DNA from: Haloferax marinum
GTDB taxonomy: Archaea > Halobacteriota > Halobacteria > Halobacteriales > Haloferacaceae
Assembly (NCBI RefSeq): GCF_009674625.1
Contig: NZ_WKJQ01000003.1
Location: 62,001-126,000 of the forward strand
Reading direction: 5' to 3'
Length of the DNA: 64,000 nucleotides
The position numbers were made by a program, and so were the translations under genes. Below are positions 1-64,000 of the stretch, in pieces; the stretch's first letter is position 1; each line of letters opens with the position of its first letter. The notes under the pieces were generated by a model. It saw only the letters and a list, made by a program, of their open reading frames with translations, did not search any database and was not told the origin of the DNA.

Positions 1-620
1 CCAAGGGGAACGTCGCCTTCGGTGTCGGTTTGATGGTGCTGTTGATGGTCGTGACAGTGGTCTACGTGCCGCTCGTACTTCCGTTGTTGCTGCCGGGGGT
101 ACAGGTCAACCCACTCGACATCGCCAGCTCACTCGTCGTCCTGATGCTCGTTCCGCTGGCTATCGGCCTGGTCGTGAAGGCTCGATACACCAACGCGGCG
201 AACTCCTTGCAACCAGTGATGGCTCAGACCTCGACTACGGCGTTGGTGTTCTTGACCGTGCTCATGTTGGTGCTGAACTTCGATAACCTCGTCAGTGTCG
301 TCGGAACCGGTGTAATCATCGCTCTGCTGGCGTTTGTGCTCGTCTCGCTCGGTATTGGGTACGTCTTCGGCGGACCAACAGCGGACAACAAGACAGTGAT
401 GGGGCTCGGAACTGCTCAGCGGAACATCTCTGCGGCGCTGGTCGTCGGCGCACAGAACTTCCAAGACCCGGACGTGCTGACCATCCTCCTCGTCGGGTCC
501 TTGGTAATGCTCGTCGCTCTCATGGTCGCAGGTGGGGAACTCGGAAGACGCAGCGAGGCCCCAGAAATCGCCGGTGAGTTCGTCGGTGACAGTAGCGACC
601 AGCAGGTGATACCCGAGTGA
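1..620 (+). CDS. BASS family transporter, 5'-truncated by window edge
   Basis: Membrane transporter of the bile acid:sodium symporter (BASS) superfamily, which moves organic anions with Na+ across the cytoplasmic membrane. The open frame runs in from the left edge (K-G-N-V-A-F... before the first possible start at 30-35), so the true start lies outside the window. What remains is about five hydrophobic segments, the family-typical run ending near NPLD, and a hydrophilic C-terminal tail. It resembles the complete BASS gene at 3350-4264 (both carry G-GPT followed by the AxRNI motif), so the two are paralogues flanking the antiporter. It converges with that antiporter across a tandem repeat. Substrate cannot be told from sequence. 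Confidence 0.8.
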   Translation, partial: KGNVAFGVGLMVLLMVVTVVYVPLVLPLLLPGVQVNPLDIASSLVVLMLVPLAIGLVVKARYTNAANSLQPVMAQTSTTALVFLTVLMLVLNFDNLVSVVGTGVIIALLAFVLVSLGIGYVFGGPTADNKTVMGLGTAQRNISAALVVGAQNFQDPDVLTILLVGSLVMLVALMVAGGELGRRSEAPEIAGEFVGDSSDQQVIPE

Positions 621-705
621 GAACTCCCTCCACTCGACTTTCACTTCGCGGCTCACCTAGCCGAACGACTATCTGACCAGACCTCCCGTCGTAGCGGCCT
701 CGCGG

Positions 706-830
706 CTAAACTAAGTGGTAGGGTCAGCGACTAATCGAAGCGGTAGGCTTCGTGATCAATCGAAGCGGTAGGTCTCGTGACTAACCGAAGCGGTAGGTCT
801 CGTGACTAACCGAAGCGGTAGGCTCCGTTG
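706..830. repeat. 25-bp tandem repeat at convergent gene ends
   Basis: Five units of 25 bases: 706-730 (degenerate), 731-755, 756-780, 781-805 and 806-830 (diverging in its last bases). The core is CTAA.CGAAGCGGTAGG.... The 806 unit is the 3' end of the antiporter gene: it holds the codons for Y-R-F-G and the stop. The other units therefore look like successive duplications of the gene's own tail into the intergenic space. Each unit carries its own copy of the stop codon on the minus strand, but 25 is not a multiple of three, so the copies are not in one frame. Confidence 0.9.
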
Positions 831-2533
831 TCGTCTCCACTATCAGCTTCCACACCGACTTTTTTGAGTTGTTGACGCCAGTATGGCCTGTACTCTGGGG
901 TTGTTGGTTCTTCTAGCGTCCACTCGTCGCTCATCACCCGGTCGAGTTCGACTTTGACGTCGTCCAACAGACGACTTCCCACGTCGTTGCTTATCTCCCC
1001 TCGCTGTATCGCGCCGCTGATAGCTTCGTACTCTGCGATGAGAATACGGTGTTGGCCGAGTCGCTCCTCGTGTTCTCGGATGCTCGGATGTTTGTCGAGA
1101 AGTCGCTCGATTGCGGTTTCGAGTTCACGTTGTTCGTCTTTGTAGATCGCGGTGATGTCTTCGAAGACACTCGTTGGTATCTCGTCGCGTTCGAGGAGGC
1201 GTACTGCAGTGTCGAGTGCCGCGTTGACGCCGTGCAATCGGCCGACAAGTGCCTCGTAAAGTCGCTGGGGCGGCCGTTGTTTGCTGATACCGACTCGTGC
1301 GATGACTCGACCCATCGTCGGCCCGTTGACGAGGAGTGTGAATGCGGCGACACCGAAGACGAGTGCTGACAGTTGTTCTGCAAGTGGGCCGCTAAACCGT
1401 TCTGAGACTCCGAGCACGAGTGCGATAGAGACTGAAGCGTGAATCCCACTCCACGATAGGACGTGTTGGTAGGCCCGAGATATCGGGGTGGCAAGCCATC
1501 GGTTGAGGATACCGACCAGTGGATAGATGACGACTGCACGTGCGAAGAAGACGAGGACGATGGCCGCGACGATTTGTGGAGCGTACTCGATGAGGAGGTC
1601 GAAGGGTGTGATGATACCGAGTGCGACGAAGATGAGTGTGTTCGCGATGAAGGCCGCATACCCCCAGATTGCCTCCACTGTGAAGTTCGTCTCTGGGGAT
1701 ATCTCCGACCGACTTGGGGAACTCCCGAGGATGATACCAGCGACGAGCGTTCCGATGACGCCACTGCTGCCGAACACGTCGAGGGAGACGTAGACACCGT
1801 AGGCGACGATAAACGAGAGGACGACAGCAGTAAGTTCGTCGTCGACACGTGAGATGAGTTGGTACGCGCCGTACCCGACGACACCACCGACGAGAGCACC
1901 GCCGACGAGTGCGACACCGATACCGAGGCCGATGTCTGCGAGTAACGCCGAGGGTGTCACGAGGTCAGCAACTTCGACACCTCCTGACTCGGCTTGGACG
2001 AACAGTGCGAGAATCGACGAGTAGACGACGATAGACACTCCGTCGTTCAGGAGGCTCTCGCCTTCGACGAGGATGTTGAGTCGTTCGGGAACGCCGAGGT
2101 CCTCGAAGACGGCGAGAACCGAGACAGGATCGGTTGGCATGATGATCGCCCCGAAGAGAATCGCGACAGCAAGTGAGAAGCCGAATACAGCTTGTCCGAC
2201 GACTGCGATGATGACGATAGAAGCTAGTAACCCGATGACTGCGAGGCCGAGGATTGGAACGATGTTCCTGCGAAAGGCGTCGACGTCGATATTGAGTGCA
2301 TCGTTGAAGATAAGCGCCGGGAGCAACGCGAGAAGTATCAAGTCAGAGGTGAGCTCTACCTCTATTGGTGAACCGATGATAGAGATGAGTAGTCCTGCGA
2401 GGAGAAGTCCCGTCGTATACTGTAACTGCTTGTATCGACTCGTGAAAATGCCAACCGCTCCGGCAATCACTAACAGATAGAGAATGAGTATGAGTTGCGC
2501 TTCGACCTCCGCCATACCTGTTATACTCTTCAC
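806..2533 (-). CDS. CPA1-type Na+(K+)/H+ antiporter
   Basis: Cation:proton antiporter of the NhaP/CPA1 family, exchanging cytoplasmic Na+ or K+ for H+; central to pH and salt balance in a halophile. The protein has 575 residues: about 12-13 hydrophobic segments over residues 10-405, then a charged cytoplasmic tail of about 150 residues with predicted helices. The family signatures P-T-D-P-V-S in one helix and the E-G-E-S-L-L-N-D-G motif following it, carrying the ion-binding acidic residues, are present. The gene converges with the truncated BASS gene and its last codons are caught in the 25-bp tandem repeat. It may be monocistronic, since 816 bases upstream hold no clear gene. Which cation it moves is not decidable here. 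Confidence 0.9.
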   Translation of the reverse strand: MKSITGMAEVEAQLILILYLLVIAGAVGIFTSRYKQLQYTTGLLLAGLLISIIGSPIEVELTSDLILLALLPALIFNDALNIDVDAFRRNIVPILGLAVIGLLASIVIIAVVGQAVFGFSLAVAILFGAIIMPTDPVSVLAVFEDLGVPERLNILVEGESLLNDGVSIVVYSSILALFVQAESGGVEVADLVTPSALLADIGLGIGVALVGGALVGGVVGYGAYQLISRVDDELTAVVLSFIVAYGVYVSLDVFGSSGVIGTLVAGIILGSSPSRSEISPETNFTVEAIWGYAAFIANTLIFVALGIITPFDLLIEYAPQIVAAIVLVFFARAVVIYPLVGILNRWLATPISRAYQHVLSWSGIHASVSIALVLGVSERFSGPLAEQLSALVFGVAAFTLLVNGPTMGRVIARVGISKQRPPQRLYEALVGRLHGVNAALDTAVRLLERDEIPTSVFEDITAIYKDEQRELETAIERLLDKHPSIREHEERLGQHRILIAEYEAISGAIQRGEISNDVGSRLLDDVKVELDRVMSDEWTLEEPTTPEYRPYWRQQLKKVGVEADSGDDNGAYRFG

Positions 2534-3349
2534 ATTTCAATAAATACTCACTCTCGGTTTGCATGCTCAAATGAGATGGGTCCCCGTCGCAACCGTATTC
2601 TTCTGCGTGCTGAGTACGGTGGGGGAGTTTTTGGTGAGCATCGATACGGAGTGGCTCGGCCTCTGAGAAGAAGCAGTTGGGACGAGACGCTCGGTCTTTG
2701 GACGTTCTCATGCGCTCTGCTTTACTGAAACCACACCGGCATTTTTCTCGAACACACCACGGCGTTCTTCCCGGACACATCACGACGTTCTATTTGGATT
2801 GTTGAAATATCTCGAAACGGAACTTTCTGTCATTAGATGGATGACATTTATTGTCAATACTGTCGATATGTTATTCACGACTGGCAAAATCCCAGTTACA
2901 CCTCCAGTGATGGATGGTGTTGCACCTGAACAACTGCGAACGAGGAGTCCGATACGCCCGTGGCCAGTAGGTGAACTAGAAACACGTCTGACCAAAAGGA
3001 AAACAGACCCCCCGACGTCCACCATTCCATCGGCGTCGAGGAGTTCGAATAGCCGTCCACGTCTACCGGCGACCGCTCGTGAGTTGCCGTCGACGTGAGT
3101 GGCGAACTGTTCGTTCACCACGACCTGAGACGGTCCGAATCTTGGCTCGAAAGTGTTCCTCCTCGGCTTTCGTGCACTATGGCTGTTGAGGTTCACGACC
3201 GAGCACTCTCCTGCTGTCGGCTGAACGGCGCGCCATCAGGTCTCCAGCATCGTGTTCCGACGATGTCTGTTGGGGTTCCCTATGAAAACTACAGCTAGAC
3301 AGTCACCAAACTCGGCGTTCTCGACCCATCGATACCGAGGGGGCTCAGC
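2534..3349. other. Intergenic region without a supported gene
   Basis: 816 bases. Short open frames exist on both strands (for example 2780-3196 minus and 2799-3098 plus), but none has a recognisable domain, and the frames overlap each other. Two imperfect 21-base direct repeats lie at 2749-2769 and 2772-2792 (CGAACACACCACGGCGTTCTT type). It could contain the divergent-side promoter of the antiporter and the promoter of the BASS gene, or a decayed gene; I see nothing firm. Confidence 0.5.
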
Positions 3350-4264
3350 GTGATTCCCATTGTTGTCACCGGTACGGTCGACACACTAACACAGATACTC
3401 GGAACGCTCCAAGGAATCTTCGTCACAGTATTCATGGCCGGAACGATGGCTGTCGTCGGGATGCAACTAACACGTGGCGACGTCTCCCAGACCGTTCGGT
3501 CGTACAACCTCCTTGGGAGGTGGCTTCTGGCGAACGTGATCGGAGTCCCACTGTTTGCAGTCGCACTGTGGCTCGTATTCGACATCGTCGACCCACTCTT
3601 GACAGCCCTCATTCTGGTTGCAATCGCTCCTGGCGCACCGTTCATCCCTCGCCTCGTACTCCTTGCTGGTGAGGACTCTAAACAGGCCTTGGAGCTGACA
3701 GCCTCGTTGACGGTTGTCGCCGCACTACTCGTTCCGGTGTTCGCGACCGTGATACTCGTCTCCATCGACATCAGCCAAGACGTCTCGTTATTGCGCTTGC
3801 TCGCTCCCCTCGTGTTGGTACTCGTCGTCCCAATCATCGTCGGCATGGTTGTACGGGACCGAAACCCAGACCTCGCGATTCGCCTGACCAAACCGACCGC
3901 ACGTGTTTCGAATCTCTCACTGCTCGCTGCACTCGCCGTCATCGTCGTTCTCGACCCCGGTGGACTCATTCGAATACTGCTGTCACTCGTCGGAACTGGA
4001 ACGCTGTTCATCCTCGTGTTGTTCATCCTCGGGTCGATTGGTATCGGATGGCTCGTCGGCGGGCCAACAGTCGAGAGTCGGCGGATACTCGGTCTCGCGT
4101 GTGCCGCTCGAAATATCGGTATCTCTCTGTTTATCGTGACTGGGGCGTTCCCGGATTCGAATGCTGACGCGGCCATCGTCGCGTACGTCGTGCTCATGTT
4201 CGCTATCTCGGGAGGTGTTGCGTATTTCTGGGGCCGACCTCACGCCGTTGCACTGTCCGGATGA
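3350..4264 (+). CDS. BASS family sodium-dependent transporter
   Basis: Complete 304-residue member of the bile acid:sodium symporter superfamily, predicted to import a small organic anion with Na+. Hydrophobic segments fill residues 15-300, in the family's nine- to ten-helix pattern. Recognisable points are the early A-G-T-M-A-V-V-G-M-Q-L helix, the A-P-G-A-P-F turn in the middle and the late G-GPT...ARNIGIS segment, which is shared with the truncated paralogue at the window's left end. The start is a GTG (3350); no better ATG is present upstream in frame. It stands alone, with long gaps on both sides. Family assignment is good; substrate unknown. Confidence 0.85.
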   Translation: MIPIVVTGTVDTLTQILGTLQGIFVTVFMAGTMAVVGMQLTRGDVSQTVRSYNLLGRWLLANVIGVPLFAVALWLVFDIVDPLLTALILVAIAPGAPFIPRLVLLAGEDSKQALELTASLTVVAALLVPVFATVILVSIDISQDVSLLRLLAPLVLVLVVPIIVGMVVRDRNPDLAIRLTKPTARVSNLSLLAALAVIVVLDPGGLIRILLSLVGTGTLFILVLFILGSIGIGWLVGGPTVESRRILGLACAARNIGISLFIVTGAFPDSNADAAIVAYVVLMFAISGGVAYFWGRPHAVALSG

Positions 4265-4917
4265 TGTACCGAGCGATTACGTAGCGAGCGATAATGTAGG
4301 TGAGAACCGTGTTGTGAGTAGTATACAGTGAATACAGAGTTTCCTCTGTCGTACATATTACAACTCTACAGACGTAATCGATAGTGTGACGTTCAGGTAA
4401 CTTCCCGAGCGTTCGTTGTGGGGACGTCGAGGTGACCGATGAACAGACCACCCAACTCAAAAACTCATCGGACAGTTGGACACGGACATATCGATCTTGT
4501 CTGGTCGTTCTAACGGTGCCGAACTCGCCCTGCCCGCACACGTGTTGGGTCACAGAGTACCCCACCGAACAGACGAAGGGTGTTTGGATTACGTTAATCG
4601 AATCTGGGTTATCGGTGTCGCAGGTCAATTAGAGACGAACGGCCTCCGAATTTGTATCGGCCATTTTGAACGTAAGAACCGTTCTAATGCTTATCTATGG
4701 TTAGACACCGTTCGAAGTGCGGAGAAATAGGTCAACTGACGTAACTGTCTATTACTGACCTACCATTGTAATGGGCCTCGACAACGCTGTTGTGCTGCGG
4801 TTTGTAACCTTTTTACCACTTAATATGTCTACAAAAGTAACATTATCGAATCACAAGTCGTCACATCGAGAATCAGAGACGGACTGTCGTGCTTACTCTC
4901 ACCAATCGATATACGTG
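4265..4917. other. Intergenic region, probable promoter of the next gene
   Basis: About 650 bases without a supported gene. A small inverted repeat GAACG-N7-CGTTC lies at 4668-4684, and an AT-rich stretch (CTTTTTACCACTTAATATG, about 4808-4826) could hold the TATA element of the membrane protein gene that follows. Open frames on the minus strand (4203-4628) have no recognisable content and low-complexity composition. Confidence 0.4.
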
Positions 4918-5505
4918 ATGTCAGTTCAAGACGTCTCGAGACGTTTGTCTGGTATGGGATACTACGCTGATGCTGGGTCACACCGAGATGAAGTGTCGTT
5001 TCCAGCATACGGCCCCATCGACTCTCTCTTCGGATTCGTCGTGTTCTACATCTTCATAGAGCGGGCGACACCGACGATAGTCGACGTATTTTCGACCGTC
5101 ACTGCAATGGCTCCGTCGACGATTGGATTTGGACTCGCTGGTCTTCTGTGGTTCATCTTCGTAGTGACGGTACTAGACGTGGGCCGTCGGCAACTCGCTG
5201 CAGTCGGTGTGGGTTCAGACGACAGCATCGCGGAGAGTAATCGACAACGTGGAGTCCCGTCTGTACCGCGGGCGCTCTTCTATCTCGGAGTCGTTGCTAT
5301 CGGTGGCGTCGTCGCGGTGTTGACGTTCGAAACCGCCGTCGAGACTGGTATCGACATGATTCGAATCGTCGGGACACTCGATACGAGTGGCTTCGACCTC
5401 GTGGGGTTCGTCGTGATGATTCTGTTCTTCGTCTCGTTCGGTGCGGCAACCCGCGCGCTCGACCGAGTCGTCATCGGAGGCGTTCGAGCGTTGTTATCTT
5501 GGTGA
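4918..5505 (+). CDS. Small four-helix membrane protein, function unknown
   Basis: I do not recognise a family. From the ATG at 4918 the product has 195 residues: a hydrophilic N-terminus, then about four hydrophobic segments (roughly residues 38-56, 62-88, 118-140 and 155-185) separated by short charged loops. The open frame extends to an ATG at 4771, but the 49 extra residues are polar and resemble non-coding sequence, and an AT-rich promoter-like stretch lies inside them, so the later start is preferred; an intermediate ATG at 4825 is also possible. The gene is isolated and converges with the DAO gene that ends at 5586. Confidence 0.6.
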   Translation: MSVQDVSRRLSGMGYYADAGSHRDEVSFPAYGPIDSLFGFVVFYIFIERATPTIVDVFSTVTAMAPSTIGFGLAGLLWFIFVVTVLDVGRRQLAAVGVGSDDSIAESNRQRGVPSVPRALFYLGVVAIGGVVAVLTFETAVETGIDMIRIVGTLDTSGFDLVGFVVMILFFVSFGAATRALDRVVIGGVRALLSW

Positions 5506-5585
5506 AGAATCACCAGACGGCACAGAGGTTCAGAAGTAACCGTCGGTTCTCAGGTCGATGGTCAAACCAGGGCCGAACTGCCGTG

Positions 5586-6755
5586 TCAGATGAGGTTCGG
5601 ATGTTTGCCGTCGAGTTTCAGCATCTCTTCGATTTCGAAGTCGCCGGGGTGCTCGTCGAACCGGCGTGGACTCCACTCTGGGTAGTCAGTCTTCCCCGCA
5701 CAGATTATGTCGGAGACGGCCTTCCCAACTGCGGGTGACCGCATGAACCCGTGCCCCTGCAACCCGGCGGCGATTACAACGTCGTCCGGACCCGAGTCGC
5801 TCCCTGGCCGGGACGGTGGGTGTCCAACCAGTGGTCTCCCATCGGGCGTCGCGGTACAGAGCCCAGCCCACGCGTTTTGGATACCGGCGTCGTCGACGGG
5901 GAGGCTCCGTTCGACGACCTCACTCATCTCGACGAGGAACTCGAAATCTGCCGTCTGTGCGTATTCATCTGGGTCTGATTCTACTTCTTCAGTCCCGTCA
6001 CCGACGAGGAGTCCACCGCTCTGTTCGGACCGGAAGTAGACTCCCTCGTGTGCGTCGTACACTGTACCGATATCGAAGTCGACCGACGTCGTGACGAGTG
6101 CCTGTGCGCGATAGGGTTTCACCGGTATCTCGACGTCGGCTAACGTGGCGACTTGGGGTGACCACGGTCCCGCGGCGATGACGACCACATCTGTCTGGAC
6201 CGATCCAGACTCGGTTTCGACAGTTGTAGTCGACGAGCTGTCGATTCCTGTGACTTTCGCCCCCGGTCTGTAATCCACACCCTTCGCTTTCGCTTCGTCG
6301 AGGAGCGACGTCGTAAACGTGTGCGGGTCGGCATACCCATCGTCGGGGGCGTACGTGCCGACAGTGACGCCCTCGACTGACAGCGGTGGGTAGATATCTC
6401 GAATCTCGTCGGGTTCGACGAGACGGACGTCTGCTCCCTCTTCTCGTTGCATCGACACCTCCTGTTCGAACGCTGGGCGCTCTGCTTCGGTCCCAGTTCG
6501 GAGGAAGCCCACTTCGTGGTAGGTGAAGTGATTGTCCAACTCCGAGAGTTCACGGAAGAAGTCGATACTGTAGCCCATCGCTCGGACGTCGGGTGCTTCG
6601 TGCAGTTGGGAGAAGACGAGCCCTCCTGCTTTGCCTGTCGTCTCTCCCGCGGCGTGGCCCTTGTCGAGCAGGGTTACGTCTACACCTCGTTCTGCGAGAT
6701 GGTAGGCGGCGCTGACGCCGATTGCACCTGCCCCGATAATCGTCGTATGTGTCAT
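5586..6755 (-). CDS. DAO-family FAD-dependent amine oxidoreductase (1)
   Basis: Flavoenzyme of the D-amino-acid oxidase/sarcosine oxidase/DadA fold, expected to oxidise a C-N bond of an amino acid or secondary amine, giving an imine or aldehyde and reduced FAD. 389 residues. The N-terminal dinucleotide-binding motif is I-I-G-A-G-A-I-G, then the acidic residue at the end of beta-2 is D (LLDKG). The FAD C-terminal motif G-L-Q-G-H-G-F-M is near residue 340. The start is the ATG at 6755, because it puts the Rossmann strand at residue 4; upstream in-frame residues look non-coding. First of seven paralogues in the window, downstream of the aldehyde dehydrogenase genes on the same strand. Substrate unknown. 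Confidence 0.85.
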   Translation of the reverse strand: MTHTTIIGAGAIGVSAAYHLAERGVDVTLLDKGHAAGETTGKAGGLVFSQLHEAPDVRAMGYSIDFFRELSELDNHFTYHEVGFLRTGTEAERPAFEQEVSMQREEGADVRLVEPDEIRDIYPPLSVEGVTVGTYAPDDGYADPHTFTTSLLDEAKAKGVDYRPGAKVTGIDSSSTTTVETESGSVQTDVVVIAAGPWSPQVATLADVEIPVKPYRAQALVTTSVDFDIGTVYDAHEGVYFRSEQSGGLLVGDGTEEVESDPDEYAQTADFEFLVEMSEVVERSLPVDDAGIQNAWAGLCTATPDGRPLVGHPPSRPGSDSGPDDVVIAAGLQGHGFMRSPAVGKAVSDIICAGKTDYPEWSPRRFDEHPGDFEIEEMLKLDGKHPNLI

Positions 6756-6983
6756 GGATTCACCTGCCAACTCAGTAATTGGTGTCTCTTGATAGCTTTT
6801 CACACACTATTTATCTACTGATTCGCCTGGAAACAATCGACCGGTTATCACCGTTCAGTCAGTCGGCTTTGACATGCTGAAGTGGACCAGACACGGACAT
6901 ATCACGAGAGACGGCCGCCATCCCAAACTGGGGGTGCTCACCGATACGAAAAAACGAGAGTGACTGGTTACCAGACGACCGTC

Positions 6984-8435
6984 TCAGGCATCTGGCCAGC
7001 GTTCGATGTAAATCGCCTTGTCGGTGTAGAAGTGAATCATGTCTTCACCCTGTGCGTGTAAGTCGCCGAAGAAGGAGTCTTTCCACCCACCGAAGTGGAA
7101 GAACGCCATCGGTGCGGCGGTCCCTGCGTTGACGGCGAGGTTCCCCGCTTCTACTTCGTGACGGAACCGCTTGGCGTCGCTCCCACGGTCGGTAAAGAGA
7201 CTCGACGCGTTCCCGAAGTCGCTTCGGTTCACGAGGTCGATGGCGTGGTCGAAGTCCTCTGCTTCGACGAGCGCGAGTACGGGGCCAAATATCTCTTCAC
7301 GTGCGATGGTCGCGTCGGGGTCGACGCCGCCGAAGATGGTTGGTCCGAGGAAACTTCCTTCGGTGGGCACGTCGGCTTCACGCCCATCTAACAGGAGTTC
7401 GGCGCCCTCGCTGACTCCCGTTTCGATATAGTCGAGGACGTTGTCACGGTGCGGGCCGGAGATGAGTGGCCCCATGTCGACGTCGTCGCTGAGGCCGTCT
7501 GCGACCGTCATCTCCCGTGCTTTCTCGACGAGCAGTTCTGCGAACTCGTCGTAGATTGCGCTTTCGACGACGGCAACGGGGTTGGCGAGACATCGCTGGC
7601 CTGTGTTGGCGAATGCAGACCCGAGTGTCTGTTCGGCGGCGAAGTCGAGGTCAGCAGACTCCGCGACGACGATGTGATTTTTCGCGCCACCCTGTGCCTG
7701 GACACGCTTGCCGTGTTTCGCCGCGGATTCGTAGACGAGTTTCGCGACGGGGGTGCTGCCGACGAACGAGACGCCCTCGACGCCGGGGTGTTCGATGAGC
7801 GCGTTGACGGCGTCGGCGTCGCCGTTGACGAGTTGAATGATACCGTCCGGGAAGCCAGCCTCGTCTACGAGTTCGACGATTCGTTGGGCGGTGACGGGTG
7901 TCTTTTCGCTCGGTTTGAGGATGAAGGCGTTCCCCGTGGCGACGGCGTACGGAAGGAACCACAGTGGAATCATGCCAGGGAAGTTGAACGGCGTGACGGC
8001 CGCGAAGACGCCGAGCGGTTTTCGCACTGCAGTCTCGTCGATTTCGGGCGCGGCGTTCGGCAGGTGGCCGCCTTGCATCATCGATGGGATGCCGCAGGCG
8101 ACTTCGACGTTCTCGATACCGCGTCGAAGTTCGCCTTTCGCCTCTTTGAACGTCTTGCCGTGTTCTTCGACGAGTGCTTCGGCGAGTTCGTCCTGATTTT
8201 CCTCGAGGAGGTTCTTGAGTTCGAACATCGGTTGAATCCGTTGTTCGACCGGTGTATTACGCCACTCCTCGAAAGCAGAGTTCCCGGCCTGTACGGCGGC
8301 GTTTACGTCTTCAGGAGTCGAGTACTCGATCGTCGCAACTGTTTCTCCGTTCGCCGGGTTCTGTACTGGTTCACCGGCCGGACCGGACGCTGGCGTCCAG
8401 TGGCCGTCGATGTAGTTCTGTAGTTCTTGGGTCAT
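6984..8435 (-). CDS. mmsA: Methylmalonate-semialdehyde dehydrogenase, CoA-acylating
   Basis: Converts methylmalonate or malonate semialdehyde with CoA and NAD+ into propionyl- or acetyl-CoA, the last step of valine and beta-alanine breakdown. 483 residues of the aldehyde dehydrogenase superfamily. Oxyanion Asn in P-F-N-F-P-G (N151), catalytic Cys in N-T-G-Q-R-C (C282). The usual general-base Glu is absent: the segment reads Q-A-Q-G-G-A-K-N-H, as is known for the CoA-dependent MmsA subfamily, which supports this call over a plain aldehyde dehydrogenase. Lies between a second aldehyde dehydrogenase and a DAO enzyme on the same strand, so a role downstream of a transaminase producing malonate semialdehyde is likely. 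Confidence 0.9.
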   Translation of the reverse strand: MTQELQNYIDGHWTPASGPAGEPVQNPANGETVATIEYSTPEDVNAAVQAGNSAFEEWRNTPVEQRIQPMFELKNLLEENQDELAEALVEEHGKTFKEAKGELRRGIENVEVACGIPSMMQGGHLPNAAPEIDETAVRKPLGVFAAVTPFNFPGMIPLWFLPYAVATGNAFILKPSEKTPVTAQRIVELVDEAGFPDGIIQLVNGDADAVNALIEHPGVEGVSFVGSTPVAKLVYESAAKHGKRVQAQGGAKNHIVVAESADLDFAAEQTLGSAFANTGQRCLANPVAVVESAIYDEFAELLVEKAREMTVADGLSDDVDMGPLISGPHRDNVLDYIETGVSEGAELLLDGREADVPTEGSFLGPTIFGGVDPDATIAREEIFGPVLALVEAEDFDHAIDLVNRSDFGNASSLFTDRGSDAKRFRHEVEAGNLAVNAGTAAPMAFFHFGGWKDSFFGDLHAQGEDMIHFYTDKAIYIERWPDA

Positions 8436-8581
8436 GTGAGTGTAACTGCTTCTTTTCGAATGTCGATACGTCGGTTCTGAAATACTGCACCGCCTTGGTC
8501 GGAATCGACCGTCGCTCCTGCCGTCTTCGTACGTGCCGCGAGTGGGGGTCTCTTCATCGGTGGTCTACGCTCCACACTATG

Positions 8582-10006
8582 TCAGTAGTCCGCATAGTTC
8601 ATCATGACCGCTTTTGTCTGGGTCATCGATTCGAGGTGCCACTTGCTGCCGTATCGGCCACCGGACCCACTTTCACCGTATCCACCGAACGGGAGGAGTC
8701 GTTCCCAGTAGTTGTTACTCTCGTTGATGAAGACCCCGCCCGCTTTCAGTCGATTCGCGGCGTCGTGTGCGCGTTCGAGCGAGTCAGTAAAGATGGCGGC
8801 CTGCAGACCGTACCGCGACCGGTTCGCGATTTCGATAGCTTCGTCGTAATCGGCCGCCCGGATGACTGGGGTAATCGGGCCGAACGTCTCTTCTTCGGCA
8901 ACGGCCATGCTTTCGGTCACATCCTCGAGGACCGCTGGGTCGAAGTAGAGGCCGTCAGTCTCACCACCGGTCCGAAGTGTCGCCCCTTTGGTGACGGCGT
9001 CGTCGACGTGTTCGACGGCCTTGGACTGAATTCGTTTCGAGACCATCGGACCCATGTCGACGCCAGATTCGAATGGGTCGCCGAGGACGAGGTCTTCTGT
9101 CTTCTCGACGATGGCGTCGACGAGCTCGTCGTGAGCTCCTTCTGTGACGATTACACGCTCTGTCCCACAGCACACCTGTCCTGCGTTCCAGTTGCTCCCG
9201 ACGACTATCGACTCTGCCGCGTGGTCGATATCCGCGTCGTCTAAGACGACGATGGGGTCTTTCCCACCCATCTCCAGCAAACACTGAGCGTTTCGCCCGG
9301 CAGCGGTCTTCGCAATCTGTTGGCCCACTTCCGTACTGCCGGTGAAGGCGATGAGACGAACGTCGTCGTGCTCGACGAGTGACTGACCTGTCTCGCCCGC
9401 CCCGGTCACCAGGTTGAACGCACCGTCTGGCAGACTGGACTGCTCGAACGCATTTGCGATGTGATACGCAGTCAGCGGCGTCTCCTCTGCGGGCTTGAAG
9501 ACGACTGGATTTGCCGTCGCGATAGCCGCGTAGATGCTCCCTCCCGGTACTTCGAGCGGGAAGTTCCACGGACTGATGACCGCGCAAACGCCGTACGGTT
9601 CTCGTTGCGTGTACGCGAAGCGCCCGCGATGTTCAGATGGGACGACGTCTCCGAACAGACGGATGGCGTCGTGTCCATAATCGTCGCTGGAGCTGATGAC
9701 GTACGCTGTTTCTTCGTACGCCTCGTGGAGTGGTTTCCCCTCCTCACGGACGATACCCGCCGCGATTTCGTCTTCGTGTTCGACGAAATACTCCGTGACC
9801 TCGTCGAGCACTGCTGCCCGCTCGAAGGCGGTCATCTCTTCGAGCGCTCGTTGGGAGCGTCGTGCCGCCTCGACCGCACGCCGTACGTCGTCGGCAGTGC
9901 CTGCCGGAACGGAGTCGATCACCTCCCCCGTCACCGGCGAGTCCACGTCGATTCGCTCGTCTCCCGTGGAATCGACCCACTCGCCGCCTATGTAAAGTTG
10001 TTTCAT
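8582..10006 (-). CDS. NAD(P)-dependent aldehyde dehydrogenase
   Basis: Oxidises an aldehyde to the acid with NAD(P)+. 474 residues of the aldehyde dehydrogenase superfamily with all key positions: Asn in P-W-N-F-P (N148), the NAD-binding G-S-T-E-V-G motif near 223-228, general base Glu in L-E-M-G-G-K-D (E245) and the nucleophile in G-Q-V-C (C279). The start is the ATG at 10006 (MKQLYIGG); the longer open frame would run into the end of the aldehyde ferredoxin oxidoreductase gene. Same strand as that gene (76 bases away) and as MmsA. By context it handles the aldehyde made from an amine by transamination or DAO oxidation; succinate semialdehyde or an aminoaldehyde are possible substrates, unproven. 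Confidence 0.9.
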   Translation of the reverse strand: MKQLYIGGEWVDSTGDERIDVDSPVTGEVIDSVPAGTADDVRRAVEAARRSQRALEEMTAFERAAVLDEVTEYFVEHEDEIAAGIVREEGKPLHEAYEETAYVISSSDDYGHDAIRLFGDVVPSEHRGRFAYTQREPYGVCAVISPWNFPLEVPGGSIYAAIATANPVVFKPAEETPLTAYHIANAFEQSSLPDGAFNLVTGAGETGQSLVEHDDVRLIAFTGSTEVGQQIAKTAAGRNAQCLLEMGGKDPIVVLDDADIDHAAESIVVGSNWNAGQVCCGTERVIVTEGAHDELVDAIVEKTEDLVLGDPFESGVDMGPMVSKRIQSKAVEHVDDAVTKGATLRTGGETDGLYFDPAVLEDVTESMAVAEEETFGPITPVIRAADYDEAIEIANRSRYGLQAAIFTDSLERAHDAANRLKAGGVFINESNNYWERLLPFGGYGESGSGGRYGSKWHLESMTQTKAVMMNYADY

Positions 10007-10082
10007 GTGAGCCACACACATAGATGGAGAGGTGCGCCAAAAATCTTTCTGAGGATTCAGATAAAAACTGAAAAGATTTCGG

Positions 10083-11924
10083 CTAGTGCGCTGCTTCAGC
10101 GAAATCCTGGATGTCGAGTCGGTCGAGTAACTCGTCTGTGGGCACTCCATCGGACGTGTAGCCGCGCTTCTCGTAGTATTCGTCGAGCATCGTCGCGAAC
10201 GCCTCTTCGGTGATGTGATTCCCGTCGGCTGGTCCGCCCGCTTCGAGGGGTTCAGTGAACCGAACGGGGAGTTCGTCTTCGTCGCGTCCGAACCCTTCTC
10301 GAACGTTGAAGAGTCGGGTCATCGTCCACGTCCGTTCGCCGACGGTTTCGAGGTCTTCGACGTCCACGTCGTATCCGAGTTCGTTGAGCCACTCGGCCGC
10401 GCGTTCGTAGTTGTAGGCCGTGAAATCACAGGAGACCATGCTGAACGTCAGTGCGTTTTCGTCTTGGTCTTCGATGACTGCTTCTGCCATGCCGTCTGTG
10501 CCGAATGGGTCACGACTGCCACCCATCGCGTCACTTCCTATCGGCCAGGCACGCTGGTGACAGCCACCTCGGTCACTCGTCGCGTATGCGAGTGCCATCC
10601 CGAACGAAGCGCGTGGGTCGTAGGCTGGCAGCTCCATCCCCTTGACCTGTACTGCGGCCTCGCGAGCCGTGTCGTCGTCGAGTTCTTCGGCAGCCAGTTT
10701 CGTCCCTTCTGCAAGCATGTCACCGACTTCGTTGTCCCGGTGGGCGATATCCTCGATGAGTTGGGCGGCCGCTCGAGCGTCACCCCACGAGAGGTCGTAG
10801 TCGACGAGCCCCGCATCGACACACTCCATCGCGAACGAGATGACGTTCCCGAGGCTGATGGTGTCCATCCCGAGGGTGTCGGCACGGTGTGCGAGTTCCG
10901 TGATTCCTGTAACGTCTGTAATGTCGGTGTTCGACCCCATCATCCCGATGGTCTCGTACTCTGGCCCCCAATCGACCTGCGCGTCTGGGAACGCAGCGTC
11001 TTCGACGTCAGCGTCTGAGAAGTCGACGACGTGACCACACGCGACTGGACAGCCGTAGCAGGAGTCCGTCGTCTGGTGGCCCACGCTGAATGCGTCGATG
11101 TTGATATCTTCGACATCCGCGACTGTTCCCTTCGTCCAGTTGTGGGTCGGCAACGCGCCGATTTCTTGCGTCCAGTCTGGGATGAGTTGCGTCCCTCCGT
11201 CGCGGGCCCACGCGACTTCCTTGTCCGTGCCGAGACGTTGTGTGTGCTTGATTCGGAGCTCTTGGATATCGGACTTCGGCGGCCCGTCGGCGGACGCGAC
11301 GACGGCTTTGAGATTCTTCGACCCCATGACAGCGCCGACTCCGCCCCGGCCTGCGTGGTGGGTGCCTTCGTCACTCGAAATCGTCGCATACCGGACGAGG
11401 TTCTCACCTGCAGGACCGATGGCGGCCGTTTTGGTCTCTTTGCCATCGAACTGCTTTGCCGTCTCGTCCGTCTTCATTCCCCAGAGGTGGCTCGCGTCTT
11501 CGATCGTCACGTCTTCGCGAGACACGTCGAGATAGACCGGCGAATCGGCCTTCCCTTCGACGATCATTCCGAGGTAGGAAGGCAGTGCCCACCGGAACCG
11601 AGTCGGGAAGTGCCCGCCAGAGTACGAGTCGACGAACGTTCCCGTGAGTGGTGACTTCGTGATGGCACCGTACCGGGAGGTACCCGGTGCAAATCCGGTG
11701 AGTGGCCCGAACGAGAAGATGAGGAGGTTTTCGGGCGAGAGCGGGTCGGTACCCGGTTCCAGTTCGTCGAGGAGAAGCGCTGTCCCGAGACCTTTTCCGG
11801 CGATGAATCGGTCCCGATACTCCTGTGGGACCGTCTCGGTCTGCACTGTTCGTTCGGTGAGGTTCACGCGCAGAAGATGGGTGAGCTCTTGCACCTCGTC
11901 GGTCTGCACGACACGTTGTGACAT
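10083..11924 (-). CDS. Aldehyde:ferredoxin oxidoreductase (tungsten/molybdenum enzyme)
   Basis: Oxidises aldehydes to acids and reduces ferredoxin, with a tungsto- or molybdo-bispterin and a 4Fe-4S cluster. 613 residues, close to the family length. The cluster ligands are visible: C289-x2-C292-x3-C296 in a C-Y-G-C-P-V-A-C motif and a distant fourth Cys in M-V-S-C-D (C499). The N-terminal pterin-binding domain (about 1-210) carries the G-R-G-G-V-G-A-V-M-G-S-K-N-L-K motif characteristic of the family. ATG at 11924 preferred over the GTG two codons upstream. Lies between the transporter operon and the aldehyde dehydrogenases, so two or three different aldehyde-oxidising systems sit side by side. 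Confidence 0.92.
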   Translation of the reverse strand: MSQRVVQTDEVQELTHLLRVNLTERTVQTETVPQEYRDRFIAGKGLGTALLLDELEPGTDPLSPENLLIFSFGPLTGFAPGTSRYGAITKSPLTGTFVDSYSGGHFPTRFRWALPSYLGMIVEGKADSPVYLDVSREDVTIEDASHLWGMKTDETAKQFDGKETKTAAIGPAGENLVRYATISSDEGTHHAGRGGVGAVMGSKNLKAVVASADGPPKSDIQELRIKHTQRLGTDKEVAWARDGGTQLIPDWTQEIGALPTHNWTKGTVADVEDINIDAFSVGHQTTDSCYGCPVACGHVVDFSDADVEDAAFPDAQVDWGPEYETIGMMGSNTDITDVTGITELAHRADTLGMDTISLGNVISFAMECVDAGLVDYDLSWGDARAAAQLIEDIAHRDNEVGDMLAEGTKLAAEELDDDTAREAAVQVKGMELPAYDPRASFGMALAYATSDRGGCHQRAWPIGSDAMGGSRDPFGTDGMAEAVIEDQDENALTFSMVSCDFTAYNYERAAEWLNELGYDVDVEDLETVGERTWTMTRLFNVREGFGRDEDELPVRFTEPLEAGGPADGNHITEEAFATMLDEYYEKRGYTSDGVPTDELLDRLDIQDFAEAAH

Positions 11925-12091
11925 ACACACACGGTTCGAACAGACTCACCTTATAATTTTCCGAAGATTCTACGACAATAGGTCTTACAAGGCGAGAAAC
12001 GTTCGACAGTGGGCGATTGTGGTGCCTTTTGACTGCGTCTGCCGTGTGATGTCCGGTTTAGTGGATGGGAGACTGCGCTCCGAGAGCGGGG

Positions 12092-13249
12092 CTACCGGAC
12101 GAGTGTAACCGCGTTCGACGCGTCCCACCCGATTCTGATGTCGCGACCGATGGAGAGATAGTCGCCTTGGTCGGTCAACTGGAGGTCGACTGTGAGTTGT
12201 CGTCCGTTCTCCAGTTTGACGACGAACTTTCCGAGGTTTCCTTTGTAGATTTCGTCGATGACCTCGGCGCTGAACTCGTTGTCCAGCCCTCGGGCGTCGT
12301 CACCTAGTCGAATCTTCTCCGGTCGGATAGCGAACGCGATATCACCGGACGCTTCGTCGTGCGGTTTGACCCGGAACGTGAGGCTTCCGTCGGTGATGCT
12401 CGCTCCGTCGTCGTCTTCGGCGTACGTGCCGTGTACGAGGTTCGTCTCACCGATGAAGTCAGCGACGAACTCCGACGCAGGTTCTTCGTATATCTCCGTC
12501 GCGGTCCCGAGTTGCTCGAGACGACCCTCGTTCATCACTGCGATTTCGTCGCTCATCGTCAGTGCTTCTTCCTGGTCGTGCGTCACGTAGACGAACGTGA
12601 TGCCGAGTTCTTCCTGCAGATTTTTCAACTCGACTTGCATGTTCTTTCGGAGTTTCAAGTCGAGGGCGCCGAGGGGTTCGTCGAGGAGAAGTACAGTGGG
12701 TTCTGTCACGAGTGCGCGAGCGAGCGCGATACGTTGTTGTTGACCGCCAGAGAGCTCAGAGATTTGCCGGTCTGCCATCTCCGGTAGTTCGACCAGTTCG
12801 AGAACGCGCTGGACGCGAGTATCGATTTCCTCGCTTCCGTGGCGACTGACGAGTCGCTTGAACGCGCCGCTGAGCCCCGACGATTGCGTCGCCACCGAGC
12901 CACCGTCTGCGGCGGTCCGTTCCCCTGGAATCCCCTGCATCTGTAACCCGAAGGCGATGTTCTCTCCGACGGTCATGTGGGGGAACAGCGCGTACGACTG
13001 AAACACCATACTGGTGTCTCGTTCGAAGGGTTGGAGGTCGTTGATTCGTTGGTCTCGGAGGTAGACGTCACCCTCACTGGGCGTTTCGAACCCCGCAATC
13101 ATGCGGAGCGTCGTCGTCTTCCCGCATCCAGACGGGCCGAGAAGGGTGAGGAACTTCCCCTGTTCGACCTCGAAACTCACGTCCTCTACGGCGGTGACGT
13201 CACCGAAAAACTTCGAGACACCGTCGAGGCGGACGTCGTATTCGGTCAT
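12092..13249 (-). CDS. potA: Spermidine/putrescine-type ABC transporter ATPase
   Basis: ATP-binding subunit of a PotABCD-like importer. 385 residues: nucleotide-binding domain with Walker A G-P-S-G-C-G-K-T-T (38-46), Q-loop Q84, signature L-S-G-G-Q-Q-Q-R (166-173), Walker B V-L-L-L-D-E-P and a C-terminal TOBE domain from about residue 275. A stretch of roughly 28-32 residues (about 109-140), rich in Gly, Ser and Ala, is inserted between the Q-loop region and the helical domain, where PotA proteins usually have only a few residues. Last gene of the order permease-permease-binding protein-ATPase; 38 bases separate it from the binding protein. Confidence 0.88.
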   Translation of the reverse strand: MTEYDVRLDGVSKFFGDVTAVEDVSFEVEQGKFLTLLGPSGCGKTTTLRMIAGFETPSEGDVYLRDQRINDLQPFERDTSMVFQSYALFPHMTVGENIAFGLQMQGIPGERTAADGGSVATQSSGLSGAFKRLVSRHGSEEIDTRVQRVLELVELPEMADRQISELSGGQQQRIALARALVTEPTVLLLDEPLGALDLKLRKNMQVELKNLQEELGITFVYVTHDQEEALTMSDEIAVMNEGRLEQLGTATEIYEEPASEFVADFIGETNLVHGTYAEDDDGASITDGSLTFRVKPHDEASGDIAFAIRPEKIRLGDDARGLDNEFSAEVIDEIYKGNLGKFVVKLENGRQLTVDLQLTDQGDYLSIGRDIRIGWDASNAVTLVR

Positions 13250-13287
13250 CCTCAGCTGTCACCTCCGAATCGGATTTCGTGGGCCAT

Positions 13288-14547
13288 CTATGCGTTCTTG
13301 ATTTCCGTCCAAGCTTCACTGTACAACTTCGTCGCTTGCCCGATGTTTTCGATGAACTCGAGTTTCTCGAAGACGTCTTCCGGCGGGTAGATCGATGGGT
13401 TGTTCAGTGCCGCTTCATCGACGAACTCCTTTGCCGCTCCGTTCGGTGTCGGGTAGTAGAGGTAGTTGGCGATCTCTGCGTTCATCTTGGCGTTCAGGAG
13501 GAAGTTGATGAATGCGTGCGCTGCGTTCGGACTCTTGGCGTTTTTCGTAATCGCGGCCGTGTCGACCCAGACGACGCCACCCTCTTGTGGGACGACGTAG
13601 TTGATCGGGGAACTATCGTCTTCGTAGAGCTCCCAGTACGCGACGAACGCGTCACCAGACCAACAGTGAAGCGGACTCGCTTCCTGGTTTTGGAGTGCTG
13701 CCGCACGCGACACTGACGAGTACGTGAGCAGCAGTGGCTTCTGGTCGATGAGGAGCTGTTTCGCTTCCTCGATCTCCGCTTCGTCGGTCGTGTTGAGGGA
13801 GTAGCCGAGATATTTGAGCGCGGCCCCGATGGTCTCGCGCATGTCGTTGAGCATCGTAATCTGTCCTTGGTACTTCTCGTCCCACATCACTTCCCACGAA
13901 GGGGTGCCTTCGATGTCCGGCGTCATCTCGGAGTTCCACGCGACACCACTGGTACCCCAGAAGTACGGTGCCGAGTACCGGTCGTCAGTCGGGTCGTACG
14001 GAGCGTCGTCTTTCCACATGGGTTCGAGGTTGTCCCAGTGCGTAAGCTTCCCTGTATCGAGTGGTTGGAGAAGGTCCTGGCTCTGCATGATGCTCACCAT
14101 ATAATCACTGGGGAACGTGAGGTCGAACTGACCGGACCCTCCAGCTTTGAGCTTGTTGAACATCTCCTCGTTCGAGGCGTAGTTCGAGACGCTTACGTCG
14201 ACCCCGTATGCCTTCTCGAAGATTTCGACGGTCCCAGACGGCCAGTAATCGGTCCACTGGAAGACGTTGAGTGTCTCCTCCAGTGGGTAGTCGAGTTCGG
14301 GAAGGCCGTACTCTTCACGGACTGACGCGTCACCCCGGTCTTCTTGCGGAGTTGCGGTGTTCTGTTCTTCTGTCGTGTCTTCTCCGCCGCCACCTCCACC
14401 GCCGTTACTATCCCCGCCAGAGCTGTCGCCACCAGAGTCACTGTCGCCGCCGCCAGTACAACCGGCGAGTCCAGTGATCCCGCCGACACCAACCGTGCCG
14501 GTTACCTTCAAAAACGTACGCCGGGTCGAATTATCTTCAGAATTCAT
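13288..14547 (-). CDS. potD: Polyamine-type ABC transporter substrate-binding lipoprotein
   Basis: Extracellular solute-binding protein of the PotD/PotF family, delivering a polyamine or similar cation to the permease pair. 419 residues. The start ATG at 14547 places a Tat signal (R9-R10-T-F-L-K) and a lipobox L-A-G-C (C30) correctly, followed by a Gly/Ser/Asp-rich linker typical of haloarchaeal lipoproteins and a binding domain from about residue 80 (L-N-V-F-Q-W-T-D-Y motif). It is thus exported folded and lipid-anchored. 88 bases downstream of the second permease. Ligand specificity (putrescine, spermidine or another amine) cannot be read from sequence. Confidence 0.88.
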   Translation of the reverse strand: MNSEDNSTRRTFLKVTGTVGVGGITGLAGCTGGGDSDSGGDSSGGDSNGGGGGGGEDTTEEQNTATPQEDRGDASVREEYGLPELDYPLEETLNVFQWTDYWPSGTVEIFEKAYGVDVSVSNYASNEEMFNKLKAGGSGQFDLTFPSDYMVSIMQSQDLLQPLDTGKLTHWDNLEPMWKDDAPYDPTDDRYSAPYFWGTSGVAWNSEMTPDIEGTPSWEVMWDEKYQGQITMLNDMRETIGAALKYLGYSLNTTDEAEIEEAKQLLIDQKPLLLTYSSVSRAAALQNQEASPLHCWSGDAFVAYWELYEDDSSPINYVVPQEGGVVWVDTAAITKNAKSPNAAHAFINFLLNAKMNAEIANYLYYPTPNGAAKEFVDEAALNNPSIYPPEDVFEKLEFIENIGQATKLYSEAWTEIKNA

Positions 14548-14635
14548 GGTAATTGGTATCAGTCTTCTTGGCAATGGTAGACATGGGCCATAAACATTTT
14601 GGTGATTTATGTTTGTGAACGTCTGTTTTTTCTGA

Positions 14636-15472
14636 TTACCACGTGATTCCCTGAATTTTCTGCGCCAGTGCGATGATGATGAGCGTCCCGACGAGGATGA
14701 GCGTCGCGATGACGTTCACGCCTGGGGAGATCCCCTGGCGGACCATCCCGAAGAAGAATATCGGGAGAGTGTTCTGGTTGCCGATGATGAAGAACGTCAC
14801 GACGAAATCGTCGAACGACATCGCGAAACCGAGGAGTGCTCCGGCGATAATCCCAGGTTTGATGAGGGGCATCGTCACCCACCGGAACGTCTCGAGTTCG
14901 CTCGCACCGAGGTCCATCGCCGCCTCTTCGAGCGTCCGGTTGAACGACTGCAACCGTGCGAGTACGATGACCGTGACGTAGCTAATGTCGAAAGCGATGT
15001 GGCCGATAATCGCCGTCCCGATGCCTTGTTCTAAGCCGACGATGTTGAAGAACAACAGCAGCGAGATTCCCATCACGATGCTCGGGATGATGAGCGGCAT
15101 GTAGACCACTCCTTGGAGCAGATTCCGTCCAGTGAACACGTATCTATCGAGTGCGAGCGCGAGCATCGTCCCGAACAACACGGAGACCACGACGGTCACG
15201 ACGGCGATTATCAGCGAGTTCTGCAGAGCGATCCACGCCTGATTCGGGTCGACACGAGCAATCGCCTCTCCCGAAAAGAGTGCTTCGTACCACTGTGTCG
15301 TGAACCCGTTCCAGACGATTGCTGTCCGTGAGTCGTTGAACGACAGCGCGATCATCACCGCGATCGGCACGTAGAGGAACAGGTAGACGAACCCTGTCTG
15401 TGCGGCGAGCGCTTTCTTTCCGTGGTTGGCCATCAACCGCGAGCGCCAGACTTTGAGCTTGGAGACGCTCAT
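14636..15472 (-). CDS. potC: ABC transporter permease, PotC-like
   Basis: Inner permease subunit, 278 residues, six hydrophobic segments with an N-terminal tail of about 25 polar residues. The EAA loop that contacts the ATPase is visible as L-E-E-A-A-M-D-L-G-A-S (about 185-195), and the late motif A-M-S-F-D-D-F-V-V-T-F is characteristic of PotC proteins. The start overlaps the stop of the preceding permease gene by four bases (ATGA), so the two are translationally coupled. Works with the other permease, the lipoprotein and the ATPase encoded around it. Confidence 0.88.
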   Translation of the reverse strand: MSVSKLKVWRSRLMANHGKKALAAQTGFVYLFLYVPIAVMIALSFNDSRTAIVWNGFTTQWYEALFSGEAIARVDPNQAWIALQNSLIIAVVTVVVSVLFGTMLALALDRYVFTGRNLLQGVVYMPLIIPSIVMGISLLLFFNIVGLEQGIGTAIIGHIAFDISYVTVIVLARLQSFNRTLEEAAMDLGASELETFRWVTMPLIKPGIIAGALLGFAMSFDDFVVTFFIIGNQNTLPIFFFGMVRQGISPGVNVIATLILVGTLIIIALAQKIQGITW

Positions 15473-16470
15473 AGGAAATCGGCCCCCCCTGACCCGCGCT
15501 GGTATGCCCAGAGCGCGCCGAACATGATGACCATCAAGATGAACGCCGCAGCGGAACCGAGCGGCCAGTTGCCAGCGGCACCGAACTGTGCAGCGATGAA
15601 CTCTCCGACAGTGGCCGTGCTCGCACCGCCGAGTAAGTCGGGGATGACGTACGCGCCCACGGACGGGATGAACACGAGGATGCTCCCTGCGACGACACCT
15701 GGCATCGAGAGTGGAAGCGTCACGTACCTAAAGGAGTCTAGACGGTCCGCTCCGAGGTCCATCGCTGCCTCGTTGAGTTCTGGGTTCAACTGTTCGAGAC
15801 TCGCGTACACTGGGAGAATCATGAACGGAACCCAGATGTAGACGAGACCGAACTGCACCGCGAAGTCAGTGTAGAGGAGTTGCACGTCGGTGGCGATACC
15901 GAGTGTCGCGAGCAAGTTGTGAACGAGTCCGTTCTTCGCGAGTAGAATCTTGATTGCGTAGACGCGAACCAGGTAGGACGCCCAGTACGGGAGGACGATG
16001 AGGGCGATGAGCGTCGTCTGCCAGCGCTGACTCGCGTGCCGAGCGACGAAGTACGCCATGGGATAGCCCATGACCAACGAGACGAGCGTCGTCACCGTGC
16101 CGAAGTAGATGCTCTTGAAGAGCAACTGAACGTACGGTGTCGGCTGGGCCGACGCGGGATTCGAGACGAACGGAACGAAGTAGCCGATCGCCCACGCGAT
16201 GCTAATCCAGATCGTTTCGAGGATCGATGCGCCGTCCGGGATGAAGAACGTCGCGTACTGCTGGAGGCCGAGATATTCGAACCCAAGGAGCACTTCTCCG
16301 AACGCCCCTCGCTCACCGAAACTGAAGTACAGCATAACTGCGAGTGGCGCGAGGAAGAAGACGGTCAACCAGATACTTGCCGGGAGGATGTTGGTCACCA
16401 ACCCGACGTACTTGTGACGACGGATCCGGGTGAGCAAGCCCGGTCCCACATCCGTGGTGTTCATTGCCAT
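15469..16470 (-). CDS. potB: ABC transporter permease, PotB-like
   Basis: First gene of the ABC operon; 333 residues with six main hydrophobic segments and an N-terminal polar tail. The EAA motif reads L-N-E-A-A-M-D-L-G-A-D, and the P-S-V-G-A-Y-V-I-P-D-L-L-G-G signature near the end is typical of PotB. Compared with the family there is an extra loop of roughly 60 residues after the first membrane segment (about 65-110), a common haloarchaeal extension. Start at 16470 or two codons later (16464). Divergent from the Lrp regulator gene, with 155 bases between, so the regulator may act on this promoter (inference). Confidence 0.87.
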   Translation of the reverse strand: MAMNTTDVGPGLLTRIRRHKYVGLVTNILPASIWLTVFFLAPLAVMLYFSFGERGAFGEVLLGFEYLGLQQYATFFIPDGASILETIWISIAWAIGYFVPFVSNPASAQPTPYVQLLFKSIYFGTVTTLVSLVMGYPMAYFVARHASQRWQTTLIALIVLPYWASYLVRVYAIKILLAKNGLVHNLLATLGIATDVQLLYTDFAVQFGLVYIWVPFMILPVYASLEQLNPELNEAAMDLGADRLDSFRYVTLPLSMPGVVAGSILVFIPSVGAYVIPDLLGGASTATVGEFIAAQFGAAGNWPLGSAAAFILMVIMFGALWAYQRGSGGADFL

Positions 16471-16625
16471 ACTAGAGTCTCACTAACACGGAACGTTGCT
16501 TGGAGGCTAAATAACTTTTCACTATGGGTGGTATTCTTCCGATGTTTTCTCTGCCCACGTACGAAAATGCCAAATTTTTACCTGTAGTCGCATTGTTTTT
16601 GGCGGCAGAGGTGTAACGAGGGGCT

Positions 16626-17105
16626 ATGTCTGACCACGAGCACACGTCGACTCATATCGACGAGGTCGACCGAAGTATCCTGAAAATCCTTCAGTCTGAC
16701 GGCAGAACTGCCCTCTCTGAAATCGCTCGCCGTCTCGATATGGGGAGTGCGACGATTCACGAACGCGTCAGGTCACTCGAAGAACAAGGGTACATCCGCG
16801 AGTACCGTGCCATTCTCGACCCGAAACTCCTCGGCATCGACCAGGTCGCGTTCGTCCAAGTCGAGACGACTGCTGGTCGGTTTTCAGAGGTCGCAGAACG
16901 TCTCGCAGAACACCGTGAGGTGCAAGAAGTACACGAGATAACGGGCGATTTCGACCTCCTGTTGAAGGTGCGCGTCGAAGAGACTGACGACCTCTCGGAG
17001 TTTCTCTCGAAACTCGGTGAGTCAGACGGTGTCCGAAAGAGTTCGACGAACGTGAGCCTCCGAACTGTCAAAGAAGATGGTCGCCTCGACCTGAACGGCC
17101 AATGA
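16626..17105 (+). CDS. Lrp/AsnC family transcriptional regulator
   Basis: 159 residues: an N-terminal winged HTH (about 9-60; D-G-R-T-A-L-S-E-I-A then an S-A-T-I-H-E-R-V recognition helix) followed by a RAM ligand-binding domain (about 70-150). Lrp-type proteins sense amino acids or amines and regulate their uptake and breakdown. The stop overlaps the start of the next gene (ATGA at 17102-17105), so it is translationally coupled to the deiminase-fold protein, and it is divergent from the polyamine-type ABC operon. Likely a local regulator of both; this is inference from position. Confidence 0.9.
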   Translation: MSDHEHTSTHIDEVDRSILKILQSDGRTALSEIARRLDMGSATIHERVRSLEEQGYIREYRAILDPKLLGIDQVAFVQVETTAGRFSEVAERLAEHREVQEVHEITGDFDLLLKVRVEETDDLSEFLSKLGESDGVRKSSTNVSLRTVKEDGRLDLNGQ

Positions 17106-17974
17106 CGGAGGCGCCTGCTCCGGGCGTGCGGAGCGAGGTCGGGTCGTTAGAATGTGTGCTCGTTCACGAACCGGGCGACGAATTTTCGTCCGTCGTAGAC
17201 CCTGACGCGTGGGGCTGGGACGGCCTCCCGCGTCTCAAACAAGCGGCGAAAGAACACGAGAAACTCGTCCAGACACTAGAAACACACGGTGTCGACGTCC
17301 GCGAACTCGGTGAGACAGACGACACACTCGCCGAATCACTGTTCGTCCGCGACGTTGGGTTCGTCGTCGAAGGTGGCGCAGTTATCGGGCAGATGAGCGA
17401 CCGCATTCGAGACGGAGAGGAACTCCGACTCGCGTCCCGACTCGTCGAGATGGGAACGCCAATCTACCACACCGTCCACGGAGGGGGGCGGTTCGAGGCG
17501 GCCAACCTCATCTGGTTGGACCGAGAGACGGTCGCAATCGGGCGGTCGAAGACGACGAACACCGAGGGGATTCGGCAGATTCGAAGCGTCCTCGACACGT
17601 ACGACATCGACATCGTCGAAATCCCGATTTTCGGGAGCACCAACTCGACCGGACAAACACATCTCGCGTTGGTGTTCAACATGGTCGCTGACGACCTCGC
17701 ACTACTCTACCCGCAGGCGGTACCGACCGAGTTTCGGGAACTGCTCGAAGACCGTGGTATCGACATCATCGAGGTTCCGACACGCGAGCAGCGCAACATG
17801 GTGACGAGTTGTATCGTCGTCGACGACGAAACCGTCGTTCTTTCGGCGGGTAACCCTGTCACTCGGAACGCGCTCCAGCACCGTGGGTTCGAGGTAATCG
17901 AACTCGACATCCGTGAGATCAAAAAAGCCAGAGGTGGCCTGAAAGGGCTCGTTCTCCCACTCGAACGGGCGTAA
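17102..17974 (+). CDS. Arginine deiminase/DDAH-fold protein lacking the catalytic cysteine
   Basis: 290 residues of the guanidino-group-modifying pentein superfamily. Aligned by eye with arginine deiminases and dimethylargininases, it keeps F-V-R-D (81-84), an F-E-x-x-N segment (131-135, where the family usually has F-E-G-G-D), an H-L-A-L (187-190, usually H-L-D) and the D-D-E-T-V-V strand. At the C-terminal nucleophile site the family's R-G-G-x-R-C-L is R-G-G-L-K-G-L here, so the catalytic Cys is Gly282. Either the chemistry is lost (regulatory or binding protein) or a different reaction is done. Coupled to the Lrp gene by a four-base overlap and convergent with an aminotransferase. C237 is an alternative cysteine but sits at a non-catalytic strand. 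Confidence 0.75.
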   Translation: MTEAPAPGVRSEVGSLECVLVHEPGDEFSSVVDPDAWGWDGLPRLKQAAKEHEKLVQTLETHGVDVRELGETDDTLAESLFVRDVGFVVEGGAVIGQMSDRIRDGEELRLASRLVEMGTPIYHTVHGGGRFEAANLIWLDRETVAIGRSKTTNTEGIRQIRSVLDTYDIDIVEIPIFGSTNSTGQTHLALVFNMVADDLALLYPQAVPTEFRELLEDRGIDIIEVPTREQRNMVTSCIVVDDETVVLSAGNPVTRNALQHRGFEVIELDIREIKKARGGLKGLVLPLERA

Positions 17975-18009
17975 CTCGGATGCGATTATCGAAACGGGAA
18001 CGAGATTTT

Positions 18010-19305
18010 CTAGAACACTGCTTCGATGCTCTCGCGGAGCACAGAGACAGCCTCGTGTATCTCTTCTTCGGTGACACAGAGTGGTGGCGACAAGACGAGT
18101 TGGACGTCGGGGCGTGCAGACCCGAAGATGACACCGCGTTTCTTGGCTTCGGTCCGGACCGCACCGACCGGGTTGTCGCCTTCGTCGACGCGTGGGTCGA
18201 AGAAGTGCTCTCCAGTCTCTGGGTCTGCGAACTCCACGCCCCAAAGGAGGCCACGTCCATGGACGTCTCCGACGACGTCGTACTCGTCTTCGACTCCAGC
18301 GAGCGCGTCTTCTAACACCGGTGCGAGGTCACGTGCGTTCTCGAAGAGACCATCTTCGTAGGACTCGACGGCGGCGACGCCGGCAGCACAGGCGACCGGA
18401 TGGCCGGCGAAGGTCTGTCCGACTGGCATCCCTTCGGTGTCGAGGAACTCTGCAATTTCGCTGCTCGTGATGACGCCTCCGAGCGGGACGTACGCCGACG
18501 TGACGCCTTTCGCGAAGGTAATCATGTCCGGTTGGACGTTCTCGGTCTGGATACCGAACCAGTCCCCACAGCGGCCGAACCCGGCGATGACTTCGTCGGA
18601 GACGAGGAGGATGTCGTACTCGTCACAGATTTCGCGGACACGCTCGAAGTAGCCCGGTGGTGCAGTGTACGCACCACTGGTTCCGGCGATGGGTTCGGTG
18701 ATGAGCGCCGCGATAGAGTCGGGGCCTTCGTTCTTGATGACCCACTCGAGGTGGTCGGCCGCCTGTTCGGCGAGTTCTTCTGGAGTGTCGGCGTTGAACG
18801 GCCCACCGAAGTCGAGCGGTGGGAGGAACTTGGTGTGACCCGTGACCGCACTGTAGCGTTCGACTTCGGCACGCGTCTGTGGGTCGCCGGTCAGGGCGGA
18901 CGCACCGTAGGTCGACCCGTGGTATGAACGCCACCGCGTCAGAATCTTCGGGGCGTCCTGGTAGGCACGTGCGATTTGCATGGCAGCCTCGTTCGCCTCG
19001 CTCCCCGTGACGGAGAAGAACACGTCGGTCAAATTGTCCGGGGCACGTTCTGCGAGCAAGGACGCGAGTTTGTCTCGCGAGTCGTTACCGAGAGCGGACG
19101 AGACGTACGGGATGTCACTCGCCTGCGCCGTCATCGCGTCTACGATGCGCTGTTCCGAGTGCCCCGCGTTGACGCAGTAGAGTTGCGCCATGAAGTCGAG
19201 ATAGCCGTTTCCGTCTTCGTCGTACACCGTCGAATCCTCGGCGTCGACGATAGAAATCGGCGGACTTTCTGGGCTATACCAGTGTGGTATCGAGTGACTG
19301 TCCAT
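18010..19305 (-). CDS. Class-III aminotransferase, omega-amino acid type (1)
   Basis: PLP enzyme of fold type I, class III, moving an amino group from an omega- or beta-amino acid or diamine to a keto acid. 431 residues from the ATG at 19305 (the longer frame is Arg-rich shadow). Features: N-terminal D-E-D-G-N-G-Y-L-D-F, G-S-E-A-N-E-A-A in the cofactor phosphate region, the D-E-V-I-A-G-F-G-R loop and PLP lysine in F-A-K-G (K266). Divergent from DAO enzyme 2 with 128 bases between, and its end faces the deiminase-like gene. Substrate unknown; beta-alanine, GABA, taurine or a diamine are all possible in this fold. Confidence 0.88.
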   Translation of the reverse strand: MDSHSIPHWYSPESPPISIVDAEDSTVYDEDGNGYLDFMAQLYCVNAGHSEQRIVDAMTAQASDIPYVSSALGNDSRDKLASLLAERAPDNLTDVFFSVTGSEANEAAMQIARAYQDAPKILTRWRSYHGSTYGASALTGDPQTRAEVERYSAVTGHTKFLPPLDFGGPFNADTPEELAEQAADHLEWVIKNEGPDSIAALITEPIAGTSGAYTAPPGYFERVREICDEYDILLVSDEVIAGFGRCGDWFGIQTENVQPDMITFAKGVTSAYVPLGGVITSSEIAEFLDTEGMPVGQTFAGHPVACAAGVAAVESYEDGLFENARDLAPVLEDALAGVEDEYDVVGDVHGRGLLWGVEFADPETGEHFFDPRVDEGDNPVGAVRTEAKKRGVIFGSARPDVQLVLSPPLCVTEEEIHEAVSVLRESIEAVF

Positions 19306-19433
19306 GCACAGTCCATGGCTACCATCAGAATAAACTTTTGTGCGACACCAGATATCCGAGATTCTTTCGGCGATTAGAACTCCAATCCGAAAACCACCGT
19401 AACGCGTATGGTCCCGTGTCGTGTGCGAGACGT

Positions 19434-20597
19434 ATGCACGAAGCGCACGACACTGCCCAGTCGGACGCGTCTCTCCCAGATGGCCCCGTAGACGTAGTCG
19501 TCGTCGGTGCGGGTGTCGTCGGGTGTGCCATCGCCGATGCGCTCGCCCCCGACCACGACGTAGTCGTTCTGGATAAATCGGGCGTCGCCGAGGGTGCAAC
19601 TGGTCGCGCCGCTGGCGTCATTACTCCGACGCTGTTCTACGGCGACCTCCCCGAAGTGGCGCGTCACGCGAACGAGTTCTTTCGAGCGTTCGACGGGACT
19701 CACGGATTCGAATTCACCGAACGGCGACGATACGACTACGTCGTCCATGACGAGGTAGACACGGCACGCGACCGTGCTGCTGACCTTGCTGACCACGGCT
19801 TTCCGGTCACCTACCTCGACACCGACGTTGTCGAGTCGGAAGCCCCGCGACTCAACCTCGACGACTTTGCCGGTGCAGTCCGCTACGACGACGCTGGCTG
19901 GGTAGACCCGTACACGCTCGCGACTGCACTCAAACGACGGGCGACCGACCGGGGTGCGTCGTTCTACCTCGACCAGCAGGTAGACGCAGTGTCATCGAAT
20001 ACGGCCGAACTCGCTGACGGTGAGATTCGGGCTCACACCGTCGTCGTCGCCGCGGGGTTCTCCACCCCTGATTTACTCGGGCGTCCCCTCCCAATTCAGC
20101 CGTACCGAACCCAGTGTGTCGTTCTCGAACCGACCGAGGTTCTCGACGACCAGTTCCCAATCGGCCGTGTCGGGAGCAAACATCTCTACTTCAGACCGGA
20201 ACACAACGGGGACTTACTCGTCGGTGGGTCACACGATATCGTCTCCGACCCAGCGGGGGTGAGTACGCAGGCCGACGAATCGTTCGTCAAGGAGGTTGCG
20301 CTGACGATTCCAGAATTGGTTCGGGGATTCGGGGATGCTGGACTGGTAAACGGGTGGGCCGGTGTCGATAGCGCGACGCCCGACGCCCGACCGATTCTCG
20401 ACCAAGTCGACGATGTGTTCGTCGCGGCAGGATTCAACGGACTCGGTATCCTCGCTGCCCCGATTGCAGCAGAGGCTATCCGAAGCCAAGTCACTGCGGA
20501 GACGGCCGCGTTCGACGTTTCTCCGTTCTCTTTCGACCGGTTTTCAGACAGCACGTCGGGGTTCGAGTTACGGACGACTTCTGACGTGGGGCGCTGA
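19434..20597 (+). CDS. DAO-family FAD-dependent oxidoreductase (2)
   Basis: 387-residue flavoenzyme of the DAO fold. Dinucleotide motif V-V-V-G-A-G-V-V-G-C near residue 20, after a short polar N-terminus; start ATG 19434 chosen because the upstream frame is non-coding in appearance. It shares with paralogues 3, 4, 5 and 7 the central G-W-V-D-P-Y motif, the beta-sheet segment R-P-E-H-N-G-D-L-L-V-G-G and the C-terminal F-N-G-L-G-I FAD motif. Divergent from the class-III aminotransferase, suggesting a shared control region at 19306-19433. Expected to oxidise an amine or amino acid; electron acceptor not evident. Confidence 0.85.
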   Translation: MHEAHDTAQSDASLPDGPVDVVVVGAGVVGCAIADALAPDHDVVVLDKSGVAEGATGRAAGVITPTLFYGDLPEVARHANEFFRAFDGTHGFEFTERRRYDYVVHDEVDTARDRAADLADHGFPVTYLDTDVVESEAPRLNLDDFAGAVRYDDAGWVDPYTLATALKRRATDRGASFYLDQQVDAVSSNTAELADGEIRAHTVVVAAGFSTPDLLGRPLPIQPYRTQCVVLEPTEVLDDQFPIGRVGSKHLYFRPEHNGDLLVGGSHDIVSDPAGVSTQADESFVKEVALTIPELVRGFGDAGLVNGWAGVDSATPDARPILDQVDDVFVAAGFNGLGILAAPIAAEAIRSQVTAETAAFDVSPFSFDRFSDSTSGFELRTTSDVGR

Positions 20598-20707
20598 ACC
20601 AGCCGTCTAAGACATGCTTTTTCGCTTTTGAACCTCGTTTTCCATAGATATTTTGGCGAAGTGCTAAATCGGGCAAAGTTTTATTGAGTGGATACTCGTC
20701 AAGGAGA

Positions 20708-22099
20708 ATGATGAGCCATGATGACAACCCACAACGACCCGACCACGCTGCACGATTCCGGGAGCAGACGCCGGAGAGTCGGTCGTTCCACGATTACGCT
20801 GCGAGTGTAACCCCACTCGGTGTCGAATCAAACGTCCGCTCGTTCGACCCCTATCCGTTCTACACAGAACGCGCAGAGGGGTCGTACATCTACGACGTAG
20901 ACGGAAACGAGTACCTGGACTTCTTGCTCGCACTCGGCCCAATCATCCTCGGCCACAACCATCCAGACGTCGTCGAGGCCGTCCAAGAGATGGCCGAGAC
21001 GCTCGACGTGACTGCGACGCCGTCACCCATCTCGATACAGTTCATGGAGAAAGTAGTGGAGATGACGCCGTCCATCGAAACCGTTCGGATGGCAAACTCC
21101 GGAACCGAAGCGACCATGCACGCACTCCGTGTGGCACGCTCGTACACGGGGAAAGAAAAGATTGCAAAGCCCGAAGGTGGCTACGCCGGGGCACACGACT
21201 ACGCACTTCAGTCCGTCTATGCCGACGAAGAGGCACTCGGACCGGCAGACGAACCGAACACCGTCCCCTACGGAACTGGTATTCCCGAGGCAGTTCGGGA
21301 CACTGTGGTCCCGTTCCCGTTCAACGACAAGGAAGCCACAGAGAAGATTCTGCGAAAGCACGCGGACGATATGGCCGCGGTCATCATCGAACCTGTGATG
21401 TTCTCGTGTGGATGTCTCAAGCCTCGCGATGGATACCACGAGTTCCTGCGAGAACTCACCGAAGAACTCGGTATCGTCCTCATCTGGGACGAGGTCATGA
21501 CTGGGTTCCGTCTCGGTCCACAGTCGGCACAAGGCCGACTCGACATCATGCCCGACATGACGACGTTCGCGAAAGCCGCTGGTGGTGGCTACCAGGTCGC
21601 CGGATTCGGGGGGAAAGAAGAAATCATGGCTGAAATCATCCCACCAGGAAAGAACGAAGGTGAGAAGTGGAACACGTCAGCGTTCCACGGTGGTACGTAC
21701 AACGGCCACCCGATTGCGGCCGCCGCAGGCCTCGCCACCCTCGAAGTGCTGGACTCAGGGGGAGTGTACGAACACATCGACCGCCTCGGTGACAGACTCT
21801 TCACCGGACTACAGGAGGCAGCAGACGACGTCGGCATTCCCGTGAACGTCCAACACATCGGGAGCATGGGCCAAGTCTACATGACCGACCACGACATCCA
21901 CCGCTACCGTGACACCTGGCACGCGAACGAAGACCAGTTCGCAGATTGGTGGTTGGAGGCCGCAGCAGACGGCGTTCTCTTCGGGAACCCGATGCAAGGT
22001 GAGCGCTTCTTCACGACGCTCACCCACACGGAAGAAGAGATCGACGACGCCATCGAAGTCGCCGAAGACGCCTTCCGCGCCGTCAACCACGAGTACTAG
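20708..22099 (+). CDS. Class-III aminotransferase, glutamate-1-semialdehyde aminomutase-like (2)
   Basis: 463 residues, PLP fold type I class III. Its closest look is to the HemL-like branch (S-N-V-R-S-F-D-P-Y-P-F, M-A-N-S-G-T-E-A-T-M-H-A-L-R), but the catabolic neighbourhood argues against a haem-pathway role. PLP lysine in F-A-K-A (K289), D-E-V-M-T-G-F-R loop at 261-268. A Shine-Dalgarno-like AGGAG (20702-20706) precedes ATG 20708/20711, and a TATA-like TTTTATTG lies about 27 bases upstream of the start. Only 3 bases separate it from DAO enzyme 3, so the two are one operon. It is related to aminotransferase 3 at 40727-42085. Confidence 0.88.
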   Translation: MMSHDDNPQRPDHAARFREQTPESRSFHDYAASVTPLGVESNVRSFDPYPFYTERAEGSYIYDVDGNEYLDFLLALGPIILGHNHPDVVEAVQEMAETLDVTATPSPISIQFMEKVVEMTPSIETVRMANSGTEATMHALRVARSYTGKEKIAKPEGGYAGAHDYALQSVYADEEALGPADEPNTVPYGTGIPEAVRDTVVPFPFNDKEATEKILRKHADDMAAVIIEPVMFSCGCLKPRDGYHEFLRELTEELGIVLIWDEVMTGFRLGPQSAQGRLDIMPDMTTFAKAAGGGYQVAGFGGKEEIMAEIIPPGKNEGEKWNTSAFHGGTYNGHPIAAAAGLATLEVLDSGGVYEHIDRLGDRLFTGLQEAADDVGIPVNVQHIGSMGQVYMTDHDIHRYRDTWHANEDQFADWWLEAAADGVLFGNPMQGERFFTTLTHTEEEIDDAIEVAEDAFRAVNHEY

Positions 22100-22102
22100 G
22101 CG

Positions 22103-23290
22103 ATGGACGCGGACTCTCCCCCAGAGAACGCGGATGTCGTCGTCGTCGGTGGAGGCGTCATCGGCTGCGCCGCGGCCCGACTCCTCGCAAGTGACTACGA
22201 CGTCGTCGTCGTCGAACGTGGGAAACTCGCATCTGAAGCGACCGCACTCGCGGCTGGAGAAGTGACGATTTCACCGTCGTACACGGATTACCCCGAAGTC
22301 GGGAGCCATGCACTCGAGTTCTTTTACGAGTACGACGGGACCGGTGAGTTCCACTACGAAGACCGAGAGAGTGTCGAACTGGTCCCGACAGAACGAATCG
22401 GCGAAGCCAAGCGACGGAGCGAACGACTCGCGTCTGCTGGGTACGACGTGGATTTCCTCGACGGCGACGAAATCGAATCGCTGTACCCTGGGTTCGACCT
22501 TGGAGACGAGTTCGAAGGCGGAGTCCGACACGTCGAAACCGGATTCGTCGACCCCTACACGTTTGCGACGACGCTCGCTGACGACGCCACCGAACGTGGT
22601 GCGACGTTCCTCACCGATACCGCCGTCACCGACGTACTCGTCGACGACGGTGCCGTCGTGGGTGTCGATACAGACGTTGGTCGAATCGAAGCACCGACCG
22701 TCGTCGTCGCGGCAGGGTGGCGAACGTCACTGTTCCTCGAAGACGTCACACCGATTCCGGTCCGACCGTACCGCACTCAGTGTATCGTCCTCGACCTCGG
22801 GAGCGACATGAGCGAGACGTTTCCGATGGGATGGATACCCGGCGAACACGTCTACTTCCGACCCGAACTCAACGGCGACGTACTCGTCGGTGGGTGGTCG
22901 TTTGCGACCGACGACCCAGTCGGTGCGAGTGGGAACGCCGACGAGGAGTTCGTTCAACACGTCGCGGACCTCGCGCCCAGATTCTTGGCTGACGGCGACA
23001 ACGCCCGGTTTGTCAATGGCTGGGCCGGTGTGGACGGTGCGACGCCCGACACACGACCAATCATCGACGCCCCAGCGGACGCACCCGATGGCCTCGTCGT
23101 CGCGACCGGGTTCCACGGCCGGGGCGTCATGACTGCACCTGTCGCCGCGACGCTCGTTCGGAGCATCGTCACCGGGGAAGAGACAGACCTCCCACGCGAA
23201 CCGTTCTCTCTCGACCGCTTCGAGAACCGGTCTCGTGAGTTCCGGTTCGTCTCGATTAGTTCCGGAGACGAAGCATACGAAGAGGACTGA
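22103..23290 (+). CDS. DAO-family FAD-dependent oxidoreductase (3)
   Basis: 395-residue DAO-fold flavoenzyme. Rossmann motif V-V-V-G-G-G-V-I-G-C-A-A-A near residue 12, E at the end of beta-2 (V-V-V-E-R-G), then the T-G-F-V-D-P-Y motif, Y-R-T-Q-C-I-V-L, R-P-E-L-N-G-D-V-L-V-G-G-W and a C-terminal F-H-G-R-G-V-M-T-A-P. It starts 3 bases after aminotransferase 2 and is surely co-transcribed with it: one enzyme may release the amine as an aldehyde or imine and the other transfer the amino group (inference). Confidence 0.87.
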   Translation: MDADSPPENADVVVVGGGVIGCAAARLLASDYDVVVVERGKLASEATALAAGEVTISPSYTDYPEVGSHALEFFYEYDGTGEFHYEDRESVELVPTERIGEAKRRSERLASAGYDVDFLDGDEIESLYPGFDLGDEFEGGVRHVETGFVDPYTFATTLADDATERGATFLTDTAVTDVLVDDGAVVGVDTDVGRIEAPTVVVAAGWRTSLFLEDVTPIPVRPYRTQCIVLDLGSDMSETFPMGWIPGEHVYFRPELNGDVLVGGWSFATDDPVGASGNADEEFVQHVADLAPRFLADGDNARFVNGWAGVDGATPDTRPIIDAPADAPDGLVVATGFHGRGVMTAPVAATLVRSIVTGEETDLPREPFSLDRFENRSREFRFVSISSGDEAYEED

Positions 23291-23384
23291 CAGCTACTCG
23301 ACTCGTAGTTGTCGGCCCTTCGGTGTCTGATTTTCAACGTGAAGTGAGGACGTCATTTAACGTCTTAGACGACGAACGTAGTGT

Positions 23385-23870
23385 ATGGCACTGGACGTCG
23401 AGAACCCGAGTCCCCCCGACATGACGAACCGTGGTGTCCCCACCGAGTTAGACCTCACTGAGACGTACGGAATCGAATCCGACTTTCGGCGAGAAGAGTT
23501 ACAGGAGTACCTTCACGACGGTGCGTGGAAAGAAGCGTTCGAAGAGTGGACAGAGTACACCGACCTATCCGACACGGAGTACGAACAGGTGCTCGAACTC
23601 GGACTTATCGAACAGTTAGACTTCTTCTGGGACCCCGTCGAGGAACGACTCCAGTCTGTCGTCCCAGATATGCCGGACGAGTGGCCACGTGGGATAGACA
23701 TCTCCTCGAAAGTGCGAACAGAACTGAGTGACCTCGGCGACGCAGTCACCGAGATGCTCGAAGATGGATACGTAGACTGGGGTACCAAAGGACGGTCGGA
23801 GAAAGCGTGGTCTGAACTCAAATACAGTGAGGAACTCGAGTTCACTGAAGATACAGAGTTCCACGGTTGA
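23385..23870 (+). CDS. Acidic conserved-looking hypothetical protein, 161 aa
   Basis: I do not recognise the family. The product is strongly acidic, soluble, with no signal or membrane segment, and rich in predicted helix with many Trp and Tyr (E-A-F-E-E-W-T-E-Y-T, D-F-F-W-D-P-V-E). The C-terminal third reads like a small winged-helix (S-S-K-V-R-T-E-L-S-D-L-G-D-A-V...G-Y-V-D-W), which is only suggestive. It follows DAO enzyme 3 by 94 bases on the same strand and may be in its transcript. Codon use matches the neighbours. Confidence 0.65.
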   Translation: MALDVENPSPPDMTNRGVPTELDLTETYGIESDFRREELQEYLHDGAWKEAFEEWTEYTDLSDTEYEQVLELGLIEQLDFFWDPVEERLQSVVPDMPDEWPRGIDISSKVRTELSDLGDAVTEMLEDGYVDWGTKGRSEKAWSELKYSEELEFTEDTEFHG

Positions 23871-24082
23871 CGTAGTCTTCCCGCAGTGGACGGTCTCCCT
23901 CGGGTGCAGACCCCCCAGGACAACCTCCGTGGGGTTTCGGCTGCAACGTGGCAGACCCCCTGTGGTACCACACTCTGTCACGGGTCTCGGCGTGATTGTC
24001 GCGCACCGCTCGACACTGGGGTATCCACGAAACTCAGCCAACAGTATTTTTCCCTGGGGGACGAACCTCGAACAGTCACCGT

Positions 24083-24916
24083 ATGAAGACGTACCCGACA
24101 CTTCCGAGACTCGAAGACGCCCCGCCGGAGTTGCTCGCGAGTGGACACCTCTGGCTTCGTGAGCACGTTTCTGGCCTCCAGATGCGATTTCGAATGGATT
24201 CGTCGGGTCTCCTCGTCTTTGGTGCAGAAGAACGCGTCTTCGACGACGTGCCACCGCCGTACCAAAACGCGGTCAGACACGTTCGAGAACAGTTCGACCG
24301 TGACGCCTTCTACGATGCCGTCGACGACCCGTCCGCATTCGTCTTCTTCGGTGTCGCACCGTGTAACGTCGGTGTCGACTACGAGTGGGAGCGTGTGCCC
24401 CCATTTTTCGGCTGGTCGGTCTGGTCCGAGAACAAACACCGTCTCCTCCCTATCGACATCGCCGAACGAATCTTCGACCGACTCGGCCTCACCCCACTCA
24501 ACACGTTCCGAAAAGAGGTGAACGTTAGAGACTTCCACCCGGAACGGTACGACGTCCCCGAGTCTGCGTGGTACGATGGCCCCGCAGCGGGCGTCATCAT
24601 CGAAAACCGCCGTGGTGGGTCTGCAATCATCGAGAACAGACCTACCGAAGTCGAGGACGAATTGCAACCTATCCACGGTGACCCTGAAGCCGTAGCCACT
24701 TCGCTCGTCACAGCGGACCGAATCGAGCGAGCCATCGACGCCATCGAGAACAGAAGTGGGTCGGTCACGACTGAGGAGGTTCGAACCCGAGTGTTCGAGA
24801 TGGTTGCCTGTGAGGAGTACCGTAGACTCGACGCAGGCAACGTCGAATGGGTTGCATTGCGGTCGGCAATCGGACCGGTGGTCGCCGCAGAACTCGGTGG
24901 GGCCTCCGGCGACTAA
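24083..24916 (+). CDS. RNA-ligase-like nucleotidyltransferase-fold protein with altered motif I
   Basis: 277 residues from ATG 24083. The layout matches the haloarchaeal relatives of Rnl2-type RNA ligases: a motif I region G-H-L-W-L-R-E-H-V-S-G (21-31), a motif III-like V-F-F-G (87-90) followed by D-Y-E-W-E-R-V-P-P-F-F-G-W-S-V-W, and a motif IV-like A-A-G-V-I-I (168-173) with basic residues after it. In active ligases motif I is E-K-x-D-G, with Lys taking AMP; here the aligned residues are E-H-V-S-G, so the Lys and Asp are His28 and Ser30. It may be inactive or do other chemistry. The assignment is by eye and moderate. Confidence 0.5.
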   Translation: MKTYPTLPRLEDAPPELLASGHLWLREHVSGLQMRFRMDSSGLLVFGAEERVFDDVPPPYQNAVRHVREQFDRDAFYDAVDDPSAFVFFGVAPCNVGVDYEWERVPPFFGWSVWSENKHRLLPIDIAERIFDRLGLTPLNTFRKEVNVRDFHPERYDVPESAWYDGPAAGVIIENRRGGSAIIENRPTEVEDELQPIHGDPEAVATSLVTADRIERAIDAIENRSGSVTTEEVRTRVFEMVACEEYRRLDAGNVEWVALRSAIGPVVAAELGGASGD

Positions 24917-24988
24917 CCAGAGAGTCGAGTCGCCAGGGTTCGAGACGACTCCGGGGGGCCTTTACTCTCTGGCCTCGTTTCGCCACGT

Positions 24989-25606
24989 ATGGACCCGGAT
25001 GAGAACCATCACGGATGGGCCGAGCGCTCTGGAGATTTCTCGCCTGCGTACTACGCTAAAATCGGCCCAAACGAGGTAAGTGAGACCCTCGCGACGGTTT
25101 TCGACCACTACGTGAGTTCCGACGCCAAGATTCTCGAAGTCGGGTGCAGTTCTGGCCGACACCTCGCACACCTCCTCGACCACGGGTACGAGAACCTCAC
25201 CGGTCTCGACCTCAACGACGACTCGTTCGAAGTGATGGCCGAGTACTTCCCTGCCCTCTTCGAGACCGGGACGTTCCACACCGGGGCACTCGAGGAGTTC
25301 GTCCCCGAATTCCGCGACAACCAGTTCGACGTCATCTACTCGGTCGAGACGCTCCAGCACGTCCACCCCGACGACACGTGGGTGTTCGAGGAGTTAGCCC
25401 GTGCCTCGGGTGACTTGGTGATAACCGCGGAGAACGAAGGAAATAGCCCTCAACGCGGTCGAAATGGTTCTGAAGTGAGCTACGTGAACGACGACTTCCC
25501 GTTGTTCCATCGCAACTGGAAGCAGGTGTTTACAGACGTTGGGCTCGCTCAACTTCTCGAAGAACCGGGCAAACGTGATACGGTTCGTGTGTTCCGCGTT
25601 CTCTGA
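24989..25606 (+). CDS. Class I SAM-dependent methyltransferase
   Basis: 205 residues with a Rossmann-like methyltransferase core. Motif I is I-L-E-V-G-C-S-S-G-R-H (about 48-58), followed by an acidic residue at the end of beta-2 (L-T-G-L-D-L-N) and motif IV-like F-D-V-I-Y-S-V-E-T-L-Q-H-V. The C-terminus (Y-V-N-D-D-F-P-L-F-H-R-N-W) is of the type found in small-molecule methyltransferases. Substrate unknown. Same strand and 72 bases after the RNA-ligase-like gene, possibly co-transcribed. Confidence 0.8.
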   Translation: MDPDENHHGWAERSGDFSPAYYAKIGPNEVSETLATVFDHYVSSDAKILEVGCSSGRHLAHLLDHGYENLTGLDLNDDSFEVMAEYFPALFETGTFHTGALEEFVPEFRDNQFDVIYSVETLQHVHPDDTWVFEELARASGDLVITAENEGNSPQRGRNGSEVSYVNDDFPLFHRNWKQVFTDVGLAQLLEEPGKRDTVRVFRVL

Positions 25607-25989
25607 GTGCTAGTCGGTAATCGGGACTTCTCGGCCACCGCCGACTCGGGTGCACGAAACTTCACTGGCCCCACGACCGGGTTCACCAAATCTAATTAAA
25701 TATGTCTGATAGGTTGTCGAAAGCATATGTTTTCTACTACGTTTTCTATTCACGGATTTTCTGTCTTAGTACTGCGTTTTCAGGTAGTAGAATAGACCTC
25801 GCTCGTAATGTGCCCTCCTCCTCGTTCTCCCTACGTAATGAGGTGCTATCTGTGCGAAAACAGTCTTTCCGACACCGAATAGCCAACATTTGAACACGAC
25901 CTGACTGATTTCATCCTCAAATATCTGATACTCATTATCCCCTGCCAGTTCAGACACCCATATGGTTTCAGCGAGCGTACATTACGGGT
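25607..25989. other. Intergenic region, AT-richer
   Basis: 383 bases with no supported gene. The stretch about 25690-25790 is AT-rich (TTAAATATG, TTTTCTACTACGTTTTCTATT). Short open frames on both strands lack recognisable content. It must hold the promoter of the permease gene starting at 25990; I cannot place it firmly. Confidence 0.4.
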
Positions 25990-27192
25990 ATGAGTCGAGA
26001 GACCAGTGGTGCCGAGCGAATCCGACGTATCCTTCGCAATCTGGATACCGGTTGGTGGATATTTGCACTCGTCGTCGGGAGTGTGTTGGTGTTCGTCGGG
26101 TGGGTCTATCTCCCTTGGATAATCTTTGGCTTGTTCGTCTACTACGTTGCACGACCGATAGAGACACGAGTCGAGCGAATCGCGCCGTCAAAAAATATCG
26201 CAGCAGTCGTGACGCTACTGCTCATCGTCCTCCCAGTCGTTGGGATTCTGGGGAGTGCGATTCTCCTCACTATCGCCGAGTTAAGTCGGTTTTTCACGAC
26301 CGAAGTCGTGGCACAACTCAACGCCATCCTCCCTATCACGATCGACGCGATACCAGAGGACCCAGCGGAATTCGTCCGTCAACTGGCCGAGTTGTTTAGT
26401 GGGGGGGCATTTCAGGACGCGTTCGGTTCGCTATCGAGAACGGTTGGCTCTGTCGCGTCCGGACTGTTCAATGCGTTCCTCTCGCTTCTCTTTGCGTTCT
26501 TTCTCCTCCGAGAAGACGAAAGACTCACGGCTTGGTTCCACGCGAACATCGCAGACGAGGACTCCGAAGTCGTCGAGTATCTCTCTGCAGTCGACGAAGG
26601 CTTGGAATCGGTGTACTTCGGATACACCGTCACTATCTTCGTCGTCATCGTACTGGCCGCTGTCGTCTACCTGGCGTTCAACCTCATCGCGCCATCTGGC
26701 CTCCAAATTCCTGCACCGATTCCGTTGGCAGTCATCACTGGCATATTCACCATCGTCCCACTCGTCGGGCGAAGTATCGTCTACGCCATCGTCACCGCGT
26801 ACCTCGTCGTCGTTGCGCTTCAATCGAACCCGTCGGCTCTCTGGTTCCCGTTGCTGTTCGTAGTCGTGATGGAACTTCCGTTCGATAACCTCATCCGCAT
26901 CTACATTCGCCCGGCGCTCTCCGGCCGGTTGTTCCCGATGGGGCTCATCGTCTTCGCGTACCTCATCGGCCCACCGATGTTCGGTTGGTACGGTATCTTC
27001 TACGGCCCATTCCTGATGGTCGTCGTCGTACTGTTCCTTCAGTTGAAATTCCCCAGAATGCTCCACCCTGGAAGAGAAACGGGCCCGCTTCGTCCAGCCG
27101 ACCCACACGATGATTGGACCGTCGACGAAGGGCAGACGAGACTCGACGACGTCCGGACTGATATCGACGACCCAGCGGGTGCCACCGACTGA
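25990..27192 (+). CDS. AI-2E family transporter (PerM/DUF20-like)
   Basis: 400-residue integral membrane protein of the AI-2E transporter family, whose members export or exchange diverse solutes including Na+/Li+ in some halophiles. Hydrophobic segments: two at about 18-65, one at 70-95, then after a soluble loop (about 100-150, acidic) further segments at about 155-178, 215-240, 245-275, 280-305 and 315-352, with a charged C-terminal tail. The G-L-F-N-A-F-L-S-L-L-F-A-F-F-L-L segment and the late P-M-F-G-W-Y-G-I-F-Y-G-P turn are family-typical. Stands alone on the plus strand. Substrate cannot be inferred. Confidence 0.85.
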   Translation: MSRETSGAERIRRILRNLDTGWWIFALVVGSVLVFVGWVYLPWIIFGLFVYYVARPIETRVERIAPSKNIAAVVTLLLIVLPVVGILGSAILLTIAELSRFFTTEVVAQLNAILPITIDAIPEDPAEFVRQLAELFSGGAFQDAFGSLSRTVGSVASGLFNAFLSLLFAFFLLREDERLTAWFHANIADEDSEVVEYLSAVDEGLESVYFGYTVTIFVVIVLAAVVYLAFNLIAPSGLQIPAPIPLAVITGIFTIVPLVGRSIVYAIVTAYLVVVALQSNPSALWFPLLFVVVMELPFDNLIRIYIRPALSGRLFPMGLIVFAYLIGPPMFGWYGIFYGPFLMVVVVLFLQLKFPRMLHPGRETGPLRPADPHDDWTVDEGQTRLDDVRTDIDDPAGATD

Positions 27193-27396
27193 CCGCTCAG
27201 ACTCGTTGCCGTGGGACCGTCACACCGAGCAGTGAATTTGGTAAGCGCTGCCACACCGAATCCGTCTCGGGAACGAGAAAGTCCTCCGCTGTTCGTTACT
27301 CACGTCGATATCGAACAGCGAAAAGAAGACGCCAAGTTAAGAGGTTTGATGTGTCAACCTCGAACCTCAACAGTGAGGAGTACGAAGGACGAGCTG

Positions 27397-27759
27397 ATGG
27401 CGGCAGAGACGATGGCAAACAAACCGATGGTGTGTGAGGCGACGGCCAGTGATGTCTTCGAAGCACTCGCCAACAGGTACCGGCGTCAACTACTCGTTAC
27501 ACTCGCTGTGATGAATCCACAGCAGGACGAGACGCTAGACCCGTTCGAACTCGTAGATGGAACGACCGAGGGGGACGACTCCGACGCCACCCACGTCGCA
27601 TTATTCCACGTTCATCTTCCGAAACTGAGCAATCATGGGTTCATCGACTGGGACGAAGAGACGGGAGAACTCTGTACTGGAACTGCGTGGGGTGAGATCG
27701 AACCGGTCGTCGACGTACTGCAGGAAAATAGGGACGAACTCCCAGACGGTCTGGTGTAG
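27397..27759 (+). CDS. Small haloarchaeal winged-helix regulator-like protein
   Basis: About 120 residues. The sequence D-V-F-E-A-L-A-N-R-Y-R-R-Q-L-L-V-T-L then H-V-A-L-F-H-V-H-L-P-K-L-S-N-H-G-F-I-D-W-D matches the layout of short haloarchaeal ArsR-like winged-helix proteins (DUF7344 type), in which the first helix is A-L-x-x-x-x-R-R and the wing follows L-x-x-x-G-x-I-x-W-D. The start could be 27397, 27412 or 27430. It lies between the permease (plus) and the sulfatase end (minus). DNA target unknown. Confidence 0.65.
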   Translation: MAAETMANKPMVCEATASDVFEALANRYRRQLLVTLAVMNPQQDETLDPFELVDGTTEGDDSDATHVALFHVHLPKLSNHGFIDWDEETGELCTGTAWGEIEPVVDVLQENRDELPDGLV

Positions 27760-27815
27760 TATTTCGTCTCGACGTGAGGGTGCGAGGAGTGCCCCCCGAG
27801 TTCTGACGCGACGGC

Positions 27816-30134
27816 TTATTCTCTGGCCATGATTTGGTCCATCTCGGACTCTTCGTGGACGAATGGTTTACCGCTGACATCGACGGTTATCCGAGTGATA
27901 TCGCCCGTGAACTCGAATGGTGTTCGGTCGCGGTAGTTATCACTCACTGCGTTGACAGCATCTCTCCCGCAACTCAGGCCTGCAGTCAGACCCATCGTTA
28001 TCGGGATCGTCATCGGGATGTCTCCTTCTCCGACTTGTTTGTCACCGTAATAGAGTCGGACGGTTCCGGGTGCGCCTTTGCCTTCTTTCAGGTCGGGTTC
28101 GCCGGTTGTCTCGAACTCCATCCGGACCGAGGTCTCCCCTTCTGGAATCGGGTCGCTGGCGACGATTTCGTACTCCTCAACGCCCACGTAGTTGTGGACG
28201 TATCGGAGATGGTTGTCTTCGACGTACAGTGAGTATCCACCGGACCGCGCGCCGTGGGCGATGAGAACCCCTTCAGCACCACCTTCTGGGACTGTGATGT
28301 CTGCCGTGATGCTGTGGTCGCGGTTGAACACTTTGACCGCTGCGTTCTCTGGGATGTGCTGTGTCTTTGGATAGTAGGTGTATTGCTCTCTGGGTTTCCC
28401 GGGTTCCGGTCGCCATTCTGCGAACCGCTGGACACTGCGTCCATCGAGGGGAAGGACATCGTATCTCCCTGCTTCGGTCCACCACAACTGGGCGAGTTCG
28501 AGTACTTTCTCTGGATGCTCGGACGCGACGTCGTGGGCCTCAGAGAAATCTTCTTCGATGTGGTAGAGTTCCCATCCCGAGTCTTCGAGCGTGGTTGCTG
28601 AGAGGTCCTCGGCAGTCATCGGCTTGCCAAGCGGCCACGGGTGAACTGCCCGCCAGCCATCGTGATAGATGGCTCTGGTCCCGAGCATCTCGAAGTACTG
28701 CGTCACGTGGCGTTCGGGTGCATCAGATTCGTCGAGCGAGTAGGTGAAGCTCGTTCCCTCGATTGGTGATTGGGAGTAGCCTTTCACTTCGTCGGGTGCG
28801 TCGATGCCGAGCAACTCCAGAATGGTCGGCATGAGGTCGATGGCGTGGACGAACTGCTCACGAACTTCCCCGCGAGCGTCGATTCCGTCTTTCCACGAGA
28901 CGATGAGTGGGTCACACGACCCACCGCGGTAGGTTTCGCGCTTCCAACGCTGGAATGGTGTATCACCAGCCCACGTCCATCCCCACGGGTAGTGGTTGAA
29001 GTATTTTGGCCCACCGAGTTCGTCCATCGCTTCGAGGTTCTCTTCGAGACTCTCGGGGACGTTGTTGAAGAAACGGTTCTCGTTCACAGAGCCGGTGGGT
29101 CCACCCTCTGCACTCGCACCGTTGTCGGAGACGACCATCACGAGTGTGTTGTCGAGTTCGCCCAGCTCTTCGAGGTAGTCGAGAACTTTTCCAAGTTGGG
29201 CGTCGGTGTGTTCGAGGAAGCCTGCGAACACTTCCATCATGCGGGCATAGAGCCGTCGCTCGTCATCGGAGAGCGAATCCCAGTGGTCGACGTCCGGGTT
29301 GTGTGGTGAGAGGTCAGTGTTTTCCGGGACTATCCCCATCTCTTTTTGTCGTTCGAGAATCTGTTTTCGGGCTTCTTCCCACCCCATATCGAATTTGCCT
29401 TCGTACTTGTCGGCCCACTCCTGTGGAACTTGATGGGGTGCGTGGCACGCACCCGGTGCGAAGTACGTGAAGAATGGTTTGTCGGGGTCGACCTGTTTCG
29501 CGTCACTGATGAACTCGATGGTTCGTGCGGCAAGGTCTTCGGAGAGGTGGTACCCTTCTTCTGGTGTCGTTGGTGGTTCGACTTGGTGGTTGTCGTGGAC
29601 CAGTGTCGGTGTGTACTGGTCGGTATCCCCTCCGAGGAACCCATAGAACCGTTCGAATCCGCGTCCGAGTGGCCACCCGTCGTACGGCCCTGCCGCACTC
29701 GTCGCTTCGGCTGGTGCTAGATGCCACTTTCCTACCGCGTACGTGTTGAATCCTTCTTCGACGAGAATCTCGGAGAGGAAGCCGTTTTCGTGTGGAATGT
29801 GGCCGTTGTAGCCGGGGAACCCGGTCGAAATTTCAGTGATGCCTGCCATCCCGTTCGAGTGATGATTTCGACCGGTGAGGAGGCACGAGCGCGTCGGAGA
29901 GCAGAGTGCCGTCGTGTGGAAGTTGTTGTACCTGAGACCATCGTCTGCTAACCGGTCGATGTTCGGCGTGTCGATGAGGCCACCATAACTCCCCAACTGA
30001 CCGAACCCAACGTCGTCTAAAACGACCATGAGAACGTTCGGGGCATCTTCTGGGGCCCGTGTTTCTTCGGGCCACCAGGGTTCTGATTCGTCGTACGTTC
30101 GGCCGATACGGCCGTGGAACTCTCGGTTTGTCAT
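27816..30134 (-). CDS. Type I arylsulfatase (formylglycine-dependent)
   Basis: 772-residue sulfatase of the alkaline-phosphatase superfamily, hydrolysing sulfate esters. The metal-binding D-D is at 40-41 in V-V-L-D-D-V-G-F-G, and the activation motif C-S-P-T-R (78-82) matches C-x-P-x-R, so C78 is expected to be converted to formylglycine. G-K-W-H-L and a late N-G-x-S metal site (V-V-S-D-N-G-A-S) complete the active site. After the catalytic domain (to about 545) come about 200 extra residues with beta-rich character. No signal peptide is seen, so the enzyme may be cytoplasmic. ATG 30134 preferred. The matching activating enzyme is encoded at 33434-34411. Confidence 0.92.
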   Translation of the reverse strand: MTNREFHGRIGRTYDESEPWWPEETRAPEDAPNVLMVVLDDVGFGQLGSYGGLIDTPNIDRLADDGLRYNNFHTTALCSPTRSCLLTGRNHHSNGMAGITEISTGFPGYNGHIPHENGFLSEILVEEGFNTYAVGKWHLAPAEATSAAGPYDGWPLGRGFERFYGFLGGDTDQYTPTLVHDNHQVEPPTTPEEGYHLSEDLAARTIEFISDAKQVDPDKPFFTYFAPGACHAPHQVPQEWADKYEGKFDMGWEEARKQILERQKEMGIVPENTDLSPHNPDVDHWDSLSDDERRLYARMMEVFAGFLEHTDAQLGKVLDYLEELGELDNTLVMVVSDNGASAEGGPTGSVNENRFFNNVPESLEENLEAMDELGGPKYFNHYPWGWTWAGDTPFQRWKRETYRGGSCDPLIVSWKDGIDARGEVREQFVHAIDLMPTILELLGIDAPDEVKGYSQSPIEGTSFTYSLDESDAPERHVTQYFEMLGTRAIYHDGWRAVHPWPLGKPMTAEDLSATTLEDSGWELYHIEEDFSEAHDVASEHPEKVLELAQLWWTEAGRYDVLPLDGRSVQRFAEWRPEPGKPREQYTYYPKTQHIPENAAVKVFNRDHSITADITVPEGGAEGVLIAHGARSGGYSLYVEDNHLRYVHNYVGVEEYEIVASDPIPEGETSVRMEFETTGEPDLKEGKGAPGTVRLYYGDKQVGEGDIPMTIPITMGLTAGLSCGRDAVNAVSDNYRDRTPFEFTGDITRITVDVSGKPFVHEESEMDQIMARE

Positions 30135-30360
30135 TCGTATTGGTCTCCACCCCGTAACCGAGTTCTGTGTTGAAGTCGTGACTCCTCTCAAATTCGAAAG
30201 GGCTCGAACCATCACCGTTCTCTCGGCCTGTGGGTTGAGTGGAATATCAGCCGGAATAATAATAATGGTTTTTCATGTGGGTGGGGAGTGTCCCGTGAAA
30301 CGGAATTACGGCCCAAGAAGAGATACCGTCTTCGGCGTACTGCTCGGACGCAGGTTTCGT

Positions 30361-31029
30361 TCACCGGTTTGCTGACTGCCCCTCGAGTCTCCCGCGAAGC
30401 TCGTCAGAGATGCCGGTGAGGTGGGCCGTTCCGAAGATGGCGACCAGTAGTCCGCCGAGTGTGTTGTACATCAAGTCCAGGACGGTGTCGTCGAGGCCGT
30501 ACTGGGTGAGTACCTCATCGGCGCCGAGTAGTTGGGAGACGACACCGATGTAGAACTCGAGGAGTTCCCACATCACACCGAAGGCCATCACGAAAGTGAG
30601 GAGGTAGACGAACATGAACCGCGGTGGCATGTTGATGTACTCTGTGTGTTCCATCAGCGCTCGCGTCACAGCATATGCAGCGCCCGCGACGAGCGACGAC
30701 GACAGTGCGTGGGTCATGTGGTCCCACCACCAGACGGCTTTGTACGCGCTGAGGAAGTCCAGACCGGGGAGTGGGAGTGTCCCAAAGGCGTGCAGGAACA
30801 TCGCGACGGATATCCAGAGCACGATGCCGACGTCCATCGTGAAATCGTACCTGCGTCTGAGAAGGCCGGGCAGGAAGGTTACGAGGAGTCCGACGCCAGC
30901 GTTAACGAAGACGCCACTGTTTCCGTAGTACACTCCGAGTGCGAAGATGACGAGCATCAACACCTGGAGGACGCGGACGAGGGTCCGCTCTACTCGTCCA
31001 CCTTTCTTGACTTGCTGTTCTGCGATCAT
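30361..31029 (-). CDS. DUF2238/VanZ-like membrane protein
   Basis: 222 residues, six to seven hydrophobic segments between a basic N-terminus and a polar C-terminus. The segment W-W-D-H-M-T-H-A-L-S followed by V-M-W-E-L-L-E-F and D-D-T-V-L-D-L-M-Y-N-T-L-G-G fits the DUF2238 / YjdF-like membrane family, in which the D, H and E residues are conserved and probably lie in the membrane. Molecular role unknown. Its start overlaps the stop of the upstream gene by four bases (ATGA), so the two membrane proteins are translationally coupled. Confidence 0.7.
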   Translation of the reverse strand: MIAEQQVKKGGRVERTLVRVLQVLMLVIFALGVYYGNSGVFVNAGVGLLVTFLPGLLRRRYDFTMDVGIVLWISVAMFLHAFGTLPLPGLDFLSAYKAVWWWDHMTHALSSSLVAGAAYAVTRALMEHTEYINMPPRFMFVYLLTFVMAFGVMWELLEFYIGVVSQLLGADEVLTQYGLDDTVLDLMYNTLGGLLVAIFGTAHLTGISDELRGRLEGQSANR

Positions 31030-31628
31030 GCTGCCACCTCGACGTCAGGCTGAATCTCGAGATTCGCCTTGAGTTGCCTTCTAAAGTACCAACGGAAGAG
31101 GAGGCCACCGAGGACTCCTGCAATCGCTGCAGAAGTGAAGATAATCATCAACTGGTCGTTCGTCTCGACGAACGCAGTGCCGAGATACTGTGCAGAGAGT
31201 GCTGAACCAACGGCCCAGAATCCTGCGAACGCCATGGTTGCCAAGGCGACGAAGAAGATGGCGAACCTCGGTGTCATCCGAACTGTCGTCGTCATCTGAA
31301 GTGCGACGACGACGAGCATCGAGAGGGTTGCAATACTGAGGCCGACGACGATGTCAGTGAAGAACGCTGGTCGCCCGACGCCCAGTACCAGTGGGAGCGA
31401 CGCAAGGAGTAACAACGGCCACGAAACCGTCCGTGTCCACGACCGACTGACCGTCGCAGGTGTGATGGCGACGAGAGCTGCGACTGCTGCAATCGCCATG
31501 ACTACGAGCAGTCCCGCGAGGAATCCAAGGACTGCGAGGATGGCGAGGACAGCAGTAATCGCCCACGAGATAACTGCATTAATCTTCTCGTCACGAACAA
31601 ACCACTCTTCTGGTAACTGTTGACTCAT
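31026..31628 (-). CDS. Integral membrane protein, function unknown
   Basis: 200 residues from the ATG at 31628 with about six hydrophobic segments (roughly 15-35, 36-52, 62-80, 84-105, 115-140 and 155-175) and a C-terminal tail with R-W-Y-F-R-R-Q-L-K. No family recognised. Translationally coupled to the DUF2238-like gene, so the two products probably form or act in one membrane complex (inference). The upstream region to 31978 is shared with the divergent bactofilin-like gene. Confidence 0.65.
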   Translation of the reverse strand: MSQQLPEEWFVRDEKINAVISWAITAVLAILAVLGFLAGLLVVMAIAAVAALVAITPATVSRSWTRTVSWPLLLLASLPLVLGVGRPAFFTDIVVGLSIATLSMLVVVALQMTTTVRMTPRFAIFFVALATMAFAGFWAVGSALSAQYLGTAFVETNDQLMIIFTSAAIAGVLGGLLFRWYFRRQLKANLEIQPDVEVAA

Positions 31629-31978
31629 GATGGCACCACGTTGAATTCGACGACGAACGTCGGAACATCGACCGAACCGGTGAACTAGTCGTCTCAGATT
31701 TAAATAAAGATTAGTGTACAAATGGGTTTTTAACGTCGATACATCTTTTTAAAATCAAGATATTCTGGAACTGACTAACGAACCTTTATTCCTTGGAAGA
31801 TTGTTATCTATGCTGACAACTAGCCTGTCCGATGGGTGCGTGAACGGTCGCCGTGTCACCCTCATCAGTACTGACGACAGACTTCCGAAATCAAAGACGC
31901 CGTTAGACTGGGGTGGCCCATCTGTGATAACGGCTCGGAGACCACGTAATCGACAATGACCTATCCGAGAAGAAACCG
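31629..31978. other. Divergent intergenic region, AT-rich promoter zone
   Basis: 350 bases between two divergent membrane-protein genes. The stretch about 31695-31800 is AT-rich (ATTTAAATAAAGATTAG; TTTTTAAAATCAAGATATTC) and contains several TATA-like candidates on both strands. No gene is supported. Confidence 0.5.
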
Positions 31979-33292
31979 ATGAAACGGGTACCGACTCGAC
32001 GAACTCGCCTCCGAATTAGAGCACAAGAGAGACGACGCCGCACGTACTCCCAACGAGCACTCGTCGGGATACTGGTTATGTTGGTCGTCTTCGCAACGGT
32101 TCCGGGTGTCGCGAGTGCGAAGACACAGGTTGGTCCGACTGTCGTGGTAGAACAGGGAGAGACGGTCTCAGACGACCTGACGACTGCTGCTGGCACCGTA
32201 ATTATCCGTGGAACTGTCGATGGGGATGTGACTGCACTCGCTGGTGACGTCGTCGTTTCGGGTGAGGTAACTGGCGACGTAACCGCTCTCGCAGGCCGAA
32301 TTGACGTAACAGGGAGGGTCGGTGGGAGGCTCACCGCACTGGGTGGGGTTACCACTGCCTCAGGAACAATTGGTGATGGTATCGATACGATTGGCGGTGC
32401 GCTGAGTGTCTCAGGCGATGTCTCGGGAACTGTCGACGCGATTAGTGTTCTCGTGACTGTCGAAGACGATGCAACGATCACAGGGCGATTACAGACGACA
32501 GCAGTCAGAACACAGGTCAACGGTTCCGTGCTTGGCGGCGAGAACTCGACGTCGAATTTCTCACTCGGTGAACCAGCAGAGACGTCACGCTTCTCAGGGG
32601 GACTTTTCGGTTCCCAGTCGCTCGCCACTGGGACGTCCCGTAGTTTGCCTGCGACACTCGCGACGCACCTTCCCACAGGGTCGATTCTCGTTCCGGGTCT
32701 CATCCCCGTTCAAACACTTCCGTTCTCTATCTCGTTCCTCGATGCGTACGGATTCTTCGTCAACCTGCTTCTCGGCCTACTACTCGTCGGGATACTCCCG
32801 AGATTTTCGACTCGAGTCGCGTCTGGTATCGTTCGGAACCCAGTCCAATCTGCAGGATATGGACTTGTGACTACTATCGGTGCGCCGATCGTGGTCATCT
32901 TACTTGGAGTCAGTCTCTTTGGCCTCCCACTGGCACTTGCCAGTGGTGCAACTCTCCTCGTGACCTGGTGGGTTGGGGCGATTTACGGTCGGTTCGCTGT
33001 CGGCGTGTGGCTTCTCGAATCTGTCCCTCGCTTGCTCGCGTATGTAAATATCGAGCGAGACCCGGTCGAAAACAGATGGGTCAGTCTCTTCGTCGGTGTA
33101 CTCGTCGTCGGACTCCTCGCCTCACTTCCGGCCATCGGTCCAGTCGTCGATACTGGTGTTTCTCTCCTCGGTGTCGGAGAACTCACACGCACCGTCTATC
33201 GCGCGTACGTCCGAACTGAGCGGTCTGAACACATTGCTGAGCAGACCGAACACACTGAATCGGCAGCGTCCACTCACCGGGGAGACGACTGA
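31979..33292 (+). CDS. Bactofilin-like polymer-forming domain protein with membrane region
   Basis: 437 residues. A basic N-terminus and hydrophobic segment ending V-A-S-A (about 27-48) looks like a Sec signal or anchor. Residues about 50-180 are a repetitive right-handed beta-helix of the polymer-forming cytoskeletal (bactofilin-like) type: repeats such as G-T-V-D-G-D-V-T-A-L-A-G-D-V-V-V, G-E-V-T-G-D-V-T-A-L-A and G-R-V-G-G-R-L-T-A-L-G. A hydrophobic C-terminal half (about 255-410, four segments) follows. The likely topology puts the beta-helix outside the membrane, unlike bacterial bactofilins. Role unknown; a structural or envelope function is a guess. Confidence 0.8.
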   Translation: MKRVPTRRTRLRIRAQERRRRTYSQRALVGILVMLVVFATVPGVASAKTQVGPTVVVEQGETVSDDLTTAAGTVIIRGTVDGDVTALAGDVVVSGEVTGDVTALAGRIDVTGRVGGRLTALGGVTTASGTIGDGIDTIGGALSVSGDVSGTVDAISVLVTVEDDATITGRLQTTAVRTQVNGSVLGGENSTSNFSLGEPAETSRFSGGLFGSQSLATGTSRSLPATLATHLPTGSILVPGLIPVQTLPFSISFLDAYGFFVNLLLGLLLVGILPRFSTRVASGIVRNPVQSAGYGLVTTIGAPIVVILLGVSLFGLPLALASGATLLVTWWVGAIYGRFAVGVWLLESVPRLLAYVNIERDPVENRWVSLFVGVLVVGLLASLPAIGPVVDTGVSLLGVGELTRTVYRAYVRTERSEHIAEQTEHTESAASTHRGDD

Positions 33293-33433
33293 GACACCTC
33301 TTTCGACACAGAACGCTGGGGGAGATTTATGTCCGTTCGTGTTATACAGTTGACGTAGTAGCTTGTGATTGTCGGGCCCCTCCATCTCCGAAACTTGGGC
33401 GTTCTCGACTCTCGCACTGCTGGGGAACTCATC

Positions 33434-34411
33434 ATGAGCAACGAACGAAGACAACACACCGATACTGCTCCTACTGACCCACCGCACGAGAGTATGGTTT
33501 GGGTCCCTGGTGGAACGTTTCGGATGGGTTCGGACGAATTCTACCCTGAGGAAGGCCCGGTACACGAGGTTGCTGTCGAAGGATTCTGGATGGACGTCCA
33601 CCACGTAACGAACGCTGAGTTCGCAGCATTCGTCGACGAAACAGGATACACGACGTTCGCCGAACGTCCGCCAGATCCAGACGACTATCCGGACGCAGAC
33701 CCAGACATCCTCGTTCCGGGGTCAGCAGTGTTTACGTCGCCGAACCATCCAGTCAACCTCCAGCGCCCGAACCAGTGGTGGTCGTACGTCCCTGGTGCTG
33801 ATTGGCGACACCCACTCGGCCCCGACAGCAGTCTCGACGGAAAGATGGACCATCCCGTCGTCCACGTCACCTACGAAGATGCCGTTGCGTACGCAGAGTG
33901 GGCCGAAAAGAGTCTTCCAACTGAGGCGCAGTGGGAGCGTGCCGCTCGTGGTGGATTAGAACAGAAGCGGTTCGTCTGGGGTGACGACCACGTCGTCGAC
34001 GGCCAGTTGATGGCGAACACGTGGCAAGGGCAGTTCCCGTACGAAAACGAAGAACTGGATGGATACGAACGAACGTCGCCCGTCGGTGCGTTCCCACCGA
34101 ACGGATACGGGCTGTACGACATGGCAGGCAACGCGTGGCACTGGACTCGTGATTGGTACAGCGACGACCCGGAAGCCGGTACGAACGACTCACCGTCGTG
34201 TTGCACGCCCGCTAATCCACGCGGCGTTTCAGAAGCCCAGAGCATCGACCCACACGACCCGTCACGCATTCCTCGGAAGGTGCTCAAGGGTGGGTCACAC
34301 CTCTGTGCGCCGAACTACTGCTTCCGCTACCGACCGGCAGCGCGCTATCCAGAACCAATCGACACGTCGACGAACCACGTGAGCTTCAGATGTATCGTCG
34401 AGGTGGCCTGA
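33434..34411 (+). CDS. Formylglycine-generating enzyme (sulfatase-modifying factor)
   Basis: Oxidises the active-site Cys of type I sulfatases to C-alpha-formylglycine with O2 and copper. 325 residues of the FGE-sulfatase fold. W-V-P-G-G-T-F-R-M-G-S opens the domain, H-P-V-V-H-V-T-Y-E-D-A and L-P-T-E-A-Q-W-E-R-A-A-R-G-G lie centrally, and the redox pair aligns as C291-x4-C296 in G-G-S-H-L-C-A-P-N-Y-C-F-R-Y-R, matching the essential Cys336/Cys341 pair of human SUMF1. Many FGE-fold relatives lack these Cys, so this should be a true activating enzyme. The likely client is the sulfatase at 27816-30134, 3.3 kb away on the other strand. Confidence 0.92.
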   Translation: MSNERRQHTDTAPTDPPHESMVWVPGGTFRMGSDEFYPEEGPVHEVAVEGFWMDVHHVTNAEFAAFVDETGYTTFAERPPDPDDYPDADPDILVPGSAVFTSPNHPVNLQRPNQWWSYVPGADWRHPLGPDSSLDGKMDHPVVHVTYEDAVAYAEWAEKSLPTEAQWERAARGGLEQKRFVWGDDHVVDGQLMANTWQGQFPYENEELDGYERTSPVGAFPPNGYGLYDMAGNAWHWTRDWYSDDPEAGTNDSPSCCTPANPRGVSEAQSIDPHDPSRIPRKVLKGGSHLCAPNYCFRYRPAARYPEPIDTSTNHVSFRCIVEVA

Positions 34412-34454
34412 CCGAGAGTGTGGGGACAACCCGTCGATTTGAGATCTGCTATTG

Positions 34455-35186
34455 ATGAGTGAGAGTTTCGCTGGATTTCCGCTTGCGGCAGGGATTTTCG
34501 CTGTCGCACTCGCGGGGATACACCTCCTCGCTGGACGATGGGAGTTCGCTCGCAGTGAGCGACGTCGCCAATTCCTGTCGGCCGGTGGTGGTGCGTCGGT
34601 CGCCTACGTTTTCGTGCTCATGTTACCGGAGGTTTCCGAGGCGGCGGTCGCCGTTGGTGAACTTCGAGCGGACGCATTCCTCGCGGAACAGTTGGTGTTC
34701 CTCGCTGCGCTCATTGGGTTCGTTCTGTTTTACGGAGTGGAAGTTGCCGTCACACAACACCGAAGGGACGTGACCGACCCGTCGAAGACGGTCTACCGAG
34801 TCCACTTGGCCTCGTTCGTCGTCTACAGCGGCCTCATCGGGTATCTCCTCTTCCACCAAGAAGTCGAGACCTTCTCCAACCTCTTTTTTTACTCAGTTGC
34901 GATGGCATTGCATTTTGCTGTCACTGATTACGGGCTCCACCGCCACTATGGCGTCGCGTTCGATACCGTCGGAAAACTATTGCTTGCAGGAGGAACACTC
35001 GTGGGTGCCGTAATCGGATTCGTGACGATGGTAGACGAACTGGTGTTAGCGATGTTGTTCTCGCTCGTTGCAGGTGCGATCGTCTTCAACGTCATCAAAG
35101 AAGAACTCCCGGATGTTTCGGAAAGTCGCTTCCTCGCGTTCCTCATCGGTGTCGCCGTGTTCGTCAGTCTCGTGTTGCTGGCATAA
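34455..35186 (+). CDS. Eight-helix membrane protein (possibly ZIP-like)
   Basis: 243 residues from ATG 34455, hydrophobic for most of its length with about eight segments. The order of helices, a charged loop after helix 3, and the H-F-A-V-T-D-Y-G-L-H-R-H segment recall ZIP-type metal transporters, but the paired H-E metal motifs of that family are not convincing, so the match is weak. It follows the FGE gene by 43 bases on the same strand and may be co-transcribed. Converges with the phosphoesterase gene, 26 bases away. Confidence 0.6.
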   Translation: MSESFAGFPLAAGIFAVALAGIHLLAGRWEFARSERRRQFLSAGGGASVAYVFVLMLPEVSEAAVAVGELRADAFLAEQLVFLAALIGFVLFYGVEVAVTQHRRDVTDPSKTVYRVHLASFVVYSGLIGYLLFHQEVETFSNLFFYSVAMALHFAVTDYGLHRHYGVAFDTVGKLLLAGGTLVGAVIGFVTMVDELVLAMLFSLVAGAIVFNVIKEELPDVSESRFLAFLIGVAVFVSLVLLA

Positions 35187-35212
35187 CCGCTGACCGCAGT
35201 ACTCACAGAGTC

Positions 35213-36586
35213 CTAGTCTACATCGTCGACTGGAGACTGTGTCGTCGGTGGCTCTTCGAACTCCGCAGGCGAATGGTGCCACGCAGACCCGACTGCAGTC
35301 CGTTCCGGAATCGAATCTTCAAGTTTAGGCTTCCGTGTGAGTAGTCTCTCTAACAGCGTCAAGTCGTTCGGATTCTCCTTTTCGATTCGATGGTACTCGA
35401 TTGCGACTGCGTCGTCGTCAGCGGTTATTACGAAGTAGTTGAGTCGGAACGACGAGTAGAATACGAGCGGGAGGAGTCCGAACACGACAGACCGGCGGTG
35501 GAGTCGCTTCAACCACGTTCCGGTGTTGACCACTGCGCGGTCGTCGACCGTAGTGAGAGACGCACGATGCGTGTGGCCGTAGACGAACACAGCGACGTCG
35601 GGATTCGATTCGAACACGTCTCTGGCACCGTCGATGTACGCGTCCGAGACCGCTTCCGGTTCGTCCACTTCGACTAATCCAAACCGTTCGAGTGTTCGTC
35701 GAACATCTCTCACGACGAAGAACAGTGGAATCGACAGCAGGACGAGTATCACGACGATTACGGCATTTATTGCGATGACGACGTCGAGCAGCACACCGGC
35801 GAATCCGATGAATCTGATAAACGAATTGACGATGTCGAGTGGTTCGGCCCAAATCCCCAGAACCGAGAGGATGAACAGTAGCAGATACAGGACACTGATG
35901 TTGAACGTGAGGAGGAACGGAAGCGACGCGTATCGGAGGAATGGACTCATCTCGCGGTAGAAATACTTCGATATCATCCACTCCGGTATCTGCGTCATCG
36001 GGGTTACCGATTGGATATCTTTGAGCCAGTTGAACTTCCCCCGTGCCGAAAGCTTTCCTGCCCGACTCGTGATGTGTTGGTTCACGAAATACCCTGGAGG
36101 ATTGGCGTGGGGGTTCCCGAAATCGGGGCTTTTGTTGTTCGGGTCACGTTGCTGTCCGTGTTCTATCCAGATTACTCGGTCACCGACAGGACGCGTAATG
36201 ACTACTTCCTGTTCGAGCGTCACGTTGTACGCTGCCAATCGGTCGACGTACTCAGGGTAGCATGCGAGTTCGTAGTCGTGGTTCCCTGGAATGAACGTAA
36301 TCGGTATCCGTTCACCGGTTGCCCGAAACTGCTCGAAGATGTCTGGGTAGCGGTCGACGAGAGCGTCGAACTTTTCCATCCCTTCGAGTTCGGTGAACTC
36401 CCACAACCCGAACGCGTCTCCGTTGACGATGAGTTCCGCGTTCTCGTCGCTCTCCTCGAGGTCACGAAGAAAGTCGACGAGTTCGTCTTTGAACTCGACG
36501 TTCTGGAGTTGTTCGTCTCCCCCGATGTGCAGGTCGCTGATGAAATAGTATCGTGTCTCGTCTGGGGACATCGCGTGTGAGGACAT
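35213..36586 (-). CDS. Metallophosphoesterase with C-terminal half membrane segments
   Basis: 457 residues. Calcineurin-like phosphoesterase motifs: I-S-D-L-H-I-G-G near the N-terminus (D-x-H), V-N-G-D-A-F (G-D), P-G-N-H-D-Y (G-N-H-D), and the late V-Y-G-H-T-H-R (G-H-x-H). A hydrophobic insertion of three to four segments (about 215-290) splits the domain before the last motif, so the enzyme is probably membrane-bound with its active site assembled around the insert. Start at 36586, or at ATG 36571. Substrate may be a phosphomonoester or phosphodiester, not decidable. Confidence 0.82.
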   Translation of the reverse strand: MSSHAMSPDETRYYFISDLHIGGDEQLQNVEFKDELVDFLRDLEESDENAELIVNGDAFGLWEFTELEGMEKFDALVDRYPDIFEQFRATGERIPITFIPGNHDYELACYPEYVDRLAAYNVTLEQEVVITRPVGDRVIWIEHGQQRDPNNKSPDFGNPHANPPGYFVNQHITSRAGKLSARGKFNWLKDIQSVTPMTQIPEWMISKYFYREMSPFLRYASLPFLLTFNISVLYLLLFILSVLGIWAEPLDIVNSFIRFIGFAGVLLDVVIAINAVIVVILVLLSIPLFFVVRDVRRTLERFGLVEVDEPEAVSDAYIDGARDVFESNPDVAVFVYGHTHRASLTTVDDRAVVNTGTWLKRLHRRSVVFGLLPLVFYSSFRLNYFVITADDDAVAIEYHRIEKENPNDLTLLERLLTRKPKLEDSIPERTAVGSAWHHSPAEFEEPPTTQSPVDDVD

Positions 36587-37294
36587 TACAGGGGTAGCGT
36601 GTTTGGAGTACACTTGACAGCGGCAGTCAAATCGGGAAACAGCAGACCTCCAGCCAGTGGCCAGTCAGTCAACTTTGTGGAAAGCCCATTGGTCATAGTG
36701 CGGAGATGCCACTGTTCTTGCATGGGTAGTATACGTCTTATCGGTTCATAACGATTTTCTAAATCCAGAGAAATACACGGCTTTCATTTGGGTCTCTCAT
36801 GGTCCCTATGGCTTGTTCTCGGCACATTAGTACTGTATTGTCAGAACTTCATTGTTTACGGATGTACGTGTGTAACGGATTGTTTCTCCAACTGCGTTAA
36901 ACACTAGATACTAGACATATATTTCACTCTGTCAATTTTTCACGTACTGACGAAGACCGCAACCCAGGTGATTCTACTTTTCCCACAGAATAATTTTGAA
37001 TATATGCTTTAACTCGGCTATCTCATCCAAATTAGTTCAATACTTAACTATTCCACCGGTTTTAACCGTGCACCATACTGAATCTACCTCTACCCCAACG
37101 ATTATATTTATATTATAGTTCCCATACAATTGTGACTTCGTGTCTACTACTGCTTACTTCTGCGCTCACCCGGAACCAGTGACTCTGGACACAGTCATAC
37201 TGGTCCTACGTCGGGGCACGAACGCGACGGCCCATCCGAAAAAGAGTATCGGCAATCCAATCTCACAGAGTTCTATACCACCGATATCTATAAG
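36587..37294. other. AT-rich intergenic region
   Basis: 708 bases clearly richer in A+T than the flanks, with stretches such as ATTATATTTATATTATAG (37101-37118), TTGAATATATGC and TTCACGTACTGACG. No credible coding frame. It may be a promoter-rich spacer or decayed acquired DNA. A TTCTATACC element at about 37272-37280, some 20 bases ahead of the crotonase start, is a plausible TATA box for that gene. Confidence 0.5.
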
Positions 37295-38119
37295 ATGACA
37301 GTTTCGGAATACTCGTCCGTGTCCGAGTACGAATACCTAGAGACAGAGATAGCGGACCGCACACTTACCATCACACTCACGAACGAAGCGTCTCTCAACG
37401 CACTGAACACGACTTTGCGCGGAGAGTTAGAAGACGCACTCCAGAGTGCCGAGGACGACGACGAAATCCGTGTTGTGGTCCTCACGGGTGCAGGGAGAGC
37501 GTTCTCGTCGGGGTACGATTTCGGTGAGGAAAGCACCAAAACCATGGACGACCTGATCAAATCGTCGTACACGCATCTCGATACCATCTTCAACCTGAAC
37601 TTGCCCGTAATCGCAGCAGTCGACGGGTACGCGCTCGCCGGTGGGTGTAATCTTGCGCTCGTGTGTGACCTGACGATTGCGACAGCACGTTCTGAGTTCG
37701 GCTTCCCAGACGTCCACATGGGCGAACTACCGCCTCGCCTCGTGTTGCCGTTCGTGACCGACTCGTTGAAACACGCGCGAGAACTTCTGTACGGAGGAAA
37801 GCACATCAGCGCCGAGACGGCGGCGGAGATGGGGCTGATAAATCAGGTCGTGGAAGACGAAGACGCACTTTGGGCTGCAGTCGAGGAGGAAGTCTCTCAC
37901 ATCAAGAAGACGCCGAGTTCGGTCGTAAAACTCCTCAAGGACACGCTCAACGACATCCAGGAGACGCAAGGGTACCGCTCGAACTCTGCAGGGAAAATCG
38001 ATGAGTACCTCTATGCTGTGACATCCGAGACCGAGACTGCTCATCGATTTCACGAAATCGTCGAAGAAGAAGGTGTCAACGCAGCTATCGAGTGGATGAA
38101 CACCGCAGAAAAAGACTAG
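37295..38119 (+). CDS. Crotonase-fold (enoyl-CoA hydratase/isomerase family) protein
   Basis: 274 residues of the crotonase superfamily, acting on an acyl-CoA thioester. Oxyanion-hole segments are A-F-S-S-G-Y-D-F (69-76) and A-L-A-G-G-C-N-L-A-L (113-122). In true enoyl-CoA hydratases two Glu catalyse water addition (the E of G-G-C-E and the E of Q-P-E); here these positions are N119 and D139 (G-F-P-D-V-H-M-G). It may therefore not be a classical hydratase; isomerase, hydrolase or other crotonase chemistry is likely. It converges with the acyl-CoA synthetase gene, which ends 11 bases away. Confidence 0.85.
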   Translation: MTVSEYSSVSEYEYLETEIADRTLTITLTNEASLNALNTTLRGELEDALQSAEDDDEIRVVVLTGAGRAFSSGYDFGEESTKTMDDLIKSSYTHLDTIFNLNLPVIAAVDGYALAGGCNLALVCDLTIATARSEFGFPDVHMGELPPRLVLPFVTDSLKHARELLYGGKHISAETAAEMGLINQVVEDEDALWAAVEEEVSHIKKTPSSVVKLLKDTLNDIQETQGYRSNSAGKIDEYLYAVTSETETAHRFHEIVEEEGVNAAIEWMNTAEKD

Positions 38120-38129
38120 CTAGAGACAG

Positions 38130-40274
38130 TCACTCTGCGCCGATTTCGAGACTCGCATCGAGTATCGAAAGACCGTCTTCGGTAGCGACCACTGGGTTGA
38201 TGTCCAGTTCCTCGATTGCAGGATTGTTCGTCACGAGCGTCGAGACCGACAAGAGCAACTCGACAAGTTCGTCTCTCTCGACTGCTGGGAGGTCACGTGG
38301 TCCGTCGAGTAACGCCTGCGCGTCGATCTCGTCTATCATCTCTTTTGCGTCGTGTTCCGTAACGGGGAGTGCTCTAAATGCAACGTCGTTGATTGCCTCT
38401 ACGAGGATACCACCGATACCGCAGGTGACGACGGGCCCAATCTCTGGATCGTTGACGACGCCCACCAGCAGTTCGATTCCGCTCGGAACCATCGGTGATA
38501 TCAAGACGCCTTCCACTCGGGCAGCCGAGTCGTACTCACTAGCGTCGGTGCGGATCGATTCGAATGCGTCACGAACTGACTGTTCACCCTCGACACCTAA
38601 CTCGACGCCGCCTGCTTCGGTCTTGTGGACGATGTCCGGTGACGCGATTTTCATTGCGACAGGGCCGTCGAACCCGTCCGCGATTTCAACTGCTTCCTCG
38701 GTCGTTTCTGCGAGTTCGAAAGACGAGACAGGAGCACCGTGGTCAGCGAGTATCGTTTTGGATTCGAACTCGGAGAGAGTCGACCGATTCTCACCTATTG
38801 CTTCGACGACGAGTGGGTTTGTGTTCTCGTCACCGTCGATAACGAAATCCGACTTTTCACCCGCGTGGGACAGGTGGTCTCCGTACTCAGCGAGCGCCCG
38901 CAGTGCTTCGACTGCTGTATCGACTTCTTCGTACACCGGTACGCCGTTCTCTGAGAGGTATTCCAGCGCAGTCGAACACCTAAGTTCCTCCCACAAACTG
39001 TTGAATACGACGGGTTTCCCGACTTCGTCGACCATGTTCGCAACTTTACGGGCGATGTTGAGGTCGCGTGTCGGTTCGTCTTCGCGTTCTGTCTCGTCGT
39101 CACTCCACCAACATTCTTCGTACCCGAGTGCCCCACCCGTAATCAAGAGGGCATCGACGTTTGGGTCTTCGAGGATATGTCTCGCCGTATCGTACCACAT
39201 CGTCTCGTGGTCGGACATTCCCATCACGTCGACTGGGTTGGTGAGATTCGGCGACAGTTCGTACAGTTCTTTGAGCGTCTCTTGCGTATTCGAGGTCAAA
39301 TCAGGGACTTCGAGACCAGCGCGTTCGATCGCGTCTGCCGTCACCGTGGCGTGACCACCGCCATCAGTGAGCACGGCCACGTTCGGTCCGTCGGGAATTG
39401 GACACGTCGTCAGTGCCTCAGCGACCGGTACGAGCAGGTCCACGCTGTCGAGTGGATGGACGCCAGCTTGGCGATAGGCTGCTTCGACGACGGCGACATC
39501 GCCAGCTAGTGACGCTGTGTGAGACTTTGCTGACTCTCTGCCTTCTGCTGTCCGCCCTGATTTGTAGACGACGATTGGCTTCTCTCTCGAGACACGTCTG
39601 GCTTCTCGGAGGAATGCTCGACCATCGTTCATTCCCTCGACGTACATGACGACACCGTCAGTGTTGTCCTCCTCACCGAGGAACTGGAGATATTCGTAGA
39701 ATTGGAGGTCGGTTTCGTTTCCGACCCCGATGTTGTAGCTGAACCCGACGGTTCCGCTGTCTTCAGCATCGACCGAGAGCGCAATCCCCATGTTTCCAGA
39801 CTGGGTTATCATTCCCAACTTACCGGGTGTCGTTCGGATACCACCGAGGAGGTGGACGTGCTGATGAACGAAGTCTGCACCCTGAATGTTCGGCCCGATT
39901 AGCCTGACGTTTGCTTCGCGGGCGGCCACGGCCAGTTCATCTTCGAGCGACTCTTCGCCCACCTCACCGAAGCCAGCAGTGTTGATTACAGCGCCTGCAA
40001 CACCTGCTTCGCCACACTCACGGATTGCCTCTGGAACGTACTGTGCAGGAATCACGATAAACGCCAGGTCCACCTGCCCAGGAATATCGAGAACAGATGG
40101 GTATGCCGGTAAGTCGTGTACTTCGTCGTATTTCGGATTCACTGGATAGATGTCGCCGTCGTAGCCCCATCGGAGAAGATCTGAAATCGTGTAGTTGCCA
40201 CGTTTGTTTGGGTCCTGTGACGCACCGATGACCGCAATGGCTTGCGGATTAAATAGTCGCTCGAGTTGGTCCAT
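38130..40274 (-). CDS. ADP-forming acyl-CoA synthetase (acetate--CoA ligase), fused alpha-beta
   Basis: Converts acyl-CoA + ADP + Pi to acid + CoA + ATP (substrate-level energy conservation) or the reverse. 714 residues from ATG 40274. N-terminal CoA-binding domain (A-I-A-V-I-G-A-S, 12-19; N-P-K-Y), succinyl-CoA-synthetase-like domains with the phospho-His in S-A-K-S-H-T-A-S-L-A-G (H252), then an ATP-grasp domain from about residue 490 (S-K-T-I-L-A-D-H-G, G-P-V-A-M-K-I-A-S-P). Fused alpha-beta architecture is normal in haloarchaea. Three palindromes sit upstream at 40354-40574. It likely salvages energy from CoA esters made by the catabolic enzymes nearby. Confidence 0.9.
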   Translation of the reverse strand: MDQLERLFNPQAIAVIGASQDPNKRGNYTISDLLRWGYDGDIYPVNPKYDEVHDLPAYPSVLDIPGQVDLAFIVIPAQYVPEAIRECGEAGVAGAVINTAGFGEVGEESLEDELAVAAREANVRLIGPNIQGADFVHQHVHLLGGIRTTPGKLGMITQSGNMGIALSVDAEDSGTVGFSYNIGVGNETDLQFYEYLQFLGEEDNTDGVVMYVEGMNDGRAFLREARRVSREKPIVVYKSGRTAEGRESAKSHTASLAGDVAVVEAAYRQAGVHPLDSVDLLVPVAEALTTCPIPDGPNVAVLTDGGGHATVTADAIERAGLEVPDLTSNTQETLKELYELSPNLTNPVDVMGMSDHETMWYDTARHILEDPNVDALLITGGALGYEECWWSDDETEREDEPTRDLNIARKVANMVDEVGKPVVFNSLWEELRCSTALEYLSENGVPVYEEVDTAVEALRALAEYGDHLSHAGEKSDFVIDGDENTNPLVVEAIGENRSTLSEFESKTILADHGAPVSSFELAETTEEAVEIADGFDGPVAMKIASPDIVHKTEAGGVELGVEGEQSVRDAFESIRTDASEYDSAARVEGVLISPMVPSGIELLVGVVNDPEIGPVVTCGIGGILVEAINDVAFRALPVTEHDAKEMIDEIDAQALLDGPRDLPAVERDELVELLLSVSTLVTNNPAIEELDINPVVATEDGLSILDASLEIGAE

Positions 40275-40353
40275 TGTACAGACTGACCCAGAGAACCATC
40301 TAATAGATTGGGGTCGTGTCACGTGGTAATATGTCTGAAGAGCGTGCAGCCTT

Positions 40354-40372
40354 GTTTCACACATGGTGAAAC
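40354..40372. promoter_or_regulatory. Operator-like palindrome, copy 1
   Basis: GTTTCACACATGGTGAAAC. Two 6-base arms TTTCAC/GTGAAA around a 5-base spacer, here extended to 7-base arms by G/C. It is the copy nearest the acyl-CoA synthetase start (about 80 bases upstream). Confidence 0.75.
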
Positions 40373-40424
40373 TTTAGCAACTGCATCTGAACTACCGACC
40401 AGTCTCGGTCGGTGAGACGCTATT

Positions 40425-40443
40425 GTTTCACACATAGTGAAAT
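40425..40443. promoter_or_regulatory. Operator-like palindrome, copy 2
   Basis: GTTTCACACATAGTGAAAT. Same TTTCAC-N5-GTGAAA structure as copies 1 and 3; copy 3 is identical over 18 bases when read on the other strand. Confidence 0.75.
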
Positions 40444-40556
40444 CAACCGCTCTGGTGGTCCGATTTCGAGGCAACGTTACAGTAGTATCTCTGTAATACA
40501 ACGTGTCATGTTACCTCTACTCAAAAGTCGCCTGAGTGGCGTATGGGTGGTTCTAA

Positions 40557-40575
40557 CTTTCACTATGTGTGAAAC
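40557..40575. promoter_or_regulatory. Operator-like palindrome, copy 3
   Basis: CTTTCACTATGTGTGAAAC, the reverse complement of copy 2 apart from one end base. It lies about 280 bases before the synthetase start. The 452-base gap 40275-40726 holds the three palindromes and no supported gene; the binding protein is unknown, though the IclR regulator 6 kb away is a candidate. Confidence 0.75.
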
Positions 40576-40726
40576 CGATGGACTATCAATTTCGGTCGCC
40601 TCTGAACTGTGGACCGAAAACAATGTCAGTATACTCGATGGTAGTTGTGAACTAGGATATGGACCGTTTCATTCACGAACCAGTTTCGAGTGAGACTCCG
40701 GTGAAAACGGTGTTCTAATGAGGGAG

Positions 40727-42085
40727 TTAGTGCCAGGATTCCTGTTCGTCGGCCAGTGTTGGGGCGATGTTCTTGAACGCCTCGATCGTCTCGTCGACGT
40801 GTTCTTCGGTGTGTTGGACGCTGATAGTCCACTGCTGGCGGGCACCGTAGGGGTGTGGAATAATACCCTGATTCACCATCCCAAACCAAAACAGCCGATG
40901 GAAGTCGTCGTTGATGTTCGCCATGAACTCCCGGTAGTTGGTGATGTTCGCGTCGGTGAACTGGACCATTCCCTGGGAGTTTACGTTTCGAACCTGTCCG
41001 GTGATTCCCGCATCTTCTATCACGTCTTCGTACCCTGATTTCATCTGTTCACCAAGCTTGTTCACGTGCTGGTATGCATCGTCGGTCAACACGTCACGAA
41101 GCGCCGTTACCAACGCTCGGAGGACGAATGGGTTCCCGTTATAGGTTCCGTAGTGCCACGCGTAGTCGTTCGAGATCTGGTCCATGATCGCATCAGACCC
41201 GCCGAACGCGCCGACAGACGTTTCGCCTCCGATCGACTTCGCCATCGTCACCATATCGGGCTGAACACCGTAGTACTCGGCAGCGCCACCGGGGGCGACC
41301 TTCACTCCTGTCTTCACCTCGTCGAAGATGAGGACGATGCCGTACTCGTCACAGAGGTCTTTGAGTCCTTCGAGGTAATCTTGCTGCGGAGGCGTCACCG
41401 ACTTGTTCAACATAACCGGTTCGACGATGAATGCGCCGATTTCGTTTATGTTGTCTCGCATGATGTCTTCGGTCGCTTCGAGGTCGTTGAACGGTGCGAT
41501 TTCGACAGTTTCGACCGTCTTATCTGGGATTCCGTGTCCGTCCGCTACCTTCATCGGTCGGTTCGGGTGGCCTGCTTTGCCCTTCGGTGGGGTGCCACTC
41601 ACCATCACGTAATCGTGGACACCGTGGTACGTTCCTTCGATTTTGAGAAGCTTGTCTCGACCGGTGTACGCACGTGCCATCCGAATCGCGTGCATCGTCG
41701 CCTCCGTCCCACTGTTGGTGAACCGAACTTTCTCGAGTGCACTCCACCGCTTTTTCAGTTCTGTTGCGGCCTCCGCCAATAACCCGTGGGGCATCGTGTA
41801 CAGCGTGCCCTCATCGAGTTGGTCGTGAAGTGCCGCTGTAATCTTTGGGTGGGTGTGTCCGCAGAGTCCCGCTCCGTTGTTCATGTCGTAGTCGAGATAA
41901 CGGTTCCCGTCTACGTCTTCGAGATAGACTCCGTCGCTATGGTCGATGTAGAACGGATACGGGTCGAACTGACGAGACGTGCTCGCAACACCACTAGGAA
42001 TGTGTTCGCGAGTCTCCTCGTGGAGTGTTTCGCTGGTCGGCGTACGCTCTCGGTACTCGGCCACTAGGTTCTCCCAATAAGCCAT
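40727..42085 (-). CDS. Class-III aminotransferase, glutamate-1-semialdehyde aminomutase-like (3)
   Basis: 452 residues, PLP fold type I class III. D-P-Y-P-F near residue 41, T-N-S-G-T-E-A-T-M-H-A-I-R-M-A-R-A-Y-T-G (123-142), D-E-V-K-T-G-V-K (255-262) and PLP lysine in M-A-K-S (K283). The first two motifs are shared almost exactly with aminotransferase 2, so the two are paralogues in the HemL-like branch. Its start is 136 bases from the divergent DAO enzyme 4, giving a third aminotransferase-DAO pair. A catabolic role is more likely than haem synthesis, by context. Confidence 0.88.
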   Translation of the reverse strand: MAYWENLVAEYRERTPTSETLHEETREHIPSGVASTSRQFDPYPFYIDHSDGVYLEDVDGNRYLDYDMNNGAGLCGHTHPKITAALHDQLDEGTLYTMPHGLLAEAATELKKRWSALEKVRFTNSGTEATMHAIRMARAYTGRDKLLKIEGTYHGVHDYVMVSGTPPKGKAGHPNRPMKVADGHGIPDKTVETVEIAPFNDLEATEDIMRDNINEIGAFIVEPVMLNKSVTPPQQDYLEGLKDLCDEYGIVLIFDEVKTGVKVAPGGAAEYYGVQPDMVTMAKSIGGETSVGAFGGSDAIMDQISNDYAWHYGTYNGNPFVLRALVTALRDVLTDDAYQHVNKLGEQMKSGYEDVIEDAGITGQVRNVNSQGMVQFTDANITNYREFMANINDDFHRLFWFGMVNQGIIPHPYGARQQWTISVQHTEEHVDETIEAFKNIAPTLADEQESWH

Positions 42086-42187
42086 GACAGAGGTGATACG
42101 TGTCTGTCTAATAAGTGTGTGGGTGGTTGTGACACACGCTGGTGTTCATCCTTCCGACACAGCATCTCCACCCGTGAGACGGTCAGG

Positions 42188-42217
42188 ATTTATGGTATGA
42201 GGTGTCGCACCATACCA
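42188..42217 (+). promoter_or_regulatory. TATA box and operator-like inverted repeat before DAO 4
   Basis: ATTTATGG (about 42188-42195) lies 26-33 bases before ATG 42221, as expected for a leaderless haloarchaeal promoter. TGGTATG (42193-42199) and CATACCA (42211-42217) form a perfect 7-base inverted repeat with an 11-base spacer, which overlaps the TATA box and the probable transcription start, a position suited to repression. Confidence 0.6.
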
Positions 42218-42220
42218 GTG

Positions 42221-43396
42221 ATGACAAGTTCTGATACTGACTACGACGTGGTCATCGTCGGAGGGGGTGTGGCCGGTTGTGCCTCCGCGTACCATCTTGC
42301 AACCGACCACGACGTCGCCATCGTCGAACGAGGTCAAATCGCCGGTGAGGCCTCCGGCTTGGCAGCCGGTCTCGTCGCGCCAACGTTGTTCCACGGTAGC
42401 CACCCAGACGTCGCACGGTACGCGAACCAGTGGTTCAGGGAGTTCGACGGGACGCAGAACTTCTCGTTTCACGAACGACCACGAATCGAGTTCATCCAAC
42501 CCGACAGCGAGGACGTTGCGCGTGAACGTGCCGCAACTCTTTCCGACGAGGGGTTCCCGGTTTCCTTCCTCGAACCAACGGAGGTAGAACGAGAATATTC
42601 TCGGTTCGACGCCTCGCGGTTTGCTGGTGTCGTCGAGTACGCGGACACAGGGTGGGTCGACCCCTACGAATACACTGTCGCCCTCCAGAAGGCCGCTGAA
42701 GCCCGCGGTGTCGACGTGTTCAGGCACACACCGGTTAGTGACGTTCACGTCGAGGACGGGGTCGCAGAAATCGAACTCCCAGAACGGTCGCTGTCTGCGG
42801 AGTACTGTGTCATGGCCACGGGGTGGCGGACACGAGAGTTCCTCTCAGAATACATCGACCTTCCTATCCGGCCGTTTCATCTGCAGTGCGCAATGCTCCG
42901 ACTCGAGGAACCCCTCGACGACACCTTCCCGCTGGGTCGGGTCGCCAGAGAAGAACTCTACTTCCGCGGTGAACTCAACGGTGACCTCCTCGTTGGTGGC
43001 GGAGAATATCTAGAGGATAACCCCGAAGTCAACGCCTCGGGTTCTGGGACCGACGACGAATTCCGACTTCACGTCGCGAGTACGATTCCAACCGTTATCC
43101 ACGGAGCAGAACGGGCGGAGTTCGTCGACGGGTGGTCGGGCGTCGACGCGGCCACACCAGATACGCTCCCGCTCCTCGGGTCGTCATCTGCACTCCCAGA
43201 CGAAATCGTCGTGGCTGTCGGCCTCAACGGGTTAGGGATGGTGAACTCTCCCATCGCGGCGGAAGCGGTTCGGTCGTACATCACGGGCGAAGAACCGGCG
43301 TTTTCGGTCGAACAGTTCGCCGTCGATAGATTCGAAGACGGTGCTGCTGATTTCGACCTTCGAGGAACGTTCGAGATGGAGGGTGCCGGCCGATAA
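42221..43396 (+). CDS. DAO-family FAD-dependent oxidoreductase (4)
   Basis: 391-residue DAO-fold flavoenzyme from ATG 42221. Rossmann motif V-V-I-V-G-G-G-V-A-G-C-A near residue 10, E at the end of beta-2 (I-V-E-R-G). Shared paralogue signatures: T-G-W-V-D-P-Y, R-G-E-L-N-G-D-L-L-V-G-G and the C-terminal L-N-G-L-G-M-V-N-S-P. Divergent from aminotransferase 3 and probably leaderless. Closest in layout to DAO 2 and 3 (F-H-L-Q-C-A-M-L corresponds to Y-R-T-Q-C). Confidence 0.86.
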   Translation: MTSSDTDYDVVIVGGGVAGCASAYHLATDHDVAIVERGQIAGEASGLAAGLVAPTLFHGSHPDVARYANQWFREFDGTQNFSFHERPRIEFIQPDSEDVARERAATLSDEGFPVSFLEPTEVEREYSRFDASRFAGVVEYADTGWVDPYEYTVALQKAAEARGVDVFRHTPVSDVHVEDGVAEIELPERSLSAEYCVMATGWRTREFLSEYIDLPIRPFHLQCAMLRLEEPLDDTFPLGRVAREELYFRGELNGDLLVGGGEYLEDNPEVNASGSGTDDEFRLHVASTIPTVIHGAERAEFVDGWSGVDAATPDTLPLLGSSSALPDEIVVAVGLNGLGMVNSPIAAEAVRSYITGEEPAFSVEQFAVDRFEDGAADFDLRGTFEMEGAGR

Positions 43397-43528
43397 TCTG
43401 GTGTAGAACTCTCCGATCGGCAATTTCGCGTCCCTACGACTGAGCAGATAGGTCGTTCGAGTGTCCTGTATTCGACTATTCGATAACCCAAAGAGTTAGT
43501 ACCGACCGATACCGTGTCAATCACACAC

Positions 43529-44707
43529 ATGGAAAGCGAGAGCTACGACGTTGTAATCGTCGGTGGTGGAATCAACGGTTGTGTGGCAGCGAAATTTCTC
43601 TCGGAGGACCACGACGTACTCGTTCTCGAGAGAGACCAGATTGCGGCCGCAACGACCGCGAAGGCGTCGGGGCTTATCTCGGTTGCTCACGACTACATCG
43701 GCCACCTAGAGGCCGCCAAGTACGCGGCCGACTTCTTCGACGAGTACGACGGTACGGGGGATTTCGAGTTCACCCAGCGGAAAAACCTCCGCCTCATTCC
43801 GCCGGGGACAGAGGAACTCGCTCAGTCCGAAGCAGAACAGATAGAAGAGCACTTCGAGATGGACTACATCGAGTCGACGAGCGAAATCGAAGACCGCTAT
43901 CCTGGGGCCCTCGAGTTGGACCCCTTCGTCGGCGCTATCGAGGTCGAACAAGGTGGGTGGGTCGACCCGTACACACTGACGATTACCTACAAGGAAGACG
44001 CTGAAGACGCCGGTGCTGACTTCGAGACGGGTGTCGAGGTGACTGGCGTCACCACTGAGGACGGTGCAGTCACCGGTGTCGAGACGGACGGCGGCTCGTA
44101 CGCTGCAGACACCGTCGTCGTCGCGATGGGCTGGCACACCAAGGAGTTCGTCTCCGAGTGGGTCGACCTTCCCATCCGACCGTTCCGCTACCAGTGGGTC
44201 AACCTCGAAGTGGAGCGTGAGTTCCCTGACTACTTCCCTGTCTGCTGGGACATTCGGAGTGGTCTCTACTGGCGTCCAGAGCACAACGGTGACCTCCACG
44301 TCGGCGGCGGAACGTACTACGTGGACGAACCTGGCACGACTCGGACGACCCCTACCGAGAGTTTCAAGCGTCACGTCGCCATGACGATTCCAGAGCAGGT
44401 AAAGAACGTCGAGGACGCACGCATCTCTAGTGGAGATACGTGTCACATCGGGGATACAGCGACCCCTGACGAGCGACCAATCCACGACGCGCCTGCGGAC
44501 TGTCCCGACGGACTCGTCATCTCGACAGGAATGCACGGGTTCGGCATCATGGGGTCGCCCGTCACCGGTGCTGCAGTGCGTTCTCTCGTCACTGGCGAGG
44601 ACGCACCGTTCCCACTGTCGAAATACACGCTCGACCGCTTCGATGACGGCCCACAAGACTGGACCACGACGTTCATCAACGAGTCTCCGGACGACATTGG
44701 CAGCTAA
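43529..44707 (+). CDS. DAO-family FAD-dependent oxidoreductase (5)
   Basis: 392-residue DAO-fold flavoenzyme. V-I-V-G-G-G-I-N-G-C-V-A-A near residue 8; G-G-W-V-D-P-Y; L-Y-W-R-P-E-H-N-G-D-L-H-V-G-G-G-T-Y-Y-V; late M-H-G-F-G-I-M-G-S-P-V. It is very like DAO 7 at 47081-48259 (same length, same A-K/P-K-A-S-G-L-I and W-R-P-E-H-N-G-D-L-H-V motifs), so the two are recent paralogues that may act on related substrates. Same strand as DAO 4, 132 bases after it. Confidence 0.86.
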   Translation: MESESYDVVIVGGGINGCVAAKFLSEDHDVLVLERDQIAAATTAKASGLISVAHDYIGHLEAAKYAADFFDEYDGTGDFEFTQRKNLRLIPPGTEELAQSEAEQIEEHFEMDYIESTSEIEDRYPGALELDPFVGAIEVEQGGWVDPYTLTITYKEDAEDAGADFETGVEVTGVTTEDGAVTGVETDGGSYAADTVVVAMGWHTKEFVSEWVDLPIRPFRYQWVNLEVEREFPDYFPVCWDIRSGLYWRPEHNGDLHVGGGTYYVDEPGTTRTTPTESFKRHVAMTIPEQVKNVEDARISSGDTCHIGDTATPDERPIHDAPADCPDGLVISTGMHGFGIMGSPVTGAAVRSLVTGEDAPFPLSKYTLDRFDDGPQDWTTTFINESPDDIGS

Positions 44708-44816
44708 AGAGACCGTCTGTTACCCTTCGAATTTGGTCTGAGACGACGGCCCACCGACTTCCATCTGTTCGGTGAAAAGCGCCTTCACAAGTATGGAATT
44801 GGGGGACACTCCGACC

Positions 44817-44870
44817 GGACCTGTCTGCTCGGCTGGACATGCCTGCTCGACTGGACCTGTCTGGTATCGA
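44817..44870. repeat. 18-bp tandem repeat, three copies
   Basis: Units at 44817-44834, 44835-44852 and 44853-44870, all of the form GGAC.TG.CTG.T.GNCT. It sits in the 198-base gap between the convergent ends of DAO 5 and DAO 6. The last unit is degenerate after its first 11 bases. It could be a slippage product; no function is evident. Confidence 0.75.
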
Positions 44871-44905
44871 GTCGTCTCTTCGGTTGTGAGCCTGTTCTGT
44901 TGCAG

Positions 44906-46057
44906 TTAGCGGTCTGCCCACCACTGGACGGCGTCGGTTATTTCGAACGCCTCGTCCCCTTCGAATCGTGTCGGGTCGAACTCAGACGGGTCGACGAGGG
45001 GGTCTGTGCCCACGATTAGGTCGGTGAGCAGACGAGCAGCGAAGGGGCTATTCGAGACACCCTCTCCGTTGAATCCGGAACAGACGTAGAGCCCTTCGAT
45101 ATCTGTCTCTCCGATGTATGGATAGCGGTCGGGGGTCGCCGAGACACGTCCCGCCCAGTCGTCGTGGAGCGTTGCGTCTTCGAGGACTGGCAGTATCCTG
45201 GGGGCTAGCTCACCGACCTGTAGGAGGAACGGCACTCTTGCCCGAGTACGAAACGACTCGAGGTCTGTCACCGGTGTCGTGGTTCCGCCACCGAACAGGA
45301 CCCGGCCCTCGGGTGTCGACCGACCGTAGACACTCAAATCCGGCGCGCTCCACATGGGAATGTCTCTGTCAGACGGTGGTTCGAGAATCGCAATCTGGCT
45401 CGTTCGCGGTCGCAGAGCGACGTCCGTCCCCGCCCGTTGGAGAAGTCGCTTCGTCCACGCACCGGCGGCGACGACCACGATTGGCGACTCGTACCTGCCG
45501 TCAGTCGTCTGCACAGAGATTTCGTTTCCTTCTACCTCGAAGTCTCGAGCTTCTTCTTGTACCAGTGTCGCCCCCTCGTCACGAGCAACTGCATGGGCCG
45601 CGAGTGTCAACTGCTTTGGGTCAGTGTAGACTGCGTCTTCGAAGCCCAGTGCCACTGTGACGTCGTCTGTGGCGAATTCTGGCTCTCGCTCAGCCAACTC
45701 GTCGGCGTTCAACAGTTCTGTCTCGATAGTCGTCGATTCGTGCTCTGACCGGAGGTAGTCTGCTCCTTCGTCACTGTATGCGATGGAGTAGGACTTCGTC
45801 CTGTGGAGCGTGAGGTCGTCGTACTTCTGTTCGTACTCTTCGTAGAGTTCACGCCCAAGTCGAGAGGCATCTGCCCCGAACCGTTCGTGGCGATAGATGG
45901 TCAGATTTCCCGCGGCACGGCCGCTTGCCTTGCTCGCGGGAGCGTCGCGTTCGAGAATGACGACGTTTTCTACCCCTGCCCTGGTGAGTTGAACCGCACA
46001 GTTCGCACCGACGATGCCACCACCAACGACTACGGCGCCGACACGTCTGCTAGTCAT
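44906..46057 (-). CDS. DAO-family FAD-dependent oxidoreductase (6)
   Basis: 383-residue DAO-fold flavoenzyme, the most divergent of the seven. A-V-V-V-G-G-G-I-V-G-A-N-C near residue 7, E in V-I-L-E-R-D, and a C-terminal F-N-G-E-G-V-S-N-S-P FAD motif. It lacks the G-W-V-D-P-Y motif; the corresponding segment is A-V-Y-T-D-P-K. It follows the IclR gene by 80 bases on the same strand, so the regulator and this enzyme may be co-transcribed. Substrate unknown; sarcosine-oxidase-like or glycine-oxidase-like chemistry is possible. Confidence 0.85.
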   Translation of the reverse strand: MTSRRVGAVVVGGGIVGANCAVQLTRAGVENVVILERDAPASKASGRAAGNLTIYRHERFGADASRLGRELYEEYEQKYDDLTLHRTKSYSIAYSDEGADYLRSEHESTTIETELLNADELAEREPEFATDDVTVALGFEDAVYTDPKQLTLAAHAVARDEGATLVQEEARDFEVEGNEISVQTTDGRYESPIVVVAAGAWTKRLLQRAGTDVALRPRTSQIAILEPPSDRDIPMWSAPDLSVYGRSTPEGRVLFGGGTTTPVTDLESFRTRARVPFLLQVGELAPRILPVLEDATLHDDWAGRVSATPDRYPYIGETDIEGLYVCSGFNGEGVSNSPFAARLLTDLIVGTDPLVDPSEFDPTRFEGDEAFEITDAVQWWADR

Positions 46058-46137
46058 TTTCTCACAATAATCTACTACTTGGTTAAGTGTTACGGGGTAG
46101 CAGGATCTACCTTCGGTAAAGAGTCGTTAGTCCGCTG

Positions 46138-46920
46138 CTATGCTTCTGTGGTTTGCATCTCTGCTTCGATTGCTTCCTTTGTGTGGAGTAATTGGTCGAC
46201 GATTTGGTGAGGCACGCTGGTCTCGAAGTGATAGCTCGGCCACCCGACGGTGATTGCTCCGATTATCGTCCCGTCAGGACCCGTGATGACCACACCGATG
46301 TTGTCGAACCCTTCGACGATCTCTTGCTTCGCGCTGGAGTATCCTCGTTCCCGAACCTGTTCTAACTCTTCGGACAGTACCTCGCGACTCGTAATAGAGT
46401 ACTGTGTGGATTCGGGGAGTCCCCACTCGTCTAGTACTTCTTCGACGTCACTCTCAGACATCGCTGCAAGTATTGCCTTTCCAGATGCCGTACAGCCCAT
46501 CGGGTAGAATGTCCCGACGTTCAGATTTGAATCCGCTGTGGGGTACTTCGTGAACTTGTACCCGGTATCGATGACCGATACGACACGGCCGTGTTCCTCG
46601 ACCAGAAACTCGATCTCCAGTTCCAGTCGCTCTGCGAGTTCGAGCACATTTCGTCTGATTACTTCGATGTAAGGAATGCTTTGGGTGGCTGAGACACCGT
46701 GTTTGAGAAACTTCATCCCCAGCGAATATCTGCCGTCCCTCCTGACGAGGACGCCTTCGTGTTCGAGTGTCACCAAGTGGTTGTGAGCCGTACTGTGTCC
46801 GATGTCGAACTCGGAGGCGACATCGGTCAGGCGCACACTCCCCTGTTCCTCGACGTACTCGAGAATACGCAGCGAGCGTATCGTCGATTTGACCAACCGT
46901 CCGGAACCGGTGTGTGTCAT
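46138..46920 (-). CDS. IclR family transcriptional regulator
   Basis: 260 residues from ATG 46920: an N-terminal winged HTH (about 8-65; R-S-L-R-I-L-E-Y, V-R-L-T-D-V-A-S-E-F, S-T-A-H-N-H-L) and an effector-binding domain (about 80-255; A-S-G-K-A-I-L-A). Such proteins respond to small aromatic, sugar or amino compounds. It lies between DAO 6 and the divergent DAO 7, and it has an inverted repeat across its own promoter (46929-46948), so autoregulation and control of the two DAO genes are plausible. Effector unknown. Confidence 0.9.
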   Translation of the reverse strand: MTHTGSGRLVKSTIRSLRILEYVEEQGSVRLTDVASEFDIGHSTAHNHLVTLEHEGVLVRRDGRYSLGMKFLKHGVSATQSIPYIEVIRRNVLELAERLELEIEFLVEEHGRVVSVIDTGYKFTKYPTADSNLNVGTFYPMGCTASGKAILAAMSESDVEEVLDEWGLPESTQYSITSREVLSEELEQVRERGYSSAKQEIVEGFDNIGVVITGPDGTIIGAITVGWPSYHFETSVPHQIVDQLLHTKEAIEAEMQTTEA

Positions 46921-46928
46921 TACCTGTC

Positions 46929-46948
46929 TATGGGCGAATATTCCCATA
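46929..46948 (-). promoter_or_regulatory. Inverted repeat at the IclR promoter
   Basis: TATGGGCGAATATTCCCATA, arms TATGGG/CCCATA with an 8-base spacer, 9-28 bases before the IclR ATG (46920) on the minus strand, where a TTTATGGG TATA-like element also lies. It fits an autoregulatory operator. The neighbouring DAO 4 promoter has a similar TTTATGG...CCATA layout. Confidence 0.55.
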
Positions 46949-47045
46949 AATCTGTCTCGGGATAGAGCGTCTCAATCGACACACAGCAACACCGGACAAT
47001 GCCAGACCAAAGAAGCCGACTATCTGACTCACATGTCATCCGAAG

Positions 47046-47056
47046 AAAAGTATAAC
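47046..47056 (+). promoter_or_regulatory. Probable TATA box of DAO 7
   Basis: AAAAGTATAAC, 25-35 bases before ATG 47081. The spacing fits a leaderless transcript, common for haloarchaeal genes. Confidence 0.5.
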
Positions 47057-47080
47057 CGAGTCATCAGAGTAGAGGTGTCT

Positions 47081-48259
47081 ATGCCTCGTCCTGAGTCATA
47101 CGACGTGATTGTCGTTGGGGGTGGTGTCATCGGCTGTGCGACAGCGCGAGAACTAGCCCCTGACCACGACGTCCTCGTCTTGGAAGGTGGTACAGCCGGT
47201 GGCGATACGAGTCCGAAAGCGTCTGGACTGATAACTACGTGTCCTGACTTTCCTGACTATCCCGAAGCGTGCGCCTACGCTATGGAGTTCTTCCACTCCT
47301 ACGATGGGACAGGGCAGTTCACGTTCACACCGCGACCAGGTATCAACCTCGTCTCCGCCGAGGAAGAATCCTGGGGACGTGAACACGCAACTGAGATGGC
47401 TTCCCACGGGTTCGACGTGACGTATCTCACTTCCACAGAGATTGCCGACCGATATCCTGGTGCGCTGGTAGTAGACAAATTCGTCGGTGGTGTGGTGTTC
47501 GACGATTGTGGTTGGGTCGACCCCTACACGTACACGATGACGCTGAAGGCGGACGCCGAGGGTCGTGGTGCCCAATACGAGACGAACATGCACGTCGAAG
47601 CTGTGGAGACCGATGATGGGTCGGTGACCGGTGTACGCGTAAATGGGGAGACTATCACGGCTGATCACGTGGTCTGTGCGACTGGCTGGCGGACCCGAAG
47701 TCTCCTCTCAGACCTTGTCGAAGTTCCGGTCCGACCGTTCCGTTGGCAAACTGTGAACCTCGAGGTGAGTCGAGAGTTCGACGAGGAGTTCCCGATGGCG
47801 TGGGACGCACACTCCGGCATGTACTGGCGTCCGGAACACAACGGGGACCTCCACGTCGGCGGCGGCACGTACTTCGTCGAGAACCCTGGGAACGTCCGAA
47901 GCTCCATCACGGAAAGCTTCCGCAAAGCGGTCGCAGAGGCCGTCGTTGACCGTGTCAAGGACGTCGAAGACGCCCGAATCAAAAGTGAGGACTGCTGTCC
48001 GTCAGGTGACGCGGCCACGCCAGACGACGTGCCGATTATCGACGCCCCCAGCGAGGCACCAGATGGGCTCATCGTCGCAATCACGGGACCCGTTGGGGGA
48101 ATCATGTGCTCGCCGTTCGTCGCGACTGCCGTTCGCTCGCTCGTTACGGGGGAGTCTGCACCGTTCCCAATCGAACCGTATCGCCTCGGACGGTTCGAGA
48201 ACCGGTCTGCTGACTTCGAGTGTGCACACGTCACAGAACGGACAGTCCATACCGATTGA
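47081..48259 (+). CDS. DAO-family FAD-dependent oxidoreductase (7)
   Basis: 392-residue DAO-fold flavoenzyme from ATG 47081. V-I-V-V-G-G-G-V-I-G-C-A-T near residue 9, C-G-W-V-D-P-Y, M-Y-W-R-P-E-H-N-G-D-L-H-V-G-G-G-T-Y-F-V, and C-terminal I-T-G-P-V-G-G-I-M-C-S-P. Close paralogue of DAO 5. Divergent from the IclR regulator, with the shared 160-base region holding both promoters, so it is the likeliest IclR target. The upstream open frame to 46802 is shadow of the regulator gene. Confidence 0.87.
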   Translation: MPRPESYDVIVVGGGVIGCATARELAPDHDVLVLEGGTAGGDTSPKASGLITTCPDFPDYPEACAYAMEFFHSYDGTGQFTFTPRPGINLVSAEEESWGREHATEMASHGFDVTYLTSTEIADRYPGALVVDKFVGGVVFDDCGWVDPYTYTMTLKADAEGRGAQYETNMHVEAVETDDGSVTGVRVNGETITADHVVCATGWRTRSLLSDLVEVPVRPFRWQTVNLEVSREFDEEFPMAWDAHSGMYWRPEHNGDLHVGGGTYFVENPGNVRSSITESFRKAVAEAVVDRVKDVEDARIKSEDCCPSGDAATPDDVPIIDAPSEAPDGLIVAITGPVGGIMCSPFVATAVRSLVTGESAPFPIEPYRLGRFENRSADFECAHVTERTVHTD

Positions 48260-48663
48260 GGTACCGAAGCAATCATCTGATGGAGATTGTTTGTGATTCA
48301 GAATTCGGAACGAGTTGAGCAAGTGAATTGAATAACTAGTCCCTGACACAGACCGTCTCGAGTCGATGGCTCCATTCGACGAATCTTCTGACGGACGACA
48401 GGGGGAACACTCCTCCAGCAAGCACATTGGGCTGACAGTCTTAGATGCGCACACTGTGTAGATACTGACACTATCCGGTTCTGTCAGTAGGGTACATTTC
48501 AGCGATATACACGGACGCACTGTCACCACGTGTTCAATGAGAAGACTGGGACGATGTTCGCGTAGTCGAACGTTGCACTTCGACTATCGTTCTTCAAAAT
48601 CTACGCGCTCCTCTCCCAGTCGTGCCTGTCGTGGTTATGAGGGTAGAACGCGTAGTTCTCTGT
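48260..48663. other. Intergenic region
   Basis: 404 bases after DAO 7. AT-richer near 48290-48340. A minus-strand frame (48002-48529) and a plus-strand Arg/Ser-rich frame (48537-48890) are rejected as shadows. No gene is supported. Confidence 0.4.
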
Positions 48664-48828
48664 ATGGCCGACACCAAAGAAGCCCGCGACGACAAGGGCC
48701 GAGACGAGAACAAGCGTCAACTCGAACACGAAGTCGAAGAGGAGATCGAACACCTCGAAGAAGACGAAGAGCGCCGCGCAGAGCACGAAGAAGACGAACT
48801 CGAATTAGAACTCGGCAGAGACGAGTGA
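48664..48828 (+). CDS. Small acidic protein, 54 aa
   Basis: From ATG 48664, 54 residues, more than a third Glu or Asp, with a predicted continuous charged helix (E-V-E-E-E-I-E-H-L-E-E-D-E-E-R-R). No Cys or aromatic residues. Small acidic helical proteins of this kind are common in haloarchaea, but I do not recognise this one. The Arg-rich frame on the same strand (48537-48890, another phase) is its shadow. It is monocistronic by position. Confidence 0.6.
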   Translation: MADTKEARDDKGRDENKRQLEHEVEEEIEHLEEDEERRAEHEEDELELELGRDE

Positions 48829-49208
48829 GACCGAGACCCCCGACGCGGCGTCTGATTTTGCGTGATTCTACAGCGAGACTGGAGGAATAGACGAGACACG
48901 GCGAGACGAGACGACAACGTGTTTACGAGGAATTTCAGAACACCGATGTACCCGCTCGCAGGCCCCTGACAGGTGATGCGGCCGTGTTTCGTCCGGCGAT
49001 ATTGTCAGAGTCACGTTTCAGATTGGCCCTCGAGGTTCGAATGATGTTTCAACGTTAGTCAGCTCTATTGGTGGGTGATAGAAGTCCTGTTCTGCAACTA
49101 CACGTATTATATTTTAAGCAAGATTTATATATGGATGGGGCTTACTTGTGGTAAGCGTAGTTCGCTCCGTTGGCATCGTCACCAGCGGAAGAACACCTAA
49201 TTCGCACC
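48829..49208 (+). promoter_or_regulatory. TFB promoter region
   Basis: 380 bases. TTTATATA at 49124-49131, preceded by an AT-rich, purine-rich ACACGTATTATATTTTAAGCAAG stretch, is the strongest TATA box seen here; it lies some 80 bases before the TFB ATG, leaving a 5' leader of roughly 50 bases. The rest of the region has no supported gene. Confidence 0.6.
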
Positions 49209-50192
49209 ATGAGTTCAGTAGAATTTACGACCCAGAGAGAACGCCGCACATCGACCACCGAAGAGAAAGATGTCAACCGCAAGGAACTGGATATCTGTCC
49301 GGAGTGTAGTGGCCGACTAACGACAGACGCCGAACACGCAGAGACGGCGTGCACCGAATGCGGACTCGTCGTCACCGAAGGACACATCGACACCGGTCCT
49401 GAATGGCGTGCATACGATGCTGGCCAGGAAAACAGTCGGAGTCGCGTCGGTGCGCCAACGACGAAGATGCTCCACGACAAAGGACTCTCCAGCCACATCG
49501 GGTGGGAGAACCGTGATAGCTATGGAAAGACGTTGAACTCACGCCAACGTCAGCAAATCCAACGACTCCGTACGTGGGACGAACGATTCCGCACTCGGGA
49601 CCACAAAGAACGTAACCTCAAACAGGCACTCGGTGAAATCGACCGCATGGGGAGCGCACTCGGCCTCCCTGCCGAAGTTCGTGAGACTGCGAGTGTCATC
49701 TATCGCCGAGCACTCGACGCGGGGCTTCTCCCTGGGCGAACTATCGAAGGAATCGCCACCGCGTCACTGTATGCGGCTGCTCGGCAGATGAGTACACCTC
49801 GAAGCATCGGTGAGGTCGACACGGTAAGCCGAGTCGACGAGATGGAGTTCAAGCGAGCGTACCGGTACATCGCCCGAGAACTCGGACTGGCCGTCAAACC
49901 CGCGAGTCCACAGCAGTACGTTGGCCGTCTCACGTCGAAGCTGGATGTCGACACCGAGACCGAACACCTCGCGCGTGACCTCCTCAAACTCGCCGAAGGA
50001 ACGGTGGTTCCCAACGGAAAGAGTCCGATCGGCCTCGCGGCTGCGGCAATCTATGCAGCAGCACGACTCACCGGCCGAGACGTCACCCAGGACGACGTGA
50101 GCACGGTTGCTGAGGTTAGCACTGTCACCATCCGAAACCGGTACCAGGAACTCCTCGACCTGTACGAAGAACAGCAGTCGGTTCGCCTGTGA
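49209..50192 (+). CDS. tfb: Transcription initiation factor B (TFB)
   Basis: Archaeal TFIIB homologue that bridges TBP on the TATA box and RNA polymerase. 327 residues from ATG 49209. N-terminal zinc ribbon with C30, C33, C48 and C51 (D-I-C-P-E-C and T-E-C-G-L), then the B-reader/linker, then two cyclin folds (about 125-215 and 220-325). Haloarchaea carry several TFB paralogues, each serving different promoter sets; which one this is cannot be told here. Located between a small acidic protein gene and a molybdopterin-domain gene. Confidence 0.95.
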   Translation: MSSVEFTTQRERRTSTTEEKDVNRKELDICPECSGRLTTDAEHAETACTECGLVVTEGHIDTGPEWRAYDAGQENSRSRVGAPTTKMLHDKGLSSHIGWENRDSYGKTLNSRQRQQIQRLRTWDERFRTRDHKERNLKQALGEIDRMGSALGLPAEVRETASVIYRRALDAGLLPGRTIEGIATASLYAAARQMSTPRSIGEVDTVSRVDEMEFKRAYRYIARELGLAVKPASPQQYVGRLTSKLDVDTETEHLARDLLKLAEGTVVPNGKSPIGLAAAAIYAAARLTGRDVTQDDVSTVAEVSTVTIRNRYQELLDLYEEQQSVRL

Positions 50193-50262
50193 CCCGACAC
50201 GACAGAAGGAGCGACACGCTAGACCGATTGTCGAAGCCGGTTGGAGTGGTCGACGATAGGTG

Positions 50263-50844
50263 ATGGAAGCCACGAACGACGAGGAACTAACTATCGTCGG
50301 CACGTACTCAGTGCAAATGACCACCCACTCTGTCGACTCAGCAGACACCCACGTCGACGACGGACACGAGACAGAGAAGCCACCCACCGACGACAACCCC
50401 ACATTCGAGATTACAGTTGACGGTGACACACAGGTACTCCTCACTCAGGAAGATTTCAACGCATTTCCAACCGTCGAACGCGAGTGTACCGTCGTGTGCG
50501 ACACGGGCAAGAAGACGACCGCGACCTGGAGCGGTGTCTCCGTCTCGACACTCCTCGAACAGGCAGGTACGCCGCCAGAGGCGACACACGTCCGAGTGAC
50601 GAGTGACGACGGGTATGGCGTGTGTGTCGACGTCGTGACCGCCCTGGACTCGTTTATCGCAACCGCCCGCGACAACAACTCTCTCGCCAACGACGGTGGG
50701 TACGCGACGCGATTTCTCGGACCGAACATGGACGGAAAACGCATGGTCAAAGGGGCCACTCGTATCGAGACACTGGAACTCGAACCGGGTGCAGACCCAG
50801 CAGACTTCGAGTCGCGGTTACTCGACGACCCCACCGAGGAGTAA
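50263..50844 (+). CDS. Molybdopterin-binding domain protein (sulfite-oxidase-like core)
   Basis: 193 residues from ATG 50263 (a later in-frame ATG at 50317 would also fit). From about residue 48 it matches the oxidoreductase molybdopterin-binding domain: T-V-V-C-D-T (C79 at the molybdenum-ligand position), W-S-G-V-S-V-S-T-L-L, the D-D-G-Y-G-V segment, then R-F-L-G-P-N-M-D-G-K-R-M-V-K-G-A-T-R-I-E. It is short: only one domain, no dimerisation domain and no haem or membrane segment, so it may be a stripped enzyme or a binding protein. Follows TFB by 70 bases on the same strand. Confidence 0.8.
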   Translation: MEATNDEELTIVGTYSVQMTTHSVDSADTHVDDGHETEKPPTDDNPTFEITVDGDTQVLLTQEDFNAFPTVERECTVVCDTGKKTTATWSGVSVSTLLEQAGTPPEATHVRVTSDDGYGVCVDVVTALDSFIATARDNNSLANDGGYATRFLGPNMDGKRMVKGATRIETLELEPGADPADFESRLLDDPTEE

Positions 50845-50907
50845 CAGAGTCCCGAGATACAGATTCGGGCTTCTTCGGAGACAATCGACGAATTCGGGCC
50901 GTGTCGT

Positions 50908-51570
50908 TCAGACACGCGGACCAACTGGGAAGATGTACAGTGGCCGTCGAGTGGGCGGCGCCCCAAGGATATCTCTCACGCGCTCGTCGTCGAACGCACC
51001 GACCGAGACAGTCGAAAGCCCCAGTGACTCTGCCTGAAGATAGATATTCTGCCCGGCGTGACCGGCCTCCATCGGAACGTATCGACTAGCTCCACGTTGG
51101 CCGTACTTTTGCGTCGTTCGTTCGTCGACCGCACACACGATGATACTGATGGGGGCCAGTTCGACGATATCCTGGTCGAGTGCTGCAGTTCGTAACTGCT
51201 TCCGAACGTCACCTGACTGAACTCGCTCGAGTTCGTGACCTACTGGACTGTACCGATAGACACCAGCGCCGAGGCTCTCGACCGCGTCTGCACCGATAGT
51301 AACGGAGAGTTCGAGCGGATATAGCGCACCAGCGCTCGGTGCCGTTCGATATGCTCCTCGTCGGTCGGTCACCCCCTGTGCGGCCCAGAGTAACTGCCCG
51401 AGTTCTGTTCTCTCGAGCGGTCTGTCACCGTAGGTACGTCGAGACCGGCGGTTGAAGAGCGCTTCCTCGACCGAGAGTCCACCCGTTCTCTGTGGTGGGG
51501 GCAGGGATATGGTATCTTCTGAGAACAGTCGCGAACTACCACCATCCTGATTACCACCAAAGCGGTTCAT
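50908..51570 (-). CDS. SagB/ThcOx-type nitroreductase-fold dehydrogenase
   Basis: 220 residues from ATG 51570. FMN-dependent nitroreductase fold of the SagB class, which oxidises azolines in thiazole/oxazole peptide pathways; many members are stand-alone. Landmarks are L-F-N-R-R-S-R-R-T-Y (FMN-binding arginines), L-L-W-A-A-Q-G, R-T-A-P-S-A-G-A-L-Y-P-L, and A-G-H-A-G-Q-N-I-Y-L-Q-A. No YcaO, precursor peptide or transporter is visible nearby, so a peptide pathway is not supported here. Converges with the molybdopterin-domain gene. Confidence 0.85.
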   Translation of the reverse strand: MNRFGGNQDGGSSRLFSEDTISLPPPQRTGGLSVEEALFNRRSRRTYGDRPLERTELGQLLWAAQGVTDRRGAYRTAPSAGALYPLELSVTIGADAVESLGAGVYRYSPVGHELERVQSGDVRKQLRTAALDQDIVELAPISIIVCAVDERTTQKYGQRGASRYVPMEAGHAGQNIYLQAESLGLSTVSVGAFDDERVRDILGAPPTRRPLYIFPVGPRV

Positions 51571-51669
51571 CGTTCTAGATACGTTCGAGAAGACCAAAGC
51601 GGTGCTGTGAGTTTTCTAAGCGGTGAGTCTGGATAGCAACAGATGCGGATTTAGTCTCGTATCGACATC

Positions 51670-53400
51670 CTACGACTCTCTGGGAGCGACGTAATCGCAC
51701 TCCCGGACACACTCTTCTTTGAGTGGGCTGTCTCCCAGAACTTGCTCGGCTCGGGCTCCACTTCGGAAGACGGTCATTCCCTTGAGCCCATACCTGCGTG
51801 CACTGTGGAAGATATCTTCGATGTCTTCGACGGACGCCGACTGCGGGACGTTCACCGTCTTGCTGACCGCGTTGTCGACGTGTTCTTGAAACGCTGCTTG
51901 GATTCGAAGGTGTTGTTCGGCAGGAACGTCGTGTGCCGTCTGGAAGAGCTGTTTCACGTCGTCTGGTATCTCCGGGACGTCTTGAATCGACGTTCGGTCG
52001 TGGATACGCTGGAGGAGTTCTGGCGAGTAGAACCCTCGCTCTTTAGCTCTGTCGACGAACCGTTCGTTGCGTATCTCCAACCCCTCTAGGACGTGTTTGG
52101 TGTACGCGACGTTGTATATGGGTTCGATACTAGACGAACAGTTGGCGATGAGTGAAATCGTCCCTGTGGGCGCAATCGCAGTCGTCGTGGCGTTCCTGAC
52201 CGGGTTCTCGTGGGTCGACTCTACCCACGCTGGGAACGGCCCCCGTTCATCGGCGAGTTGTTTGGACGCAACCCACGCTTCGTCGTGGACGAACTCCATC
52301 AGGTCGCTGGCGAACTCGACAGCCTCGTCAGAGTCGTAGGGGATTCCGACGTCGACGAGCATATCGTGGAACCCCATCACTCCGAGTCCTAGGCGACGAG
52401 TCTTCCGTACCATCGTTTCGATTTCTGGGATGGGAAACGACGACATCTCCAGAGCGTCGTCCAGGAGTCGGATTCCGAGGTGGACGGTTTCTCGCAGTTT
52501 TTCCCAGTCCACCTCACCACGTTCTGCGTGCTGACCGAGGTTGACCGACCCGAGGATACACGCCTCGTACGGGAGTTCTGGAACTTCCCCACAGGGGTTC
52601 GTCGCTTCGATTCTCCCGAGAGTGGGCACCGGGTTATCTTCGTTGATCCGGTCGAGGAACAACATCCCTGGGTCACCGCTCTCCCACGCTGCCGCTGCTA
52701 TCAGGCCCAAAATGACTTCTGGGTCCTCTTGCCGGACAACAGCACCGGTTCGTGGGTTAACCAGATTGTAGGCCGTGCCCGACTCCAGAGCCTCCCAAAA
52801 CGTCTCGTCGGTCGCCACTGAGAGGTTAAAGTTGCGTAACACGCCTTCCTCCCGTTTGGCGGTGATGAACTCCTCGATGTCGGGGTGGCTAACGTCGAGG
52901 ACACCCATGTTTGCACCACGTCTTCGACCACCCTGTTTGATCTGTTCGGTCGTCGAATCGAACACCTTCATGAAGCTCACGGGACCGGACGCCACGCCAC
53001 CGCTTTTCATCACGACATCTCCTCTCGGTCGGAGGTTCGAGAAGGAAAACCCCGTTCCGCCACCACTCTGGTGAATGAGAGCGGTTTGTTTGACCGCGGT
53101 GAAGATGGACTCGAGCGAATCTTCGATTGGCAGCACGAAACAGGCAGCAAGTTGCTGGAGGTCGGTCCCAGCGTTCATCAGCGTCGGTGAGTTCGGGAGG
53201 AAGTCGAGCGAGCGCATCAACCGGTAGAACTGGGCTTCGGTTGCGTCCACGTCACCGCCGAACTGTGCTTCTGCCTCCGCGAGATTCGCAGCGACGCGAT
53301 GGAATAGTTCGTCCGGCGTCTCGACGACGGCCCCTTGGCTGTCCCGTTTGAGATAGCGCCGATGGAGAACCGTCGTGGCGATGGGGCCGAGTGGACGCAT
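51670..53400 (-). CDS. nrdJ: Class II (adenosylcobalamin-dependent) ribonucleotide reductase
   Basis: Makes deoxyribonucleotides from ribonucleotides, using adenosylcobalamin. 576 residues. L-A-A-C-F-V-L-P (C87), I-H-Q-S-G-G-G-T-G-F-S-F-S (phosphate and effector loop), N-P-C-G-E-V (radical-bearing Cys region), a Y-E-A-C-I-L-G-S-V-N-L segment, and a C-terminal C-V-R-E-C pair for the reductant. No iron-binding class I beta subunit is nearby, and the layout matches NrdJ. It is shorter than the long haloarchaeal NrdJ. Last gene of a tight operon with a copper ATPase and a deacylase; 7 bases after the deacylase stop. Confidence 0.88.
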   Translation of the reverse strand: MRPLGPIATTVLHRRYLKRDSQGAVVETPDELFHRVAANLAEAEAQFGGDVDATEAQFYRLMRSLDFLPNSPTLMNAGTDLQQLAACFVLPIEDSLESIFTAVKQTALIHQSGGGTGFSFSNLRPRGDVVMKSGGVASGPVSFMKVFDSTTEQIKQGGRRRGANMGVLDVSHPDIEEFITAKREEGVLRNFNLSVATDETFWEALESGTAYNLVNPRTGAVVRQEDPEVILGLIAAAAWESGDPGMLFLDRINEDNPVPTLGRIEATNPCGEVPELPYEACILGSVNLGQHAERGEVDWEKLRETVHLGIRLLDDALEMSSFPIPEIETMVRKTRRLGLGVMGFHDMLVDVGIPYDSDEAVEFASDLMEFVHDEAWVASKQLADERGPFPAWVESTHENPVRNATTTAIAPTGTISLIANCSSSIEPIYNVAYTKHVLEGLEIRNERFVDRAKERGFYSPELLQRIHDRTSIQDVPEIPDDVKQLFQTAHDVPAEQHLRIQAAFQEHVDNAVSKTVNVPQSASVEDIEDIFHSARRYGLKGMTVFRSGARAEQVLGDSPLKEECVRECDYVAPRES

Positions 53401-53407
53401 ACTATCT

Positions 53408-54496
53408 CTATGGCCCCGTTCTACTATGCTGTTTTGTGTACCAGCGTGGTTCGGGCCATTGAAACCCACCCTGCCGGTAGATGTCGAAGACTCCTTGTTC
53501 GATATCGTCTCGAATGATATCGACGGTCTCCTCGTCGAGAGTCACGAAGTGACAAAGTGGGTGGCCCTGGTACGCGACAGCGTTCTCTAAGACGCCGATG
53601 ACGAGACCGGTCGATGGTGCACGAACCACTTCGACGTGGTCCTTAAAGTGGTCAGAGATGGTGAACAGTGGGTCTCCCTCTTCGACGAGCGGATGCGGAC
53701 CCCACTCCATCTCGACGAGCCCAGCGGTTTCGGCACGGAGCCACGTCTTTTCTCTGTCGCGGGCGACCACACGCGTCCACCCCGGCCACGAGACGGGTCG
53801 GTCGGATAGCACCTCGTGTTCGGCAAGGACGCTCGCGACACAGTGTAGAGCCCGGTCTAGATGTGCTGTCTGGAAGCGATGGGCCCGCCCCATCTCTACC
53901 GTGACAGTCGGGATACCGTCCCTGCATGCGCTCCGCCTGAGTGTCCCAACCGAACCCTCCCCATCGAGTATGACGCTCGTACCGAACGCTCGGGCGACTC
54001 GTTCGACGGCCGGGTCACGCATGTCGGCGCGGACGTGGTACATTGTCGCTCGATTTCGCGTCGACGTGTGGAAGTCGAGGCCGAGGTCACACTTCGAGAT
54101 GAACTCCTCGAATATCGTGTTCGCGAGTCGCTTCGCCATCGTACCGCGTGAATTTCCGGGAAAGGACCGGTTGAGGTCCTCGTCGTAGATGGGGACGTAC
54201 CGCTGTTGGGCGAGGAACCCTGGGACGTTCAAGACGTGGAGACAGACGAGCGTCCCGTTGATCGCATCGGGGGCGTACTGACTCGCCACTTCCTGAACGA
54301 TTTTGACACCGTTGAGTTCGTCACCGTGGACTGCGGCGGTGAGAAAGACCCGCGGTCCGTCTGACTCACCGTTAATGACCGTAACTGGAATCTCGATGGG
54401 GTCACCGTGATACGTCTCACTGCACTTGAAGCGGAACGTTCGCTTCTCGCCCGCTTCGACGGTCCGTCCACCGATGGAAATCGAATCTGCGGTCAT
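53408..54496 (-). CDS. Succinylglutamate desuccinylase/aspartoacylase-like Zn enzyme
   Basis: M14-like zinc amidohydrolase, removing an acyl group from an N-acyl amino acid. 362 residues. Zinc ligands: H57 and E60 in A-V-H-G-D-E-L-N-G and H143 in D-F-H-T-S-T; D-L-N-R-S-F-P-G (108-115) is the family arginine motif. A C-terminal beta domain (about 250-360) has the D-x-x-V-x-A-P-S-T-G-L-V-I-G pattern of aspartoacylase relatives. Start ATG 54496 overlaps the stop of the upstream 62-aa frame by four bases (ATGA), and the RNR start is 7 bases past its stop. The acyl substrate is unknown. Confidence 0.85.
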   Translation of the reverse strand: MTADSISIGGRTVEAGEKRTFRFKCSETYHGDPIEIPVTVINGESDGPRVFLTAAVHGDELNGVKIVQEVASQYAPDAINGTLVCLHVLNVPGFLAQQRYVPIYDEDLNRSFPGNSRGTMAKRLANTIFEEFISKCDLGLDFHTSTRNRATMYHVRADMRDPAVERVARAFGTSVILDGEGSVGTLRRSACRDGIPTVTVEMGRAHRFQTAHLDRALHCVASVLAEHEVLSDRPVSWPGWTRVVARDREKTWLRAETAGLVEMEWGPHPLVEEGDPLFTISDHFKDHVEVVRAPSTGLVIGVLENAVAYQGHPLCHFVTLDEETVDIIRDDIEQGVFDIYRQGGFQWPEPRWYTKQHSRTGP

Positions 54497-54681
54497 CGCA
54501 ACGCCTCCGTAGTGAGGGAGGTGAGCACGAACGTCGCGACGCTCGTTGCGTCCACACACGCGGCCCAACTCTGTTCACGTCTGCCGATGGCTGTCGTCGA
54601 GGTCAGTCGGCCCAAGTCCTGCGCCCCATCAACTTCGGCTGTCCCGGTGAATCCGCACCCACCGACTAGCAGGGTGTTCAT
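54493..54681 (-). CDS. Putative 62-aa protein between CopB and the deacylase
   Basis: Short open frame whose start overlaps the stop of the copper ATPase gene by four bases (ATGA at 54678-54681) and whose stop overlaps the start of the deacylase gene likewise (ATGA at 54493-54496). The two couplings argue that it is translated. The product begins [13 protein letters not shown] and has two more cysteines... in fact C9 and C42, with no family I recognise. It may be a copper-related small protein (inference from the neighbouring ATPase) or a spurious frame. Confidence 0.35.
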
Positions 54682-56822
54682 GCCGAAAGGTCGACCCCTC
54701 TGAGTCGTCTGGCGTTCACCGCGACGATGATGGTCGACAGCGACATGAACACCGCGCCGATCGCCGGCGACAGAAGGATGCCGATGGGTGCGAGAATCCC
54801 CGCGGCCAGCGGGAGTGCGAAGACGTTGTACCCGGTTGCCCAGACGAGGTTCTCCTGCATCTTCCGGTAGCTTGCCTTCGAGAGGCGGACGAGGCGCACC
54901 ACGTCCAGTGGGTTGTTATCGACGAGGATGATATCGCCGGACTCGATAGCGACGTCCGTCCCCGACCCGATTGCGATGCCGACGTCAGCACGAGTCAGCG
55001 CTGGTGCGTCGTTGACGCCGTCGCCGACCATCGCGACCCGTTTTCCTTCAGACTGGAGCTGTGCGACTTTCGTGTCTTTTTCTTCAGGGAGGACCTCTGC
55101 GAAGTACTGGTCTATCCCGAGTTCGTCAGCGACGGCACGAGCGACGTCTTCGGAGTCACCCGTCAACATCGCTACCTCGATGCCCATTTCGTGCAGTGCA
55201 TCGATGGCTCGACGACTCTCGTCGCGGATGACGTCTGCGAGCGCGAACGCTGCAACGATTTCAGACTCGCCCCTGACGAGATAGACGACGGATTGAGCAT
55301 TCGCACCCGCTTCATCTGCGAAGACAGCAACATCCGCTGAGCGCTCGATACCGAGCGTCTGGATGAGGTTTGGTCCACCGAGATGAACTGTCGAACCGTC
55401 CACAGTAGCTTTGACGCCACGGCCACGGAGGTTCTCGAAGTCCGAGACGCTCGTTCGTGAGACGCCACGTTCTTCAGCAGCGGTTCTGATTGCGCGTGCA
55501 ATCATGTGTTCCGAGTCACCTTCGACACCAGAGGCGACTTCGAACACTCGTCGTTCGTCCCAGTCGCCCGCAATCTCGACGCTGACGACCCCCTGTTCAC
55601 CTTTGGTGAGGGTGCCAGTCTTGTCGAACATCACGATGTCTAGGTTTCGGGCTTCCTCCATGGCGATTCGGTCGCGGATGAGCATTCCATTCTGGGCAGC
55701 AGTCGACGTGTTGATGGCGACGACCAGCGGGACTGCGAGCCCGAGTGCGTGAGGGCAGGCGATGACGAGGACGGTAACTGCACGTTCGAGAACGTTGATG
55801 TCGAACCCGATCGCGACGGTCCACGCGAGAGCCGTAATTCCCGCGACTGCGAGTGCGATGTAGAAGAGCCACCCAGCGGCTTTGTCAGCGAGTAACTGCG
55901 TTCGAGACTTCGACTGTTGGGCCTCCTCGACGAGACGCATGATTCCTGCCAAGGCCGTCTCGTCACCGGTCTTCGTCACGCGGACGCGAAGACTCCCGTC
56001 TTGATTGACTGTTCCAGCGATGACCGACTCACCGGGTTGCTTGTCGACCGGGCGTGACTCACCTGTAATCATCGACTCGTCTACTGACGAGTCTCCGTCG
56101 ACGACTTCGCCGTCAGCGGGGACCGATGCACCTGGTCGGACAAGGACGACATCGGTCTCAGAAAGAGTAGAGACAGGAACTTCTTCAGTCTCCCCGCTCT
56201 CGGTGATGCGCTCCGCAGTATCTGGCATGAGTTTCGCCAACTCGTCGAGTGCACCCGACGCCTGTCGAACAGAGCGCATCTCCATCCAGTGGCCCAGCAG
56301 CATGATATCGATGAGGGTGACCAGTTCCCAGAAGAACGGCGTCGTCCCTTCGATGAACAGACTGGCCAGAGAGTAGACGAACGCGACAGTGATGGCCAGT
56401 GAGATGAGCATCATCATCCCCGGTTCACGGTTTTCGAGTTCCGTCCGAGCCATCGAGAGGAACGGGAGGCCACCGTATGCGAAGATAACTACCGAAAGAA
56501 CTGGAGTAATCCAGGCGCTTCCTGGGAACGTGGGCGCGGTGTACCCGAAGACACCCTGAATGAACTCGCTGAAGAAGATGACTGGAATCGAGAGGACGAG
56601 CGACACCAAGAACCGCTGCCTGAACATCTGTTCGTGTCCGGTGTGGTCAGTATGAGACCTGTTGTGGTCGTGTACGTGGTCGTCGTGTGCGTGTCTCTCC
56701 GTCGAGTTCGAATGGTGTACGTGCCCAGCACCATCTTCGTGGGATTGCTCGGCACTCTCGTGGTGGTCTTCTCGTTTTGGCTGTCGTGACCCGTTCGAGT
56801 GACCGTGGTTGGCGCCGCTCAT
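54678..56822 (-). CDS. copB: Copper-exporting P1B-type ATPase, CopB subgroup
   Basis: Pumps copper (probably Cu(II) or Cu(I)) out of the cell, driven by ATP. 714 residues from ATG 56822. A His-rich N-terminus (about 1-65; many H-x-H and H-x-D) replaces the usual Cys metal domain; then the membrane domain begins at about 68. The intramembrane motif is A-C-P-H-A-L (C356-P-H), the CopB/P1B-3 signature, rather than CPC. D-K-T-G-T (D400 is phosphorylated), T-G-E-S (TGES, about 253-256) and G-D-G-V-N-D complete the ATPase. First gene of an operon with the 62-aa frame, deacylase and RNR. Confidence 0.92.
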
Positions 56823-57127
56823 ACATTGTCTATCGTTGTCTACCCACATGGAACTATCCGAACAGAGTGTTCGAACGATGGTTCGCATCGTATCCACGTA
56901 CGATTCTGCGTATGAGAGATGATTGTTGCGGTGCGTAGCGTGTGCGCAAACTCTTGCTTCGAGACACAGTCAGAATGTTCGTTGGCCTGTTTTTAGCGTG
57001 GAACCTCCAAAAGGACGAGATGAACTGCCAATGGTCGTAGACGGCGTCGTCGGTGTTCCCGACGACAGTGGCTTATTTCAGGTCCTCTGCGTTGATGATT
57101 GTGTCGACGTTACTGGTGTTTGGCACA
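56823..57127. other. Intergenic region upstream of copB
   Basis: 305 bases. It must hold the copB promoter on the minus strand; no clear TATA or copper-regulator site could be picked by eye. A plus-strand frame (56923-57303) overlaps the lipoprotein gene and has no recognisable content. Confidence 0.4.
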
Positions 57128-57985
57128 TCAGCCCCAGCGCGTTTCTACGTCGATATCGTACGAGTCGACTTCCTCAGATTTGCCACCGACGTAGGCGATC
57201 TCGAAACGGAATCTCTCGCCTGGTGGTACTCCCATGGCTATGTCCATGCCGTCTCCTATCTGTGCTCCCGTTGAATCGAGAAAACGAACACGTACCAACA
57301 TAGAGACTGTGCGGTCCGAAGTGTTCTCGACGGTGCCGACCACACCGTATCTGTCATCGGAATAGTCGTACTCTTCAACGACAGTCCATTTACTGTCTAG
57401 AATCTCAACACTCGGTTCGGGTGTCGGAGTTTCTGTAGCACCGGCTTCTTCCAACAATTCGATCTCGTAGACAGTTATATCAGGAATCGTTCGTTTGCTC
57501 CCAGCGACTGTCTCGTAGGTAATCAACCCGTTGAACCTGCCCCACATTTCTACAATATCATCCTCTAGAAAGCGCTCACCACTCCAGCGAATGAGTATGT
57601 CGTCGTCCCAGATATAATCGTCCGGTGTTACGTAAACCCGGAATTGGAAACCCCTGTCTTCGTCTCCGAGTACCTGTGTGATCTTTCCCTCAGGAAAATG
57701 GACCAATCTGCCCTCATACTGCTCACTGTTCCGCATCAGGTCCCTGTATGGGTATTCTTTAGCCTCTCGTTTGACCGTCGCAATATCAGGCTCATTCGTT
57801 GGCTGGGTGTTTCTATTCTCATCAGGCGCCCGTGTACTCGTCTGCTCGACAGGAGTCGGTGAGTTGTCCTCAGTTGCGGACCTTTGTGTACTCCCCTCGT
57901 CGGCAATGCACCCAGCAATACTCGACACACTCACCGCTAGAACTCCAGTCAGTATAGCTCGTCTCTTATACTGTCTCTTCTCCAT
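57128..57985 (-). CDS. Lipoprotein with FxLYD-like domain
   Basis: 285 residues from ATG 57985. Short basic N-terminus (K-R-R), hydrophobic segment and lipobox S-I-A-G-C, then a Ser/Thr/Glu-rich linker (about 28-65). Next is a compact beta-rich domain (about 75-175), and from about residue 190 an FxLYD-like domain, seen as V-E-I-L-D-S-K-W...V-V-G-T-V-E-N-T-S-D-R-T-V and G-D-G-M-D-I-A. Such lipoproteins are extracytoplasmic binding or structural proteins. No partner is evident. The start at 58159 is rejected because it has no signal sequence. Confidence 0.75.
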   Translation of the reverse strand: MEKRQYKRRAILTGVLAVSVSSIAGCIADEGSTQRSATEDNSPTPVEQTSTRAPDENRNTQPTNEPDIATVKREAKEYPYRDLMRNSEQYEGRLVHFPEGKITQVLGDEDRGFQFRVYVTPDDYIWDDDILIRWSGERFLEDDIVEMWGRFNGLITYETVAGSKRTIPDITVYEIELLEEAGATETPTPEPSVEILDSKWTVVEEYDYSDDRYGVVGTVENTSDRTVSMLVRVRFLDSTGAQIGDGMDIAMGVPPGERFRFEIAYVGGKSEEVDSYDIDVETRWG

Positions 57986-58421
57986 ACATGTTGGACGATT
58001 AACAAATATATAAACTACAAAGCTGGCTCTCAAAACCTGAGTAAAACGTTCTAGTGCCCCCGAGATGGAATGCTGAGTGTCTGAGTTGCCTCTATCGGAC
58101 GTTCTTCTCATAAGAAGCAAGGCACTCGGTTCAGTTGTGGAGTCCAGTAGTAAAGCCAAGACTCGGAAAGCGACTCCCTGAACTCGAGGTGCTGTTCACC
58201 ACCTCAGAAGATGGGTTCTGTTGCGTGCCTTCTCGACGACCTCGAGCTTGAACCAAACCTAATGGTGGGTCATTTGCACTCTGACTCGGTTTCTCCGGAA
58301 ACGATAGTGTCTCGGATTTCGATATCAGTGGTTAGGTGGAAATCTACATTGAAAGAAAATCATTGATGATGGGATAATAAAAAGCAAACTGCGGCATCCA
58401 ATCCCTATGATTCAACTACTG
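57986..58421. other. Intergenic region at the start of the AT-rich island
   Basis: 436 bases. GC content falls toward 58350, where the run ...AAAGAAAATCATTGATGATGGGATAATAAAAAG... begins. A short plus-strand frame from about 58208 has no family. It probably marks the left boundary of acquired DNA. Confidence 0.4.
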
Positions 58422-59345
58422 CTACAATCTTCTTCCGTCAGGGTTTTCACCTGGCTGCCATGTTTGTTTCTGCTCATAGTACCACCACTCAAATTCTCGC
58501 TCAATTTTATTCTCTAGTTCATTACCATACTTTTCGCGCGAAAAATCGTATCCCAGGTGTTCTCGAAATTGAAGAGCGAGAATTTGGTTCAATATGTAGG
58601 TTGAGCACTCACTTCCATGTCTCAATATGTCAATGCTATAATTCCGATCCAGCCACATATTGTGAGCGGATACATTTCTTACTTCTCGAATGAAATGTAT
58701 TAATCTTCGTGTCTGAGCAGTAATTAAATCGTCATATTTTGCCCAATTAATGACTTTTGAAAAACTAATTTGATCACGGTTGAATTGCCCTTGCAGATTT
58801 GAGTTCTCATTTATGTACTGGTCAATGTTCACTTTTTCCAGCAAGTATTGGTGAAGGAATGCGCAAGCTCTGAGAACAACGTATTGGTGGTAAGCAAAAT
58901 CCATTTTTGGATTTCCATGGAAAGACTGTTCTAATTGCGGGTATTTCTCTAATAAAACTTCTATGGCCTCTGGAATCGAATGTGCAATGGTGTCAAGTAA
59001 ATATATTTCTGCAGTCTCAACAAAAAGAAGAAATATCCACTTGTCATAAAACTCTGACCTTTCATTAAAGCGCCACCATAGATATTTTAATGCAGTGTAT
59101 CTTCCCTCTCTCTTCTGAATTTTTTGTATTGGTAGACGAATTTCATCAGTAGACAGCTCAAGAAAGTCTTGATACGTTCTGACATCTTGAGCAGAGTCTA
59201 TATCTGACCTATCAAATGACTTGAAATAGAGGTCTGGAATAATACTAAGTAGCATCTCTTCCTCTTCATTGCCGAGTTTACGGTCGTCAGACACCATCTG
59301 CTGGAAGATATTTTCCTGCTCTGGATATCCGTCAAATATGTCCAT
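58422..59345 (-). CDS. HEPN-motif protein, AT-rich, unknown system
   Basis: 307 residues, codon use much richer in A/T than the rest of the window, so recently acquired. Mostly helical. Near residue 214-234 it reads L-I-H-F-I-R-E-V-R-N-V-S-A-H-N, giving the R-N-x3-H motif (R223, N224, H228) found in HEPN RNases and DUF4145-type proteins, where Arg and His are catalytic. No other domain is recognised. Divergent from the Mrr-like membrane nuclease, so the pair is a candidate defence or toxin-type locus. The motif is short and could be chance, though helices on both sides fit the fold. Confidence 0.55.
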   Translation of the reverse strand: MDIFDGYPEQENIFQQMVSDDRKLGNEEEEMLLSIIPDLYFKSFDRSDIDSAQDVRTYQDFLELSTDEIRLPIQKIQKREGRYTALKYLWWRFNERSEFYDKWIFLLFVETAEIYLLDTIAHSIPEAIEVLLEKYPQLEQSFHGNPKMDFAYHQYVVLRACAFLHQYLLEKVNIDQYINENSNLQGQFNRDQISFSKVINWAKYDDLITAQTRRLIHFIREVRNVSAHNMWLDRNYSIDILRHGSECSTYILNQILALQFREHLGYDFSREKYGNELENKIEREFEWWYYEQKQTWQPGENPDGRRL

Positions 59346-59669
59346 TTATAATTCATTCACGAAACATGATAATATAGCTTTCCAGTAATAGCACTAACTT
59401 GGTGTACAAACACTTATTGTTTCAAATTTATACTTGGAGTTATATTACAGTAAATGTTGAAATTCAAAACCAACCAAGTGATTTTTTCCTAACCAAATCC
59501 ATTTGTCTAAAAGCCATTGACAATTTTACTGACTATCTGTGAATGGTTTTCAATTAGTACTGGGTGAGTGCACTACTCTCAAATCCCAATGTTTGTCTGA
59601 TTAGGAATTTGAAGCCAATATTTTGGCAGAAATAATTATGCTTGTGGTATGAGATTATAGTTAAATAGC
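59346..59669. other. AT-rich divergent promoter region
   Basis: 324 bases, clearly AT-rich, between two divergent acquired genes. It contains TTATATTACAG and AGATTATAGTTAAATAG (the latter about 20-30 bases before the plus-strand start at 59670) as TATA-like candidates. Confidence 0.45.
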
Positions 59670-60566
59670 ATGGTTTCATTGATCCCCGAAGAGTTCGCAG
59701 TCACCTATAAATTTTCGAGACTATTCATCGAAAAAGCCACTTCTGAAGGACTTTCACAAAGGGATGTCGATGTTCTCAAGAATATCTCTCAAGATATTGC
59801 CAAACCAGTCTTACGAAATGAGGACAACGCCGACAGTACAATACTTGATGCCGACGCAATTAAACTTGGAATAGATCCTAATCTTCTCAGACTCGGGGCC
59901 GGAATTTCTGCTGGCGGCGTCACTGCGAGAGAAATTGGGACCGCTATCGTGAGTTTAGGAACTGACAATCATGCACAAGCAGAACTTGTTGAGCAACTTT
60001 TCGCGAAAGAGATCGCGCGCCATGTTGACGGTGAAGTAATCAAGGGTGGTTCAGGCGTATTTACTCCTGATGGGGGCGTTGACGCCGTCATCAAGACTGC
60101 AGACGGTAGACTGAAAATTCAAGTAAAAAACTTTGCTAACGCTGTTGGTGACGCCACGCTAAAAGAATACAGAGATATAGTAGACGTGTTTGCGTCCACA
60201 AATGGCTTTAAAAACGGTGCCGAACCCGCTGCGTACGGAATGGATGCATTCACCAAAAATGACTGGTCATGGGCGTCGAAAGCTGAACTCTATGGAAACC
60301 AATTTCTCCACGGTGTCCGACAAATTTTCGTCGGTATCTACAACGCTCTTCGACCATTCGCTGGCCATGTCAGATATATTTCGGCCCACATTGTAACTAA
60401 AACGACTGCTGCAGCTAGTTGGTTCATTGCACTCTCTATAGGCAAACAATTAGCGATCATTGCCGCCGTTCTTGCTCTTGCTATCGCAGTCTATTATGTC
60501 TATAAGAAGTATCGGGGTCAAAATCGTGATGACTCATCAACTGGAGTTGGGACACCATCGGTCTGA
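59670..60566 (+). CDS. Membrane-anchored Mrr-like PD-(D/E)xK nuclease domain protein
   Basis: 298 residues, AT-rich codon use. Residues about 100-190 match the Mrr-type restriction endonuclease core: G-G-V-D-A-V (D138), L-K-I-Q-V-K-N-F (Q151, K153), A-N-A-V-G-D-A-T-L-K-E-Y as in the V-G-x-x-x-V-R-E-x segment. The D...QxK residues are the catalytic set. After a helical region there is one hydrophobic segment (about 251-279) and a polar Asp/Ser-rich tail, so it is probably membrane-bound with the nuclease on the cytoplasmic side. Divergent from the HEPN-motif gene. Candidate defence protein; a DNA target is expected from the family. Confidence 0.65.
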   Translation: MVSLIPEEFAVTYKFSRLFIEKATSEGLSQRDVDVLKNISQDIAKPVLRNEDNADSTILDADAIKLGIDPNLLRLGAGISAGGVTAREIGTAIVSLGTDNHAQAELVEQLFAKEIARHVDGEVIKGGSGVFTPDGGVDAVIKTADGRLKIQVKNFANAVGDATLKEYRDIVDVFASTNGFKNGAEPAAYGMDAFTKNDWSWASKAELYGNQFLHGVRQIFVGIYNALRPFAGHVRYISAHIVTKTTAAASWFIALSIGKQLAIIAAVLALAIAVYYVYKKYRGQNRDDSSTGVGTPSV

Positions 60567-61146
60567 CTATTTTCAACCCTATCAACGCGAAGGTGTCGAG
60601 AAATATTTTTGAATGATAGAAACAGAAAGGATAGACTGCTCCTACTTCATCCGTGTGTTCGAATAGAAGCACTCAACACGTCTATACTGGAGGTTGTAAG
60701 TCGACCCTTGCAACAATTCAGTATAGCAGAATATAGTATATGCAATCGTTGTTGTTCCGCTACGCCATTTTACTAATCGGCGTTGTGTAGCGTCCACTCC
60801 AGCACAAGCCAAAGTAGTAACTCAATGGGAGAAAGTCGGTGAGTAATAAAAATCGGCCACTTAGAATCACCACAACACGCAGCGAGCGGGTTACTCCCCG
60901 GTAAGCAGGCGTAAATCAGGAGTCCGACTCGCGTAGGGTTTGAGCGCTGAAGAGACGTCTTCAGATGACGAGTCGAGAGAACGTCGGTACAAGTGGTCAC
61001 AGATGAGTCTCGACGAACTCGTCGGCGTCTCGAGTCGGCACGACTCACCAATGGTGCCCCCCGAAACCAGTCGAATAAACGGTTGGTAAAACCACAGTAA
61101 CACGTTCAGTACGGCACGATTTGGGAGGCCCGTGAACCGACGAGAC
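60567..61146. other. Spacer with integrase fragment
   Basis: 580 bases between the nuclease gene and the GlcG-type gene. It contains a 49-base fragment matching the integrase pseudogene's N-terminal part (60982-61030). The rest has no supported gene; short minus-strand frames (60773-61051, 60891-61103) are rejected. Confidence 0.5.
60982..61030 (+). pseudogene. Second fragment of the integrase N-terminus
   Basis: Bases 60982-61030 match 61947-61995 in 45 of 49 positions and encode R-R-Y-K-W-S-Q-M-S-L-D-E-L-V, the same peptide as the start of the degraded integrase. Similarity ends after this. An in-frame stop lies upstream (near the sequence CGCGTAG), so it is a remnant. It implies two successive or duplicated integrases in this locus. 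Confidence 0.8.
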
Positions 61147-61557
61147 CTACAAGGACTCGAACGCTTCGACGGCGGCAGAAGCTACATCTACGTCTTCTTC
61201 GGCACTCCCACCTGAGACACCGACGGCTCCCACTACCGTTCCATCGACTTCGAGTGGAATCCCCCCACCGAACGTGATGATTCGGCCGTCGTTCGTATTA
61301 CCGAGCCCATACAGAGACTCACCGGGTTGTGAGACTTCCCACACTGTCTCCGTGTCTAATTTGAGGGATACTGAGCTGTAGGCTTTGTTCTGTGCAATGT
61401 CGATACTGGCGAGGAGTGCATCGTCCATCCGATGGAATGCAACGAGGTTTGCACCGTCGTCCATTACTGCGATGCACATCGGTACGTCGATCTCCTTTGC
61501 TTTCTCTTCAGCAGCGTCTATGAGCTGTTTCGCCACGGCAAGCGTTACGTCAGTCAT
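61147..61557 (-). CDS. GlcG/HbpS (DUF336) family protein
   Basis: 136 residues. GlcG/HbpS-like fold, members of which bind haem or act in cofactor handling and stress sensing. Recognisable as A-L-A-V-A-K-Q-L-I-D-A-A at the start, I-A-V-M-D-D-G-A-N-L-V-A-F-H-R-M-D-D-A, G-G-G-I-P-L-E-V-D-G-T-V-V-G-A-V-G-V-S-G-G-S-A-E-E-D at the end. GC-rich codons like the main genome, so it differs from the AT-rich neighbours. Partner unknown; no haem or glycolate genes are next to it. Confidence 0.85.
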   Translation of the reverse strand: MTDVTLAVAKQLIDAAEEKAKEIDVPMCIAVMDDGANLVAFHRMDDALLASIDIAQNKAYSSVSLKLDTETVWEVSQPGESLYGLGNTNDGRIITFGGGIPLEVDGTVVGAVGVSGGSAEEDVDVASAAVEAFESL

Positions 61558-61877
61558 GTTTGGTACACAGTGTCAATGACAATCTATAATGATTTAAAAA
61601 TATGTGTGGTCTGTCAGGACACAGAGTCCTCTGAGGAACTGCCGCTTCGACGCCCGCACACCATCGGCACGATGAGTGACAACACGAACTTCTTCACGCC
61701 GCGTCGAAGCAGGGATTTCGGCGACTGGAATATCTCCGGCTAGCATCGAATGCTATGGATTCGCTGTCGTCTTGTCTGAGTCCCCGTCACTTTCGGAGCG
61801 CCTGTCCTTTGCGTACCATCCATATTCCACACCTGAACAAGCCATAGTATTGAATAACCGGCGTACTGATCGCAGAC
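61558..61877. other. Spacer before the integrase pseudogene
   Basis: 320 bases. A 72-base frame at about 61675-61743 (M-S-D-N-T-N-F-F-T-P-R-R) ends at a stop and has no family. Nothing else is supported. Confidence 0.35.
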
Positions 61878-63173
61878 ATGAATCACCCGTCCGACGTCAA
61901 TAGCTCAGTGAGAGACCAATCGGACACAAGCGAGTCGCCGGGAGAGCGCCGCTACAAGTGGTCCCAGATGAGTCTCGACGAACTCGTCGACGTCTACTAG
62001 CAAGATATTGCCCGAAGCGATATCGCGATGGGTTCGACGACGACAGAGACGTTCCATTCTAGAACTGGCTCACCGAACACGGATACAGTGGTATCGCGTA
62101 CGCGCTCCGCGAGCATCACGACCTGACGCCAATCAGTTCTTCGTCGACGTCGTCGGTCTCGAAGACAGGAAATCTGAGGAGTGGGAGTGGAACGTCGACC
62201 ACGACGCGACTGTGAACGCGCTCGAAGCGTATCTCACGTCGATAGAGGCTCGTGGTGGACGGGCAGAGAGTACCGTCGAAACCCACCGGACGAGGTTAGC
62301 GAAGTGGGTTCGGACGTATCGGGAACTGCATGGGACGGACGCGTTGCTTGAACCACTGTCCGAGTTAGGCCAACAACCGCGTGAGATAGAACTCTGTCTC
62401 GCCGCCCTCGACGTGTTCGACGAGGAAATATCGGCCGATCGGTCGAAGCTCGAGTACCTGCACGTCGCCAGAGGTGGTACGCGTTCGTGAAGCGCCGAAA
62501 GTACGTGAAGTACAACCCACTCTCAGAGGCGGTGAGGAGTTCGGTTGGGAAGCCAGCGAACCAGACCCACAGACATTGTCGGCGTCGCAAGTCCGTCGAA
62601 TCTACAGCGAGGTGGACTCACCTGAATCGGAGTTACTGGTTGTTGCGCTCGCTGGGTGGGGGTTACGGCCTTCTGAGGTTGCTGCGTTGCACGTCGACCA
62701 GGTGGTCTTGAATGCTAAAGATCCACATCTGTCGTTCGGTGATGGGGAGCGGAAGAACCGCCTGGGTGAGGTGACACTGTTGTATGGCGTGGACGTCGTC
62801 GCTGACAGGATTGATGCGCTTTCTGACCGTGGAGACGTGGAACGGGTATCTGTTCTCGTCTCGCTCGTCTTCGACTGGCCACGTGTCAGTTAGTACGATA
62901 CGTCGTCGGTTCAAACAGCTTGCTGCCAATGCTGGCGTGGTTGTCGATGGGGATACACCCACGCCGAAGATGGGACGACGATTCTGGTACTCAGCGTATC
63001 AGGAAGCTGTTGGAGAGGTTCTTGAGGGACTGGAGGGAGTTGCTGAAGATCAGGTGAGTTCGTCGACAGAGGTCGTGTTACGGAACTATCTGTCGAGGGA
63101 ACAAGAGCGGAAGGCAAGGCGTAGACGGTTGTACGAGAAGTTTGAAGCTGCTTTCGATGGTGCTCTGGGATAA
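61878..63173 (+). pseudogene. Degraded haloarchaeal tyrosine integrase
   Basis: Reads as one haloarchaeal site-specific tyrosine recombinase broken by at least four lesions. From ATG 61878 the frame gives ...R-R-Y-K-W-S-Q-M-S-L-D-E-L-V-D-V-Y then a stop (TAG 61998-62000). Another phase continues W-L-T-E-H-G-Y-S-G-I-A-Y-A-L, after a further stop (TAG 62060-62062). The next phase has N-Q-F-F-V-D-V-V-G-L-E to about 62475. Frames 62474-62893 and 62784-63173 carry the catalytic half: W-G-L-R-P-S-E-V (box I Arg), R-R-F-W-Y-S-A-Y-Q and L-R-N-Y-L-S (Tyr nucleophile). The element it moved is presumably fixed. Confidence 0.85.
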
Positions 63174-63372
63174 TCGGATCCACAATGATTTAATTTGTTG
63201 GTCCGCATCCAATTGCATCCCAGACCAATAATAACGAAATCTTCCAATTTATAGACGGTAATTCCTCTTAGCTCGTATGGAACTGTTTAGGTGTCTAACC
63301 TCCTCAAACCAACGGACTACTGTAGAAAGCTACTTTAGGACAAATGTGAAACTTGTCACGTACCTAGTCACT

Positions 63373-64000
63373 ATGTCTGGTTGTGAATTTTTTGATTCTA
63401 ACGAATGGTATGAACTCGCATGGAAGCAAGTGAAAGGATGGAGTGCTTCAAAAGCGGCTTCCGAAATTGAGGACTCCAAGATATCTAATGAATATTGTGT
63501 CGGGGCGAATCAGTCAAAAGAGCCATTGACAGTCCAGACAATCATTAACACACATCCTTCGTTGTCAAAGCGTCTTATTGTTGACTCGTGGTGTGAGGCT
63601 CATGAAGTTCCAGATTATTGCCCCCGTGAATCAAAAGCCGATGGCCTTTGTGAACTTCACCATCCATCTGACACTCAGACTAGGGAGATGTTTTCAGGAC
63701 TAGAAAAGCAAGATCCTGATCACCGAGTATTTACAGGCGTTAGTATACCACACTTGAATTTTGCTTCCAAAATCGTTTCTGGACCAACGAATCAACCTAT
63801 CCACTTCTGTTTTGCTAAGTTTGGACGCCTCAACCTCTCGAAGTCTAAAATACACCCACAGCTTGATTTCAGATTCTGCCAGGTCGAAGACACGTTCATA
63901 ACGACTGGTGCAGACCTATCTGGGCGCCTACTTCTTAGCCACGGCCATGTTCACGGATACACTAATTTGGATCACACGAATTTCCAGGGTGGCGTCAATT
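63373..64000 (+). CDS. Pentapeptide-repeat protein, 3'-truncated by window edge
   Basis: Open frame from ATG 63373 to the window end, 209 codons, no stop. AT-rich codons. After an N-terminal region comes D-Y-C-P-R-E-S-K-A-D-G-L-C-E-L-H (a C-x-many-C-x2-H metal-like segment, seen in haloarchaeal pentapeptide-repeat proteins). From about residue 145 the pattern becomes pentapeptide-like: L-N-L-S-K, A-D-L-S-G, T-N-L-D-H, T-N-F-Q-G. It is probably a soluble or membrane-associated solenoid protein whose C-terminus lies outside the window. Function unknown; in halophiles such genes are often in accessory islands. Confidence 0.6.
   Translation, partial: MSGCEFFDSNEWYELAWKQVKGWSASKAASEIEDSKISNEYCVGANQSKEPLTVQTIINTHPSLSKRLIVDSWCEAHEVPDYCPRESKADGLCELHHPSDTQTREMFSGLEKQDPDHRVFTGVSIPHLNFASKIVSGPTNQPIHFCFAKFGRLNLSKSKIHPQLDFRFCQVEDTFITTGADLSGRLLLSHGHVHGYTNLDHTNFQGGVN

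Follow-up and report, generated by a model that had tools for sequence, protein, structure and literature searches.

The gene island described here, located on a secondary replicon of 195 kb in Haloferax marinum, probably serves the scavenging and catabolism of polyamine-type amines, and we put the probability of this reading at about 0.6. Within 43 kb, the island carries seven DAO-family flavoenzymes (PF01266; 170-242 bits for all seven, cut-off 27.9) and three class III aminotransferases, AT1 to AT3 (PF00202; 201-283 bits for all three, cut-off 30.5). The first-pass annotation of the 64,000-nucleotide stretch analysed (the window) had claimed this packing, and the Pfam scores, coordinates, strands and spacing all agreed with it.

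Gene content of the island

The density of DAO and aminotransferase genes in the island is far beyond chance. Among the 42 PF01266 rows of the genome, 13 exceeded 150 bits and seven of these 13 fell inside the island, compared with an expected 0.159 (P(>=7) = 6.7e-11). Similarly, three of the eight class III aminotransferases of the genome were found there (expected 0.098, P about 1e-4).

AT1 (18010..19305, minus strand; PF00202 283 bits) is an omega-type enzyme resembling PRK06062 (NF004718 412 bits, below the cut-off of 472). AT2 (20708..22099, plus strand) is GSAM-like, scoring 405 bits against the subfamily model PRK00062 (cut-off 398) and 381 against the hemL equivalog (cut-off 527). AT3 (40727..42085, minus strand; PF00202 202 bits) is GSAM/GntE-like. 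The geometry of the three AT-DAO pairs was as claimed: AT1 (start codon at 19305) and DAO2 (19434..20597, plus strand; PF01266 205 bits) are divergent and 128 bases apart, the AT2 stop at 22099 is separated by 3 bases from the start of DAO3 (22103..23290, plus strand), and AT3 (start at 42085) and DAO4 (42221..43396, plus strand; PF01266) are divergent and 135 bases apart. However, such adjacency says little by itself in favour of modules, since every aminotransferase adjoined a DAO in 3.4% of gene-order shuffles (three aminotransferases and seven DAOs in about 38 genes, a rough count). AT1 shares 25-27% identity with AT2 and AT3, and AT2 shares 37% with AT3; therefore, the pairs are not copies of one another.

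The other neighbours named by the first-pass annotation were present as well. On the left, these are a CoA-acylating (methyl)malonate-semialdehyde dehydrogenase (MMSDH; 6984..8435, minus strand; TIGR01722 526 bits, curated cut-off 448.5), an aldehyde dehydrogenase (ALDH; 8582..9994, minus strand; ALDH families, none listed above its cut-off) whose orthologues lie near AT2 in other genomes at 73-84% identity, and a member of the aldehyde:ferredoxin oxidoreductase (AOR) family (10083..11921, minus strand; NF007354 177 bits, cut-off 868) with an orthologue of 73% identity at the matching position in Natribaculum luteum. They are followed by a PotABCD-type importer and an Lrp/AsnC-type regulator (16626..17105, plus strand; family model), which adjoins the pentein and AT2 genes in other genomes. 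On the right, an ADP-forming acyl-CoA synthetase (ACS; 38130..40364, minus strand; no model above cut-off; 81% identity in N. luteum) and an IclR-type regulator (46138..46947, minus strand; family model; 70% identity in N. luteum) were found; family models likewise placed an enoyl-CoA hydratase (ECH) family gene among the neighbours (37295..38119, plus strand; PF00378 159 bits; 88% identity in N. luteum). About 14 kb between the left and right halves holds other genes, including a sulfatase and an FGE. Four upstream stretches of the window gave no convincing alignment for a shared regulatory motif, and a sigma-70 promoter scan is inapplicable to archaea. In ten relatives, the spacer between PotB and Lrp was inspected for such a motif by eye only.

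Conservation of the pairs and origin of the two halves

The first-pass annotation had proposed an AT-DAO module repeated three times and a synteny count across haloarchaea. In this count, AT2 relatives (69-86% identity) had a DAO gene within 3 kb in 23 of 30 distinct loci from several genera. In 20 of these 23 loci, a DAO3-type gene lay downstream on the same strand, with an extra class III aminotransferase intervening in four; in the remaining three the nearest DAO was upstream, and 7/30 loci had no DAO within 3 kb. The usual arrangement was PotADCB followed by Lrp-pentein-AT2-DAO3. DAO genes were detected with a local HMM (E <= 1e-20) built from the seven window DAOs and PuuB, DadA and SolA of K-12, and duplicates between genomes were collapsed when their last 250 residues were identical. 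The 30 loci leave out the window itself and Natribaculum longum, which has the pentein, AT2 and a DAO gene inside a 5-kb stretch; three of them (L026, L031, L032) have short flanks and the match in L091 spans only AT2 residues 183-462. For AT1, a DAO was found within 3 kb in 1/23 loci (20 of 38 non-own matches with wide flanks plus three from other loci), and MMSDH was nearby in 6/20. For AT3, the count was 2/16 (all 12 non-own matches plus four from other loci), never adjoining, as IclR or AT2 intervened; AT3 relatives (59-65% identity) adjoin Pot, glutamine synthetase (GS) or histone-deacetylase (HDAC)-family genes. Three equal modules are thus rejected on the synteny counts, and only AT2-DAO3 is conserved. 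Of the first-pass interpretation, the amine-type catabolic island, the polyamine-type importer and the AT2-DAO3 pair were supported, but not the AT1 and AT3 pairings.

The island joins two older loci, the left half being G039-like and the right half N. luteum-like. The right half (ECH, ACS, DAO4 to DAO7, IclR) shares 70-88% identity with genes of the N. luteum plasmid NZ_CP095398.1 (205-290 and 423-438 kb), on which relatives of most island genes occur, including a block with the pentein, AT2 and DAO3. The plasmid differs in that its genes form two separate blocks, AT3 does not adjoin DAO4, one DAO7-like gene is in two pieces, and GS genes, EtfBA and an annotated agmatinase are added. In the left half, the tree placed a G039 gene as sister of DAO2 (support 100/98). 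Recent local DAO duplication was rejected on the tree, since DAO4 to DAO7 each paired with N. luteum genes, and DAO2 and DAO3 with G039 genes. Among plasmids, no match to the window DNA extended over more than 13% of a 24-kb query.

Flavoenzymes, importer and pentein

DAO2, 3, 4, 5 and 7 form one subfamily with a mutual identity of 38-52%. DAO1 (5586..6758, minus strand; PF01266 242 bits; 81% identical copy in G078 of the same genus) and the divergent DAO6 (44906..46057, minus strand; PF01266; 79% identity in N. luteum) are distant from the others (25-32%) and DAO1 lies outside the main subfamily. In N. luteum, DAO4 has a relative of 82% identity, DAO5 (43529..44707, plus strand; PF01266) one of 87% with EtfBA next downstream, and DAO7 (47081..48259, plus strand; PF01266) one of 72%. 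The Arg of K-12 DadA (WxGLR), which we take to be its carboxylate-binding residue, was absent in 7/7 window DAOs in the alignment, with Asp in the DAO2/3/4-type rows. The Arg and Lys of SolA, presumably its substrate-binding pair, were likewise absent in 7/7, and K-12 PuuB lacks both features as well. This pattern is in keeping with substrates that lack an alpha-carboxylate. Reading the DAOs as D-amino acid or sarcosine-type enzymes was rejected, since the expected active-site residues are absent. Five of the seven DAOs share 20-26% identity with K-12 PuuB and DAO5 and DAO7 had no listed match, a distance too great to decide membership of the PuuB family.

The importer (PotA-D-C-B type; 12092..16470, minus strand) passed the potA model (TIGR01187 371 bits, cut-off 355.6), and the other subunits scored below their equivalog cut-offs (PotD 233 vs 582, PotC 233 vs 326, PotB 213 vs 348). 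The PotD homologue (13288-14544) keeps 11/12 polyamine-contact residues of E. coli PotD; the letters at these 12 positions were confirmed against K-12 PotD. The PotDs of pentein-type loci (13 aligned) keep 10-11 of the 12 positions, E. coli PotF as a yardstick 7/12, the PotD-like proteins of GS-type loci 8/12, and others 3-5. Therefore, not every relative need import the same substrate.

The gene between Lrp and AT1 (17102..17974, plus strand; PF02274 77 bits) encodes an ADI/DDAH-like pentein without the catalytic Cys (AlphaFold pTM 0.80). Gly takes the place of this Cys throughout the haloarchaeal alignment, made up of the window protein and 14 orthologues (15/15), while 5/5 aligned bacterial relatives have Cys. 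Conserved Asp, Glu and His residues are present in the pentein. GS or amidotransferase genes together with the pentein within 12 kb of AT2 were seen in 0/30 loci. One conceivable but rather unlikely scheme is a glutamylation-free haloarchaeal polyamine catabolism, in which the Cys-less pentein would replace the gamma-glutamyl synthetase/hydrolase pair, alongside a transaminase of GSAM-like type and a DAO flavoenzyme containing the Asp; the pentein might then be an amine carrier, signal to Lrp as a sensor, or catalyse a new kind of reaction.

Proposed pathway and rival explanations

In the polyamine route that we infer, including its substrates, reactions, their order and what the pentein and the individual DAOs do, PotABCD would import a cationic di- or polyamine. 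The PLP enzyme AT2 and the DAO-fold flavin dehydrogenases DAO3, 2, 4, 5 and 7 would act in parallel to remove terminal or substituted amines, giving amino-aldehydes that ALDH and AOR may convert to omega-amino acids. AT1 would deaminate a beta-alanine-type product and MMSDH would take the semialdehyde to acetyl-CoA; this omega-AT/MMSDH link is supported by the MMSDH score over its cut-off and the AT1 relatives near MMSDH. The right half may contribute a CoA-ester route (ACS, ECH), and the Lrp and IclR proteins are candidate controllers of the block. The polyamine reading draws on the AT2-DAO3 synteny, the PotD contact residues, the DAO active sites, the MMSDH and AT1 evidence and the N. luteum matches of the right half. 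The genes beside those of the relatives also argue for it: GS-family enzymes with 30-32% identity to K-12 PuuA (235-250 bits with the gamma-glutamylputrescine synthetase model and 253-268 with that for type III GS, none over cut-off), an amidotransferase of class I, an HDAC-family hydrolase and, in N. luteum, the agmatinase. Against it stand the low identity of the DAOs to PuuB (at most 26%; 2/7 without a match), AT2 passing the GSAM subfamily cut-off and not that of a diamine aminotransferase, the seven AT2 loci without a nearby DAO, the 14 kb splitting the halves, and, in the relative H. caseinilyticus, a BCCT transporter some 5 kb away from DAO3, this family being associated with betaines. 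A further point against it is that another haloarchaeal Pot system was proposed as an L-alanine carrier in the accessible text of PMC6801745.

Besides the N. luteum plasmid and the Puu pathway, two known systems resemble parts of the island. The accessible part of PMC6801745 describes Haloferax volcanii gabT6-mmsA, likewise read as beta-alanine genes, with an omega-AT and (methyl)malonate-semialdehyde dehydrogenase, a Pot-type ABC system and an Lrp-type candidate regulator; it differs in that no DAO is mentioned in that part. Aminoethylphosphonate clusters, as the portion of PMC10590968 at hand reports, also combine a PF01266 flavoenzyme with a transaminase: the flavoenzyme lies beside PhnW and both give the same aldehyde, the flavoenzyme from the N-methylated form. 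They differ from the island, since no scanned protein of the window passed the cut-off of a phosphonate-specific model. With these clusters and the K-12 puu cluster, which holds puuB and puuE, the general idea of flavoenzyme/transaminase clustering has precedent.

A mixed plasmid cargo, with amine genes for several unrelated substrates, no single pathway and a separate substrate for each half, seems somewhat unlikely. The different closest relatives of the halves (G039 and N. luteum), the variable neighbours of AT1 and AT3 among genomes and the other genes between the halves speak for it; however, one relative (G073, L227) unites right-half-like ECH, ACS, IclR and DAO with left-half AT2, DAO3, ALDH and Pot, and the single N. 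luteum plasmid carries both sets. It is quite improbable that the DAOs demethylate N-methyl amino acids or betaines in a sarcosine-oxidase-like manner, several of them acting in successive steps. The solved structures nearest DAO2 and DAO3 do include sarcosine-oxidase-type and glycine oxidase chains, and EtfBA after DAO5 in N. luteum and the BCCT gene of H. caseinilyticus would suit such a role, but the missing SolA pair argues against it, and Pfam listed no folate (GCV_T) domain on any of the seven DAOs.

A D-amino acid module, in which the class III enzyme would act as a racemase to supply the D-form for oxidation by the DAO, is suggested by the class III racemases that figure among solved relatives of all three aminotransferases and by weak DAO matches to ThiO and D-amino acid dehydrogenase models. 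It is nevertheless very unlikely in view of the ThiO scores (81-127 bits, cut-off 250.8), the absence of the DadA Arg and the PotD-like importer. A complete gamma-glutamylation (Puu) pathway is the least credible reading and extremely improbable. The E. coli Puu pathway of polyamine breakdown has in common with the island a DAO-fold oxidase (PuuB), a class III aminotransferase (PuuE) and an ALDH (PuuC). Puu-like parts occur in Natrialba-type relatives of the locus, adding GS-family and amidotransferase genes, and the accessible text of PMC8394153 shows a glutamate-putrescine ligase in Haloferax mediterranei. However, the island differs in its ABC import, Lrp with pentein, and AOR with MMSDH, and the only PF00120 (glutamine synthetase) match of the genome lies on C1. 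This single gene argues that the pathway is not standard Puu, a conclusion that only a PuuA gene outside the covered part of the 94% complete genome would overturn. PuuD (PF07722) gave eight genome rows, all <=35 bits and none in the island, a weak test since the amidotransferase of N. magadii itself scores only 37.

The conserved Pot-Lrp-pentein-AT2-DAO3 block of Haladaptatus, Halorubrum, Halopenitus and Natribaculum is a well-delimited unit that lends itself to testing, and its Cys-less pentein raises the question of how the fold of a guanidine enzyme is used without its nucleophile. Polyamine breakdown in archaea seems to be little described; among the papers surveyed, as far as their accessible text goes, PMC8394153 was the only direct haloarchaeal treatment.

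Clustering of the flavoenzyme genes and make-up of the island

The first-pass annotation had placed seven DAO-fold genes (DAO1-DAO7) and three class III aminotransferase genes (AT1-AT3) in one island, and their positions and strands were borne out. The 3.48-Mb genome of Haloferax marinum comprises three contigs, and the window (C3:62001-126000) belongs to a contig of 195,008 bases, which carries a Cdc6-like gene (34% identity) beyond the window. The G+C content was 0.562 for the window and 0.575 for the island, compared to 0.585-0.640 in eight sampled chromosome stretches. Genome-wide, 13 PF01266 matches exceeded 150 bits; seven of them lie in the island, against 0.159 expected (P(>=7) = 6.7e-11), and one elsewhere on C3. 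When this clustering is taken as given, a DAO gene stands beside each of the three aminotransferase genes in 3.4% of random gene orders. A fourth neighbourhood of this kind was observed on the chromosome (C1, locus L256, 13112-16896), where an IclR-type gene is flanked by a class III aminotransferase gene (27% like AT1) and a DAO gene (30% like DAO1).

The left half of the island follows the order MMSDH ((methyl)malonate-semialdehyde dehydrogenase), ALDH, AOR (aldehyde:ferredoxin oxidoreductase family), PotA, PotD, PotC, PotB / Lrp, pentein, (AT1), (DAO2), AT2, DAO3. Natribaculum luteum keeps this order but lacks DAO1, AT1 and DAO2 and has an additional saccharopine-dehydrogenase-like gene, and another haloarchaeon (G039) has Lrp, pentein, DAO2, AT2, DAO3. 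The right half matches a second region of the N. luteum plasmid that carries the left-half genes: enoyl-CoA hydratase family protein (ECH) 88%, ADP-forming acyl-CoA synthetase (ACS) 81%, IclR 70%, DAO4 82%, DAO5 87%, DAO6 79% and DAO7 72% identical, with AT3 (65%) some 26 kb away from DAO4. A tree of 69 rows, in which the K-12 references sat on long branches and were given no weight, placed each of DAO4, DAO5, DAO6 and DAO7 as sister to its N. luteum counterpart (support 100/100) and grouped DAO2 (100/98) and DAO3 (99/98) as sisters of G039 genes. Judged from these sequence comparisons, the island is joined from two sources, a left half like G039 and a right half like a stretch of the N. luteum plasmid. 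In a further genome (G073), AT2, DAO3, ALDH and Pot genes are joined with ECH, ACS, IclR and one DAO.

Several other features were observed. Between the island halves lie a sulfatase gene (PF00884) and a formylglycine-generating-enzyme-like gene (PF03781), at 27816-30215 and 33365-34411. Immediately to the right of DAO7, a fragment at 48401-48613 resembles an N. luteum IS1595-family transposase (44% over 71 residues). A succinylglutamate desuccinylase-like and a copper ATPase gene (53408-56897) form a pairing that recurs on further plasmids of haloarchaea, two of which also carry a saccharopine-dehydrogenase-like gene with the pair. A low-G+C patch (58001-60600; 0.396 in 58001-60000) holds two genes with GC3 of 0.37-0.39, one with a weak DUF4145 match and the other without any. 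In N. luteum (locus L287), a DAO7-like gene split into two pieces (8052-8923) lies between ACS and DAO4, the position of AT3 in the window.

Synteny of the aminotransferase and DAO genes

The first set of AT2 relatives comprised 79 loci, 19 haloarchaeal and 60 bacterial (30-39% identical proteins). AT2 was found in 14 of 194 class genomes, our own included, and its relatives on seven plasmid records. After duplicates were merged and the window and N. longum left out, 30 distinct loci remained, and a DAO gene lay within 3 kb of AT2 in 23 of them. A DAO3-type gene was downstream on the same strand in 20 loci, four of which (L017, L019, L022, L023) had an extra class III aminotransferase gene, 30-33% like AT1, in between; in three loci the nearest DAO was upstream. 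No DAO was present within 3 kb in 7/30 loci, namely those of Halarchaeum acidiphilum, Natronorubrum aibiense (nearest DAO at 4.9 kb), Haladaptatus sp. DYF46, H. caseinilyticus plasmid 4, two Natrinema species and genome G091.

AT1 was found in 39/194 genomes, with a DAO, distant in sequence, within 3 kb in one of 23 loci examined; AT3 was found in 11/194, with a DAO within 3 kb in two of 16 loci and an intervening gene in both. The proposal that each aminotransferase forms a conserved pair with a DAO thus holds for AT2 but not for AT1 or AT3, and this synteny supports an AT2-DAO3 partnership.

The pentein gene between Lrp and AT2

The gene at 17102-17974, between Lrp and AT2, encodes a 290-residue homologue of ADI and DDAH. 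It carries Gly where these enzymes have the catalytic Cys of GGxxC; this Gly was invariant in a 13-row alignment (our own row included) and was also found in two plasmid orthologues, while Cys was kept in all five aligned bacterial relatives (27-34% identical, drawn from 21 non-haloarchaeal records). Asp84, Glu132 and His187 were invariant and align with conserved DDAH/ADI residues, which we take to be catalytic. The AlphaFold model from the 13 rows (mean pLDDT 77.3, pTM 0.80) has repeating strand/helix units, and the predicted structure is as expected of a pentein fold.

The pentein was found in 3/294 phylum genomes and in 8/194 class genomes, all eight of which have AT2. Among the 30 AT2 loci, 14 had the pentein, eight had, within 12 kb, a glutamine synthetase family (GS) gene or an amidotransferase gene, none had both and eight had neither (Fisher P = 0.0027, relatedness ignored). 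A DAO stood beside AT2 in 14/14 pentein loci, in 7/8 loci of the GS type and in 2/8 loci that had neither. Strict exclusion is countered by the N. luteum plasmid, where GS genes lie some 150 kb from the pentein block.

Substrate class and the proposed pathway

The closest solved structures to the window PotD homologue were PotD-type polyamine-binding proteins. Of 12 E. coli PotD residues (letters checked), which we assume to be the ligand set, it keeps 11, compared to eight in Natrialba-type loci and three to five in some other neighbours; this conservation supports polyamine import. The Arg of DadA WxGLR and the Arg/Lys of SolA, presumably substrate-binding, were absent from all seven window DAOs in the alignment, and DAO2/3/4-type proteins have Asp at the DadA position. 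From sequence, we infer that the DAOs would act on amines without an alpha-carboxylate. In N. luteum, EtfBA lies directly 3' of the DAO5 orthologue (L287, 13445-15186), hinting that the DAO5-type activity may be that of a dehydrogenase rather than an oxidase.

One reading, considered improbable, is that the Cys-less pentein would replace the gamma-glutamyl synthetase/hydrolase pair in a glutamylation-free polyamine catabolism. The gamma-glutamyl route is incomplete here, since our genome has one GS. Natrialba magadii pNMAG01 combines AT2 with genes similar to DAO3 and DAO5, with genes for an amidotransferase and for a hydrolase of the histone-deacetylase family, and with two GS-family genes. 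Its GS-family genes scored 253-268 bits with the type III GS model and 235-250 with the gamma-glutamylputrescine synthetase model; since the former is slightly higher and all are under cut-off, a PuuA-like label is a guess. N. luteum additionally has annotated agmatinase, ornithine cyclodeaminase and GS genes. Because of these model scores and N. luteum, the replacement reading was lowered from 0.15 to a probability of about 0.13. A D-amino acid module, in which a class III aminotransferase would act as racemase and a DAO would oxidise the D-form, was also rated down and is very improbable.

In broad terms, polyamine-type catabolism that combines DAO, class III aminotransferase, ALDH and an importer is already known; in a literature search that covered subscription journals thinly, no account was found of this gene arrangement, of a Cys-less pentein or of the pentein/GS pattern. 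Within such catabolism, the sequence of steps and the substrate of each DAO are what we infer. By analogy with the aminoethylphosphonate clusters described in PMC10590968, aminotransferase and DAO would work in parallel, with primary and substituted amines as their substrates. Support for a beta-alanine to acetyl-CoA end comes from the match to the MMSDH model, from the proximity of AT1 homologues to MMSDH in 6/20 loci and from the corresponding interpretation for Haloferax volcanii in PMC6801745. Since AT1, AT2, AT3 and the DAO5-type subfamily were found, at the thresholds used, in 0/9 other same-genus genomes of the sample, the island is an accessory one.
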